Of a stretch of DNA of 64,000 nt, positions 1 to 64,000 are shown in pieces. The DNA lies in NCBI GenBank assembly GCA_015956445.1, contig WIUZ02000009.1, forward strand, positions 496,001 to 560,000, given 5' to 3'. Source of the DNA: Thelephora terrestris. Its lineage: Eukaryota; Basidiomycota; Agaricomycetes; Thelephorales; Thelephoraceae. The notes under the pieces are model-generated. The model did no database searches. It saw only the letters and a program-made list of their open reading frames with translations, and had not been told where the DNA came from. Every line of letters starts with the position of its first letter. The stretch's first letter is position 1. The position numbers and the translations under genes are program-made.

Positions 1-1404
1 GTACAGTGTGAGCATGGCAGATCCAAGAGTCCCCATGGGTGGTGGAAGTGAGATCATTTACAAAGTTTTTAGGAATATGGTATTTGATTAGTTGCCCACC
101 AGAAAATGAGTACAGCCTCGACCTCAAAGCCATGGCCATTTACCTCACTCCACTGGTCAACTTGTGGATTTTTAGGCTGGGAATTGGAATTGAACAATTG
201 ACACCTCGGGGTTCCAGGTGATTGATGGGGCTACAATCTGGTTGCAGGCCAAGGTCAACACAAATTGCTGCAACTGCCACACATTATCAAAGACAGAAAG
301 TGTTTTGTCTTCAAGGTGCTCAGGGCAATGTGTTTGAAGCCAGCTGTCATAAATTTTGAGAAGAATTCACAATGAGATTAGTCAAACTGGCATACTTTAA
401 CATTGTACAGGTCTCTCCCCTGGAAACAAGGCAAGCCTGGTACATGGCTGTGGCTCAAAGCAAGAATTGCCAATTCGTAGGAGAGAAGTCACGGAGGGAG
501 GAGTCACAAACACGTGACATTTTGAGGAAAATCACACAGGTCATTCAAGAGATTTGTATCATTTGTAGTAGTAATAATACAAAGAAAGCTAAAGAAACTA
601 AACAGAGATAAAAGGATTTACTTCGCACATCAGCAAAATCTCCTCCTGCGACACAATGTCACCTGAGGGATACTTAGCCCGGGTAGCAAATATTTTGGGT
701 GTCTTCATCTGAAAAAAAAACATGTCTTCCTTTGTTGCTCAGAAATATTGCCATGGCTACGCAATTGTTACCCAATGCCATGTCTCTTACGTTAGCAATA
801 CCTACCCAGATGTTGGTTCTGTTATGTTTTATGAAATGTCACTTTCTTTTCTTTGGCAGCCAGAATGGGAGAAAGAAGCAATTTATTAATTAACAATTAA
901 AAAGTTGCCAGTAAGGTAAAGAACACAACGATGAGGGACACAACAACTTGTGGCTACAAAGCATAAGGTAACTACTTGTAGTGTAGAAGAATAAAATGAG
1001 GCCTCCAGGGCACACTTCCCTCAACTCATCCGCACAAACTTCTTCCAGTTGCAGGGGAGTTTTGAGTAGCTCCACCTTGGATGGTAGATGATCCTCAGAG
1101 GAGGGATGGATTTGGTTGGAAAGGCTGAAGGAAGGGGGAACAATGTTGTCCTCCTCATGATCAAAAAGTTCCAAGATGTGTCAGAATAGGAGGATTTTTC
1201 TTCCCAGTCCTTGTCCTCTTTTGTGGCTCTATTGCGAGGACCTCCTGTTTCGGTAAATGGGAGGGAGGGGCCGTCAACAGCCATACTGTCTTTGCCCTCC
1301 CTCTCACTGTAATTTCTGTCTTCCTTGTATCTCTCGCCATCCTCCATTTCAAAGTCTTCAATTGGGAGTCCAGATCCTATAAGAGATGATGCAGTTTGTG
1401 GAAA
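1..1404. other. Unassigned sequence left of first foldback element
   Basis: Six-frame reading gives only short open frames (under about 110 codons) with no recognisable motif and no convincing exon-intron chain. The longest, on the minus strand around 890-1347, overlap each other in different frames, which is what non-coding sequence looks like. The stretch is probably old repeat or degraded mobile DNA, because everything to its right up to 28 kb is mobile. No function is claimed. Confidence 0.4.
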
Positions 1405-2320
1405 TTCAGTATGTGCTCAGCATGTTTGCAGTTCACTGGGTCATGTGACCACAGTTCACCCATTTAGTAAACCTTGGAAAATTTCACAATTTATTGAACA
1501 AATTTACCAGCAATTTACTGAGCCACTTGCCCAATCAGTATGTTTCCAATTTGCTGAGTGGTTTGATCACAGTTTACTTGACTCAGTAAACTGGAAAAAA
1601 ACCAAGCTTGTTTACTGACGACGTCCCTGATTGTTCAATTTGAAAAATAACTGTAAATTTACCTGGGCGTGTCATTGTCAGTAAACTACAAGTTTTATTT
1701 CAGTAAATTGCAAATACATGTCAGGTAAACTGGGAAAACACGTGACAATTTGATTGTGGTTTACTGGACTCTGTCAGTAAACCAGTTGAGTTTTTTTTTT
1801 AATTAACTGAGTCCAGTAAACCACAATCAAATTGTCACGTGTTTTCCCAGTTTACCTGACATGTATTTGCAATTTACTGAAATAAAACTTGTAGTTTACT
1901 GACAATGACACGCCCAGGTAAATTTACAGTTATTTTTCAAATTGAACAATCAGGGACGTCGTCAGTAAACAAGCTTGGTTTTTTTCCAGTTTACTGAGTC
2001 AAGTAAACTGTGATCAAACCACTCAGCAAATTGGAAACATACTGATTGGGCAAGTGGCTCAGTAAATTGCTGGTAAATTTGTTCAATAAATTGTGAAATT
2101 TTCCAAGGTTTACTAAATGGGTGAACTGTGGTCACATGACCCAGTAAACTGCAAACATGCTGAGCACATACTGAACCCAGTAAATTGCAGGTAAATTGGC
2201 TCAGTAAATTGTGAATTTGCTTTGTGCTTGCCAGGCAAGTATTTTGCTGGGTTCTTTTTCCATTTACTTGCAATTTACTCACAGTTTACTGACTCAGTAA
2301 ACCAACCCCTGCCCCAAGTG
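1405..2320. repeat. Left-truncated palindromic (foldback) element ending in CACTTGGGG...
   Basis: Bases 1405-1771 reappear inverted at 1809-2175, nearly perfectly, around a 37-bp spacer. The right arm runs on to 2320, so about 145 bp of the left arm is missing. The right terminus, read inward, starts CACTTGGGGCAGGGG, almost the same as the CACTGGGGGCAAGGGG ends of the 953-bp foldback elements at 17,869 and 24,208, so both belong to one CACTx-ended group. The arms are packed with short copies of CAGTAAACTG and CAATTTACTG in both directions, like the subterminal repeats that CACTA-type transposases bind. It encodes nothing: the identical open frames on the two strands are the two arms read outward. 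Confidence 0.8.
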
Positions 2321-2467
2321 TTTTGGAACGATGCATGACAACACATACCCTGGTTTGTTCCACACAAAGTTCCTCCCATAAATGTTCCACCATCACCGCA
2401 GCATAGTGATTGGAGTAATTGACGCATCCATATGTCTCGTCATATGTTGGAGTATCCTGGGCACCGG

Positions 2468-2751
2468 TGAACTAGCCACAAAGCCTTTGGAGTCCGAGAG
2501 GGCAGAGATGGCAGTCAGAAGGTTGGGTCCTCAGTTTAGAGGCACGAGCCTCTAGGGGATCTGCAAGAAGGGAATAAACGATGAGAGGGAAAGTCGCGAT
2601 GAAAGTCGGGAGAACAAAGCGGAAGACAACAAGAAAGCCAGGGAACGAAACTACTGATAGCAAACATTGGGAAACATCAGGAAACATCGGGATAACAAGG
2701 CCGAAAAGGGGGACACCAGCAGGACACAAGAGACCAGAGGGACAACTAGGA
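2468..2751 (-). mobile_element. Fragment of the U-type LTR (other copy at 26,376-27,425)
   Basis: The first about 280 bp of the U element occur here, starting with the same TGAACTAGCC end, followed by matching sequence with scattered substitutions. The copy stops where a Copia LTR begins at 2752, so the Copia element landed inside it. The remainder is not found on the far side, where the sequence has been lost or rearranged. Orientation follows the copy at 26,376-27,425, whose TATA box lies on the minus strand. Confidence 0.7.
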
Positions 2752-3105
2752 TGTTGAACCGGAGGTCTGTGCCCGGTAACGGGTCAACCGGCTCCACCGC
2801 TTCGTGCGAGAGCCAATGCCGGAGAGCACTGAATAAGCAACCCGAAGGGGCGGTATCACATCAGTGATCCGATCGATCGGTATGACGCGCGTGTGCCTTA
2901 AGCCACCGCACGGACCCTGCATCAGTCACGCTATACAGTTGTGACGCCAATAGAGTAGATAGATAGATATACCCCTCATGTGTAGATAGATCAATCAATC
3001 GCTTCTCTCTCTCTCTCCCCCTCTAGCAATTAGAAACCTCTCCCCTTCAGGTAAGGATTAGAGTATCCATGTAGTAGTATAGTATTATACTCTACCTGCT
3101 CAACA
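2752..3105 (+). repeat. 5' LTR of the Copia element
   Basis: It starts TGTTGAAC and ends GCTCAACA, so the TG...CA termini form a short inverted repeat. It is the same length as, and closely similar to, the solo LTR at 25,573-25,926 in the opposite orientation. The left flank is the U-type LTR fragment. Confidence 0.85.
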
Positions 3106-3119
3106 GGTTATGAGCCCGG
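3106..3119 (+). other. Primer-binding site matching the tRNA-iMet anticodon loop
   Basis: The bases right after the LTR read GGTTATGAGCCCGGG. The first 12 are the complement of the eukaryotic initiator-tRNA anticodon stem-loop (GGGCUCAUAACC). Drosophila copia and several Ty1/Copia elements prime reverse transcription from such an internal fragment of initiator tRNA rather than from its 3' end. The position directly after the LTR and the Copia-type gag downstream agree with this. Confidence 0.7.
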
Positions 3120-3510
3120 GCCACGCCCTGTGTTCCAAGCTGCGCCTCTATGGCTGCGCTGTGAACAGGCTCTAAATCTTACCCTAAGTGCGCCTTGATG
3201 GCTGCCACTGCGCTATCCACTGCGTAGGAAGGGGACTTAGAACAAAAAGTCAAAACCCCAAGAAGGGATGAAACAGTGACTAGCCAAAGCTGAGCACAAC
3301 ACACATTCGTAGACCCCACAGGGGAGGGTAGTCGATTAACATCTGCCAACGGTGTGGAACGAGGCAATATGCGACAAAGCTTCTCACTAAAGTAATCCCT
3401 AAAAAGGAAAAGACTGCTTCTTCCCTCTTTCACTTGCTTCTGGCATAAAAAGCATACGATAAACTGATGAAACTTGTTATTGGTTGTAGGACTTCCACCT
3501 CCCAAAACAA

Positions 3511-4118
3511 ATGTCTTCTCAACTCACCTCCCTCGTCCCCATCCTCACTGGCCCAAACTACCAACAATGGGCCGGACCAATGCGCTCATATCTAATGTTG
3601 CAAGGACAATGGAGGACGATTCAGAAAAAGGAACCTACCCTTGAGGTATGGCCAAAAACCGAAGCCACCTATGACGCCGAGAATAACCTATTGACTCCGG
3701 CGCTGATAACCAAGACGAAGTAGACACATGGGCTGAGGCGAACGACAAAGCCCTTGGCAATATCCTCTTGCGCCTTACCCCAGACATCCAGTACAAGTAC
3801 CGAGGTGAGACCAGCGCTGCCGCCCTTCTCAAAGCAATCGAGAAGGAGTATGGAAAGCCAGGTATAATCGGTATCTACCTGGAGTTCAAACATGCAATGG
3901 AAGTCAGAATCCTCGAAGGACAAGACCCCACGCCCGCCTTAGACAAATTCGCCTCCCACATCAGCCGACTCGAGAGCAACGGGAAAGACGCCGTCATCCC
4001 ACCTTTCATCAAAACAATGATGCTCATGTCGAAGCTACCTCCGTCATACAATAACATCCCTCAGGCAATATGCCAGACAGAGGACCTTTCCAAGCTTGAT
4101 ACGGATGGTCTTCGGCGC
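3511..4118 (+). pseudogene. gag: Copia gag polyprotein, frameshifted and truncated
   Basis: The first frame starts at the ATG at 3511 and reads SSQLTSLVPILTGPNYQQW, then AGPMRSYLMLQGQW, the usual start of fungal Copia gag (UBN2/DUF4219-type: a substrate-like LxGxNYxxW near the N-terminus). After about 60 codons the coding continues in another frame (DEVDTWAEANDKALGNILL, then LTPDIQYKY and LPPSYNNIPQAI), so a one-base shift lies near 3690-3705, upstream of the stop at 3721. The second frame runs into the palindromic element at 4119 and stops soon after. The protein would be the structural (capsid) protein. The copy is dead: frameshifted, cut, and without pol. Confidence 0.8.
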
Positions 4119-5149
4119 AGTAGTCCTTATTAAAAACATTAATGTTTTAGGAGTTTTTGTCGCAAATTTGAATGATTTTTCTCATGGGTTTTTGAATGGC
4201 CTGAGGGGGGATATTTTACTCATAAAGTTTTAATGGAAACTATGGGGGGGACTGGGACCCAGCTTACTGGGCACTGGTGCTCCCAATTAGGCAGGTGCCG
4301 ACAGTGTGGGTGGCCCAGGAGAGTGGATTGCTTATATAATAAAAATTAAAAAATTCAGGGAAATTCCAGAAAATTCTGGAAAAATTCCAAAAATTATTAG
4401 AAAATTCCCACGGGTGTCAGGGAGGGCAGAAAATGAAAAATGGACTGTGGGAATTTCCGATCAAAATTTCCCAAAAAGGAAATTTTTGATGGCTTACATA
4501 AGCAACTCAAAAATGATTTTGATATTGAATTTCCTTTTTGAGAAATTTTGATGGCTGACATAAGCAGGTCATGTGACTGAAAAAAGTGGGTGTTGCTTAT
4601 GTAATCAGGTCATGTGACCGACCAAAAAAGGAAAGTTTTGATGGCTTACATAAGCGTCTCAAAAATGCTTTTGGAGGGGTCTTTCCCAAAAAGGAAATTC
4701 CTTTTTAGGAAATATTTGATGGATTACCAAAAAAGGAAATTTTGATGGCTTACATAAGCAACTCAAAAATGATTCTGGCAAAAATTACCAAAAAAGGAAA
4801 TTTCCTAAAAAGGAAATTATATGCTAGAAAATTCGGAAAAATGCCAAAAAAATCCTAAAAATACTGAAAAAATTCCCACACATCTAGAAAGTGCCCAAAA
4901 TGGTAAATTATTCCCAGAAATATTCAAAAAATTGTTTTTCTGGCTGGAAAAATCAGGAAAAAATTCCAGAGTATAGATAAATATTTTATAAAAATTATTC
5001 CAATTTTTTTGGTCCATTGAATAGCCCATAATTTTAATATTAATATATTTTTTGCCCAAAAAATTCATAAAAATCCCCAAAAAATAGATGAAAATAGGAA
5101 AATACAAATATATCTGTAATATTCATTATATCATGAAGTACAGACCAGT

Positions 5150-5520
5150 TTGTAGTCATAAACTAGCCCTAAACCTAGTCCTGGACCTAACTTAACCTAA
5201 CCTAGCCTAACCTTAACTCTAACCCTAACCTAGCCTAACCCTAACTCTAACCCTAACCTAGACCTAAACCTACACCTAACCTAAACCTAACCTAACCTAA
5301 CCTAACCTAACCTAACCTAACCTAACCCTAACCTAACCTAACCTAACCTAACCTAACCTAACCTAACCTAACCTAACCTAACCCTAACCTAACCTAACCT
5401 AAACCTAACCTAACCTAACCTAACCCCAAACTTAACCTGCCCTAAACCCAGCCTGCCCCAAACCTATCCTAGCACCAAACCTAAACCTAAACCTAAACCT
5501 AACCTGCCCTAAACCTAACT
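5150..5520. repeat. Interstitial telomere-like array (CCTAA)n, left arm
   Basis: About 350 bp consist mostly of CCTAA units with occasional CCCTAA and CCTAAA. In the middle (about 5290-5400) the pentamer is repeated with few errors. It is mirrored at 9930-10250. Fungal telomeres are usually TTAGGG, so the pentamer is degenerate or divergent. Unique and mobile sequence follows on both sides, so this is not a chromosome end. Confidence 0.85.
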
Positions 5521-6585
5521 CTGACCTGGCCTAGTTCAGCCTTATCTTATCTTATCTTATCTTATCTATCTTATTCTGTCTTACCTACCCTAGACCCAAC
5601 CTAACCTGAAATAGTCAACTTAACCTGGTCCACCACAGATCACCCAACCTAACCTAAAGTGGTCTACCTGACCTAGACTGATGCAACTTGAGTTTATCTC
5701 TTCTAATCAGCTGTTATCCTATCTGGCCTTAATCTAGATACCGTAGCTAACCAACATCTAACCCAACCTCACCTGGCTCACCAGCAAGTAACTGGGCTAC
5801 AGGAACACACCGTGAGCTGCACCATCCCATATCCTATATCCAACTGTCACTCAAACACAAGAACTGTGGTGGACCTACAAGTTAGTGGACCCATAAGCCC
5901 ACAGACCCACAAGTATAGGCTGTTCACTCAGTGGAAACATCTGTTATCCATCCTCACTCATGTACCACCCTCATCCTGTGTTTTGTGCCAGACTGCAACT
6001 TCACCACAGCTCATGTTCAGCCACCTAGCTAAACCCATGTACAATCAGGTCTACAAATCCATGGATCCATAACAAGTAGTCTATCACCCTGACTTGCAGG
6101 TTTAGCTAGGTGGCTGAACATGAGCTGTGGTGAAGTTGCAGTCTGGCACAAAACACAGGATGAGGGTGGTACATGAGTGAGGATGGATAACAGATGTTTC
6201 CACTGAGTGAACAGCCTATACTTGTGGGTCTGTGGGCTTATGGGTCCACTAACTTGTAGGTCCACCACAGTTCTTGTGTTTGAGTGACAGTTGGATATAG
6301 GATATGGGATGGTGCAGCTCATGGTGTGTTCCTGTAGCCCAGTTACTTGCTGGTGAGCCAGGTGAGGTTGGGTTAGATGTTGGTTAGCTACGGTATCTAG
6401 ATTAAGGCCAGATAGGATAACAGCTGATTAGAAGAGATAAACTCAAGTTGCATCAGTCTAGGTCAGGTAGACCACTTTGGGTTAGGTTGGGTGATCTGTG
6501 GTGGACCAGGTTAAGTTGACTATTTCAGGTTAGGTTGGGTCTAGGGTAGGTAAGACAGAATAAGATAGATAAGATAAGATAAGAT

Positions 6586-9500
6586 TGTCAGGGCCACTCT
6601 ACCCCAACAACTACCAGTGCACTGAGCCGACTCCGCAGAGTACTCACTAGTCCGACTAGCTTGTGAGAGAACGATCACGTCTCTATTCTTCCGGTAGGTT
6701 GTCCGAGGTCACTGCAAGTCAGGTCGAAATCCTAAAGAGAAACCCAACCTAAACCGCACTTCGTTCGGTTTAACAAGCAAGGGTTGATCCCTACAGCAGG
6801 ATTGATGACTCCACCAGTTGATCGACTGGACGCTCGAGGTATTCTAATATGACTGCGGGGAGTCTATAGTTACGAGGCGCAGTTGACGCGCAGAGCGGGA
6901 GGGAGAGCAGATGGGGGATGTCTTGGATCAAACAAGAAACTCTGACTTGGCCTTAACTGCAACTGGGCTGAGAAGGGCAGAGGATTTCCTGAGGTAACAA
7001 AACTAAGGTACTACGATACAGCCACAGTTGCTACTTATACTAAAGGAGTGGCCATGACGTCAATACCCTAATATACCCTTATCAAGTCCAGAACAAAGGG
7101 AGATAAGGAGTGTGAGAACGCTAAGTAAGGGAAGCGAACAAAGGTGACGCGTGGGAGAATAAAGGACAAAGGGCCTTAATAGCGTGTGAAGTATTGCATA
7201 AAAGATAAGGAATGCCCGCATGAAACATAGGGGTGAAGATAACACTAGTCCTAAAGAAAAAAAGGGGCATGGGTCATGAAAGTTCGTACCTGAATCTAGA
7301 CCACACCCAAGGGTCAGGTGAGCACCGTCTCTGAGCTTCTGTGATTGGCTAGAGATCGAAGGAACTCTACACATCCCTTGTTGTCGGTAGGTGGTATGAT
7401 ACCAACGGACAGGCAGTAACCTGGGAGTTGCAACCGTAATCGCTTGATCAGACCCAGTCTTGATTAGGCATAGCACCTGGGAATATCGTTCTTCCTAAGT
7501 GGCACCAGGGATTATATTCTTCGGCCGCCTTTCTCGGCTCGGGCCTACTCTGCTTCCAAAGCACAACTAGATCAGATAGGGTTACTATCCGATTAGAAGC
7601 ACAGTGTCCAAATGTTGATACCCCATGCCCACGTGTGTGTTCCAGGGTCCAGGGTTGTTCGTAACCGTAAAGTCATGAGGGGTCGTAAAAGGGGTTCGTG
7701 ATGTCATAAAGGGGTCATCAGGGTCTTGAGACCTATTTGTAGTGCGCGCGTGTTCTAGGCATTCCGGAACGAAATTCTTCCAAGGCCGTCCCGCGGGCCG
7801 AGGTGTCAGCTTGATGTAGTAAGCCAACGATGATGGTACAGGGGCGGAAGTTGATGTGACCTGGACCAATGAGGTTCGTCGAGGTAGGTCACGTGAAGGA
7901 TCACCGATCTAGGCTATAAGAAGGACGTCTTCTTGGAGCCATCCTTGATCAGCAACACCAGCAACTCCCCATCATCTTACCAAAACATGTCCTTCCCCAA
8001 CAACCATACCTACAAAGTCGCCAATGGTATCTCCACCATCTCTCGCATCGACCGTCGTGCCGCCGCTCGCAAGACCTATGCCTGTGCGGCTGGGACTCCC
8101 TATACCACGGATGACCAGGTATGGGGGAGACCTAGAGCTTCGTGTGTTTGCACTAACGCCTTCCTCTAGGTAGAGGAACGTTCTTTTGGCGTTTGATGTC
8201 AAACTAACGGCTTCTAGATCTTGGAGGTCGTTACGGGAGTGGACGTCGAACGTCTCAGGGAGACGATGCCTCATTTGAAGGGGTTAACCTGGGATGATGA
8301 GCTTTGGGTCCGTACGATCATCGCCGAAAAGGTGGCCTTCCAGATGAGGGGTAGGTTCGGAGAGTTGGAGCATCCGATCAAGAAGGAGCTCTGGTACACC
8401 CTGCAAAGGGGAATCTACAATCAGGACCTACTGGAACACGGAGCGACCGTTCCTCGGGCCGTCCGCCATGCTACCGCTTCCACTAGCCTTTTGTGGTCGC
8501 TCGTTCGGGAGGGAGAAAGCCGGGTAGGTTTTCCGTCTGAATATTCGAGTATGACTCTCGACTAATCAGACTGCCTAGGTTGAACGCTTGGAGCGCGAAG
8601 TGAAAGAGGCGAAGGCAGACGTCCTTCGTCTGTCAGCGGAGGGCCTTCAGATGAAAGAGACCTTGGCAGCCTTCCAACAAGGAACGAACGAGGCGTTGGA
8701 GGCAATGGTCGCCAACCATCAGGAGTTGATCGCCAGGTTGAAGGTTAGGGACAACAACATCAAGGGGGCGTTGGCCAGAAGGGATGAAAAGGTTCTTTCA
8801 GCCTTTGCAGGTTTATGCAATGACTGAGGAATTTCTTCTAGACAGAAGAACTCGAAAACGTGGTGGCTGTGTTGACAGCGCAGGTCGAGTCCTTGCAGGA
8901 CAAGACCTGTAACTGCAAGGAGGGTCCCAAATTGGTTGGTGAGGGGACCGCCGACATTCCGTTCGAGCTGGAGTACGCCGACGAGGTGGTACTCCCATCG
9001 CCTAACCCGTCGTCCTATGCGACGCCTCCAATTGAGAACTCGGTTCCCGTTCCGACTCCGGCTCCGGCTTCCACTCTGGCCGCTTCCGACAAGGAGAACT
9101 GTGGGCGCTGCGTCTTGCAGCCAATCCGTCAGTTGGTGAAGATCGAGGATGAGGTCATGGAGGTTGACTGAGCCGAAGATGCTCCGAGGGTCGCCGAGGT
9201 ACGTCCGGTGACTAAGGGGCAACGATGCAAACACTCTCGACGCCGTCCTGCTCATCGCATGGCTCCATCAGCTAATCCCTATCCTCGTCCAGTTGAGTCG
9301 GATGGTGACCAGTCTGGTCGAGGTGGGGGACGAGAGTTCCGCTATCGAGTCCACCGTCCCTACCAACAGGTCGAGTCGGAGATCCAGCTTCGCCACCAGC
9401 GTCGACTCACAATACAGGATTCCGCCCAGGGGTCCGATGAGGGAGACGGAGGGTCACTTGCCGACTACGTCGATAGTGCTGTCGAGCAGTCACCCGGTGA

Positions 9501-9908
9501 TGGCGATGTGGGACCAAGTGTTCCAGAGTTCAGTGACATCTGGGAGGCTGATCGGTCCGCTCGAAGGTATCTCTTCCTATCGGCTTGAACTAGTCGTTCA
9601 GCTGAGCGCCGAAGATGGTGACGCCATGTTCGGGGAGGTCCTAGCGAGGAGGGGCCAGCACTATGATCTCCGGGATGGACAGTTGATGACCTTCAGGCCT
9701 GCCGTAGATAGAGTCGACTTTTGATGGGATTGGGATAGCACTTGTATAGCTCGTTGTGGATTCGCTGGGAATAGTACGCGCGTGTGTGTGTTTCGAATGA
9801 TTGGTGTGAAGGATAAGGAGTGTGAAGCATTCAAAACATAAGAAGTAATAAGAAGAGTTTGAAGAAAGAGCGTGTTATAAAAAGTTTAAAAATACCATGT
9901 TCCTGACA
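6586..9908 (+). mobile_element. X1-family element, complete copy (3323 bp, TSD AAGAT)
   Basis: It begins TGTCAGGGCCACTC and ends CATGTTCCTGACA, and is flanked by AAGAT on both sides (6581-6585 and 9909-9913). Excising it rebuilds the surrounding palindrome exactly, so the boundaries are secure. Inside is one spliced plus-strand gene (7987-9724). On the minus strand there is a TATA-like AGTATAAGTAGC near 7033-7044, about 450 bp from the left end. There are no direct terminal repeats and no transposase, integrase or reverse transcriptase. A second copy of the family, heavily interrupted, spans 12,238-28,232. TG...CA ends, a 5-bp TSD and the TATA position suit a very large solo LTR read on the minus strand; a non-autonomous DNA transposon is the alternative. 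Confidence 0.9.
7987..9724 (+). pseudogene. X1 coiled-coil cargo protein, five exons, premature stop
   Basis: Exons: 7987-8118, 8218-8523, 8579-8791, 8842-9198 and 9293-9724, with introns of 50-99 bp showing GT...AG borders and CTAAC/CTAAT branch sites. The product would be about 479 residues. In order: a short N-terminal exon (MSFPNNHTYKV), a conserved helical block (LTWDDELWVRTII, KKELWYTLQRGIY), a long charged heptad-like helix (ERLEREVKEAKADVL), a Cys pair (CNC, later CGRC), a Pro/Ser-rich acidic linker and a final charged exon. No known family was recognised. A TGA at 9169-9171 interrupts exon 4; the sister copy at 12,422-19,111 has CGA (Arg) there, so this copy is a recent nonsense allele. 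A TATA-like CTATAAG sits about 75 bp upstream of the ATG. Confidence 0.75.
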
Positions 9909-9929
9909 AAGATAAGATAAGGCTGAACT

Positions 9930-10250
9930 AGGCCAGGTCAGAGTTAGGTTTAGGGCAGGTTAGGTTTAGGTTTAGGTTTAGGTTTGGTGCTAGGATAGGT
10001 TTGGGGCAGGCTGGGTTTAGGGCAGGTTAAGTTTGGGGTTAGGTTAGGTTAGGTTAGGTTAGGTTTAGGTTAGGTTAGGTTAGGGTTAGGTTAGGTTAGG
10101 GTTAGGTTAGGTTAGGTTAGGTTAGGTTAGGTTAGGTTTAGGTTAGGTGTAGGTTTAGGTCTAGGTTAGGGTTAGAGTTAGGGTTAGGCTAGGTTAGGGT
10201 TAGAGTTAAGGTTAGGCTAGGTTAGGTTAAGTTAGGTCCAGGACTAGGTT
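9930..10250. repeat. Interstitial telomere-like array (TTAGG)n, right arm
   Basis: This is the inverted partner of the array at 5150-5520: TTAGG units with interspersed TTAGGG and TTTAGG, in the same order relative to the arm end. The two arrays differ slightly in repeat number, which accounts for most of the length difference between the arms. Confidence 0.85.
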
Positions 10251-11283
10251 TAGGGCTAGTTTATGACTACAAACTGGTCTGTACTTCATGATATAATGAA
10301 TATTACAGATATATTTGTATTTTCCTATTTTCATTTATTTCTTGGGGATTTTTATGAATTTTTTGGGCAAAAAATATATTAATATTAAAATTATGGGCTA
10401 TTCAATGGACCAAAAAAATTGGAATAATTTTTATAAAATATTTATCTATACTCTGGAATTTTTTCCTGATTTTTCCAGCCAGAAAAACAATTTTTTGAAT
10501 ATTTCTGGGAATAATTTACCATTTTGGGCACTTTCTAGATGTGTGGGAATTTTTTCAGTATTTTTAGGATTTTTTTGGCATTTTTCCGAATTTTCTAGCA
10601 TATAATTTCCTTTTTAGGAAATTTCCTTTTTTGGTAATTTTTGCCAGAATCATTTTTGAGTTGCTTATGTAAGCCATCAAAATTTCCTTTTTTGGTAATC
10701 CATCAAATATTTCCTAAAAAGGAATTTCCTTTTTGGGAAAGACCCCTCCAAAAGCATTTTTGAGACGCTTATGTAAGCCATCAAAACTTTCCTTTTTTGG
10801 TCGGTCACATGACCTGATTACATAAGCAACACCCACTTTTTTCAGTCACATGACCTGCTTATGTCAGCCATCAAAATTTCTCAAAAAGGAAATTCAATAT
10901 CAAAATCATTTTTGAGTTGCTTATGTAAGCCATCAAAAATTTCCTTTTTGGGAAATTTTGATCGGAAATTCCCACAGTCCATTTTTCATTTTCTGCCCTC
11001 CCTGACACCCGTGGGAATTTTTCCAGAATTTTCTGGAATTTCCCTGAATTTTTTAATTTTTATTATATAAGCAATCCACTCTCCTGGGCCACCCACACTG
11101 TCGGCACCTGCCTAATTGGGAGCACCAGTGCCCAGTAAGCTGGGTCCCAGTCCCCCCCATAATTTCCATTAAAACTTTATGAGTAAAATATCCCCCCTCA
11201 GGCCATTCAAAAACCCATGAGAAAAATCATTCAAATTTGCGACAAAAACTCCTAAAACATTAATGTTTTTAATAAGGACTACT

Positions 11284-11373
11284 GATCATTCTCTCACAAG
11301 CTAGTTGGACTAGTGAGTACTCTGCGGAGTTGGCTCAGTGCACTGGTAGTTGTTGGGGTAGAGTGGCCCTGAC
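11284..11373. mobile_element. Terminal remnant of an X1-family element
   Basis: These 90 bp match the TGTCAGGGCCACTC end of the X1 elements, inverted (the same as 28,146-28,232). The rest of that copy is gone: the palindromic element abuts it on the left. On the right the sequence continues inside a W-type LTR fragment, so this X1 copy probably inserted into that LTR. Confidence 0.8.
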
Positions 11374-11608
11374 ACATTGATTCCTCTCTGTTATCTTTAG
11401 TTATCTTTAGTTCCCTCTTGTTATCTACGTCTCCCTACACGTCCCGACGTTCCCGAAGTTCCCGAAGTTTCCCTTCATTTCCCTACAGTTCCCTACGTGT
11501 CCCTACAGAGCTAGGAGGCATTGTACGACCAAGGACCACCTTCATCGACGTTGACAGGGCACCCCAATCTTCTCCCCATCGGACCTTAGCCCACATAGCC
11601 CCTGTTCA
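11374..11608 (+). mobile_element. W-type LTR fragment (3' part)
   Basis: It matches, inverted, the part of the W element around 16,832-17,065 and ends in the same CCCCTGTTCA terminus at 11,608. The 5' part is missing. The shared stretch includes repeated TCCC(T/G)ACG-type runs and the block that reads CATCGACGTTGACAGGGC. Confidence 0.7.
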
Positions 11609-12237
11609 ATGTCACTATCAAACTACCTAGTTTCTGTACATGTAACGATGGCTGTCTATCCAAGATATACTATCAAAACTCAACTTACAGTACGGAGGCT
11701 GTTATTTGGCTGTGTTTTGCAATGGCCCCATCAAAGCGGGAGCCACCTAGAATAGGAAAACTTGGGTTAAAATTGTCACGGTTCTCATGTATAATTGGGA
11801 TTTCTCCACTGGCATGCCTTGTAATACTTGTATCCATGAGAAACTGTGGTCAGGGGCCCTTATAACCCTGAACTGCACTACATCTATTTTGTCTGCAACT
11901 TTCCCCTCTTCCATCGCATTCGCGATATCTTGGCATCTTGCTCTTTATAGGCTATCGTGTTATCCTCTTCTCTGATCACACAATAAGGTACACTTCCACC
12001 ACTCCATCTTTGTTGGGTTTTGCTAGGATGCTCATGACCTCGCAACAGCACAACAAACCTGCGCAATTGACACCTCCCTAGTGTCCTCCACAGTGCATTC
12101 GTTCCTCACTGATATATTATTTCTGTGTTTGCTCATGCATCTGCCAGATGTGCACTCACCAGGTAGCTACCAAACCTTCAAGTTTTCGAGGCCAGTCAGC
12201 CGCAGTCCAGAGCAGGTCTAGACAACCGATGTTGGTG
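11609..12237. other. Unassigned spacer between mobile elements
   Basis: About 630 bp with no open frame supported by splice signals and no similarity to other parts of the window. It is the left flank of the large X1 copy. The last five bases (TGGTG, 12,233-12,237) are the left target duplication of that element. Confidence 0.4.
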
Positions 12238-12446
12238 TGTCAGGAACATGGTATTTTTAAACTTTTTATAACACGCTCTTTCTTCGAACTCTTCTTACCA
12301 TTTCCTATGTTTGAATGTTTTACACTCCTTATCCTTCACCCCAATCATTCAAAACACACACACGCGCGTACTATTACCAGCGAATCCACAACGAGCTATA
12401 TACGGTGCTATCATCGTTCCATCAGAAATCGACTCTATCTACGGCA

Positions 12447-15373
12447 TGTCAGCGTGCTGAATTTTATTCCCTTTTTCAACCATTTTTACACCCAACTTTC
12501 GCCCACTTTCCTTACCTATACCCCTTTCTTATCTTATCAGTTTCCGTATCACGACTCACACGTCATCAAGGAACACGGACAAGGGCACTGATGATATTAC
12601 ACACGGCGCGCAGCGAAGACACAAGACTACCAAACCGACGGAGTTGAATCCGCCCGGACTCTATAACCGAGGACTAAGGTGTACAAACCCTAGCCGTCAA
12701 GACCTGGTTTGCCAGTACTCCTCAGCACTGGCAACCTCCTCCTCCGTCCCCTCCGAGGCATTCCCGTCGACTTCCTCGTCGACCATCTCGATGACCCGAG
12801 CTTCCTCCAGACGATGAGCGACGGCCAACTGAACCTCGGCGTGAAGGCGGTTCCTCGCTGAACTGACCATAGTCTGATCCAGAGTCCTCTGGACTGACCA
12901 ACCCTCCACTCTCTCGGTCAGTTGAGCCACCAAGCGAACGGCCTCCGCTGCACGCTGGACCGACAAGAGCGTAAGGTCGGTTAAGCCGTTCACGTCGACG
13001 GACTCCACCGGAATCAGTTCGCCGCGATCCAAGCGACACTGTAGCATCGTCGCATCGGAATAGGACGGTGGATTCAATGTCTCCACCCTGGCGGACGACG
13101 TTGGGATTACTGGGACGCATACGGTGCGCTGGACGAAGTGTCCCGCGATAAGGAACCCAACGACGAGCACGGATAGAACGTTGACCATGCACCGGCGAGA
13201 TCGAAGGAGGCGGAATCGGAACGGCCACCTCGTTCTCCCCCACATACTCCAACTCGGGAGAACTGCTAACCGGATTCACGGCCGTCTCCTCGGACGTCTC
13301 GCGGACGACCTCCTCCCCACCATCGGTGTGCGCAGGTGTACGGTACGAACCGTCGGAAGCTAAAAAGGATGTCAGTGGACAAAGCCAAATATGTCAACCG
13401 ACATCCCACCTATGGGAGAAGCCATCCGATCCGGTATCGACTCGTCCTCGGACTCGTCGCGAACCGCAGCCACCGAACGAGTGCGGCAGTGACATAACCG
13501 CTCGCTCATCGATTCGACCCGAGCGCCCAGCAATGGTAAAGCGTCGTCCAACGTGTCAACCTAGAAGCGGTATGAGTTCCCTCGGATCAAGACCAGGGGA
13601 AGGCACACCGACCTTGGTGTCCAACTCATTTAAAGCCCTTCGATGACGATTGAGCCGTCGGTCGACCTCGATCAGGTCCCGCTGAATGGTGTCGTCCCGT
13701 TCCTTCAAGGACTCGACCAACCGGTTGTGTTCTTCGCGCATCACTAGCATCTCGCTCTCAAACGTAACGCGGAGCGTATCGTTCATCAGGAGCAGCGTCT
13801 TCTTCGTGTCCAACGCTTCCGAGTACATCCTACGGGCATCATCCTTCGCTTCCTTCACTTCACGCTTCAGCCGCTCATTCTACCAGCCTGTCAGTGTTAT
13901 CCCACAAGCGGGATGCACAGACCGACTCACCGCTTTCTGTTCTGTCCTCAAAAGGAACCAAAGGCGGTGACCAATGGCTGCTGTATAGTGTTGCGAACGA
14001 GTCGCCCCCGGCCACCTTCCTTCGCCATTTCCCAGATCGTAGATTCCCATCTTCAGAAGACCCCACAGCGATGACGCCACCGGAGTCTCCCATGGCATAC
14101 GCAACTCGGTGTCGAACGTGACTCCGCGCATAGACTCCTGTAACTTGTGGTCAATCAAGTTATGATACCACAACTCGTCATCAATGGTCAAATAGTGGGG
14201 AGGCCTGGCGATTGTTGCCTCTAGTTGTCGAGCATCCACCTTGTCGGCAACCGCGAAGATCTACGATGCGATGTCAGTTGTTGCCAGCAAACGGCGACAC
14301 GTGACGTCGCACCTCGCGATAACTAGGGTACGCCACGTTGGCGTTCGGAAGGAAGTAACTCTTGTTCTGCACGGAGCACGGATCCGCAGACTCGATGGTA
14401 GCGGTGCTGTTCTCAGCACGGAAGACACGGTCGGAGATCATGGGCATGTTGAGTAGTTGGTTGGTGGGATTGTTGGTTTGGAAGAAGGGAGTTTGATGAA
14501 TCCAACGGTCGGTTCGCACTACGCTTTATCCGACCATCGATAGCGCTCGCGTCCTATTCGCCATTGGATCGGACCATCGTTTCACCGGTCCAGACTCCTC
14601 ATACATTCGCCCTCAACATTCAAGCCCCACTCGGTCCTTTGTTATCCCGATCGGACGAGCTGACGCGTCGTCCTCTCATTGGTTCGTCCTTGCATGTGAT
14701 ATTATCCTTTGTCATTCCTTTCCCACACAACGTCATGACCCCTTTCTTATTCTCTCACGAACCCTGACCCATTAGTCATTCCTTTATCATTTCTATTCTA
14801 CATCCCGGGCCGCTTACTGTTCCAGCTTACTCTCGGCCCTTCTTTGCTCCGAGTTATTATTAGATAGGGTTATCTATGTCCCGGCCACTCTCCTATATAG
14901 GTACCAGTAGAGTAGCTGAGGATTCCCCATCTTTGATATCTCAGGAAGTCCTCTTCTCCTTGCAGCATCGGTGTATTTGCTGTAGGCCACTGAAGAGCTT
15001 ATCGAGTAACTCCTTGAACCGTTCGCTCTCCTCTCTCACTCAGTCTTGATCCTTAACCGGTGTTTGAAGCGAGCTCGGACACGACATCGAGTTCCGCACT
15101 GCTCTTTGGATCAAGTCATCAGTTTGAGGCGCCATCCTCAGGCTCTTGTATCTGCCCTCAGAAGACGATAGGGATTTACCTGATAGAGGCTCGGCACTCC
15201 TGCTGTGGATTCGGACAACCTACCGGAGAACGCTCGTCCATCGCGTTTTGGACCACGTAGACTTTGGGTGGATATAGGGAAGTCGTTCCCCCTTTGCCCC
15301 ATTGTTTCTTGTTGGTTGGAGTTGCGACTCACCAACAGCACTGGTACCTGAAGGGCGAAGAGTGGCCCTGACA
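12447..15373 (-). mobile_element. X2-family element, complete copy (2927 bp, TSD CGGCA)
   Basis: The ends are TGTCAGCGTGCTG on the left and AAGAGTGGCCCTGACA on the right, flanked by CGGCA at 12,442-12,446 and 15,374-15,378. It sits inside the last exon of the older X1 gene. Contents: one minus-strand spliced gene (12,697-14,447) and, on the opposite strand, a TATA box (TCCTATATAG) at about 14,894, some 480 bp before the right end. It shares the overall plan and stretches of sequence near the TATA side with X1 (a TCAGGAA(A/G)TCCTC block and the GGTAGGTTGTCCGA motif), but its gene is strongly diverged. No mobility enzyme is encoded. Confidence 0.9.
12697..14447 (-). CDS. X2 coiled-coil cargo protein (multi-exon)
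   Basis: Exons read on the minus strand: 14,447-14,313, 14,260-13,931, 13,879-13,613, 13,560-13,410 and 13,359 onward, with GT...AG introns of 50-52 bp. The last splice near 13,090-13,200 is uncertain; the frame that runs longest and is kept in the other X2 copy ends at 12,697. Parts in order: a short exon (MPMISDRVFRAENS), a helical block (LTIDDELWYHNLIDHK, SSLWGLLKMGIYD), a charged coiled coil (NERLKREVKEAKDDARRMY and on), a CHC Cys pair and an acidic Ser-rich C-terminal part. DDELW, the LW...GIYD pattern and the C-x-C pair are shared with X1, so the proteins are homologous. No database family was recognised. No disabling change was seen in this copy. Confidence 0.65.
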
Positions 15374-16831
15374 CGGCAGGCCTAAAGGTCATCAACTGTC
15401 CATCCCGGAGATCGTAGTGATGGCCCCTCCTCGCAAGGACCTCCCCGAACATGGCGTCACCGTCTTTGGCACTCAGCTGAACAACCAGTTCAAGCTGATA
15501 GGAAGAGATGCCTTTGAGCGGACCGATCAGCCTCCCAGATGTCACCGAACTCTGGAACACTTGGTCCCACATCTCCATCACCGGGTGGCTGCTCGGCAGC
15601 ACTATCGACGTAGTCGGCAAGCGACCCTCTGTCTCCCTCATCGGACCCCTGGGTGGGATCCTGCCGTGCGAGGCGAAGCTGGTGTCAGAGTTGGATCTCG
15701 GACTCGACCTGTCAGTAAGGACGGTGGACCCGATATCGGAATCCTCGCTCCTCACCTCGACCAGATTGGTCACCATCCGACTCAACTGGTCGAGGGTAAG
15801 GATTAGCCGATGCGGTCATACAATGAGCAGGGCGGCGTCGAGAGCGTTTGCATCGTTGCCCCTTAGTCACCGGACGTACCTCGGCAACCCTCGGAGCATC
15901 TTCAGCTCGGTCAACCTCCATGACCTCATCCTCGATCTTCACCAACTGATGGATTGGCTGCAAAATGCAGCGCCCACAGTTCTCCTTGTCAGAAGCAGCC
16001 AAAGTGGAAGCCGGGGCCGGAGTCAGAACGGGAACCGAGTTCTCGATCGGAGGTGTCGCATAGGACGACGGGTTAGGCGATGGAAGTACCACCTCGTCGG
16101 CGTACTCCAACTCGAACGGAACATCGGCTGTCCCCTGACCAACCAATTTTGGACCCTCCTTACAGTTGCAGGTCTTGTCCTGCAAGGACTCGACCTGCGC
16201 CGTCAACACGGCCACCACGTTCTCAAGTTCTTCTGTCTAGAAGAAGTGTCAGCTTCCCTCATTTCGTCTTCGAGATGAGGAAAGCTATCTTTTCATCTCT
16301 CCTGGCCAACGCCCCCTTGATGTTGTTATCCCTAACCTTCAACCTGGCGATCAACTCGTGATGGTTGGCGACCATTGCCTCCAACGCCTCGTTCGTTCCC
16401 TGCTGGAAAGCGGCTAAGGTCTCCTTCATCTGAAGACCCTCCGCTGATAGACGAAGGACGTCTGCCTTCACCTCCTTCACCTCCCGCTCTAAACGTTCAA
16501 CCTAAGCAGTTTGATTAGTCGAGAGTCATACTCGAATATTCAAACAAGAGAACTTACCCGGCTTTCCCCCTCTCGAACGAGCGACCACAAGAGACTGGTG
16601 GAAGCGGTGGCATGGCGGACTGCTCGAGGAACAGTCGCTCCATGCTCCAACAGGTCCTGATCATAGATTCCCCTCTGCAGGGTGTACCAAAGCTCCTTCT
16701 TGATTGGATGCTCCAGTTCCCCAAACCTACCCCTCATCTGGAAGGCTACCTTCTCAGTGATTATCGTACGAACCCAGAGCTCATCGTCCCAGGTCAACCC
16801 CATCAAATGAGGCATTGTCTCCCTGAGACGT

Positions 16832-18845
16832 TGAACAGGGGCTATGGGAGTAATGGTCCGATGGGGAGAAGATGGGGTGCCCTGTCAACGTCGATGAAGG
16901 TGGTCCTTAGTCGTACGATGCCTCCTAGCTCCGTAGGGACACGTAGGGAACTGTAGGGAAATGTAGTGAAACATCGGGAACGTCGGGAACGTCGGGACGT
17001 GTAGGGAGAAGTAGATATCAAGAGGGAACTAAAGATAACTAAAGATAACAGAAGGGAATCAATGAAACAGACAAAGGAACAATGAGGGAAAACTTCGGGA
17101 CGACGATGAGAACTTCGGGAGGTCGGGATCTTTGGGAGGTCGGGATCTTCGGGATGACGACAGGACACTAGAGATGACGACGAGAACGCAGAGACGCGGG
17201 TATGACGACGAGAACGATAGGGAAGATGCAGGAGACTATAGGGAGACGACGACGACGAGAGGAGAACGATAGGGAGAGGAAAACATGGGAATCAGTCCCC
17301 TGGATTGGTCTCTGTGTTGAGTCTATCGAATACAGAGGCTTATATACTAATCTAGGAGGCTCTGAGAACGTAGGAAGCAAGAGGGAATGAACCAAATGAT
17401 GTCAAAAGACCTAATGACGAGTCTATGACATGGGGAGGGCGAGGGATCGAAGGGAACGACCAAGGAAAGAGATGTGGTTGAGAAATGAACCAAAAGGGAA
17501 TGATCGAGCATAGGGATCGAGAGATCGAGGGGAATGGTGTAGGGAGATATCGCGAAGGTATAGGGAAGTCGGGAGAAGATATAGGGAGGGGTCGCGAATG
17601 GTGTAGTGTTGGGAGGGATATAGGGAGGTCGGGGGGGGGTAGCGAGAGATAGGGAGAATACTAAAACATCGGGAAGGTCGCGAAGCATCAGGACGAGTAG
17701 GTTAGTATAGGGAAGGGAGTAGTGAGGTAAAGGGGGATATACGGGTATGTAGGGAAGTATAGGGATGCATAGGGAGGGGTAGGGAGGTATAGAGAGTATA
17801 GAAACATCGCGAAACATTGCGAAGCATCCCGAGGGAAAGGGACGTAGGGAATGTCGCCGATGAGTACTCACTGGGGGCAAGGGGTCAAATACCCAGTGGG
17901 TACATGCTGAACACATTGTGATCACAGTCAACAAGTGATCACAATGTACCCAGTGGGGGAAATATGAATACATTCAAAATGTGCCTGGCCATGTGAGTCC
18001 AATGTGCCCTGTAGGCACATTTTGATTGTGATCACAATGTACCCATCAGTGTGATCTCAATGTGCCCACTGGGGACATTTTGATTGCGATCACAATGTAC
18101 ACATCAATGTGAACTCAATGTGCCTGCTGTGCACATTTTAATTTCTTTCACAATGTTCCCATCAATGTGTTCACAATGTACCCAGCTCATTACATAATAG
18201 TTTCTTTCACAATGTTGTCCACAATGTGTCCAGCATGTGGCTGAGCCACTCATTCAAACTTCTTTCACAAAGTATCCAGTGATGTGCCTAGAATGTGGAC
18301 AGCCATACACATAGTGATTTCTTTGAAAGTTCATGGTGAAATCAAACAATATTGAGATTACATTGTGGTTACTTCAAAAAGAACCCCCTGGGGACATTAT
18401 GTACACATCACTGGGTAATCTTTGAAAGAATTTTGAATGAGTGGCTCAGCCACATGCTGGACACATTGTGGACAACATTGTGAAAGAAACTATTACGTAA
18501 TGAGCTGGGTACATTGTGAACACATTGATGGGAACATTGTGAAAGAAATGAAAATGTGCACAGCAGGCACATTGAGTTCACATTGATGTGTACATTGTGA
18601 TCGCAATCAAAATGTCCCCAGTGGGCACATTGAGATCACACTGATGGGTACATTGTGATCACAATCAAAATGTGCCTACAGGGCACATTGGACTCACATG
18701 GCCAGGCACATTTTGAATGTATTCATATTTCCCCCACTGGGCACATTGTGATCACTTGTTGACTGTGATCACAATGTGTTCAGCATGTACCCACTGGGTA
18801 TTTGACCCCTTGCCCCCAGTGACTCCAGAGAATGGAGGCATGTCA
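16832..18845 (-). mobile_element. W-type solo LTR, about 1058 bp without its insert (TSD ACGT)
   Basis: On the minus strand it begins TGACATGCC and ends CCCCTGTTCA. The four bases ACGT are duplicated at 16,828-16,831 and 18,846-18,849, and joining the flanks restores exon 2 of the X1 gene. A TATA box (TTAGTATATAAGCC, minus strand) at about 17,341 is followed by GTATTCGATAGAC, the same arrangement as in the U-type LTR (26,376-27,425). Much of it is purine-rich degenerate tandem sequence (GGGA, TCGGGA runs). A 953-bp foldback element (17,869-18,821, TSD ACT) sits inside. There is no coding capacity. Confidence 0.8.
17869..18821. repeat. Z foldback element, copy 1 (953 bp, TSD ACT)
   Basis: The ends read CACTGGGGGCAAGGGGTCAA inward from both sides, and the two arms (about 420-450 bp each) are inverted copies around a roughly 120-bp spacer. 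It is flanked by ACT at 17,866-17,868 and 18,822-18,824. The arms contain many short units built on TGATCACAATGT and GCACATT, as in subterminal repeats of CACTA-type DNA transposons. The 3-bp duplication and CACTx end fit the CMC (CACTA/Plavaka) group. It has no coding capacity, so it must move in trans. Confidence 0.85.
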
Positions 18846-21566
18846 ACGTTCGGCGTCCACTTCAGTGACGACCTCCAAGATCTAGAAGCCGTTAGCTTGA
18901 CATCAACGCCTAAAGAACGGACCTCTACCTAGAGGAAGGCGTTAGTGCGAACACACGAAGCTCTAGGTCTCCCCCATACCTGATCATCAGTGGTATAGGG
19001 AGTCCCTGCCGCACAGGCATAGGACTTGCGAGCGGCGGCACAACGGTCAATACGGGAGATGGTAGAGATGCCGTTGGCGACTTTGTAGGTATGGTTGTTG
19101 GGGAAGGACATGTTTGGTAAGGTGATGGGGAAGTTGCTGGTGTTGCTGATCAAGGATGGCTCCAAGAGGACGTCCTTCTTATAGCCTAGATCGGTGATCC
19201 TTCACGTGACCTACCTCGACGAACCTCATTGGTCCGGGTCACATCAACTTCCGCCCCTGTACCATCATTGTTGGCTTACTACATCAAGCTGACACCTCGG
19301 CCCGCGGGACGGCCTTGGAAGAACTTTGTTCCGGAATGCCTAGAATGTGCGCGCACTAAAAATAGGTCTCAAGACCCTGATGACCCCTTTATGACATCAC
19401 GAACCCCTTTTACGACCCCTCATGACTTTACAATTACGATCAACCCTGGACCCTGATCACACACGTGGACAGTCACATCACAGTCTCCTAACCAGAGGAA
19501 GGAATCACCGTTATTTGGAAGGAGTGCCTTAGACTCCTTTTGTTTAGCTCAGCGAATGTGGAGTAGCCGTTAGCGTGAAACACTGGCGAATCTGTAATCC
19601 CTCATGTCCCATGAGTCTAGGCCTGCGCTCCTCATGTTTGGATGCACGTTGAGGTTGCCACTAGTCCGTGATGCTGTTACCGCCTACAGACAACAAGGGA
19701 TGCTGCATGGTCTCTATCTTTGGCCTCTCCAAAGGAAGCATCCAAGAAGATTCTCACCTGACCCTTGGGTGTGATCCCCAGGTGCGAACTTTCATAACCC
19801 CATGCCCCCATTTCTTTTTGGACTAGTGTTATCTTTACCCCTATGTTTCATGCGGACATTTGTTATCTTTTATGCAATCCTTCACACGCTAGTAAGGCCC
19901 TTTGTCCTTTATTCTCCCACGCGTCATATTTGTTCGCTTCCCTTACTTAGCGTTCTCACACTCCTTATCTCCCTTTGTTCGGACTTGATAAGGGTATATT
20001 AGGGTATTGACGTCATGGCCACTCCTTTAGTATAAGTAACAACTGTGGCTGTATCGTAGTACCTTAGTTTTGTTACCTCAGGAAATCCTCTGCCCTTCTC
20101 AGCCCAGTTGCAGTTAAGGACAAGTCAGAGTTTCTTGTTTGATCCAAGACATCCCCCATCTGCTCTCCCTCCCGCTCTGCGCGTCAACTGCACCTCGTAA
20201 CTATAGAACCCCAGTGTTCATATTAGAACACCTCGAGCATCCAGTCAATCAACTGGTGGAGTCATCAATCCTGTTGTAGGGATAAACCCTTGCGTGTTAA
20301 ACCGAACGAAGTACGGTTTAGGTTGGGTTTCTCTTTAGGATTTCGACCTGACTTGTAGTGACCTCGGACAACCTACCGGAAGAATAGAGACGTGAACGTT
20401 CTTGTCAGGGCCACTCTTCGCCCTTCAGGTACCAGTGCTGTTGGTGAGTCGCAACTCCAACCAACAAGAAACAATGGGGCAAAGGGGGAACAACTTCCCT
20501 ATATCCACCCAAAGTCTACGTGGTCCAAAACGCGATGGATGAGCGTTCTCCGGTAGGTTGTCCGAATTCACAGCAGGAGTGCCGAGCCTCTATCAGATCA
20601 ATCCCTATCGTCTTCTGAGGGCAGAGATAAGAGCCCAAGGATGGCGCCTCAAACTGGTGCTTGATTAAGAGAGCGGCGAGGAACTCCTTTTCGTAAGCGC
20701 GTTCGCCGATTCTTAACGCAAGGCAGAGAGAGAGAGGAGAGCGAACGTGTTCAGAGAGTTACTCGATAAGCTCTTCAGTGGCCTACAGCAAATACACCGA
20801 TGCTGCAAGGAGAAGAGGACTTCCCGAGATATCAAAGATGGGGAGCCCTTAGCTACTCTACTGGTACCTATATAGGAGAGCGGCCGGGACAGAGATAGCC
20901 CTATCTAATAATAACTCAGAGCAAAGAAGGGCCGAGAGTAAGCTAGAACAGCAAGCGGCCCGAAACAGAGAATAGAAATGATAAAAGAATGACTAATGGG
21001 TCAGGGTTCGTGAGAGAATAAGAAAGGGGTCATGACGTCGTGTGGGAAAGGAATGACAAAGAACAATACCACATGTGAAGACTGACCAATAAGAGGACGA
21101 CGCGTCAGCTCGTCCGATCGGGACAACAAACGACCGAGTGGGGCTTGAATGGTTGAAGCGAATGTATGGGGAGTCTGGGCGGGTGAAACGATGGACCGAT
21201 CCAATAGCGAATAGGGCGCGAGCGCTCTCGATGATCGGATAAAGCGTAGCGCGAACCGACCGTTGGATAAAGTGTAGCGCGAACCGACCGTTGGATCCAT
21301 CAAACTCCCTTCTTCTCAAACCAACAATCCTACCAACTACTCATCCACTATGCCCATGATCTCCGACCGTGTCTTCCGTGCTGAGAACAGCACCGCTACC
21401 ATCGAGTCCGCCGACCCGCGTTCCGTGCAGAACAAGAGTTACTTCCTACCGAACGCCAATGTGGTGTACCCCAGTTATCGCGAGGTGCGACGTCACATGT
21501 CGCCATTTGCTGGCAACAACTGACATCGCATTTGTAGATCTTCGCGGTCGCCGACAAGGTGGATGC

Positions 21567-23991
21567 TGTGATGATTTCGCCGTTTACCCCCTTTCATTTC
21601 CTTTATTTAACGCCTCATCACCACTAAGTCAGTTGGTGCCCTGCCCTAAACACGGCAGTAAACTGTTTATTATGCAGTATGCCCTATGCTTAACGACTCA
21701 AAGTCCAATACGTGGAACGTGCTACTAGTCAAGATACCCCAGAAGACCCGAGGTATAATACGTGAACATGTACCGGCGGACCTTCATAGAAGATCCCCCC
21801 TACCTGGCCCTCCGTTGCCCCTGGACGACTAGTAGATATTCAGGCTACCGACAACAAGGGATGTATTAATAAGCGACGCGCGCTGACCTCTCGCAGAAGT
21901 CAACCGGCTTATTAATCTGACCCTTGGATTGGACTTATGAAAACCATTATGCTTTACGACTCATGGATCACGCGCAATAGACAAAATAGAAGGTAAATTC
22001 CTTGGAAGCCAAATAGTACAAAAGAGTTATTTAATCAATATCTCTGCGAATCCTCTGTACTACTTCCAAGGCCGACCTCACCAACTCCTCGTTCAACCAG
22101 TTCTGCTCCCGGATCTCGTTCGGGTCCACATCCGACAGGTCGTCATAATCTGGAAGCTCTATGTCAGAGTTCGGTTCGCTATCAGGAACGAACTCAGCGT
22201 ACGGATCGTACTCTAGAGCAGGCCATTGACGGCGACTACCCCAAGGAGTAGATACGAACTCAGGACGAGGGGTGTCCCTACGAACAACTCCCAAGTTCTG
22301 ATAGAACTCGTCGCTCCCAATCTCAATGACCTCATCATCAACGGGAACCAACCTGTTCTCGTGACGAACCAACAAACGAGCGGGCGGCGACTCAGCCCGA
22401 TTGGGAATTATCGGCGACCCGGCCCGATGCAGAACCTCTTCCCCTTCTTCCTCTTCGACTCGGACCTCCGGCTCGTTACACCTCCTCTGGAGATCCCGAA
22501 CTTCTCCGGTTAACTCGGAGACACGACGAGTAAGGCGAACCTAAAAGAATAGGGTTAGAAGATAACAAAAACCTTCAACCCCTACCCCTTACCTTATCGT
22601 CCTCCAATTCTCCGGTTTTGGTAACCAGAGCCCGGACCAAGTCTTTGAGAGTAGTCACCTCTCCCTAAAAAGAAAGTTTGAGTTAGAAAGGTCAATTACT
22701 CTTGACCCAGACTTTCTTACCTTCAACAAATCAATATCGGCGCCCTGCCGAACAACACTATCTTCCTGTCCGTGAATAACCCCCTGCATATCCTCTTTCC
22801 AATTCTCCAAGGCTTCTATCTCCTCACGACGACCATCAACACGTTCATTGACGTGAGCCACTTCATCCATTAACATGGACCCAACGTTCCCCGTATGGAG
22901 AACGCTGGCCTCCAACACGGAGTTGAAGGTCTCGTTGGACTCCGTCATGAACTCAACACCCCTATTGAGGAGTTCACTCGCATATGGGTTAGTCTCGATG
23001 CGCGCCAACTTGCGCCGAGACACCCTTCGAGCGGCCTGGAGAAAGTCCCTGAAACCTAAAAGGAGTTAGCTTGGTTTCCTAAACCGGAATACGCAAGCAG
23101 GGCCCCCCACCTAAATCAGAGAACCCCTCATTAGGGTCGGCGGTGGCGGTCCGGTCCATAACCGCTCCCAAAGTAGGATAAGGGCAGGACGGATCACGGC
23201 GGGCATGAGAAAAGCAATCGATGTTGTAATTGTTCTCCTGAACAGGAGAGTAAGAAGAAGAGCGACGGGTGGGATTGCGAGTAGAAGCACGAGGCATGTT
23301 GGCTATGTGTAACAAAGGTGGGTTTGTTGAGAGACCCAGTCATCCAACCCCCTTTGGTTATATACCAAATGCCACGCCCCTTCCACGACTCAGGAGTTGA
23401 GTCATCATTTCTATTGTTTACTGCGTATGACCCACATGACATCATATGCCCCTATCTTTAGTCATATGCTCCCCTTTTGCTATTGGCTGTTAGTCAGCCA
23501 TACCCACATTCCTTCCGAACATTCTCAGGATACGTCATGCTTTGTAATTGCTCTGTAATGCTCTCAAATTTCTATTGGCCGCCACACTTTCATTTATCAG
23601 CTGATAATTTGTAGCATTAGTCACCACGTAACGCACAGACCATGCAGTGCTGCGCACGGACCATGTTTGTCTGTGTTTGTATCATTAGGGTAGTTACATG
23701 TCACTGTCACGTCACAAATCTAAGTAGTATATATACTCAGAGTAGTTTAGCCTGTACTCCTTAGATTTGTTATCATCAGACTCTCTGTGACCTCTACTGC
23801 TGTGTGCTTAGAGCAAGAGTGTTTGAAGACCCTTGTCTCCTTCTTTCTCCTCTTATCCAATCTAGTCTGTGAAGAGACTTCCGATATCCCTGGGTTTGCA
23901 ACAGGGTTATAACTGTGTGTTTGACCCCTGAGTGTGATAGGTTTGGATAGCAAGAGTGCTATTGAACTGTAGAGGTTGCGTCGGCCTGACA
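21567..23991 (-). mobile_element. Y-family element, complete copy (2425 bp, TSD GATGC)
   Basis: It starts TGTGATGATTTCG and ends GTCGGCCTGACA, flanked by GATGC (21,562-21,566 and 23,992-23,996). Joining the flanks restores exon 2 of the X2 gene. It encodes one minus-strand four-exon gene (22,031-23,297). A strong TATA box on the plus strand (AGTAGTATATATACTC) lies at 23,724-23,737, about 260 bp before the right end. The plan therefore equals that of X1 and X2, but the sequence is largely different, so it is a third family of the same type. Confidence 0.85.
22031..23297 (-). CDS. Y coiled-coil cargo protein, 367 residues, four exons
   Basis: Exons on the minus strand: 23,297-23,111, 23,055-22,721, 22,664-22,593 and 22,540-22,031; they join in frame (1104 bp including the stop). 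The introns are typical: GTGGG/GTAAG donors, CTAAC branch points and TTTTAG acceptors. The protein starts MPRASTRNPTRRSSSY, is basic and Ser-rich at first, continues with an Arg-rich helix (FRDFLQAARRVSRRK), a long charged coiled coil (about residues 70-180), an acidic Glu run, and ends in an acidic tail with a final helix (LNEELVRSALEVVQRIRR). An alternative in-frame ATG lies 18 bp upstream (23,315). No known family was recognised. The frame and all splice sites are intact, so it could be expressed. Confidence 0.7.
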
Positions 23992-24207
23992 GATGCTCGA
24001 CAACTGGAGGCGACGATCGCCAGGCCTCCCCACTACTTGACCATAGATGACGAGTTGTGGTACCACAACTTGATTGACCACAAGTTACAGGAGTCTATGC
24101 GCGGGGTCACGTTTGACACCGAGTTGCGTATGCCATGGGAGACTCCGGTGGCGTCATCGTTGTGGGGTCTTCTGAAGATGGGAATCTATGACCTGGGAAA
24201 CGGCGAA

Positions 24208-25160
24208 CACTGGGGACAAGGGGTCAAATACCCAGTGGGTACATGCTGAACACATTGTGATCACAGTCAACAAGTAATCACAATGTGCCCAGTGGGGGAA
24301 ATTTGAATACATTCAAAATGTGCCCGGCCATGTGAGTCCAATGTGCCAAGTAGGCACATTTTGATTGTGATCACAATGTACCCATCAATGTGATCTCAAT
24401 GTGCCCACTGGGGACATTTTGGTTGCGATCACAATGTACACATCAATGTGAACTCAATGTGCCTGCTGTGCATATTTTGATTGTGATCACAATGTTCCCA
24501 TCAATGTGTTCTCAATGTACCCAGCTCATTACATAATAGTTTCTTTCACAATGTTGTCCACAATGTGTCCAGCATGTGGCTGAGCCACTCATTCAAACTT
24601 CTTTCACAAAGTATCCAGTGATGTGTCCATAATGTCCCCAGGGGGTTCTTTTTGAAGTAATCACAATGTAATCTCAATATTGTTCAATTTCACCATGAAC
24701 TTTCAAAGAAATCACTATGTGTATGGCTGTACACATTCTAGACACATCACTGGATACTTTGTGAAAGAAGTTTGAATGAGTGGCTCAGCCACATGCTGGA
24801 CACATTGTGGACAACATTGTGAAAGAAACTATTATGTAATGAGCTGGGTACATTGAGAACACATTGATGGGAAAATTGTAAAAGAAATTAAAATGTGCAC
24901 AGCAGGCACATTGAGATCACATTGATGTGTACATTGTGATCGCAATCAAAATGTCCCCAGTGGGTACATTGAGATCAAATTGATGGGTACATTGCGATTG
25001 CAATCAAAATGTGCCCACTGGGCACATTGGATTCACATGGCCAGGTACATTTTGAATGTATTCAAATTTCCCCCACTGGGCACATTGTGATCACTTTTTG
25101 ACTGTGATCACAATGTATTCAGCATGTACCCACCGGGTATTTGACCCCTTGCCCCCAGTG
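24208..25160. repeat. Z foldback element, copy 2 (953 bp, TSD GAA)
   Basis: Same length and ends (CACTGGGG...CCCCAGTG) as the copy at 17,869, with GAA duplicated at 24,205-24,207 and 25,161-25,163. The interrupted X2 gene reads through when one GAA and the element are removed, which is an exact empty-site check against the intact X2 copy. The central spacer is inverted relative to copy 1, as expected for insertion in the opposite orientation. Confidence 0.9.
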
Positions 25161-25572
25161 GAAGGAAGGTGGCCAGGAGCGACTCACTCGCAACATTACA
25201 CAGCAGCCGTTGGTCACCGCCTTTGGTTCCTTTTGAGGACAGAACAGAAAGCGGTGAGTCGGTCTGTGCATCCCGCTTGTGGGATAACACTGACAGGCTT
25301 GTAGAATGAGCGGCTGAAGCGTGAAGTGAAGGAAGCGAAGGATGATGCCCGTAGGATGTACTCGGAAGCGTTGGACACGAAGAAGACGCTGCTCCTGATG
25401 AACGATACGCTTCGCGTGACGTTCGAGAGCGAGATGCTGGTGATGCGCGAAGAACACAATCGGTTGGTCGAGTCCTTGAAGGAACAGGACGACACCATCC
25501 AACGGGACCTTATTGAGGTTGACTGACGGCTCAACCGTCACAGAAGGGCTCTGAATGAGCTCGACACCAAGG

Positions 25573-25926
25573 TGTTGAGCAGGTAGAGTATAATACTATA
25601 CTACTACATGGATACTCTAATCCTTACCTGAAGGGGAGAGGTTTATAGTTGCTAGTGGGGGAGAGAGAGAGAGAAGCGATTAATTGATCTATCTACACAT
25701 GAGGGGTATATATATCTATCTACTCTATTGGTGTCACAACTGTATAGTGTGACTGATGCAGGGTCCGTGCGGTGGCTTAAGGCACATGCGCGTCATACCA
25801 ATCGATCGGATCACTGATGTGATACCGCCCCTTCGGGTCGCTTATTCAGCGCTCTCCGGCATCGGCTCTCGCACAAAGCGGTGAAGCCGGTTGACCCATT
25901 GCCGGGCACAGACCTCCAGTTCAACA
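25573..25926 (-). mobile_element. Copia solo LTR (354 bp, TSD CAAGG)
   Basis: It starts TGTTGAGCAGG and ends AGTTCAACA, flanked by CAAGG at 25,568-25,572 and 25,927-25,931. Inverted, it matches the 5' LTR at 2752-3105 along its full length. It lies in the third intron of the broken X2 gene, just after the donor. Confidence 0.9.
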
Positions 25927-26375
25927 CAAGGTTGGTGCAACTTCTCCTGGTCTTTGTCCAAGAGAGCTCACGCCACTTCCTAGGTTGACACGTTGGATGA
26001 CGCCTTGCCGTTGCTGGGTGCTCGGGTCGAATCGATGAGCAAGCGGTTGTGCCATTGCCGCACTCGTTCGGTGGCTGCGGTTCGCGACGAGTCCGAGGAC
26101 GAGTTGATTCCGGATCGGATGGCTTCCCCAATAGGTGGGATGTTGGTTGACATATTTGGCTTGTCCACTGACATCCCTTTTTAGCCTCCGACGGTTCGTA
26201 CCGTACACCGGCGCATACTGATGGCGGGGAAGAGGTCGTCCGCGAGACGTCTGAGGAGACGGCCGTGAATCCGGCTAGCAGTTCTCCCGAGTTGGAGTAC
26301 GCGGGGGAGAACGAGGTGGCTGTTCCGGTTCTGCCTCTGTCGATCTCGCCGGTGCGTGGGCAACATTCTATCCGT

Positions 26376-27425
26376 TGAACTAGCCACAAAGCCTTCGGAG
26401 TCCGAGAGGGCAGAGATGGCAGTTAGAAGGTCGGGTCCTCGGTTCAGAGGCGCGAGCCTCTAGGGAATCTGCGGGAAGCGAATGAAAGGTGAGAGAGAAA
26501 GTCGGGAAGAGAACGGGAGAACGAGGCAGAGGACGACGGGAAAGCCAGAGAACGAAACTACCGATAACCAACAAAGGGAAACGTCGGGATACGTCGGGAC
26601 AACAGAGTCAGAAATCGGGACACCAGCGGGACACAAGAGACCAGAGGGACAACGAGAACGAGGGCGAGACGACGAGGGAACCGAAGGGAGGACCGTAGCA
26701 ACGCTGCTAGGCCTCAGAAGAGAGAGAGAGAGAGAGAGAGAGAGGGAACGCTGCTGATTGATTCTCTGGTCTATCGAATACAGGGGCCTTTATATACAAT
26801 GCTAAGGGCTCTGAGAACGAAGGGAACCAAAGGGAACGAACCAAAATGATGTCAAGAGACCTTATGACGAGTCTATGACATAGGGAAGGCGGGGGATCGA
26901 AGGGAATGATGAAGGAAAGGAATGTGGTTGAGAAACGAACCAGAGGGAGGTCTGGAGTCGCAAGCAGGGCGATCGATCGAGACGTGATCGGGACGCAGAG
27001 AATGGAGATAGGGAGATGAGAACTAAAGATATAAAATGTACTGAAAAGTCGGGACACAATCGGGACTGATCGGGACACAATCGGGACTGATCGGGACACA
27101 ATCGGGAGGGAATGTGAAGGAAACAAAGTCCTAGGGATACTAAATGCTAAGAAACGCAGGTCGCAGGTCGCGGGTCGAGGGGGCGCAGGTCGCAGGTCGC
27201 AGGTCTAAGTCGCAGGTCGCAGGTCGAAAGGGGAAAACGTCGGGACGTCGTGATGTCGCGAAGGGGGATAAGGAGAGAGGGAAGTGTAGCGAAGCAAAGG
27301 GACAGGCGAGTCCTTGTCGGGACAGTCGAGAATGCTGAGGGAAGTCATCTAGACCTCGCGCAGCGGTTGTCGATAGTTGAGAGAAGGTCGCGATTCCGGA
27401 TAGTGTCCGAAATACAGTCACGACA
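26376..27425 (-). mobile_element. U-type solo LTR (1050 bp, TSD CCGT)
   Basis: On the minus strand it begins TGTCGTGACTG and ends GGCTAGTTCA. CCGT is duplicated at 26,372-26,375 and 27,426-27,429. On the minus strand a TATA box (GTATATAAAGG) near 26,791 is followed by CTGTATTCGATAGACC, about 415 bp from the LTR end. It contains an (AG)n run at about 26,711-26,751 and a purine-rich minisatellite (CGGGACACAAT...). A fragment of the same LTR is at 2468-2751. The 4-bp duplication and promoter block link it to the W LTR. Confidence 0.8.
26711..26751. repeat. (AG)n microsatellite
   Basis: An uninterrupted run of AG dinucleotides inside the U-type LTR, downstream of its TATA box when read on the minus strand. 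Confidence 0.9.
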
Positions 27426-28237
27426 CCGTGCTCGTCGTTGGGTTCCTTATCGTGGGGCACTTCGTCCAGCGCACCGCATGCGTCCCAGTAATCCCAACGC
27501 TGTCCGCCAGGGTGGAGACATTGAGTCCACCGTCCTATTCCGATGCGACGATGCTACAGTGTCGCGTGGATCGCGGCAAGTTGATTCCGGTGGAGTCCGT
27601 CGACGTGAACGGCTTAACTGACCTTACGCTCTTGTCGGTCCAGCGTGCAGCGGAGGCCGTTCGCCTGGTGGCTCAACTGACCGAGAGAGTGGAGGGTTGG
27701 TCAGTCCAGAGGACTCTGGATCAGACTATGGTCGATTCAGCGAGGAACCGCCTGCGCGCCGAGGTTCAGCTGGCCGTAGCTCATCGTCTGGAGGAAGCTC
27801 GGGTCGTCGAGATGGTCGACGAGGAAGTCGTCGAGAGTGTCTCGGAGGGGACGGAGGAGGAGGTTGCCAGTGCTGAGGAGTACTGGCAGACCAGGTCTTG
27901 ACTACTAGGGTTTGTATGCCTTAGTCCTCGTCCATAGAGTCCGGGCGGACTCAACTTCGTCGGCTGTTCATCGTGTGCGCGTCCGTGTGTAATATCATCT
28001 GTGCCTTTGTCTGTGTTCTTTGATGACGTGTGAGTTCGTGATAAGGGGGACAGATAAGATAAGAAAGGGGTATGGTTAAGGAAAGTAGGCGAAAGTTGGG
28101 TGTGAAAAATGGTTCAAAAAGGGAATAAAATTCAGCACGCTGACAGTTCTCTCACAAGCTAGTTGGACTAGTGAGTACTCTGCGGAGTCGGCTCAGTGCA
28201 CTGGTAGTTGTTGGGGTAGAGTGGCCCTGACATGGTG

Positions 28238-29254
28238 CAGCTCACACTTCCACCCTTGTTTGCGATGTACTAAACACTCGTGGGCCACTCCGCAGGTCTG
28301 TGTCCCCCGATCTCGATCCTTCCTGATCCCGGCAGAAGATGATGTCCTCGTGCTCTCTTGCCCCTTTCTGGCTGCAGTTCAATTGACTCTTGGTTTAACT
28401 CTTCCCCTACTCTTCCTCTCTCGCTGTGCCACTCTCTCATTGCTCGTTGTGCCACCCTCTCACTGCATCATTGTCTCTCTGCACCCTCATAGGCCTTCAT
28501 TCCCTTTGTCCTCGTTTAGCCTTTTTGTCATTTGATTTTCTGCAACCCGTTGCCTATCGACCATGTGTATTTTGTATTTTCCCTTAGCGGCAAAAATTAA
28601 TTATGGGTTTTCAATTATAATAATGGGTTTTGATTGCAAATTGAGAAAATTCGCTGGGATAATATATTTATTGAAATAATATTTGGTTGCTGGCACAGAA
28701 GATCTGCCCAGCTCACCGCAAAGGGAGGGCAGATCTCACGTCAAAGTCCCAGATCTGTGTCCGTCTGGTCAGCTCTCCGCTGATCAACTTCAGATGGGCA
28801 GATAGCCGCAAATCTGGCTATTTGTGGGAAGAGCTGGCCAGGTCTCTCCCAGACCAGTTTGCTGATGTGCCACTGAACATAATAATATTTGGTGGGATTG
28901 GTATTGTTCCTCTTCTGGAACTGGTCAGTCAACTATTCAGAGAGATTTAGTTCTGGGTGACTCCAGAATCAAAATCTCACTGACCTGTGAGAACAAAGGA
29001 TAGCTGCCACCAACGCCACCCTCCTGACCACCCCAGAGGAAGGCCGGACAAGAACCCATAGCAAACAAGATCTTGGATCCACAGAACAGCTCGAAGCGGT
29101 GGTTCCCGAACATCTTTCCCATAATGGAAAGGTCAACTTGAGGCACTGGAGACCCAGCGCCAAACCCCTGTTGGAAGACAGGCAGACTAGCCCTAGACAA
29201 TGCCGAGGACGATTGAGAAGACTGAGCGGGCAAAGACATTGTTGGTGTAGCTGG
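28238..29254. other. Unassigned sequence right of the nested elements
   Basis: About 1 kb with no gene supported by splice signals. It contains an AT-rich stretch (about 28,590-28,690) and several scattered AGATCTG(C/T)CC copies at 28,700-28,820. A minus-strand open frame of about 90 codons (28,969-29,240, starting MSLPAQSSQ) has no recognised family. It may be the host site into which the X1 element inserted. Confidence 0.35.
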
Positions 29255-29303
29255 CACTGGGGGCAAGGGGTCAAATACCTGGTGGGTACATGCTGAACAC
29301 ATT
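29255..29303. repeat. Terminal fragment of a Z foldback element
   Basis: 49 bp match the CACTGGGGGCAAGGGGTCAA end of the Z elements and then the similarity stops abruptly. No opposite end is present nearby, so it is a truncated remnant. Confidence 0.75.
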
Positions 29304-29847
29304 CTAGTGATGTGTAATCATGTAATCATGATTACAACATCATATTGACTTTCTGTACTATATATTCTCAATACTGTGTACTTCTCAATAGTGATCCCTC
29401 TTCTCCCCGACAATCATCACACTCTTGTCCTTCTGTCCTGTTTCTGGGTGTTGCCACCTCATGGTGGCTTCCATAATGGTGTCTTGCTTTGGTAAGGCTT
29501 CAACTTCACTGCACTGCCAAATCTGGTGACCTGGCACATCAGGAGAAGTCATGATCACTTTTGAGTGCTGGGTTTTTCTCAATGATTTTCTCTGCTGAAT
29601 TTGGGCACTTAGGGGGCCTTTCCACTTCCATGAAGTAACCACTGGGATTCCAAAAGATGCCAAAAGTGGAGGGAAGTTCCAGAAGTGCACTTTGGAAGTG
29701 ATCAGAATATTTCCTGATTGCACTGAACCTTTTCTCAGGGTTGTTGCCTTGGCATATCAAACTTTTGTTCTGCTTATACATTGGGTAGTTTCAAAGCCCA
29801 AGTACTTGAGGAGTATATTATATTACTGGAAGGCCGGCTAGGTCAAA
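29304..29847. other. Non-coding stretch downstream of the lectin gene
   Basis: No spliced or long open frame with recognisable content. It lies 3' of the lectin gene and probably holds its 3' untranslated end and terminator; no clear poly(A) signal can be picked out with confidence. Confidence 0.35.
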
Positions 29848-32045
29848 TTACTGCAGTTTGACTTTCTGAGAAGCACCCCACTTGTGACCTGGACACCAAT
29901 TTTCACCACCATCATCGCTACAATGTTCACGCACAACACCTACATCCTGATAGTAGAGCCTGATATACTTCCCATCCACCCACTGCACCAAAGCGAACTG
30001 GAAGTCAGATGTGACACCTCCAAGGACTTTGGTGATAGGACCCCAGGAACCAGTGTTCATGCTGGTGACAATCTCGTCTTGCTGATTGTGCCAGCACACC
30101 CGAAGGTGCAGCTCCTCGTTGATTTCATATGCTAAAGCATTGATAGGACTCCCACCTGGTACCCTGCCAGGGTTCCATTCACCTGTGAAAAAGTCTCAGT
30201 CCTGCCCTGAAGAACAAGCTCGAACTATGCTTATGAACTGACCTGAGTACCACCCACGGTCACTGTCATAACAATGATCCTTGAGAGACAAATCTTCGGC
30301 TTGGTAGTAAACACGCATTGAAACTCCTCCGTTCAAATTCAATGCTACAGCCGCAATGCTTGTACCGTCAAGTGCGTCCGGCAGGCGATCACCTTTAGCC
30401 CAGCAACCACCATCATTGCGCAATTCCGCAATGGCCTGCGAACCGAGCTCTTCCGGTCGTTTTAACAAACGGAGCATGCCCTGAGAACGAGTAATGCTCA
30501 CCCTGGTAATAGACACAAACATTAACACCACCCTCGCCATCATGAAAGTAAACGGCGCTCAGTCGGGTGTTGGTGGACGTTCTAATATTCATCTTGCCAA
30601 CGTCGCCCACGAACCAGCCTAAGCCTTCAGAGTAACAATACTCTTGGAGAATGTGCTGGCGGTCAAGGTAGTACAGGCGAATCTATTTCTAGGCCCATCA
30701 GGTGGTGCACTGGAAGCGTGGGGATTTGCTCGCCTCTTTCTCGCCCATCCAGGTGATACAAGCCAACGGGGTGGAGGGAGTGGCGTCAACAACATCTTGA
30801 TGGCGAAAGTTGGACCATAGGCCATTGGAGTACTCCGCCCGAAGCATTGCGCCACTAGGTGCTTGGTAGAAGATTCGAATTGACCAGTGAACCACTCCGG
30901 AGATGCCGCTCCGTGGGATTATGTTATGGTAGTTATTGATCGCCACAGGATCGCCCCTCGAGTTGGATCCCGGAGTGACCGTCCGACTTTGATGGTTGTT
31001 GCTCTCGCGAATTTTCAAGACATTTTGATGTATCTCGGTGACTATGGAATGGGTATCCACAACTTCACGCTGAACCTGGGAAACGATGGAGCGGGTTTTC
31101 ACAACATCGTGACGGACGTCCGTCGAAATGGCTCGAGGAGCAATTCTTGTCAACGGAGGTGATGATTCGTCGGGTGCGCTATGTCGTTATCAGACACATG
31201 GGTGATGGTTAGTATAGATTGCTGACCTGGCGTATGTCTGAGTAGTGGTAAGTGGTTATTCGGTGACTGATAGAGATCAAGCGCTCACAGGAAGATTCTT
31301 CGCGTGTTTGTCCCCATGGGTGTTGAACACGTCGCGATAAATTGCTGAAGCACTGGCGCTGGCGTTGGCGTTGACAGGGCTGGGAAGAGTCTGAATATCC
31401 AAAGCGCCACGTTGATTGTCATTTACATCGGCGTTAATCGAGAGTTCGGTCTAGGAGCCGAAGGTCAACAGTCGTCAGATAGAAGCGGAGGGACGCACTT
31501 CAAAGACACTAAGAATCTTTCCGAGTCCCAACTTCCAGGAGGCGACCGCCTCTTTATCGTGCTTTGCATGAAACCGTTGAGCGATCGCGTTCCGTTTACC
31601 TCGCTTGACAACGTGCCCCTTAATCTCGGCCATAGTCCTGGTGCCAATAGCCAGGTAAGTTAATCTTCCGGCGTATGCATCGCTGAGCGAACCCACATAT
31701 TAAATTGGTGGATGGCGTCGAGAATGGATTGACTGTGCTGATCCGCCCGTCTTCCTCTTAACCCCCGGCCAAGGGCTTGACACACGTCAGCACAGATGAA
31801 TCCCAGTTCGACACAGTCGGCCTTGTCAATCACCGATTGCTGCACACATCAGCGAACAATGGACCAACGCACATCGGAAAGGAACCCACTCTGATTGCAG
31901 CGAGAAGTAAACTAGCTGAGTCAAAGGCATCCTTGGCCGGTTTCGTGCCCTTCACGTCCCTCGCGAGATCCAAGGCATCCTTGGCCTTATTAATAGAGGA
32001 TAGAGCGCTCTCGCGCCCATTCTGTCGTTCGAGCTTGGCTTCCAT
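29848..32045 (-). CDS. Fucose-type beta-propeller lectin with NLR/MLKL-like N-terminal helical domain
   Basis: The ATG is at 32,045 and the stop at 29,848; about 570 residues in nine or so exons. Residues 1-150 form a helical domain (KAKDALDLARDVKGT, AKDAFDSASLLLAAIR, CVELGFICADVCQALGRGL, AWKLGLGKILSVF) typical of the N-terminus of mushroom NACHT and related NLR-like proteins, often compared with the MLKL four-helix bundle. Residues 150-280 are a Ser/Ala-rich linker and a second helix. The last 280 residues are an AAL/FleA-type fungal fucose-specific lectin with repeated IRLYYLD/VRVYYQ and GWYxG blade motifs; the family binds fucose in a six-bladed propeller. Two splice features decide the frame: an 11-bp exon at 31,227-31,237 and a GC-AG intron at 30,683-30,733. 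There is no signal peptide, so a cytosolic product is expected. A role in non-self recognition or cell death is inference. Confidence 0.75.
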
Positions 32046-32760
32046 CGTCGAGATAGCGAGGAGAAAGCAGGTGAGCGCAGGTCACGAGGGCCCGATCTGA
32101 GTAAGGGGGTGAGCGCTGGTGAGCGTCTAGGTTGGCATCTTATTCCAGCTTATTCCCCGCGCGAGTATACACCTATTTAGTAAGGTTTGTAGGTCAGCCG
32201 TGTTCTCATCAATGTTCATACCTCCTGTGTCAAACAAGTTTGCGCGTTTTTGATGCTTCTCAATCCCGCTGGGGTTAGTCAGCACCTGCTCCATATCTAT
32301 GGCTAACTTGCGCGGTTTCAGAGAGACCTCCAAGGTCCGAAGCTCCTCAACTTCGAGATGAGAGCTTGAAAGAACGAGCGGTCGTAGGCGGTCGTTTTAG
32401 AAGAACGGCCAACTCGATTGCGGTGATCGCCGAACTCGTTTTCAAATCAGGGCGGGGGCTTAAACGATATGCGGCTGAAGATAAGGCGCAATGCGGGCAC
32501 AAACACAAAATGACCGTAGCGAAGAGGCGCTGCAAAAGGGACAAGCCCTTTCTACCGCTGGATGGGCAAGACTGTCACGAGCGGATCGCGACCTGTTTGA
32601 GCGTTACGAGCCCAACTGAAGTTGGTATATGTTGATCGCTAACTTGACGTGTATTCAGATCCCGTGTGGGCAGTGAGTGACACTGAGACAGATAGAGTCG
32701 GCGGGTCCCCGGGCGTTGCACTTTCCCTTGTCCCTCCCTTCCCCTCCATCTTCCTCCCTC
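32046..32760. promoter_or_regulatory. Divergent intergenic region between lectin gene and glucanase
   Basis: The lectin gene leaves to the left and the GH5 gene to the right, so this 715-bp stretch must carry both promoters. CT-rich sequence (TTTCCCTTGTCCCTCC) lies just before the glucanase ATG at 32,761. The same CT-rich leader precedes the paralogue at 38,978. No clear TATA box was found. Confidence 0.5.
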
Positions 32761-35390
32761 ATGTCCAGCCCCGACTCACAGTACAGTCTCCCCTCGACCC
32801 CGCCATTGCCGGAGAATGGTGCTCTGAACGGCATACAGGGGGGCGACGATGCTCTCCCCCAGCCTCCTTCTCTGGCGAACCTCACACCACTTGGGACATC
32901 TCCTCGAGATTCTTTCACTCCCTCCGCCGATGCACCATTGGTTGCCGAAACCGAAAAGGGCTACGATATGGGTCTCGAAGAGAACGCGCCCGGTCAGCCG
33001 GAACCTCGCAAATCTTTGTTTAGGCGACCCGGGGTCGTGTTCTTGTTCGCAGTGGCGGCCGTCGTTGCGGTTGTCGTACTCGCCGTCATCCTACCTGTTT
33101 ACTTTACTGTAATCAAACACAAGAACAACAATACGAGTACCGGAAACCCAAACGGGAGCAACAATCCCTCCCCAACGAGCAGCCCCAACTCTCCCAACAC
33201 TCTCACAACGGGTGGAGACGGTTCGACTGTCACGACGGACAACGGGACGCAGTTCACTTATCACAACCCATTCGGTGGCTTTTGTGCGCGAATTCCTTCT
33301 TCCAGATTCAGCCTGGCGCTAATCTTAAGCTTGGAATTGCAGGGGTTTGGGATCCCAAAGACCCGTTCAACGACAACGCCCAACCAAATTCGTGGACCCC
33401 CCCTCTAAACACGACGTGGAAATGGGGAGTCGACCAGCTCTACGGGTAAGCGACGTCACTCCTTTTGCCGCTATCACCTCACTTTTGCCTCGGAACCGTT
33501 TCGGCTCACTTCCCGTCCATCGCAGCGTGAACATCGGAGGGTGGTTTGTGTTGGAGCCTTTCATTACCCCGGCGCTCTTCCAGAAATACCCGGATGCGAT
33601 TGACGAGTGGACGTTGAGCACACTTATGGCTGCGGACACGGCAAGCGGTGGAATCAATCAGCTGGAGCAGCATTACGACACGTTCGTGGTATGTAATTTC
33701 ATCCTTTGAAATGCTCGTGTGACACATCCTAACGAACGCCACACCCTCCTTCCTCCATTGATCCACGCGTTTTCTTTTCCCCGTTTCCCTTCCAGACCGA
33801 AGTAGATTTTGCCGAAATCGCCGGCGCAGGGCTCAACTGGGTCCGATTGCCGATCCCCTATTGGGCTATCGACGTGTGGGATGGCGAACCTTTCCTCCCC
33901 CGCACGAGTTGGACGTACATTCTTCGTGCCTTCCAGTGGGCGAGGAAGTACGGCCTCAGGGTTTTGATAGATCTACATACCGCCCCTGGTTCTCAAAATG
34001 GTATGCCTAAACTGCCATCTCACTTATGCCTTTGCAATTTTCTGATTGCATGTCGGTGGCACCAACGCCTCGTGTAGGTTACAACCACTCTGGAAAGCGC
34101 GGCGTCTACAACTTCTTGTACGGTCCTATGGGATACGCAAACTCCCAACGGATGGTCAATTACATCCGGATCTTCACGGAATTCTTCACCCAGCCGGAGT
34201 ACGCTAACGTGATCCCTATGTTTGGCATCATCAACGAGGCCTTGATCAGCAACATTGGACAGCAAACCCTGACATCCTTGTACGTGCCGGTTCAACGTTG
34301 GTATCTAATCTAGTTAACACGCAATTATCAGTTATCTTGAATCCTACGAAGTCATACGATCAATTACGGGAACCGGTGAAGGGAAGGGCGCGTTCATCAC
34401 ACTTAGCGACGGTATTGCCGGCCTAAGCATATGGGCTGGCACGTTGCCCAATCTTGATCGCGTCGCCATCGATACACACCCGTACTTCGCGTTCACCGGC
34501 CAGCCCAACACAGAGCCCATCAACATTGCAGCACCGGATGGTCAGATGGGAGGTACTTGGCCGGCGTTGGCTTGCACGTCGTGGATGGGGCAAACGACGA
34601 CCAGGTACGACGCCATAAACATATCGTTCCCCTCACTACCAGCCTAATCGCCCCTTCCTAGCCAAACTAGCTTCGGTGTCACCATTTCCGGAGAATACAG
34701 TAACGCCATCAACGATTGTGGCTTTTACTTGCATGGTCCTGAGCCCTATACCCCTGCGAACCCAGACTGTGCATTCTGGAACGACTGGGAGGATTGGGAC
34801 CAAAATACCAAAGCAGGAATACTGAACTTCGGGTTGGCTAGCATGGACGCGACCGAGAATCCTTTCTTCTGGACTTGGAAGGTCAGAAAGCACGCGTTGC
34901 CGCCAGCTGTCAGACTTCTGATTGCTCTTAGGTCGGTCCCATGGCGAATGGGTCGATAGGAGCCCCGCTCTGGTCCTATCAGCTTGGTCTCCAGAACGGT
35001 TGGGTTACCCCAGACCCACGCAAGTCTCAAGGCAAGTGCGCCGCGCTCGGTGTTACTGGGAAATTCGACGGGACCTACCTCCCGTGGCAAACGGGTGGTA
35101 GTGGTGCTGGAAACATCCCTGCGTCAGTTAGCGCTTCGTACCCTTGGCCACCTGCCACAATCTCGGGCGGAGGTGTTCCTTCCGTCTTGCCACAGTATAC
35201 CCTCACCGGATCGATCTCTACTCTTCCACCACCGACGTTCACTGCCACGAAGGTGAGCATCGATGGATGGTATGACAGCGGTGATACCTTGCCTGCGCCC
35301 ACCCCTATGCCTGGGTGTCCTTATCCGAACGCTTGGGGGGGTGCCACCACTATTGCCGTGCCGATTGCCGGTTGCACGCCCGCGGCTTGA
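32761..35390 (+). CDS. GH5 exo-beta-1,3-glucanase, type II membrane protein (ExgD-like), copy 1
   Basis: Eight exons: 32,761-33,283, 33,343-33,445, 33,526-33,688, 33,796-34,000, 34,078-34,279, 34,332-34,604, 34,662-34,881 and 34,932-35,390. It hydrolyses beta-1,3-glucan from the non-reducing end at the cell surface. The start MSSPDSQYS is chosen because the paralogue begins the same way. A Pro/Ser-rich cytosolic tail of about 95 residues precedes one membrane helix (VVFLFAVAAVVAVVVLAV), then an Asn/Ser/Pro-rich stalk, then the catalytic domain. Visible GH5 landmarks: DLHTAPGSQNG, the acid/base Glu in FGIINEA and the nucleophile Glu in SGEYS. The lack of a cleavable signal and the single anchor are as in fungal glucan 1,3-beta-glucosidase D. 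Its paralogue lies tail-to-tail at 36,346-38,978. Confidence 0.9.
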
Positions 35391-36345
35391 CATGTCACTT
35401 TACATGCACGTCCAGAACTCTCCATTTGTCACGAACCTTTTCTCTCTCTCCCTTCTTTCTCTTCTTGTGGATGCGGACTCACGCTTGATGATTCTTACGA
35501 AAACACACACCTCACTGACGGTGGTACGTTGGGATCCTTTTCCGGAGAACATTGATGTACTCTCCTTCGGCTTGCATGTGAAGGAGTTTTTCCTTTCTAT
35601 ATTTCCTCCCTCGTTTGTTTGGATCTTGCTTGCTTTCATCGTGCGATATCTAGACACGTTCTATTTTTGGACAGTTTTTCTTTGCCTTCCGTTCATTGTT
35701 ATTGTATATACTGTTCCCGAGTACTAATGTTTTTCACGACGCGTGTTGACTTGTGTGTACATGCTCCCAGCGAGTTTGGACCATGGATTCTGCGGCGGGT
35801 TGTGGGCCGTTTGTTGTGTTTGTTTCTCTTGAAGTCGGTGTTGCTCGAATTGAATTTTTGGATGCCGGAGTGGTCATGGGGCTACAATAGTAGGGGCCTA
35901 GCTTCACTCTAAAGAAAGAGAATGTATAAGGTCCCTGGTATCAGAAACAACATACCTAATCCAGAGGACAAGAAACAAGAAAATAAGAGGGCCAAGAAGC
36001 GTAAGAAAACAAGCAAATGGTTATCAAAACGATCGACAGATGGTCCGACACACATAGCCATCGACTGCGCGTTCGCAAACTACAAATTGTTCGTAAAGGG
36101 GGCATTAGATGTAAAACTCACAAGAAGCACACACAAAAAATGTCTACACTACAAAGGGAACCGACCACCAAGCTGTCACAAACTAAAGGGAGATATAGTG
36201 GGGGTATGGTAGAAACATGGTCACCCGATTAGTCCCACACACAAATTGCTAAGGAGCGATGCAAAATGTGTCCATAACCCCGGTTTTGGGCAGAGACTTG
36301 CCACTAGACCAAGAAAAAGCAGGACGTGCGTATAAAGTGACCACA
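35391..36345. other. Convergent intergenic region between the two glucanases
   Basis: This 955-bp gap between two stop codons must contain both 3' untranslated ends. Several AT-rich stretches occur, including TTATTGTATATACTG around 35,700 and an A-rich purine run around 35,960-36,020. No gene is supported; the open frames here are short and lack homology. The two halves are not obviously inverted copies, so the duplicated unit seems to end near the stop codons. Confidence 0.5.
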
Positions 36346-38978
36346 TCACGCAGCGGGCGTACAACCGGCGATTGGCACGGCAATAGTGGTAGGACCCCCC
36401 CAAGCGTTCGGATAAGGACACCCAGGCATAGGGGTGGGTGCAGGCAAGGTATCACCGCTGTCATACCATCCGTCGATAGTCACCTTCGTGGCAGTGAACG
36501 TCGGTGGTGGAAGAGTAGAGATCGAGCCACTGAGGGTATACTGTGGCAAGACCGACGGAACACCTCCACTCGATATCGTGGCAGGTGGCCAAGGGTATGA
36601 GGCACTGACGGAAGCAGGAACATTTCCAGCGCCACTACCGCCGGTTTGCCACGGAAGGTAGGTCCCGTCGAATTTCCCAGTCACACCGAGTGCATCGCAC
36701 TTGCCTTGAGACGTGCGCGGGTCTGAGGGAATCCAGCCGTTCTGGAGACCAAGTTGGTATGACCAGAGGGGGGCTCCAATCGATCCGTTCTGCATAGGCG
36801 CGACCTAAAGAACAATCAGAGTTTGGCAGCCGGTGGCAACGCGCGCTTTCTGACCTTCCAAGTCCAGAAGAAAGGATACTCAGCAGCATCCATGCTGGCC
36901 AGCGCGAAATTGAGCAATCCCTCCTTGGTGTTCTGGTCCCAATCCTCCCAGGCATTCCAAAACGCACAGTCTGGGTTATCGGGAGTGTAAGGCTCGACCA
37001 TCCTCAAGTAAAAGCCACAATCGTTGATGCCGGTACTGTATTCCCCGGAGATAGTGACACCGAAAGCTGTTTGACTGGAGAGAAAAAAAGATGATCAGGC
37101 TCTCAGCGAAGGGTACGAAAGGCATATGGTGGCGTACCTGGCGATCGTTGCATTCTTCCATGCTGTGCACGCCAACGCTGGCCAGATACCTCCCATCAGA
37201 CCATCCGCTGCTGGGACGTTGACAGGCTGAGTGTTAGGCTGTCCGTTGAACGCGAAATATGGGTGCGTGTCCAGGATGACACGGTCGACATTGGGCAACA
37301 AACCAGCCCATCCGGTGTATCCGCCGCCGTCGTTAAGTGAGATGTATGGGCCCTTGCCTTCACCAACGCCCGTAATGGCGCGGATAACCTCGTAAGATTC
37401 CAGATAGCTAGCAGTTGCGCGTTAAATGGGTTCGACATAAACTTCAAAACGGCACGCACAAGGATGTGAGGGTTTCGATCCCGATGTTCTTGACTACAGC
37501 CTCGTTGATGATACCAAACATAGGGATCACGTTGACGTATTCCGGCTGGGTGAAGAATTCCGTAAAGATGCGGATGTAATTGACCATCCGTTGGGAGTTC
37601 GCGTATCCCATGGGACCATACAAAAAGTTGACCACGTTCTCCTTTCCCGAGTGGTTGTAACCTACACACGCACATCGAATAGAGGCGTTAGTAACCCAAT
37701 CAGATGAGATTGCGAGCATATAGTGCGAGGGGAGAGTGTCGGGATTAGAAGCTTGGACGCACCATTTTGAGAACCAGGAGCGGTGTGCAGATCTATCGAA
37801 ATCCTGATGCCATACTTCCTCGCCCACTGGAAGGCCCGCAGAATGTACGTCCAAGACGTGCGGGGGAGGAACGGTTCGCCTTCCCACACATCGATAGCCC
37901 AGAAGGGGATAGGTAATCGAATCCAATTGATCCCTGCACCTGCGATTTCGGCGAAATCTATTTCGGTCTGCATGGACGGCCGTGAAGGGAAATGTGTTAA
38001 ACGATTGAGAAACGAGGCGTCGGTCAAAGGTGTCACAATAGGAGTCCAGGAATAACTTGACGTACGACGAAGGTATCGTAATGCTGCTCCAGCTGATTGA
38101 GTCCGCCGCTTGCCGTGTCTGCAGCCATGAGCGTGCTCAGCGTCCACTCGTCAACCGCCGCGCCGCCATACTTCTGATAGAGCGCTGGAGAAATGAACGG
38201 CTCCAGCACAAACCAGCCTCCGATATTCACACTGCCATGGGCGGGCGGTGAGCCGAAACGGTTCCGAGGAAAAGTGATAGGGGCTAAAGGAGTAACGGCG
38301 CTTACCCATAAAGTTGATCAACTCCCCATGTCCAGGACGTGTTCAGAGGGGGGGTCCACGAATTTGGTTGAGCGTTATCGTTGAACGGGTCTGCAGGGTC
38401 CCAAACCCCTGGAATTCCAAGAGTAAGATGGACGCCAAGGCCAGTCGGCAAAAGAAAATTCACGCACAAAAGCCGCCGAAGGGATTATGGTAAGTGAACT
38501 GTGTCCCGTTGTCCGTCGTAACAGTAGAGCCGTCTCCGCCGGTGGTAAGACCCTTGGGCGAGTTGGGGTTCCCTGGGTTGTTCGTTGAATTGGGGTTTCC
38601 ACCTCCACTAGAACTCTTGTTTTTGGGCTTTATAACAGTGAAGTAAACGGGTAAGATGACGGCGAGCGCGACAACAGCGACAACGGCTGCCACGGCAATC
38701 AAAAACAGAGGCCGCTTGAACAGAGATTTGCGACGTTCGGGCTGATTGACTGTGTCCTCTTCGAGACCATCGCCGTAGACTTTTTCGGTATCGGAAACCA
38801 AAGGCGCGTTGGCGGAGGGAGCGAAAGAATCTCGAGGTGATGTGCCCCGTGGTGTGCTGTTCGCCAGGGTCGGGGGCTGGAGGGTAGCATCGACATTCCC
38901 TCGCGTACCGTTCAAGCCATCGTTGTCTGGCAGTGGTGGGGTGGAGGGGATGCTGTCCTCTGGGGCGGGACTTGACAT
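36346..38978 (-). CDS. GH5 exo-beta-1,3-glucanase, type II membrane protein (ExgD-like), copy 2
   Basis: Same domain order and apparently the same exon layout as the copy at 32,761-35,390. Start MSSPAPEDSIPSTPP at 38,978, membrane helix (FLIAVAAVVAVVALAVILPVY) near residues 95-115, Ser/Asn-rich stalk, GH5 domain with DLHTAPGSQNG, FGIINEA (acid/base Glu) and SGEYS (nucleophile Glu), and a C-terminal tail ending IAGCTPAA as in the paralogue. The two proteins are very similar in the catalytic core but differ in the stalk and cytosolic tail (for example SPDSQYS against SPAPEDS). All exons stay open, so both copies look functional. Head-out, tail-to-tail placement points to an inverted local duplication. 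Likely role: trimming of wall beta-glucan in growth or fruiting. Confidence 0.9.
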
Positions 38979-39320
38979 GGGGGAGGAGGATGGAGGGGAA
39001 GAAGGACAAGGGAAAGCGCAACGCCCAGAGACTTCTCTATATGTATGCCACTAACGGCAAATCGAAGACATGCTGGGCAGGTCCCGACAAGCCTTACTTC
39101 AGTGCGTTTCGAGCGCTGATGATCAATTCAACGATCGGTCACACCATCAGAAATCTTCGACGTATCGAAATCCATCTGGAGAAAAGGCGGAGGTACTTAT
39201 TATGTACCATATACAAAACCATGCTGTAGTACATCCGACCCGTAACAACTTCGCAGTCCATACATCTACTCAAACAAATAAAAACGAGCCACTAGAAGGT
39301 TGAAGACACCCACTGAACAC
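38979..39320. promoter_or_regulatory. Upstream region of glucanase copy 2
   Basis: A 342-bp interval between the start of the minus-strand glucanase and the 3' end of the DUF6699 gene. The 5' leader directly before the ATG is CT-rich on the minus strand (CCTTGTCCTTCTTCCCCTCC), as in copy 1. The right half probably holds the 3' end of the DUF6699 transcript. Confidence 0.45.
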
Positions 39321-40055
39321 CTATCTTGACACCCTGCCAATCTCCCAATGGACCTTGTAAACGCCAGGCTTCTCCCCGAAGGGACTGATTCCAAAAAACC
39401 TCGTGCGCCCAACCAAAAAGTCGAGCCTCCGTATGCCCTTCCCCAGCTGTTTCTCTCTCTTGACGCGGTCAGAAAACCCGTCTACCCTTCTATGGAAAGA
39501 GGCGGCGATCACGTCTTGAGAGGCACGTGAGAGAGACGCCCATTCGACTTTCGTGACCTGAAGTCGCAGCGACGAGTGAAGGGCTTGGAGGACGTCGAAG
39601 AGGGTGACGAATTTCGATTTGGTGGTGACAGTGACAGACCAGGGTAGCGCTTCTGTTAACAGGGTAATCGTAGAGGATGCTGGATGTAGAGCTGGCTCAG
39701 AGAGCAGCAGAAGGTTGGCGGTCTCGACGGAGCCGGACGACGCCGAGCTGCAATCGCTGCTGAGAGAGGGGGAGTCGGGTACTAGGAGGTATGAAGGTGG
39801 GAAGGCGAGGTCGAAACAGAGGTAGGGTGGTATTCCTGTGTACGTAATGGCGGGATGGATTCGGTACATAGGCGCTGGGAGGGGCGTCGTTGTGAACAGC
39901 GATTGCGGCGTCGCTGGTGGGGTCAACGACGACGCGGTAGACTCGGAAAGCGTTGGAGATGGTGTTCGGGGACTCGAGGGTGGTGATGGTTCAGCAGGAC
40001 TATGCACTGCGTTCGTGATAGGGTCCAAGACACGGACTCGCCTTCCCTGAGGCAT
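39321..40055 (-). CDS. DUF6699-domain protein
   Basis: Single-exon frame of 244 residues, ATG at 40,055. The first 60 residues are Ser/Pro/Thr-rich. The rest carries the pattern of DUF6699, an uncharacterised domain abundant in Agaricomycetes: IHPAITYTGIPPYLCFDLAFPP, a LSEPALHPASSTITLL segment, LPWSVTV, a VTLFDVLQALHSSLR helix and the closing RRLDFLVGRTRFFGIS. Family function is unknown. A TATA-like sequence lies about 95 bp upstream. The open frame on the opposite strand is a shadow. Confidence 0.8.
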   Translation of the reverse strand: MPQGRRVRVLDPITNAVHSPAEPSPPSSPRTPSPTLSESTASSLTPPATPQSLFTTTPLPAPMYRIHPAITYTGIPPYLCFDLAFPPSYLLVPDSPSLSSDCSSASSGSVETANLLLLSEPALHPASSTITLLTEALPWSVTVTTKSKFVTLFDVLQALHSSLRLQVTKVEWASLSRASQDVIAASFHRRVDGFSDRVKREKQLGKGIRRLDFLVGRTRFFGISPFGEKPGVYKVHWEIGRVSR

Positions 40056-41126
40056 GGACTCTGAGCCAGCCTTTAGATAAGAGTGTGGTGGTGGTGGTGG
40101 TGGTAGAGGTCAAAGGGGCAAGGAATACGGTTGAGCTGGAAGACACAGTCTTATATATCGTTACGGAGCCGCTTGCACAGCTGAACCCTCCAGAGATGGG
40201 AGTATACCCAAGTCGAGATTGTGCCCGGTGGTATTCTGCAGGTTTTCGATGAAAGTTCTAACGCGTGCCCAGGCGACCACACAAGATACTGGGGACAAAC
40301 GAGGCTTGAGATGAGGCAAGGAGATGCAAGACGAAGGCAGAGACCAGTTCAAGAGAGGCGAAGCAAGTAGGCCCAAGTTGATGGGAGAGGTGAAGTCGAC
40401 TCATCCTTCCAACATCGTTAACTGTCGGGGCCAAGTCATCGGTGGGTCCTAGGGGAGTATAGACTGACGTAGAGTTGATTTTTGAACCAGAGGAATAGAC
40501 GAGGTGGCCTGGTTTTGTGGAATCCGTACATGAAGTTGAAATGCGAACGATCGACGAGGAGAAGGCGGGTGATCGACCGAGATGGTGGACGCAGAGAAGC
40601 AAGAGCTGATTAAACGCCCCGATTACACGTGATCCCAACACTGACTTCGGAATTCGCCGTCACAAGTCGGCGCCCCAACTCCTCCAACTCGCCTCGGTTA
40701 ACTTTCTGCGCTGTTCAGAAATGCCACGAACTCGCATTACAGGCGCACATGGGATACAAGCCGTTGTGAGCCCCTGCTATGTTAAGTGCACGATACGACA
40801 GCCCGTTGTACTTGGTGTGGGGGATCGTCGTTTAGGAGAAAGACAGTGTACCAACCACCAACCATGTTTCAGTGGTGTGAATGATGAATCGCTCCCAACA
40901 TTCACAGATAACTGGCGCACAGTGACACATGACGACAAAGAATAGGTATTATGTATTGGTGCGACAACTGGAGAAAGTACACGAGAAGAATGCGTATCGT
41001 ATATAGGGATTGATATTCTGATGGAGTTTAGCGTGAGTGGTGTCCGTGTTTGCCCCAGAACGAAAAACGAAAGCTCGGAAGGTTGTAACGAAGAAAGACG
41101 CTCTTTACGCTCGACCTAACGCTCAG
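40056..41126. promoter_or_regulatory. Intergenic region with TATA-like motif and (GGT)n run
   Basis: It lies between the starts of the minus-strand DUF6699 gene and the 3' end of ErdS. A TATA-like CGATATATAA (minus strand, 40,151-40,160) is about 95 bp upstream of the DUF6699 ATG, and a (GGT)n/(ACC)n microsatellite sits at about 40,088-40,107. Short open frames between 40,160 and 40,945 have no recognisable content. Confidence 0.45.
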
Positions 41127-44100
41127 TTATTTGGGTCGTTGCAGTACGTTCATCACCGCTTCGATACCCTTCATACCCATGCCTCCCTTGGGAAAACATA
41201 TATACAGCTGCGTCATACGGTGAGTGACCGAATCTATACTTTGTGGCTCGAACACGACGAACCGGTTCCAGATGGACGCCAAACTTCGATCTGAAGTCGG
41301 TTTTGCTTGAGAATGCCGGGAAAGCGCGCATCAGCCCGTTGTACGTCTTTTCAAGAGCTATGACACGGAAGCCCCCGATGTTGTCCGCCCTCTCGAGCTT
41401 ACTTGTCGCACCCGCCCCGAACGTGGCAGATCGTACGCCCACTTCACCCATTTTCTTGATGACGTGGGTGAGGATATACTCGATCGCTCCTGATGGGGCC
41501 TCAGGGAACTCCAGAGCCCACTTGATTTGGAAACCATGAGCAGGAGCGAGCTGGGCGAGCACAAGCAATGCGCAAATCTGCAACAGGGTGAGAAATCGCC
41601 TTGTGATCGGTTTGAGCGCCTCAGCTTACCGTGCCGTTAGCGTCCTTCGCGTAAAAGTACTTCCTATGTTTTGGGTCATCGAATGGCCGGAGTCCGGTCA
41701 AATGGACCTGTGTTCCCTTCCTGTGAGCCTCCCAATCCGCCAATCTTATGTTGATCAACTCTTGTGTGTGCTTGTCGACCTCGCCATCGACTTCGATAAT
41801 CTTCACACCCTCTCTCTCCGCGCGATGAACCTTCCGTCTCACCGTCTTGTCATTCTTCTCCGGCTCAACCTCCGTAGGATTGAATCTCTCTTCCCCAACG
41901 GCACTGACGGCACTCCATCCCAACTCGTCGGCCAAGATGCGCTCGCACGTTTGATCCACGCACGACCAGATGGGCTTGAGTTTCTTCTCATCTTGGATGT
42001 AGTGAAGGTACGATCGGATCACCCGAGACATCTGTTTTGGTTCGCATAACGGGTCTCCAAACGCGATTCCGAACCCGTTATCCTCGACATAGCCGACTGC
42101 AGCTCCTGTTTTGGGATCCCGCCACACTTCCCAGAACGGATCGAGCCAGCTTGTGTTCGTAGCATCACCGTATGCGGCAACCAGCTGTGAAGAATCTTTA
42201 TTAGCGACAGGTGGAACGGCGAAATCAACGAGGTAGTTCACGTTTTCGAGCGGAGGCATCTGGACAGTAACGCCCATAGTTTGATGCGTTTTGGACTCAG
42301 GCCCATGCAAGATGAGGGAACTGGCCGCAGCCGTCGAAGCCCCGACGAGATCGTCCTGGTGCGGGAAGCTTCTGGGGTCCCTTGGAAAGAGGGATGCCCA
42401 CCTAACGTCGCCAAGCTTTAAAACAAGCATCACGACCCGCTCGAGTCCAATTCCTCCACCTCCATGAGGAGGGCATCCCCATCTGAAGCTGTTGACGTAG
42501 TCGATCATGCCTGACACGTCAATACCGTTCTCTTCCAAACGTTTCTCCAAAAGTTGTGGGTAGTGGATACGCTGACCACCGGAAAGAACCTCCTCGCCCC
42601 GGACGAAGAAATCGAAAGAGTTGCAGACTTCCTGTGAGACAAGTTAGCTTTCGTTTCCATGATAGAAATCGCGTCAACGCACCGGGTTCTCCTCATCGGG
42701 CATGGTATAGAAGGGACGCTCCTTTGTCGGCATCTTGTCTACATGAGATAAGATTGCCTTCAGTATGCGTGGAGTTGAACCCTGATGCGGTGCCAAACGA
42801 ACCCAGTATGTAGTAATCGGTGTTGTAATTCTCCCTGATTAACCTCCCCAGGGCCTGCTCGCCCTTCGTGCTCAAATCCTTCTTAGGATTAGGCTGGGAT
42901 CCATCCTCTTCGATCCAACCACTATCGATCAATAGCTGCACGCCCTCCGCATATGGGAGACACAATGTCTCATCCAAAAAAAGCAGATCCTCATGAGGAT
43001 GCCGTAGTTTTACTGTTTCAATCTGCCGGGGTTCTTGTTAGTAATGAGGTCCAAAATATGAGATACGGGAACGTTACCTCGCCTCTGAAATCTCTGTAAA
43101 GCCCCCTGAATATGTGCAGGAACAGCTTATCAAGAGTATTCATCACTTCATGGTAATGGTTATCAATCTCCATTTCCAAGTCCAGGCCGGTGTACTCGGT
43201 AAGGTGCCGGTGGGTATTCGAGTTCTCTGCGCGGAAAACAGGCCCGATTTCGTATACCCTCCCCATATCGCCAGCGATGCACATCTGTTTCGCGAATTGA
43301 GGGCTCTAGGTACGGGGGGTCAGCGATTGGGCCATAGGAAGTGCCGGGGCAGAATCTAACCTGAGCGAGATAAGCAGGCCGGCGGAAATAATCCACTTTG
43401 AAAACGGCAGCACCAGACTCGGTGGCAGAAGGTTGGAGCTTCGAAGACTGAATCTCTGTAGCGGAGGTTAGTGAGGCACTACATGACGTATGGGCTTCAC
43501 TACGATCTGACCTATGAACCCTTCGTGATCCAAGAATTCTCGGAAGAGCTTCGTTACCCCACTAACTATCCGAAAGACTGATTGGCTCGCTGGTGTTCGT
43601 AGATCCAGCGTCCGGTTAGTGAATAGAGTATTTTGGCCGACTTTCGCCTGTTGGGGACCTGTGTTCTCCAGCCCCGTGACTGGATGTGAAACTTCCTCAA
43701 CCCGGAACGGTAGTACAACTGTCGGTGCCGATACCAGATACAACTGGGAATCGATGAGTTGTACACTGATGCGACACCATGAGGTGTGGAACGAACCTTC
43801 TCTATCTTAACTTCGACATCATGAACAGAGGAAGACTTGACTTCATTCTGCTCATTCTGAGGGATTTGTAGAACGCCCTCAACCCAAACGAAGGACTCGT
43901 GGGGGATGCTTTCGGCCCACAGTACCATGTTCGGGGATATGGTTTCGCTTTCGGTCACCACACCCTGGATTGTCTCGGCGCTTTGCCGGAGGACCAAAAA
44001 GTGGATATGCTTGCTCATTGCCCGTGCGTGATGAACCCGGGCTTTGAAGACGATCTGCCTTCCAGCGTCTTCATGAGAAAGCTTAGCAATCTGCTCCGAC

Positions 44101-44592
44101 TTCCTTTCTACAAACGTGGTCAGGGCCGCTTCACAGATAACTTCAACCTCGAATTATGAATATAGGAAGGCACCGCACCTGATTTCTGGTTTGTAAACGG
44201 CCTATCGCCATAATTGTCCTTCAAAGGATCCTATATGTAGTCAAGTTTGACAATAGTACTTTATTGTCAATAGATGAGGAGCGCACCTCGTCATAGGCCT
44301 TCTTCTTCTCGGCATTGAGTTTTTGTCTCTCCTTCTCTTCTGCAGCCTCTCTTGCCTCTGACCTAAGAGCTTTCTCCTCCGTCAAGGACAAACTCCTATC
44401 TCGCCTGCGTCCGTGGGGGTGGTAACTCCCGCCATCCGGAGGAGGGGAGCCCCCATCTGTCCCAACAAAGTCGATGATGTTCTGGTGGCGAGGTGCATCA
44501 CCAGCCTCGCCGCTGGTATTGCTCCTGAGTGAGTTACGCTTGCTACTCGTGCTGGACGAAACTTTGTGGATGAAATGCTTTATCTTGGACAT
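41127..44592 (-). CDS. erdS: Ergosteryl-3beta-O-L-aspartate synthase (AspRS-DUF2156 fusion)
   Basis: Multi-exon gene, ATG at 44,592, stop at 41,127-41,129, about 930 residues. The protein begins with a basic, Ser-rich and charged helical extension, then an OB-fold anticodon-binding domain ([23 protein letters not shown] region), then a class II aspartyl-tRNA synthetase core: [19 protein letters not shown] (motif 2) and [13 protein letters not shown]...[11 protein letters not shown] (motif 3). Directly behind motif 3 comes a second catalytic domain of the DUF2156 aminoacyl-tRNA transferase type ([44 protein letters not shown], ending LYICFPKGG). Such fungal fusions are known as ErdS: they charge tRNA-Asp and pass the aspartate to the 3-beta hydroxyl of ergosterol. 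The last exon needs an intron at about 41,200-41,253 to restore the LYICFPKGG end. All catalytic landmarks are present. Confidence 0.9.
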
Positions 44593-44879
44593 TTGGTGAG
44601 TTGTGTAACGGAGGAAGGGGACTGAGGGTTAGTCGGATTAAATACCACACCCACCTCTCTTTCATACTTTCTGAATCAGTTGACGTTGTTCTTGGCAGCT
44701 CCCTCGCTGACGTCAAAACGGTGACGTCGCATTTCGCTATCGCGGGTAAGATCAAGCTCACGTCAATAGCCCCGGTTCCCACGGCTACCAGCCTAGCAAG
44801 CATAACTCCAACAATATCGTTGCCAATTATAGACTATACACACGGAAAACAAACAGAAATAGATAGATACTCTAGTCAT

Positions 44880-45940
44880 TCAGCAACACCCTGAGTTCTG
44901 CTTAGCGTTCGGGTCTATTGTCGGTGCGACCTGGATAACCCCTCCAGCGGATGGCTTGATTGGGTCATTGTCCGGTTCAAGAGACTTGCTCGAGACGATG
45001 CCGTAGATATCTGTTGATGGGACGTGGGTCACTGCGAAGAGAAAGTGAAAAGTCACAAATAGCTACCAGTAAGGATGGCTGAGAATGCTTCAGAAACGTT
45101 GGAAGCCTCCAAAGCAGATGTTTCCATGAACAGCAGTCCGTTCTGGGCTGCAAAAGAGCCATTTAGCGTGACTTCCTGTCGAAAGGTATCGAGGTCGACC
45201 CACATGCAAAACCAGAGGCTTCATCTGTAGGTACAGCTCTGAGGTGCTTTAAATCGCTCTTGTTACCAACCAACATGATAACAATGTTCGAGTCAGCATG
45301 GTCCCGCAGCTCCTTTAACCAGCGAGCGGCGCTCTCGAAAGTATCCCTCTTCGCGATGTCATAAACCACCAGCGATCCGACTGCCCCACGGTAATACCTA
45401 ACGATAAAGAGAAGTTAATGCACTGCTACATAAAATGAAGACACCGGAACTTACGCGGCAGTAATAGCCCGGTACCGCTCCTGACCAGCTTCGGTAAATA
45501 GCGTTAGTCTACGAACCGCCACCATGGTCACCAAATTGGACCCACCCGTATCCCAAATTTGAGCTTTCACTTGCTTTCCGTCCACGGTAATGACCTTGGT
45601 TGCGAATTCGACACCAATGGTCGACTTGGAGTTCTGGTTGAACTCGTCTCTGGTAAATCGCCCAAGCACTGAATCTTCGCGTGAGCATTGTCATCGCCTC
45701 ATGAAAGGAAAACAACTGGACACACAGTTTCTGATAAAGGGAATAAATGTCAACTATTTCCGGAGGAATGTGTTGCGAGTGATGGGCGAAACGAAGACGT
45801 ACGACTTTCCAACTCCAGAGTCACCAATCAGGACAATCTTTCGAGCATCGACCAGTTAGATTTTTCCCCTGGCGGCATTGCATAAATCCTGGGACGCATA
45901 CCTTGAACAAAAAATCGAAGGAGTTGTTGAGGTCACCCAT
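44880..45940 (-). CDS. Rab11/Ypt3-type small GTPase
   Basis: ATG at 45,940 ([16 protein letters not shown]), stop at 44,880-44,882, with about six introns; roughly 210 residues. G-box motifs are clear: GDSGVGKS (P-loop, split by an intron after Lys-Ser), [10 protein letters not shown] (switch I), [20 protein letters not shown] (switch II), VGNKSDL and ETSAL. The Rab11-specific stretch [33 protein letters not shown] and the C-terminal prenylation pair ...GCC are present. Rab11/Ypt3/Ypt31 GTPases drive exit from the late Golgi and recycling endosome to the plasma membrane and septum. It is divergently placed to the BTB gene. Confidence 0.9.
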
Positions 45941-46397
45941 AGCGGTGGTGGAAGGCAAGTGCGCGGTCGAAGTGCCACCACCGCCTGGCTTAGCCGGCTG
46001 ATTGTTTGCGCTTGTTTTATTCCCTCCTACTCGGATCCCCCACCGCGCCTCGCTTCCCTCGGTTTGACCTCGCCGTAGTTCACAACGACCACGATCGACG
46101 GCCTGATGTGCTGCAAGCCTTGCTAGTTGGTCGGCTCTCAGTCAGTGCAAAGCGTAACACCGGGTTTCCATGGGCGGGTGTTGAGTGCTTATCGCTTTTG
46201 GCACGGCCATTGCATGATCCTTTGTCTGGCAGAACAAAGCAGCCTCTGCGAGACATACCATGGCGGACCACGACACACGGGCCACAATCCATTATTTTTG
46301 CCGCGTTGAATTTACTCTCTTTTCTTTCTTAACCACCACCGACTCAACCTGACCATCCGAAATTCCTCTTACGGCCACTACGCCACTCTAAAGAGAT
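45941..46397. promoter_or_regulatory. Divergent promoter region, Rab11 (-) and BTB (+)
   Basis: A 457-bp interval between two start codons facing away from each other, so both promoters lie here. CT-rich stretches precede the BTB start (TTTACTCTCTTTTCTTTCTT near 46,310-46,330). No TATA box is obvious. Confidence 0.5.
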
Positions 46398-47660
46398 ATG
46401 ACCAGCTCTTCCAAGCCAATCACCGCCTCGCTCAAGCAACAAACTCGCGCTCTGAAAGAGTTGGAGTTGGAGATGGAGGCCTTACTTCCGTTGAAACCCT
46501 TCCTTACAGCCGCTTCAGTCCCACTCGATAAGGTGGCAAGATCGAAGGACCTGTGGTTCAAGGACGGAGACATTATCATCTGGGCCAAGGACGAGTACTA
46601 CTCTTCGCTTTTCCGCGTTCATCGCCGCATCCTGAAGGACAGTCGAGCCGAGCCATTCTGCACAGTCGTTGACTGCGATTACCCTGATCCTGAAACGTCT
46701 GGCGAGTTATTCCTGGATGGTGTTTGGGTGTTAAGATACCACTCGAGGGACCCCGTTGAAACCATGCATGTGATCAAATGGATGTACGAGCAACCGTAAG
46801 TTGCATCAATTTCTCATTTCCGACCTAGCGGATGACGCCTCTACAGAACCATATCGAAACGCTCCGTTATTCCCTTCGTAGCCCTCAAGGCTTATCTGGA
46901 GCGGTCAGACGAAGGCTTCGTTCCTGCTATGCGTCGCTGTGCACTGGAATACTTGTGGAACATGCTTCCCACCAGCCTCAACTACCACCAACGCATCCCA
47001 TCCCTCGTTGAAGACTGTTACTCCGAAAACTCCACTCTCGTCTACAAGCCCCACGTGCTTATCAGCCTCATCGAACTCTCCGAGCAGCACAAGCTGATCG
47101 CCATACTCCCCCTTCTCTATTACTACATTGCTCAGTGGCCATTAGACTGGATTACTGATGGCGTGCCCGCCACTTCCATGGAATTCGAATACCGCTCTTG
47201 CGAAGGCTACCGCTTCTCGCTCCCGCAAAAGGAAGTCGTCACCATCCTTGCCGGTCGAGAGAAGCTCATTCGGATGCGGGAAACCCACGTCTTCAATTTC
47301 ATTCAGGATTTCACCTCGAGTGGGACAGCACTCGACGTCCCAATCGACGGGTGCAATGGGGAGAAGAGGAAAGAAACGGGGGAGACCTGCTTCCAATGGT
47401 TGATGCGGGTCTGGTACTATATGAACTCCTACGGGTTCATCACCCGTCCCACCGCCTTGGATATCATGAACATGGGGCAGTGGGCGGAGTTGAAGAAATA
47501 CTGTTGCGAAGTGTGCGCGAAGAAGGTGATGGAGCATATGTTAACCGGTCGTGACGAGGTTTGGAATACTCTTCCGAGACTGTTCGGATTTTACAACTGG
47601 GACGATGTCGTGAAGAAACAGAAAAAAGTGGAAGAGGAATTCGAGGCTGTCATCTGTTAG
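46398..47660 (+). CDS. BTB/POZ-domain protein
   Basis: Two exons, 46,398-46,795 and 46,847-47,660, about 404 residues. After a leading coiled helix (SLKQQTRALKELELEMEALL) the segment FKDGDIIIWAKDEYYSSLFRVHRRIL matches the start of basidiomycete BTB/POZ domains (DGDVVL...FRVHRxIL), followed by a helix pair (ETMHVIKWMYEQP). The rest (residues about 140-400) is helical, with no kelch or zinc-finger repeat. BTB proteins often act as cullin-3 adaptors or transcription cofactors; the target is unknown here. The stop lies in GAAVIC-like context followed by a short 3' end before the Uso1 gene. Confidence 0.75.
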
Positions 47661-47865
47661 GGTTCCTTTTCTGTTTTGTGTTCAATAGTTAGCCGTAGAA
47701 CTTCTGCTCCTTTACATGTGTGTTGATAACATATATCACCGCTGAGGCGTTTCGTAGATAACAAAGAGCTCTGTCGGCTCGGCTTTGGCGACGAACGCCA
47801 CGATCAATCTACACTGACAGTTGGCGCCCACCACACCTTGAAGCCTTTCGTCCAAAACATCGGCG

Positions 47866-50862
47866 ATGGAGTTCTTCTCACAAACTTACATCGCCATCCG
47901 TGGTCCGACAGGTGCCCCTCAATCCCCTCTAGAGACTATTACAAAGCTCGCAGACCGACTCGGACCATCGACGCTCCTCTCTGATCGTCGAGCATCCATC
48001 TTGGCACTCAAAGGTCTCGCAAAAGATCCCAAACTCCGTTCCGACGTTGGAGATTACGCTTTACGAGGCCTCTTGGATGTGCTAGAGAATGATGCGGAGG
48101 TGGATCCTGACACCGCAATCCCCGTGGTTGAAACGTTGGATTTACTATGCGATCCAGAGGACGACCCTTCGATGAAGACTCTAGGGCCGAAGTACATGGA
48201 CACCATCCTGGAGAACGACAAGGCGGTTCATAAGTTGATTGTGTTGGCCTCTCAGCAATCTTTCACTCCCCGTACCGTTACATTACATCTGCTGGGCGTT
48301 CTACTCAAGCATCGCAAAGCGAAGACGCAACAATACTTTCTTACCCTCCCTACTGGGCCGGCGATCGCACTGGCGATGTTGGATGATCCACGGGAGATGA
48401 TGCGCAACGGTCAATATTTGTAGTTTGTTGGACTTGCTCGAGGCTGACGTTTACAGAAAGCCTTGGTTTCTGGGAGTTGTTGATCGCGAAGAATCAAGAC
48501 ATTCAGAAGCTTCTCGCGTTCCAAGGCGCCTTTGAAAAGTTGTTCAATATTATCGAGACCGAAGGAGGTGTAGAGAGTCGCGTCAACGCGGAGTCTGCGC
48601 TAACATGTGTGGATACTCTTCTCCGATTCAATAGCGCGAACCAGGTAGGGAGCGCCAGCCTCCGCTTCTTTGTCTTTGCGTCAACTCACATGCCCAATAG
48701 AATTACTTCCGTGAGAGCACCTTCCCAGCCACCCTGCTTTCCCTCCTCCAATACCCCCCCGACATACTTCCGCAAGAGCCTGCGCCTCAACCATTCGCTC
48801 TCCAGTTCTGGGACGAGCTTAAGGAAAGAAATGCAGCGCTCGTGGTAGGGATGATTGGCCTGTTGGTCTCGTCCAAAGCCAGTAAAGTCCGTCGTGTATC
48901 GTCCCTACCAAGTTGTTCGTATTCACAAATTTCCTTTGGTACATAGACGCAAGCTACATGGACTGCCGCCCGTTGTCTCGCGGAACTCGCCCTGGCTTCC
49001 AACGCACCTACTCGGGTGAAGGCAAAGGCACTTAGCCTGTTGCCCGGAGATTTCGATCTGCCACTCACGCAGATGATTATAACCCCATATATTCCTGTCC
49101 CGGATACGAACGGGGAAGAATGGGACCGATTGGAGTCCTCCTCGGCGTTCGATGTCCTGGTAGAACTAATACTTCACGCCGAGTATAATGGCACGATTGC
49201 GCCAGCGAGGAGACGGGATCCACTGGACCTTAGGGCTGCCGCTCTGCGGGTGTTCTGTGTGAGTGGCGTTTCGTGTGCCAAGTGACAGTTGGTTGACTTG
49301 TCGCAGAATTTCGTGAATACCGACGAAATGAAGGAGATGATAGTACAAAGCATGCTCCCACAAGATGGTGGGTATTTGGTCTGAACGCCTGACGTTGTCT
49401 GACCAGTCTCCATAGGCTCTTCGCCAGTAACCCCCCTCCTGCACTGTCTCATCACCTCCCATAACGCCCCTCTCGATATCGCAGCAATAACTTCCACCCA
49501 GTTTGCCTCCCTCATCTTCGCTCACCTGATCAGAGGGGCACCGCGAGCTAAATCTGCCGCTCTAAAGATTGTGCCACCGTCAGGGGACGTCACCGCCTCC
49601 AGTGAAGGCAACTTCTTTGTCCCAGCAGACAACAGTGGAGGCGCCCCGCCACCGCCGCCGCCCGAAGATGAAGATGATCCATTGCCGTTGATGCAGATTT
49701 TGACTGAGCACCTATCGCTAGCTTTCATTTCTCGTCCAAGGATGCAGGTCGGCGACGCTCCGACGAGGGAGACTCGGGAATGGGATCGGATTATCATTAA
49801 TTATATTTGCTTGCTGGTTCAGTGGTTATGGGATGACCCGAAGAGCGTTCGGGCGTACCTAGAAGCTGGAGGCCTTACGCTGGTGCGTTTCTCTCTCTCG
49901 ATGGAATGGTGAGCTACGACCTTCAACTTCACCTCAATAGCTGGTGGAACCTATTGGGCAACCCATGGAAGCATCTGACGGTCTTATCCAATCACTGTGT
50001 GCATTCCTTCTCGGAACGTGCTACGAGTTCAACCGCGAGCCAGGGGAAATCACGAGGTGGGATAGGACCCCGGGATTGAACTTTCGGGAAGTTGACCTCC
50101 TCACAGAGCGACGATCCACCAAATCATCACCCGGCTGGGTGTAGACATGCTGACTGATAAGATAGGAAGTGTGAAGGAGGACGTGCGATTCAGAGAAATT
50201 GAGCCGGAAGCCTTTGTCCTGGAGTATCCAACGCCCAAGGAGGCGAGCGTCGACGCCGAGATTGAGGGAGAGGCAGAGGCCTGGTTCGACTGGGCGTTTT
50301 TGGACTTTTGGAAATCAAACTACTGTAATGACATTATCCTGGAACACCAACTCTCGTGACTAACCAAGGTACCTGCTTCTAGATACTGCCCAGAGAGCTG
50401 TGGCGGCGGGGCCAAACTCGTCTGCTACTGCCACCTCGAGCGGTGGTTCTGGTCAAGGGAATGATCAGGAGTCACAGATGTTGTTATCCTCGTTACGTGA
50501 GGTGATTTCCAACCAGGCGCACGAAATCCAGACGCTGCAGAAAAGTGTCAAAGACTCGGCCGCCTCGAGTAAAACCAAGGGTGATGAGGTATGTGATATC
50601 TATCACCCTTTCCGCAACAGCTTACTGAACCAGCACTTAGATTGCGTCTTTGAAAGCCCAGGTGGAATCATTGACCAAGCAAGTTACAGAAGGGGAGGAG
50701 AAGAGGAAGGAGAGAGAGAAGGAGCAGGAAGATTTGCTTGTCCTTTTGGATGAGCTGAGTAGTAAGAGGAGGGGGGATAAGGAGAGGATGAGGGTGGCTG
50801 GGTTGGAGGTATCCGAGGATGAGGACGAAGACGAGGACGAGGACGAGGACGAGGACGAGTGA
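47866..50862 (+). CDS. USO1: Uso1/p115 vesicle-tethering factor
   Basis: Multi-exon gene from the ATG at 47,866 to the stop at 50,862; about 850 residues, near the size of animal p115 (about 960) and much shorter than yeast Uso1. The N-terminal globular armadillo head begins EFFSQTYIAIRGPTGAP and carries conserved blocks such as LSDRRASILALKGLAKD, ALRGLLDVLENDAEVDPD and LGFWELLIAKNQDIQKLLAFQGAFEKLFNII. A shorter coiled-coil tail follows (ISNQAHEIQTLQKSV, IASLKAQVESLTKQV) and ends in an acidic run of Asp-Glu repeats, the p115 acidic tail that binds Golgi tethers. The protein tethers ER-derived COPII vesicles to the Golgi. Introns are 45-70 bp. Confidence 0.9.
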
Positions 50863-51142
50863 TCACGCTGAAGGTACCCTCACAGGATCCATTGTCCATA
50901 TGTTTTACTGTAGGCGTTACTGTTATGTGCCCTGAACCGCCTTATGGGGAAGACCGGGAGCTGGCTGGGCTCGGCCCTGCCAAGGGTCTGAAGATCTGAC
51001 GCTGCCAAGCAATAGCTTTCGGCATATCTCTCATGGGCTCCCATATGCCGACGACCAGCTGTCGGTTATAAGGTGGTGTGGGATCCAACGGGATCCTTCG
51101 CTTCAGGGTCTCAGATCTCCTTCCTCGAGCTTGCGCTTCGGC

Positions 51143-52225
51143 ATGTCTTTATTCAACGTCCAGTGGTCACCTAGGAAAGACCTTGGACTCCACATCAAAC
51201 TCCACCCTTCGGTATTTCGCACTCACATAAACACACCTGGGGGACACCTCGAGCTCCTCTGTGCCACACCACCGCACCATGACGCATCCAAGCCCCCTCT
51301 CCTCTTCATTCACGGTGGTTTTGGAGCCGCAACCGAATACCGGTTCTTCCTGGAGTATTTCTCCTCCCGTGGCTACCCATCGTACGCTCTCTCTGTCCGT
51401 GGCCATGGGAACTCCTACTCTGTAGGCTTTTGGAAAATGCTTTTCACATCTCAGCATCAAATGGCCCTCGACGTCACGGCAGGGATTCGTCACGTCATCG
51501 ACAAACACCGCTTCGAGGGACGTCCGGATATCGTGCCCGTGGCGCATAGTGCCGGTGGTGCCCTCTTGCAGTACATCCTCAGCGAGGGTCTCTACTCAAT
51601 TCCTAGTTCCAGGGGAACAGACCCTCAGGAGTACGTGGTAGGACGCATAGGACTACTGGGCGTCATTCCGTGCTACGGATCTGTTGGGGTTTATTGGAAC
51701 TGGGTCAAGCTCGACCCCATTTACCCGCTCCGGATGTACCTCCTCCATTTCGGACACCCACGTTCGCCTCTTTCATCGACGAGGCTGGTCAAGCAGGCGT
51801 TCTTTTGCGATGAGTGTCCTGATGAAAGGGTTAGGGAGTTTGAGACCCAGGAGATGCCTCCGTACGAGTCGATGGCATGGCCACTAGCGACCTTCGGCAT
51901 GTTCGCGGATCCCGAGAAGATCGTGCGAGCGGCAGGGTTGCCGGCACGTTATGGGGGCAAGTCCGAAGTGGACTTGAGGCCCCGGGTGTTGGTGATCGCT
52001 GGTGGGAAGGATGTGCTGATGAAGCCTGGAGTGATGGCGAAGTTGGTGGGACTGCTTAGAGCTGCGGTCAGGCTGGTGTTGGTATCAGCAGGAAGCGAAG
52101 GTGACGCTCAGGAAGGCGTCAAGGATGCAGTTGAGTTCAGGGTCGTTCAGGGAAGCGGGCATCAGTTGATGAACGATATTCACTGGAAGGAGTGTGCGGA
52201 AAACCTCCTCAAGTTCTTGCAGTGA
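51143..52225 (+). CDS. Alpha/beta-hydrolase fold protein
   Basis: Single exon, 360 residues from the ATG at 51,143. Features in order: oxyanion HGG (LLFIHGGFGAATEYRFF), the strand-turn SVRGHGNS, nucleophile elbow VAHSAGGALLQ (Ser), acid region VLVIAGGKDVLMKPG (Asp) and catalytic His in QGSGHQLMND. The fold covers esterases, lipases and peptidases; the substrate cannot be told. No signal peptide is evident. It lies 6.5 kb from ErdS, and in the ergosteryl-aspartate pathway the reverse step is done by an alpha/beta hydrolase (ErdH), so that is one possible identity, but nothing in the sequence settles it. Confidence 0.8.
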   Translation: MSLFNVQWSPRKDLGLHIKLHPSVFRTHINTPGGHLELLCATPPHHDASKPPLLFIHGGFGAATEYRFFLEYFSSRGYPSYALSVRGHGNSYSVGFWKMLFTSQHQMALDVTAGIRHVIDKHRFEGRPDIVPVAHSAGGALLQYILSEGLYSIPSSRGTDPQEYVVGRIGLLGVIPCYGSVGVYWNWVKLDPIYPLRMYLLHFGHPRSPLSSTRLVKQAFFCDECPDERVREFETQEMPPYESMAWPLATFGMFADPEKIVRAAGLPARYGGKSEVDLRPRVLVIAGGKDVLMKPGVMAKLVGLLRAAVRLVLVSAGSEGDAQEGVKDAVEFRVVQGSGHQLMNDIHWKECAENLLKFLQ

Positions 52226-52687
52226 ACGGTCAATAACATGGATACCTGATCATGTATGGTGTATTGAAATGTCGATATGGTGCTCTAGACTTCGGAATCA
52301 CCGATGTAAGATGTAGAAGGCTGGCGATACGAGGCCAAATGATCAGGATGAAACCGGGGAATGCCAGTGATTCCGATGTTACGCCGTTGAGACGTTGACG
52401 GGTGGCACGAGAGCTCAAGCTCAAGCTCGGAGGGAACCAAAGCACAAGCAAATCACACAATTAACATCGAGGGCTTGACATTAGCTCAGTTCCCAATGAC
52501 GGCGCCTGCCAAACCGTTGAGTCGCAGTGTGAGAAGTTTGTGATCTCGGCTCGGAGGACTGGTCCCTTTAGCCGCTCGAGCGCACCGCCCACATTTCTTT
52601 TCCTCACAGCAGCCGTCTGTTCTGCACAACGAGCGCACCGACACTAGGTCTTGAGCCGACGACCAATCGTTTGCTCACCAACCTCTC
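52226..52687. promoter_or_regulatory. Upstream region of the F-BAR gene
   Basis: A 462-bp interval between the hydrolase stop and the F-BAR ATG. The left half probably holds the 3' end of the hydrolase transcript. No TATA box or clear element is visible. Confidence 0.35.
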
Positions 52688-55627
52688 ATGGCTAGACGAA
52701 CACCATCCGCAACGTCCCTGGCCAGATTCGCTCGCGCAAACTCCCCAGAATTCGCCAATCGTTCACTCGACTTCTGCAACGCCTTCTGGGGGGCTAATGA
52801 TGGAGGTGTCGACGTCCTATTTGCCAGGATGCGTGGTGCTACGAGGACTATCGATGAGTTGAGAGCGTATTGGAAAGAGAGGTGTGCCATCTGCGCAGCT
52901 GCCCGTCCATCGCCGTGCTAAGATCTCGGTTCACCCTTGATATCTCCCAGGGCGAACATTGAAGACGAGTATTCGAAACAACTCGCAAGGCTTGCCAAAC
53001 TAAATCTCGGCAGAGATGAAATTGGGTGCGTCATCCCCCATGGTATCTCGAGTGGGAGTGGCATTCATCCTCGGCTCACCCCCTAGCGAACTTCGAAATT
53101 CACTCGATACTATTCGACTCGAGACAGACAAACAGGCTGGGTACCACTCAAACCTCGCCAAACAGATTCACACCGATCTCGAGGCTCAATGTTCTGCCTT
53201 CCTCGCCCGCCAGACTCAATTCAAGCGTAGCGTCCAAGCTATGATCGAAAAAGAGTACAAGACCAAAAATACGCAGGAATCCTACGTAAACAAGGCCCGG
53301 GAGAAGTACGAATCCGACTGCGTGAGGATCAATTCCTACACTGCGCAAAGTACCCTGATGCAGGGCAGGGACCTCGATCGCATTACTGCCAAGCTCGAAC
53401 GAGCTCAACAGACTGTCCAAAACAATGAAAAAGACTTCGCCAACTTCTCCAGAGCTCTTCATGATACCGTGCAGAAGTGGGAACAAGATTGGAAGGCGTT
53501 TTGCGACGCCTGCCAGGATATGGAGGACGAACGAATGGAGTTTATGAAGGACAACATGTGGGCTTTTGCCAACGCTGTATCAACCGTTTGCGTGGCAGAC
53601 GACGAGGTGAGTTGCACTATTTTTATCTTAACCCCGGCCCGATTGCTGACTTCCATCAGTCTTGCGAGAAAATTCGAGTTGCCCTTGAGCAGTTCGAGCC
53701 TGAGAAGGATATGGAAAATTTTGTTCGTGATTACGGTACTGGGAACACGATGCTCGATCCCCCCAAATTTGTCAACTATGCGAATCCGGACGCGATCCCA
53801 GCCTCCTCCTCACGGCCAACGTCTCGCCCCGCCAACTTCGCTCGTTCCTCAAACCGCGCCAATCATCCCCGCCCAGATCTTATTCCTCCGCCCGAGGATG
53901 AACCGATTCCCAACAACAACGTTGCTGGTCTAGGATCTGGACGTCGGGACTCTGTATCGGTTCCAGACCCGGCTATTAACGGTTCCACCAGCCAAAAGCA
54001 GATTAATGGATATGGACCAGGTGGTTCCGGCCAATCTAGTGGCCCTCCACCCGTTGGAGACGTTCCCACCCCTCACACAACATTGAAGGGCGGGGATCAA
54101 CCACGCTTCGTCAACCCGGATTACGATCCTCAGCCATTCAAGCCCGGTCACTCATCTGGAGGATCTAAAGTCGGACAGGAGAACGACCCGTTAGCCAAGC
54201 AAATGGCGGAGCTTAGGAATGCAAGTTCCGGTGGAAGAAGGAACAGCTTCATTCAAAAGGAACAACCACAAGAGAGCGGACCCGCAAAGCCTAGGGATTA
54301 CAGTACCTCGGCAGATATGGTTGTTGGAGGCTATCCAACCCACTCGCGCCCTGTCTCCCCTAGTCAGCCAATGGCAGCGCATATGCGACCTCCTCCAAGC
54401 ACTGCACCCTCTACCAGCGTCAACGTGGACAAAGTCCTTGCAGATTATCACCAGTCACTGCCCGGAGAAGGCAAGTCGCACAGCAGGTCTGTAAGTAGAC
54501 AGAGCCAGATTGGCCACGCCCAGTTATTGGATCGGCCACCTTCTCGGGAAGTGTTCGCTGGAATCGGGTCTCAAGGAAGGAGCCCAAGCCCTGCTTTCAA
54601 CGGAAATGAACAGAGAAACCCCAGCCCCATCCAACCTCATCAAGGATCCATCTCACGATCACCCGCCACCTCCAACCCCACCCCAGGTCATGTTGCACGC
54701 CAGGACTCCGTCAACCTCCCTCAGCAGAAGCTTCCCAACCGCGCAACAACCCCAAACAGCGTTGGGATTTCCTTGGATACGACAGGAAAGGTGGCTATCG
54801 ACGCTATGGCCGACGTCTACCAGCCCCAGCCCCAGCCCCAGCCTCAACAGAATCAGACTCCCTCCCAGCCGTCACAGTACCACCCCGGTGCACAAACTCA
54901 ACAGAGCAGTGGATTCCAGAGGTTTGGCACGAGTCAAAGTAATGGCAACATGAACATTCCAGGACAAAACTCGCACGTCCCACCACAGACCCAACCTCCT
55001 TACGGGGCCCCACCTCCAGTACCTTACCAGCAACCGCCTCCTACTCAACAACAACCGCCGCCTCAGCAACAAGGCCAATATATGCAGCCACCCGGCCAAC
55101 AACCTCCCCCGATCCCCTATCAGCAACATCATTACCAACCGGAGTACGCTCAACCTCCCGCACACCCTGGTTACACGCAGCAGCAAGGGTTAGCCAGGGG
55201 TCAAAGTGTGTCTGGTGGATACTATCAACAACAACCGGTGCAACAACAGCCACCACAGCAAATCGTGAACGGGTATAGGAGTGCAAGCCCGCAACCCATG
55301 CACAACCCACCGGTCCAGGCACAGCCGCAGGGACTTAGTGCGGCTCCCACGGGTCAGTACACGGAAGACGGTCGGCCTGTGTTATTCTACGGTAAGTTCC
55401 AAATGTCGAAGAATGCGAAAGCGGTTCCTTGATGCCCCAAATTTCTAGTAAAAGCGTTGTACGAATATACCGCTTCGATCGAGGAAGAATTCGACTTCCA
55501 AGCGGGAGACATCATCGCTGTCACCTCGACTCCAGAAGATGGCTGGTGGAGCGGCGAGCTGCTGGATGAGGCGAGAAGGCAACCTGGGCGACATGTATTC
55601 CCAAGCAACTTTGTATGCCTATTCTGA
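52688..55627 (+). CDS. F-BAR and SH3 domain protein, Cdc15/Hof1/Imp2 type
   Basis: Five or so exons from the ATG at 52,688 to the stop at 55,625-55,627, about 920 residues. Residues 1-290 are an F-BAR domain: FCNAFWGANDGGVDVLFARM, RANIEDEYSKQLARLAKLNLG, and QKWEQDWKAFCDACQDMEDERMEF-type helices, the pattern of membrane-bending homodimers. A long Pro/Gln/Ser-rich disordered part follows, with phospho-site-like SPxP and RSxS motifs. The C-terminus is an SH3 domain (KALYEYTASIEEEFDFQAGD, EDGWWSGELL, FPSNFV) whose first codons come from a last exon after a 56-bp intron. Such proteins organise the contractile ring and septum. Confidence 0.88.
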
Positions 55628-56003
55628 GATTTCCCTCAACGCTCCTCATCTTCATCTGCCTTATCGAACTCGTACGACCGAGTCATGTCCTACTACTATA
55701 TGCGTATTATGCTCTTGCTTGCCCCATCCTCACCATTTCCGGCCTTTTCTTTGGTGTACCTTGGTTTCAGCGCTGACTATAACCTACTCCCCCTGTTTTA
55801 CTCTGTTATGATCTTCTACCTGCTTTATATGCTACAGGAATGACTATGTTGAACTTTTGGGGACACCATTCTAAGTATGAGGAACGCGACAGTGGCCCAG
55901 CGTGTTCGCGTGACGTGATCGAAGATTGATAGACTGGCTCTCTATCTGCTTCCACAATCATCGAGTCGCTCTATTCCGCCTTGCTGTCCCCTTTAATTTC
56001 GCT
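55628..56003. other. Intergenic region
   Basis: It holds the 3' end of the F-BAR transcript and the start of the next gene's promoter. A CT-rich run and TTTATATGC near 55,824-55,832 are present. No gene is supported. Confidence 0.35.
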
Positions 56004-59000
56004 ATGGACGCCGTAAACGAAGCGATGAAGGTTTTGAAACAAGTCGCTCTCAAGAAGAAGGACAAGGGACTTGCTGAAAGGGTTGACTCCCTGACAACAA
56101 CACTTCGTCTCCTGGTATTTATCCCCGAATGGACTCCTTGGAAAATAGCACCTTGACAGGTTTTTATACACAGGATACGTCTCTTAGTGCCGACTCCCAA
56201 ATTTTCGGAAAGCTCTTGGTGGCGGTCAGAGAACCCTTGGTTCCGTTGTACGAGAAGTTTCCGTTGCAGACCTTCCAACTCGCTGCGGCGATCTTTTCGT
56301 TCTTGTTCTACGAAAAGATCGTTATCCAGTTGACTGCGGGAAATAGAGTGTTACAGTCGAGTTGGGAGGGAGTCGCAGAGTCGCTTTTGTCTGGAGTTCT
56401 GGTATGTGGGTCCTCATTCGTATCGTGGGATGTGCAACTGATGCCGTCTTTAGGATTTCTTGGAGATGCGTTCTGATGGTGAGTCATCACCAGATGCTAT
56501 GTGACTGTGTGCTGACTACTCGATCAGGCGCTACTTTACGAACGCTCGCTCAAGCCCTTTACCCAGTTCTTTGCAGCATATGCTTCTCGACAGCGTTTTG
56601 CTCAAGCATTACTATGGGAAGCAACCTCCGATACGTTGTAGATGACTTCTCCTTTATTCATGCACACTTTGGAGCTGACGAGTCCCTTCGAGGCGTTTAC
56701 GCTTCTCGTAGACTCCGCGAACGAACCCACAAACAAGGAGGTGTTAAGAGATCCTGAGTACCTCGGAAGGTTGTACACGGATGCTTAATCTTCACCCTGT
56801 GCTGACATCAACCCAGTCGACGACTCGGCGCCACCCTGTATGGTTCAAAAGGTCAGAGCATCCGAGCATTCGTTTCTGAAGCCTGAGGTTTACATGCCTC
56901 CCTCAGACTACGTGATATTGGAAAATCTCTTCTTGCTCGTGCTCATAGTCGCGCCAAAGTTCGAGTCCATGGATAAACGGAGCGGTTTCATGCGCGAAGT
57001 CTTTGTCGCAAACTATCCGCAAGACACTATATGCGGCGAAAGCCTTGCAAGGATGCTAGCAAAACCGACAGAAAGGGATTCGGACCTTCTTCAAGCCCAG
57101 GCGATCGAAATTCTTGCTAAAAGCAATCTTATGTTGTGAGTGGGGCTCTACCCGCAGTATATTTTGACCAGCTGAACGCTACTTATAGTCCCCAGCCATT
57201 TGACGTTTCGCACATCGATTCGTGTGGTTTGAGGTTCCCTCAGACGCCTCCCCAACAGCGCCTGATTGTCGATTATAAATCTCTGTTGGCGAACGTGATC
57301 AAGGTAGGGATGGTGCAGTTGCCATACGGTCGATACTGATAACTTGTAGGATGATGGATATGAGTCCTTCCGGGTGTCGTTCGATCAGATTTGTGGCATC
57401 GCGTTCGCTTCGGCCGATAAACCATCTTTCGTCAAGGTGGTGGTGGGGACTTCATCCGCCCCGACGATCCAGTTGCGGCCTCTCAAGGTACCGGATGGGC
57501 AGTCGCCTTCCGTGACGTTTGAAATCGGGGAAAACGACGTCCTCAGGTTCAAACGCGCCCTGAGGACTCGCGGAATCGTGAGGACCCATAGTGGATGGAT
57601 CTCTCCCACTGACATTGACATGCCTTACAGGTAGGACCGCCACACATCTCAGTCAGTCAAGAGGGTCCGCGATTGGAATTCGACCGAGAAGGCAATGCCG
57701 TCCCGGATATCTTGGCGTCTGTGGTGAGCCTGTTTGCAACGCGTGCGAGGGAGGGTGCTCATGGGGTTTTAGCGCAAGGTTCAGACTATTGAAAGGTGCA
57801 TGCAACTCAGCCAGCGAAGTGATGACTCCCTCGAGGACCTGGATAACCAGGATCACGAAGATTACTTGTCTGCCAACGAATCACCGGTATCGCCCTCGGC
57901 TCGCCCTACTATCATTGTTAGTAGCATTCCCCAGGAGGCAACTGCTGCCGCTTCCTCGAGACCTCTTCCGACCATACTTCAAGCTTCTCCCGATATTCGG
58001 GCTTCTCAGAAAACTCAGACGGCAAAAAAAACTGTCACCACCCTTCTGGATACTAAACTTGCCGATGTCACTCCTTCCCCGAGGGTACCTCGCCAGCCAT
58101 CAGTTTTCGTTCCCGTCACGCCATCCCAGGTCAAGCACAGGGATGTCTTTGGATCTGGCGACACGGACCTCTCGGAACTCTCTGACGACTCTGAAGCTGA
58201 TTCTATGAAGGCTCTATCTCAGAAACTCGCTGCGAGGACTGATTCTTTGAATGCTATCACGAAACGTGCTCCCATTCTCGCTGATACTCTTTCTCCTGTT
58301 TGTGCCTCTGGGAAGAACGTAGCGAAACGAAGGGTTCTTGACTCTGGTGATGAGGAAGCACTGTCGAATTTCAGGAAAGGTGCCAAAGGTGGCTCGAAAT
58401 TCGGTGCTGGCGAGCCAAAGAAAGCTACTCCGACTGCTGTGTTCTCTGACGAGGATGATCTTCCTCCCCCTCCTGCTCCCTTGAAAAGTAAGCGTTCCTG
58501 TATTCCCATGGAAGAACTGTGTTCACTTTCCGCGGCAGAAGGACGACCTAAAGCTACTAAGAAACCCCCTGGACCTCTCAATAAAGATCAGAAACCACTC
58601 GTCCGGGATGATGGCGCTCGGAAGAGGGAGAGGGAAGACGGCAACGACAGCACAGGAAAAGGAGGAGCCCCTGACGCTCAAGAGAATCCTCCTCCCGTCA
58701 AACGAGCCCGAAAAACCACTGGCGGGAAATCTGTTGCTATCAGGCCAAAGGCTGTTTCCCCTGTTCCTGCCCTCATTCCTACTCCCCCGAGAGACTCTCA
58801 GGTGCTGAAGAAAGCTCGTGTTACTGCTAAGAGGAACGCGAACTACGGTGGGCGCCCTAAATCTGCTCGACCTTCTTCCCCCGCTCGTGACTTTGCTGGA
58901 CTCTCTGAAGATCGTGATTCTTCCGATACTCTGGATCTGAAAACTGGGTTTGCTGAACCTCATGTCGAACCGGCTCTCGTGGATGGCGGCGACTACGACT

Positions 59001-60999
59001 ACGTTCCTTCTCCTGTCCCGAAGTCCAAACCCAAATCCAAGGCTGCCGAGAAACCTAAATCTACGTTGGCTGGGAAATCTGTGGCGGAGAAGCCGAAGAG
59101 AACCACTGTGAAAGCTAAGGCTAAAACTCAAGCTGGAACTCGTACTCGTGCTGCTGCCACAAAGGCTAAGGGTGTTGACGATGAGAAGGTCTTGAAGGTG
59201 GATCCTCCTCGCAAGGAAAAACCAAAACCAAAGACGAAGAAGAAAGCAGAGGCTGTTTCGGCGGACGAAGGAGGACGAGAGCCTTTGCAGATTGTATTGT
59301 CCGAGGGGTCTCCAGTTGCTATCGAGATCACTTCTAGCCCTCCGGAACCTTCCAGGCTGAAACGGCAACCGGTTTCTCGGGTGACTGTGCAAGAGGTTTA
59401 TCTCTCAATTCCCCTCGTTCCATTCACGCTTCTCTTATGGTGGCGCTAATCCATTCCGTACTAGGAACGTTCGGTTGGTGTGCCCAAAACCGACAACCGG
59501 ACGAAGGCCCACTCCTCACCGAAAAAGGATACCCTGCCCCAAGGTGAGGGTGGTTCCCGAGATGAGGTGACTGCGGAACCAGTGGAGGCTGTTCCCACCA
59601 CTTCGAGGCGATCTACCTCCACCGAGAAGAGAACCAAGGTCCAGATAAAGCCGATCTCGGAGCAGGTGGTCGCAATGAGCGTTGAACTGGAACGGGAAGA
59701 TCCTGCATTTGAATCCACTAAAACTGAGCGGCTATCTGCGGTCGACTTGCGCGCCACAGATAACTCGCATTTTGCCGAAGCCAACCCTCCAATTGCGGCA
59801 CCCGGCAACGTTGACCACGAGGTTGAAGTTGAGGTGGAGAGCGAGACGGTGGGTATCGTCACCCGAGTACGCCACGTCGAAAAAGACGCTATGCATCCCC
59901 ATTGACCTGAAATTGTCACCCAGGATTCACACGAGATGGACCTCGAGCCCGACGGATTTGATCCCATCGTTACCAAACCACCCATAGAGGTCTATTCACA
60001 TTTTCAAGTTTCAACCCTGATTCGCGCTGAAGAAGCTTTGCAGATTCGACCAGGCGAAATCGTAGAAACACCTCCACTGCTTGTTCGGAAGTTGGTCGAG
60101 CCCGAGGAACTTCGCCCACTAGAAATTAATCCCGACGACGGAGAGTCTCCCATGGGCGGAGGTTTCACGCTTCCGCAGCCTATTATGGATCGGATGCCGG
60201 TGGATATTCCTACCCCCATAGAAAGGTTACAGATTGGCACAAGGATGGCCGCGATTGCGCAATCGACTCCGACTGCGCTGCCTCGTGGACAGCAGCAATC
60301 GGTTCAGACGACATTCAGAAAACCAAAGGTCACATTTGCGACGACCCCGTTCGAGGAGAGAGAAACAGTGCGCCCTGCTCGGAACGATATGACGCCTAGA
60401 AGCGGTGCTCAGCGGAGGACTATCTTCGAGGACGATATGTTTGGAACGAACAACGCTTGGAAGCGGATGCCCGCAAAAGCGGACAAGCACTCTGCTCTGA
60501 TTGGGGTAAGGGTCTTGGCTCCGATTTATCGAATTAAAGGACCCTCGGGGCGCTAATTGACCACGGAAGGTCTTGAACGAGATTCAGGATGTGATTGTGA
60601 AGCAGGTCACTCATCAATTTGAGGTTGCTGAGGAAGAGGCGCGATTTGCACGGAATGACGTTCATAACGAAGCGCTAACTGATTTTAAGAAGATGCATTC
60701 GCAAAGGTATGTGATCACGAAGGGCCACGAACCGAGGAAAGGTGGAACAAGGCTGATTCGGTGTTTTGTGATCTAGGGCGGTACAATTCAACGCGCTGGT
60801 GGACTTGGAAACGACTTATGCCACTCGAGAGAGGAAATTGGCGGCAGGGTATGAAGCCGCCCTTGCAATGAACGCTGAAATCCTAGGGCACACTCGGCAG
60901 ATGATAAGGGAACATGATGAGAGGAATTTGGTGGGCCAGTTACCGAAAACGCTGAGGAGGACCCCAGTATCTGCATTGATGGCCAGCTATCTTAAGTGA
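56004..60999 (+). CDS. Probable meiotic chromosome-axis protein (Red1/SYCP2-like)
   Basis: A chain of exons from the ATG at 56,004 to the stop at 60,997-60,999, some with uncertain borders around 56,640 and 56,830. N-terminal about 350 residues are helical repeats (KFPLQTFQLAAAIFSFLFYE, YVILENLFLLVLIVAPKFES). A beta-rich stretch follows (YESFRVSFDQICGIAFASAD, PTIQLRPLKV, SVTFEIGENDVLRFKRALR), suited to a PH-like domain. Then comes a very long basic and acidic Ser/Pro/Lys linker (57,800-60,550), including phospho-site-like SP motifs, and a terminal coiled coil (VTHQFEVAEEEARFARNDVH, ETTYATRERKLAAGYEAALA). Helical repeat, PH-like domain, disordered linker, coiled coil is the order known for the meiotic axis proteins Red1, SYCP2 and ASY3. 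The assignment is from architecture only, not residue identity; another chromatin scaffold is possible. Confidence 0.5.
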
Positions 61000-61934
61000 C
61001 TAAGGAGCAACTGGCCGGTTCATTGTACCATGTTTGGTGAGCGGGGGATAGACGCGACGGTTTACGATTGGACGTTCGTCCGTTATGGGATCTGGGAAAA
61101 CAGGGAACGTCGGAAACTGGGGTGATTGATCAATGAAATCCTGGCTCTGGCTTACAGTATTAGAGGGATTGGGTCGGTTAGACCGGGACGTGTTAACCCT
61201 TGACAACCGATCCGAATAAAATACACCAGTCACGAAACACAGATAGGCCTCGAGGCAGGGGAAAAGGCATCAGAAAATAGTTTGAGCACATGTGCAATCG
61301 ACTTGGACAGGTACGGGAAAGCTATCGGCGTGCTATACTTATAGCCTGCCTTCCCAAGCTACTCCGGCCGTAGCAGTCCCAGGCTAAAAAACCTCGCCTG
61401 CCATTCTTCCCGCCGGGTTCCTTCCCTTCCCCTCTCACCCCCTTGACCATCGTCAATCGCCTGCGCCTTGGTCTCCCAGTCCCTCGCCCACCGCAAGAAA
61501 GGCGTTTATGATATCACGAACTTGCCATTATTTGCGTCACTAAATTTAATAATACCCAGCCCACCTACTCGGACCACACGCCACAGCCGATCCAAGCTTG
61601 GACCCAGGCGATCTGTCACCCCCTTCCCTCCGGTCGTTACTGTCCCCCCTCCCCCCCTCTCTTCTCGGCTTACAGCGCGGATTATTCGGTTGAGGCTCCC
61701 TGCGACGAGACAAAAGGCGATATCACCCAAACGCTCGAACCTCATCTCATCCCGCCCTTTCCCTTGTTCGCTTAATTCTTCCCTGTCTGAACCATCCCGC
61801 TTGTTCTCCTCTTTTCTCTCCATTCTCACCATTTCCTCTTCTTGACTACCGTGTCTGGGGCCCTGTCTCACCTGTTTCCAGAGTTTTGAGCTTGAAGTTC
61901 AAGGCGGCTGTATAAAGAGAAGAACAAGAGGGAA
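61000..61934. promoter_or_regulatory. Upstream region of the last gene
   Basis: About 930 bp without a recognised gene. The right two-thirds (61,400-61,850) are strongly CT-rich on the plus strand, which is common in fungal promoters and 5' leaders. The left third should include the 3' end of the axis-like gene. Confidence 0.45.
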
Positions 61935-64000
61935 ATGAACCACCGATCACGCCCTGACATCCCGCTGCAATGGCGACCCTCACCTGTCGTACCCCTGCTC
62001 CAGGAGAAGAGTCAATCTTCCCTCCTTCCAGTTATCCCTGACCCACGGTTCTCCTTATCGTCACCGCCTGACTCTCCTCCGCCGACTTGTCCCTTCCCAC
62101 CATTCACCGGCACCGGTAAGGGTCCGGCCAGGACCCGCCTCAGGCAACCTCCCTCCGACGAGCTTCAGGAAATCGGGGACGAAGAGTACGTGCAGAGGCC
62201 TTATAATCCTTACAACCTTCCTCCTGCCTCTGTCATTGCCGTCGAAGTCGGATCTCAGCCTCAATCCAACAACTCCCTCTCACGCGTATCCCCACGTGAA
62301 GATCACGATGGCCCGGTCATCCCTGAGGACGAAGATTCAGATGACGCAGAATCGCGGGCGATAACCATCTCGACTTTCTTCTCACCGGACCTCGATGCTC
62401 GACTTCCACGAACGCCTGATAGCGACGACAACGCGGGCAGACGTGGTCGCCCTGTTGTCCCGAAGCGTATCGCTAGTAGGGGCGCTGGAGGTGCTGTTAG
62501 GTCTGTTCCACGGACGACACGAGTCTCGCCCATGACTACGCCTACACAGTCGAGATTCAGCAGGGATGTTCGCGACAGGGACAGCCATGAGACAAGTTTT
62601 GCCTGCGTCGGTGCCAAGGCGGTGACAAGCAACTCTAAACGGAGAAACCTCGCTGCACTGTTGGGTATCAAGAGCAAGAGCGCGAACAAGAACGGGCCCA
62701 AGGCCGACGAGAATTTGATGGATCTAGACGCTGACTGCGCGCTGGATGCCCGGACTTGGGGAGACGCCATTAGTGATGTCGGGAGTTGGGACGAGGGTTT
62801 CTTCACTGCTGGTGGCGGACGGGAAGACCGCGGAAGTGGGGAAGGAGATAATAATCGTCAGTGGACGGAATATCTCCAAGCCATGGGGGATGCTATGACT
62901 GTCGTCTCGACGGATTTCGTTATGCCGCGGGCCGCACCAGTACCCCCGAACCCTTCACTTCCAACGATCCCCACTCTAACCTCCCTTTCCCCTCTCGGTC
63001 TCGATGACCCAGCTCAAACTACGTCAGTCGTCACCTCGACTCCAAGAACGAAAGAGAGAGCAAAGAAGAGTGCGAGACCAACTGGGAAAAGCATCCCAAC
63101 TGGATTCCCTTCGCCCACGAAAATGCGCGCAGTTCCCACCACGACTTTTGGCCTCGGATTGGAAGGGCTGGAGACGGAATTGGCTCTGGCGTTGGATACG
63201 GATTTTATGGATGTCGATAACTGCCACGACGTCAACACCCTCGACGGTGACGGTGATGTAGATATGGACCGAATGTCGGACGTTACGCCCACCATGACCA
63301 CGAAAACGACTCTCACGAACTGGAAGACCAAGGAAAAAGGTCAAGCTATGGATATGCAGAGACAACAACAGCCTACTCCCGCGGAATCGACTATTCGTTT
63401 GCCCCCTACTTCACTCACTCTTAAGACTCCTTTCGGCGGACCAAGTCGATCCGCCAATCCTACGGTTTCGAATAGCGGGATCCCGACATCCGCGAAACCC
63501 TTCCCCCTCCCTCATAACAAACAGCTCTTGTTAACCCGCTCTCTCACCCCACGCACTCCATTATCGGGTTCGAAGCCGCCAGCGCAAAAGTTGATGGGGA
63601 AAACGATGATCTCGTTGCCTTCTGTGTCCACTACGACTCTTGGCCCTCGGCCCGCGCAATGGAACGGACCCTCACCAGCGACACCCACACAACAGCAATT
63701 GTCACCTTTATCCCCTTCACCTACTCCTTCACCCGAACGGACCCCCTGTCCCCCGGAGAGGTTGAACCAAACTAAGAAACCTGCTCGACCGGTCTGCGTA
63801 GCAGGAAAGGCGCTTCCTGTGTCAAACGGTGTTAAGAAGGGTGGGGAAGGGATCGAAAAAGCTGCGCCGATGACTAGGGACATGCCGGTCAACAGGAAGA
63901 GGGCGGGCACTATGGATGAGGTGCAGGTGTGTGCCCAGATCGATGAATGTATTGCCATGGCAGATAGGATGGAGGAGGTGTGTTACCTTCTCTCCGGTCG
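61935..64000 (+). CDS. Long disordered Ser/Pro/Thr-rich protein, 3' end outside window
   Basis: An uninterrupted frame runs from the ATG at 61,935 to the window end, 688 codons without a stop. It starts MNHRSRPDIPLQWRPSP and is Ser/Pro/Thr-rich and low in complexity, with acidic patches (PEDEDSDDAESR), basic runs (RTKERAKKSARPTGKS), a conserved-looking block (SWDEGFFTAGG, QWTEYLQAMGDAMTVVS) and many TP/SP sites. At the right edge a helical segment begins (VQVCAQIDECIAMADRMEEV), which may open a folded domain beyond the window. No family was recognised. The first in-frame ATG is used; a CT-rich leader precedes it. Confidence 0.7.
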   Translation, partial: MNHRSRPDIPLQWRPSPVVPLLQEKSQSSLLPVIPDPRFSLSSPPDSPPPTCPFPPFTGTGKGPARTRLRQPPSDELQEIGDEEYVQRPYNPYNLPPASVIAVEVGSQPQSNNSLSRVSPREDHDGPVIPEDEDSDDAESRAITISTFFSPDLDARLPRTPDSDDNAGRRGRPVVPKRIASRGAGGAVRSVPRTTRVSPMTTPTQSRFSRDVRDRDSHETSFACVGAKAVTSNSKRRNLAALLGIKSKSANKNGPKADENLMDLDADCALDARTWGDAISDVGSWDEGFFTAGGGREDRGSGEGDNNRQWTEYLQAMGDAMTVVSTDFVMPRAAPVPPNPSLPTIPTLTSLSPLGLDDPAQTTSVVTSTPRTKERAKKSARPTGKSIPTGFPSPTKMRAVPTTTFGLGLEGLETELALALDTDFMDVDNCHDVNTLDGDGDVDMDRMSDVTPTMTTKTTLTNWKTKEKGQAMDMQRQQQPTPAESTIRLPPTSLTLKTPFGGPSRSANPTVSNSGIPTSAKPFPLPHNKQLLLTRSLTPRTPLSGSKPPAQKLMGKTMISLPSVSTTTLGPRPAQWNGPSPATPTQQQLSPLSPSPTPSPERTPCPPERLNQTKKPARPVCVAGKALPVSNGVKKGGEGIEKAAPMTRDMPVNRKRAGTMDEVQVCAQIDECIAMADRMEEVCYLLSG

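Follow-up and report, generated by a model that had tools for sequence, protein, structure and literature searches.

The elements X1 and X2 of Thelephora terrestris (Basidiomycota) are, with high confidence, the LTRs of chromodomain Ty3/Gypsy retrotransposons that carry a selected antisense gene. The window, the whole stretch of 64,000 nucleotides analysed, contains copies of X1, X2 and a third LTR-like element, Y (Table 1), relatives of which were traced through the T. terrestris genome. The first-pass annotation had read all three as solo LTRs whose U3 holds an antisense gene, an interpretation now supported for X1 and X2, whose LTRs flank pol elsewhere in the genome. Five target-site duplications (TSDs) and the elements they flank proved real and matched exactly on recheck, and the TATA boxes of X1a, X2a and Y were also found. 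The further claim that each element encodes one spliced coiled-coil protein holds at the family level but not for every copy in the window, because nested insertions break X1b and X2b. What the sequence itself shows is the LTR status of X1 and X2, the primer match, where the gene lies, the model of its splicing, the homology and the selection.

Table 1. Positions of LTRs, antisense genes and predicted sense promoters in the window
Feature	Position	Strand	Details
X1a, a solo X1 LTR	6586..9908	- (retrotransposon sense = minus)	ends, TSD AAGAT
X1a sense promoter	6994..7040	-	TATA-like box 7040, predicted RNA start (R) 7005
X1a antisense gene	7987..9721	+	exons 7987-8118, 8218-8523, 8579-8791, 8842-9198, 9293-9721
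X1 remnant (3' end)	11283..11374	+	
X1b, X1 LTR split by nested insertions	12238..28232	+	TSD TGGTG
X2a, complete X2 LTR nested in X1b	12447..15373	+	TSD CGGCA
X2a antisense gene	12700..14447	-	exons 14313-14447, 13931-14260, 13613-13879, 13410-13560, 13193-13359, 12700-13128
X2a sense TATA and predicted RNA start	14894..14939	+	TATA 14894, predicted start 14929 (ATCTTTGATAT), 11-nt PBS complementarity
X2b, second X2 LTR in X1b, itself split by nested insertions	20403..28145	-	TSD GTTCT
Y, third LTR-like element, nested in X2b	21567..23991	+	TSD GATGC
Y antisense gene	22031..23297	-	exons 23111-23297, 22721-23055, 22593-22664, 22031-22540
Y TATA and predicted RNA start	23728..23773	+	TATA 23728, predicted start 23762 (TAGATTTGTTAT)

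X1 and X2 as ends of gag-pol elements

Internal regions with pol occur elsewhere in the genome for X1 (eight) and X2 (three), and gag was read in one internal region of each family. A genome search for direct pairs around gag-pol with a primer site, as the first-pass annotation had proposed, found them for both families. Among the 11 pol loci, LTR pairing and element-level TSDs were examined at three. At C5 a direct X2 pair surrounds gag-pol with the TSD AACTG, and its two LTRs are identical at 2931 of 2932 positions. A second direct X2 pair, at C12, encloses an integrase-coding frame and has the TSD GTTTT, while C23 holds an X1 array of the form LTR-int-LTR-int-LTR around gag-pol with the TSD CATCA. 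X1a shows 92% identity to the gag-pol-flanking LTRs at C23.

In one copy per family, the domains PR, RT, RNase H, integrase, SH3_Tf2-1, chromodomain and gag zinc knuckle were identified, with the PR-RT-RNaseH-IN order and C-terminal chromodomain of a Ty3/Gypsy chromovirus. RVT_1, RT_RNaseH, Integrase_H2C2, SH3_Tf2-1, Chromo, RVP_2 and zf-CCHC scored above Pfam cut-offs; the rve match in X2 pol scored 25.5 bits, under its cut-off of 32.6, and Retrotrans_gag of both X1 and X2 also fell under its own. The two pols share 61% identity.

The primer-binding site (PBS) begins 2 nt past the CCTGACA LTR end in both families and is complementary, over 11 nt (X2) or 12 nt (X1), to a stretch of the LTR that lies 35 nt beyond the TATA box marked in the first-pass annotation. 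This match sets the R and U3 boundaries, and both families appear to be self-primed in the manner of Tf1/sushi-type elements from a predicted RNA start. The spacing of 35 nt between TATA and predicted start is found in 9/9 X1 copies, and the X2 TATA/start motif in 30/30 copies. The PBS predicted from the post-TATA sequence occurs in the genome at eight places for X1, with a pattern complementary to the predicted start of X1a, and at three for X2, with none for the controls. Each of the 11 has an rve match 3.8-4.8 kb further on in the same strand, and they coincide with the 11 related RT match loci.

The 3' LTR end shared by X1 and X2 has 581 exact matches in the genome, many more than chance would give (reversed pattern, 0). 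Set against 11 pol copies, this number indicates that most LTRs are solo or broken. Own 5-bp TSDs identify as solo 24 of the 30 X2 LTRs examined, X2a among them, and six of eight X1 LTRs, including X1a; three of the six X2 LTRs without one belong to full-length elements. Many genes in solo or broken LTRs carry the genome annotation 'hypothetical protein'.

An antisense gene under purifying selection

The antisense gene lies entirely within U3 (LTR-sense positions 254-2001 in X2 and 188-1922 in X1), has 5-6 exons and encodes a product of about 480-490 aa with a coiled coil. Spliced alignment to the annotated protein P0072 shows six open exons in X2a, encoding 493 aa followed by TGA, with no stop or frameshift. 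The X1a model, aligned in the same way to annotated P0008, has one in-frame stop in exon 4. Homology links the proteins of X1 and X2 (33% identity, E 2e-30; hhalign 99.2%), and three introns are common to the two genes at the same alignment columns and in phase 0, despite the absence of any alignment between X1 and X2 LTR DNA. No domain above the curated Pfam cut-off was detected in four antisense proteins, no match to the X2 protein at E 0.001 in a PDB sequence search, and no relation of the antisense proteins to gag or pol. AlphaFold models are confident for the coiled coil only.

Selection was estimated from matches of at least 250 nt. After two of 17 rows were left out for having no coding positions and one (Y-L002) for having 7 codons, the 14 informative, partly overlapping comparisons gave dN/dS of 0.05-0.35 at dS up to 0.76, indicating purifying selection. 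A codon-position test applied to six rows gave p values between 3e-10 and 3e-30. Against the main reading we count the stop in X1a and the spliced frames on the X1 sense strand that outscore the antisense ones in some copies.

The gene might act chiefly through its antisense RNA, by silencing the sense transcript, and only secondarily through the protein, as it runs wholly opposite to the U3 portion of the genomic RNA. However, selection acts on its codons, with second positions changed far less than third (for example 26/447 vs 142/446), and we regard this explanation as distinctly unlikely. By analogy with the fission-yeast wtf genes, described beside Tf LTRs in the accessible part of PMC7175516, the gene could instead be a selfish driver of toxin-antidote type spread by LTRs. 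A multi-intron family that a self-primed LTR element of Tf1-like type has spread would suit such a driver, but wtf genes adjoin LTRs rather than lying inside them; we consider a driver quite improbable. It is very improbable that the LTRs are genuine but the frame a passive or decaying capture without function for the element: the stop in X1a and the broken X1b and X2b would fit such decay, whereas the low dN/dS over this range of dS, the homologous proteins and intron positions in families with non-aligning LTR DNA, and four metagenome proteins with 73-77% identity to the X2 protein all speak against it. Equally improbable overall are non-autonomous, Ginger-like DNA transposons with a captured gene (TGTNR ends, short TIRs, 4-5 bp TSDs), which the enzyme-free solo copies with TGTCAG...CTGACA ends and 5-bp TSDs recall, but which are excluded for X1 and X2, since these flank pol with a primer site and element-level TSDs instead of accompanying a linked autonomous DNA transposon with shared TIRs; for Y alone they are a less likely alternative to the LTR reading.

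The Y element

Y is probably an LTR of the same design as X1 and X2 whose full-length form has been lost in this genome. Its layout matches theirs, with TG...CA ends, a 5-bp TSD, a TATA box, an R-like sequence and a selected antisense gene. Such TSDs were present in 12/12 other copies examined (13/13 with the window copy), and the start 12-mer TAGATTTGTTAT agrees with X1 at 10/12 letters. The four exons of the gene are open and encode 367 aa, with 97% identity over 96% to the annotated P0080. The Y protein showed no relation to the X1 or X2 proteins by BLASTP, nor to X1 by hhalign. The LTR status of Y is inferred because no internal region or related pol was found in the genome, and no predicted PBS in a genome search allowing up to 3 mismatches.

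Three loci with Y copies were considered in this context. Two copies 5.9 kb apart at C56, the sole same-strand pair at this spacing among the 50 matches listed (40/307 candidates scored), were rejected as a full-length Y: with separate TSDs (CCTTC and GGCGC), they are two independent insertions within another retroelement-like reading frame. At C7 two copies lie 2.0 kb apart, one with its own TSD. A copy at C16 precedes an rve match by 6.6 kb, and the 9.95 kb examined there contain no further Y LTR.

Proposed role and relation to known systems

As LTR retrotransposons with a gene in U3, X1 and X2 would produce a sense RNA that starts 35 nt past the TATA box near the right end of the LTR and reads R-U5-gag-pol-U3-R. 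The U3, 2.5-2.9 kb long, contains the entire antisense gene, which has introns and probably a promoter of its own. Because this gene and the genomic RNA have opposite orientations, its introns should escape splicing during retrotransposition, and the arrangement should let an intron-bearing gene survive reverse transcription. Every new insertion would bring two gene copies, and recombination between the long LTRs would delete gag-pol and one LTR but spare the gene, so that solo LTRs would spread and store it. We infer that the antisense gene is transcribed, that its introns stay in the sense RNA, and what the protein does. As our best, tentative guess, the protein would be a coiled-coil accessory factor acting in trans to regulate the family that encodes it. 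One objection is that, with hundreds of solo copies able to provide it in trans, selection on any single copy should relax; the low dN/dS would make sense only if solo copies were silent or the protein worked in cis. A more speculative and rather unlikely proposal is that the LTR itself is the selected unit, an insertion-counting gene family, dispersed by retrotransposons, with a protein that would hold back or adjust the few gag-pol copies. If so, each insertion, full-length or solo, would add copies of the regulator gene, the dosage of this self-regulator would scale with past transposition and outlive gag-pol, and Y would be a lineage keeping only the LTR-gene part.

The usual view of LTRs is that they are regulatory ends without coding function, and that solo LTRs are scars holding no gene. 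In X1 and X2 the LTR is a gene carrier, in which the recombination that drops gag-pol retains a selected gene, and several hundred T. terrestris 'hypothetical proteins' would be reclassified as LTR-borne genes. Ginger DNA transposons resemble X1 and X2 in their ends (TGTNR...ACA) and TSD length (4-5 bp), but encode a transposase and lack the LTR, PBS and gag-RT that X1 and X2 possess. The superantigen gene of the retrovirus MMTV is likewise a protein gene inside a long U3, but is in sense orientation and a single ORF. The hbz gene of HTLV-1 is not known to lie complete within U3.

Tf1/Tf2 and the sushi-type chromoviruses share with X1 and X2 the self-priming site, chromodomain and SH3_Tf2-1; the accessible text of PMC7175516 describes the Tf1 primer site as complementary to the first 11 nt of its own RNA. 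What sets X1 and X2 apart is that their LTRs measure 2.9-3.3 kb and include an entire antisense gene within U3; X1 also differs in having gag and pol in two overlapping frames. By layout, HTLV-1 HBZ and related retroviral antisense genes offer a partial analogy: as far as the accessible part of PMC10186651 describes it, hbz is expressed from a 3' LTR promoter in spliced and unspliced forms, and its bZIP protein damps sense expression. The plant elements Grande, RIRE2 and Retand carry an extra gene of unknown function antisense to gag-pol, located between pol and the 3' LTR according to the accessible parts of PMC7264820 and PMC11963269, a layout giving one copy per element and none in solo LTRs. 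In X1 and X2 the gene lies not there but in U3, is present twice per element and is retained in solo LTRs. An entire spliced gene within U3 seems to be new, the antisense retroelement genes described in the sources available being in the internal region; a literature search, mostly outside subscription journals, turned up no account of a complete gene within the LTR of a retrotransposon. X1 and X2 offer a testable system for the role of antisense retroelement proteins, which PMC7264820 and PMC11963269, in their accessible parts, leave open.

LTR pairs, primer sites and solo copies

The assembly of the agaricomycete Thelephora terrestris comprises 40.6 Mb in 60 contigs, with the window at C60:496001-560000. 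The elements of the X1, X2 and Y families and the target site duplications (TSDs) that the first-pass annotation had described there were all confirmed by coordinate check. Two X2 LTRs are nested in X1b (12238-28232) and Y is nested in X2b, with X1b and X2b further split by other repeats. A 5-bp TSD was present in 6 of 8 X1 and 24 of 30 X2 genome copies examined (counting the window's own copy) and in 12 of 12 Y copies (leaving it out).

The reading of X1 and X2 as LTRs with an antisense gene in U3 is borne out at the level of sequence, where LTR status, primer-binding site (PBS), U3 gene and selection are established for both. Direct X2 pairs flanking pol were looked for, and two were found among the 44 matches listed (40 of 294 candidates scored), 5.8-5.9 kb apart and each enclosing an integrase match. 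The LTRs of the pair on contig C5 (2932 bp, TSD AACTG) differ at one position, and the pair on C12 has the TSD GTTTT. The C5 internal region encodes a gag with a zinc knuckle and a Retrotrans_gag match slightly under cut-off, and a pol with protease, RT, RNase H, integrase zinc finger, rve (under cut-off), SH3_Tf2-1 and chromodomain, in a frame of 1263 codons versus 1301 in the other two X2 copies. X1 forms an LTR-internal-LTR-internal-LTR array on C23 (TSD CATCA; 0-2 differences per 3293 LTR positions) with the same domain set and rve over cut-off.

The X2 internal region starts with TT-ATATCAAAGAT, the final 11 letters of which are the complement of ATCTTTGATAT, which lies in the LTR 35 nt past the TATA box. 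The X1 primer-site pattern was predicted from the X1 post-TATA sequence, a Y-like variant also being permitted. A primer site directly after the LTR, as the earlier reading called for, was recovered by genome pattern search at 8 places for X1 (all of the X1 form) and 3 for X2, with 0 in each control. At every one of the 11, as computed from positions, an rve match follows on the same strand, 3.8-4.8 kb downstream. These loci are the same as the 11 high-identity loci of a separate RT search (99 matches; 100 of 108 candidates scored), which are 71-100% identical and lie in stop-free frames of 1113-1367 codons, the next among the matches listed being at 33%. The motif at the predicted RNA start (R) occurs in 9/9 X1 and 30/30 X2 copies, preceded 35 nt upstream by a TATA-like box in 9/9 and, by the search pattern used, 26/30. 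The common X1/X2 3' end, GAGTGGCCCTGACA, occurs 581 times in the genome (control 0), a count of LTR ends that includes fragments. Given 11 pol copies, and 24/30 X2 and 6/8 X1 copies with their own TSD, the majority of X1/X2 LTRs are either solo or broken.

The antisense gene in U3

Gene searches returned long antisense spliced frames, with shorter sense-strand ones for X2 and Y. For X1 the search alone was ambiguous, a sense frame outscoring the antisense one in some copies, and the antisense models were decided by annotated T. terrestris proteins. The claim of one spliced gene per element holds for X1, X2 and Y as families rather than for every copy in the window; exon 4 of the X1a gene (6586-9908) contains a single in-frame stop.

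Antisense genes and U3 in LTR-sense coordinates
Feature	Gene	U3
X1 antisense gene	188-1922	1-2903
X2 antisense gene	254-2001	1-2482
Y antisense gene	465-1731	1-2195 (R predicted)

Antisense-strand TATA-like sequences lie 67-83 nt ahead of each ATG; that of Y alone was chosen by script, those of X1 and X2 by eye, and that of X2 is weak. No Pfam family exceeded cut-off for the antisense proteins, and confident structure prediction is limited to a coiled coil (residues about 150-270 of P0072, the X2 model protein, and about 140-220 of P0107). Summed annotated members, fragments included, number 257 for X1 (71 clusters), 62 for X2 (four T. terrestris clusters) and 170 for Y (71 clusters). Across the genome, several hundred T. 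terrestris proteins annotated as hypothetical match these genes, which would swell its proteome and orphan-gene counts.

In 14 informative dN/dS rows of 17, some overlapping, values were 0.06-0.07 for X2 (4 rows), 0.09-0.35 for X1 (6) and 0.05-0.14 for Y (4). Between X2 and a copy 83% identical, codon positions 1, 2 and 3 changed at 41/448, 26/447 and 142/446 sites (p 3e-30), and introns at 55/239. Some old copies carry frame-breaking exon gaps, as expected of dead copies. Selection is this strong despite the many copies that might act in trans, which should relax it on any single one.

X1 and X2 proteins share 33% identity across 316 aa (E 2e-30; hhalign 99.2%) and three phase 0 introns in the same alignment columns. 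Their LTR DNA gave no match (word size 7, E 1e-3), a single 20-bp X1-Y match being found. With an identity of 61% for pol and 29% for gag between the two families, the gene has diverged at about the rate of gag and most likely predates the X1/X2 split. Four metagenome proteins, 73-77% identical to portions of the X2 protein, suggest that close relatives probably carry the gene too; no other named species appeared among the protein matches, the X1 search having scored the best 8000 candidates by word sharing.

Y and other repeats

Y shares the X1/X2 layout, has TSDs in all copies examined and an antisense gene under selection, and 10/12 letters of its post-TATA 12-mer match the X1 R start. The genome pattern search found no Y PBS. 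Apart from X1/X2 and short fragments, the RT search gave no related pol exceeding 34% identity, and no relation of the Y protein to those of X1/X2 was detected. It is quite likely that Y is an LTR and that its full-length element is no longer present in this assembly. Two independent Y insertions (TSDs CCTTC and GGCGC) struck an uninterrupted 1968-codon frame at locus L040 (C56:1774372-1780276) that shows weak matches to DUF4100 and aspartyl protease.

The window also holds two 953-bp fold-back elements, at 17869-18821 and 24208-25160, which are 95% alike and have arms of about 430 bp. Their ends are CACTG...CAGTG, their apparent TSDs are 3 bp long (ACT, as judged by eye, and GAA), and both resemble non-autonomous CACTA elements. 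A large inverted repeat (4118-5466 / 9945-11284, 96-98%) with degenerate CCTAA/TTAGG telomere-like arrays encloses X1a and a palindrome. Near-perfect palindromes occupy 1405-2175 (97%, 771 bp) and 5549-6585 (96.6%, 1044 aligned bases). In the genic half, a 2.7-kb inverted duplication (32711-35413 / 36322-39026, 79% identity) is perhaps a divergent gene pair.

Proposed mechanism and known systems

An antisense promoter would drive the gene in U3, and its introns would be retained in the sense RNA. Each insertion would double the gene, and LTR recombination would leave it in a solo LTR. By analogy with HBZ, whose expression is driven from the 3' LTR in the accessible part of PMC10186651, our guess is that the antisense protein may regulate its own element.

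In the literature searched, as far as its accessible text extends, no report was found of a whole spliced gene within U3 and retained in solo LTRs. The available part of a review of giant elements places captured genes downstream of pol. Plant antisense ORFs sit between pol and the 3' LTR in the available portions of PMC7264820 and PMC11963269, in contrast to X1 and X2, where the gene is inside U3. X1 and X2 resemble Tf1 in having a primer site complementary to LTR sequence at the predicted RNA start, and the 11 nt of X2 equal the number that Tf1 uses for self-priming in the accessible text of PMC7175516.
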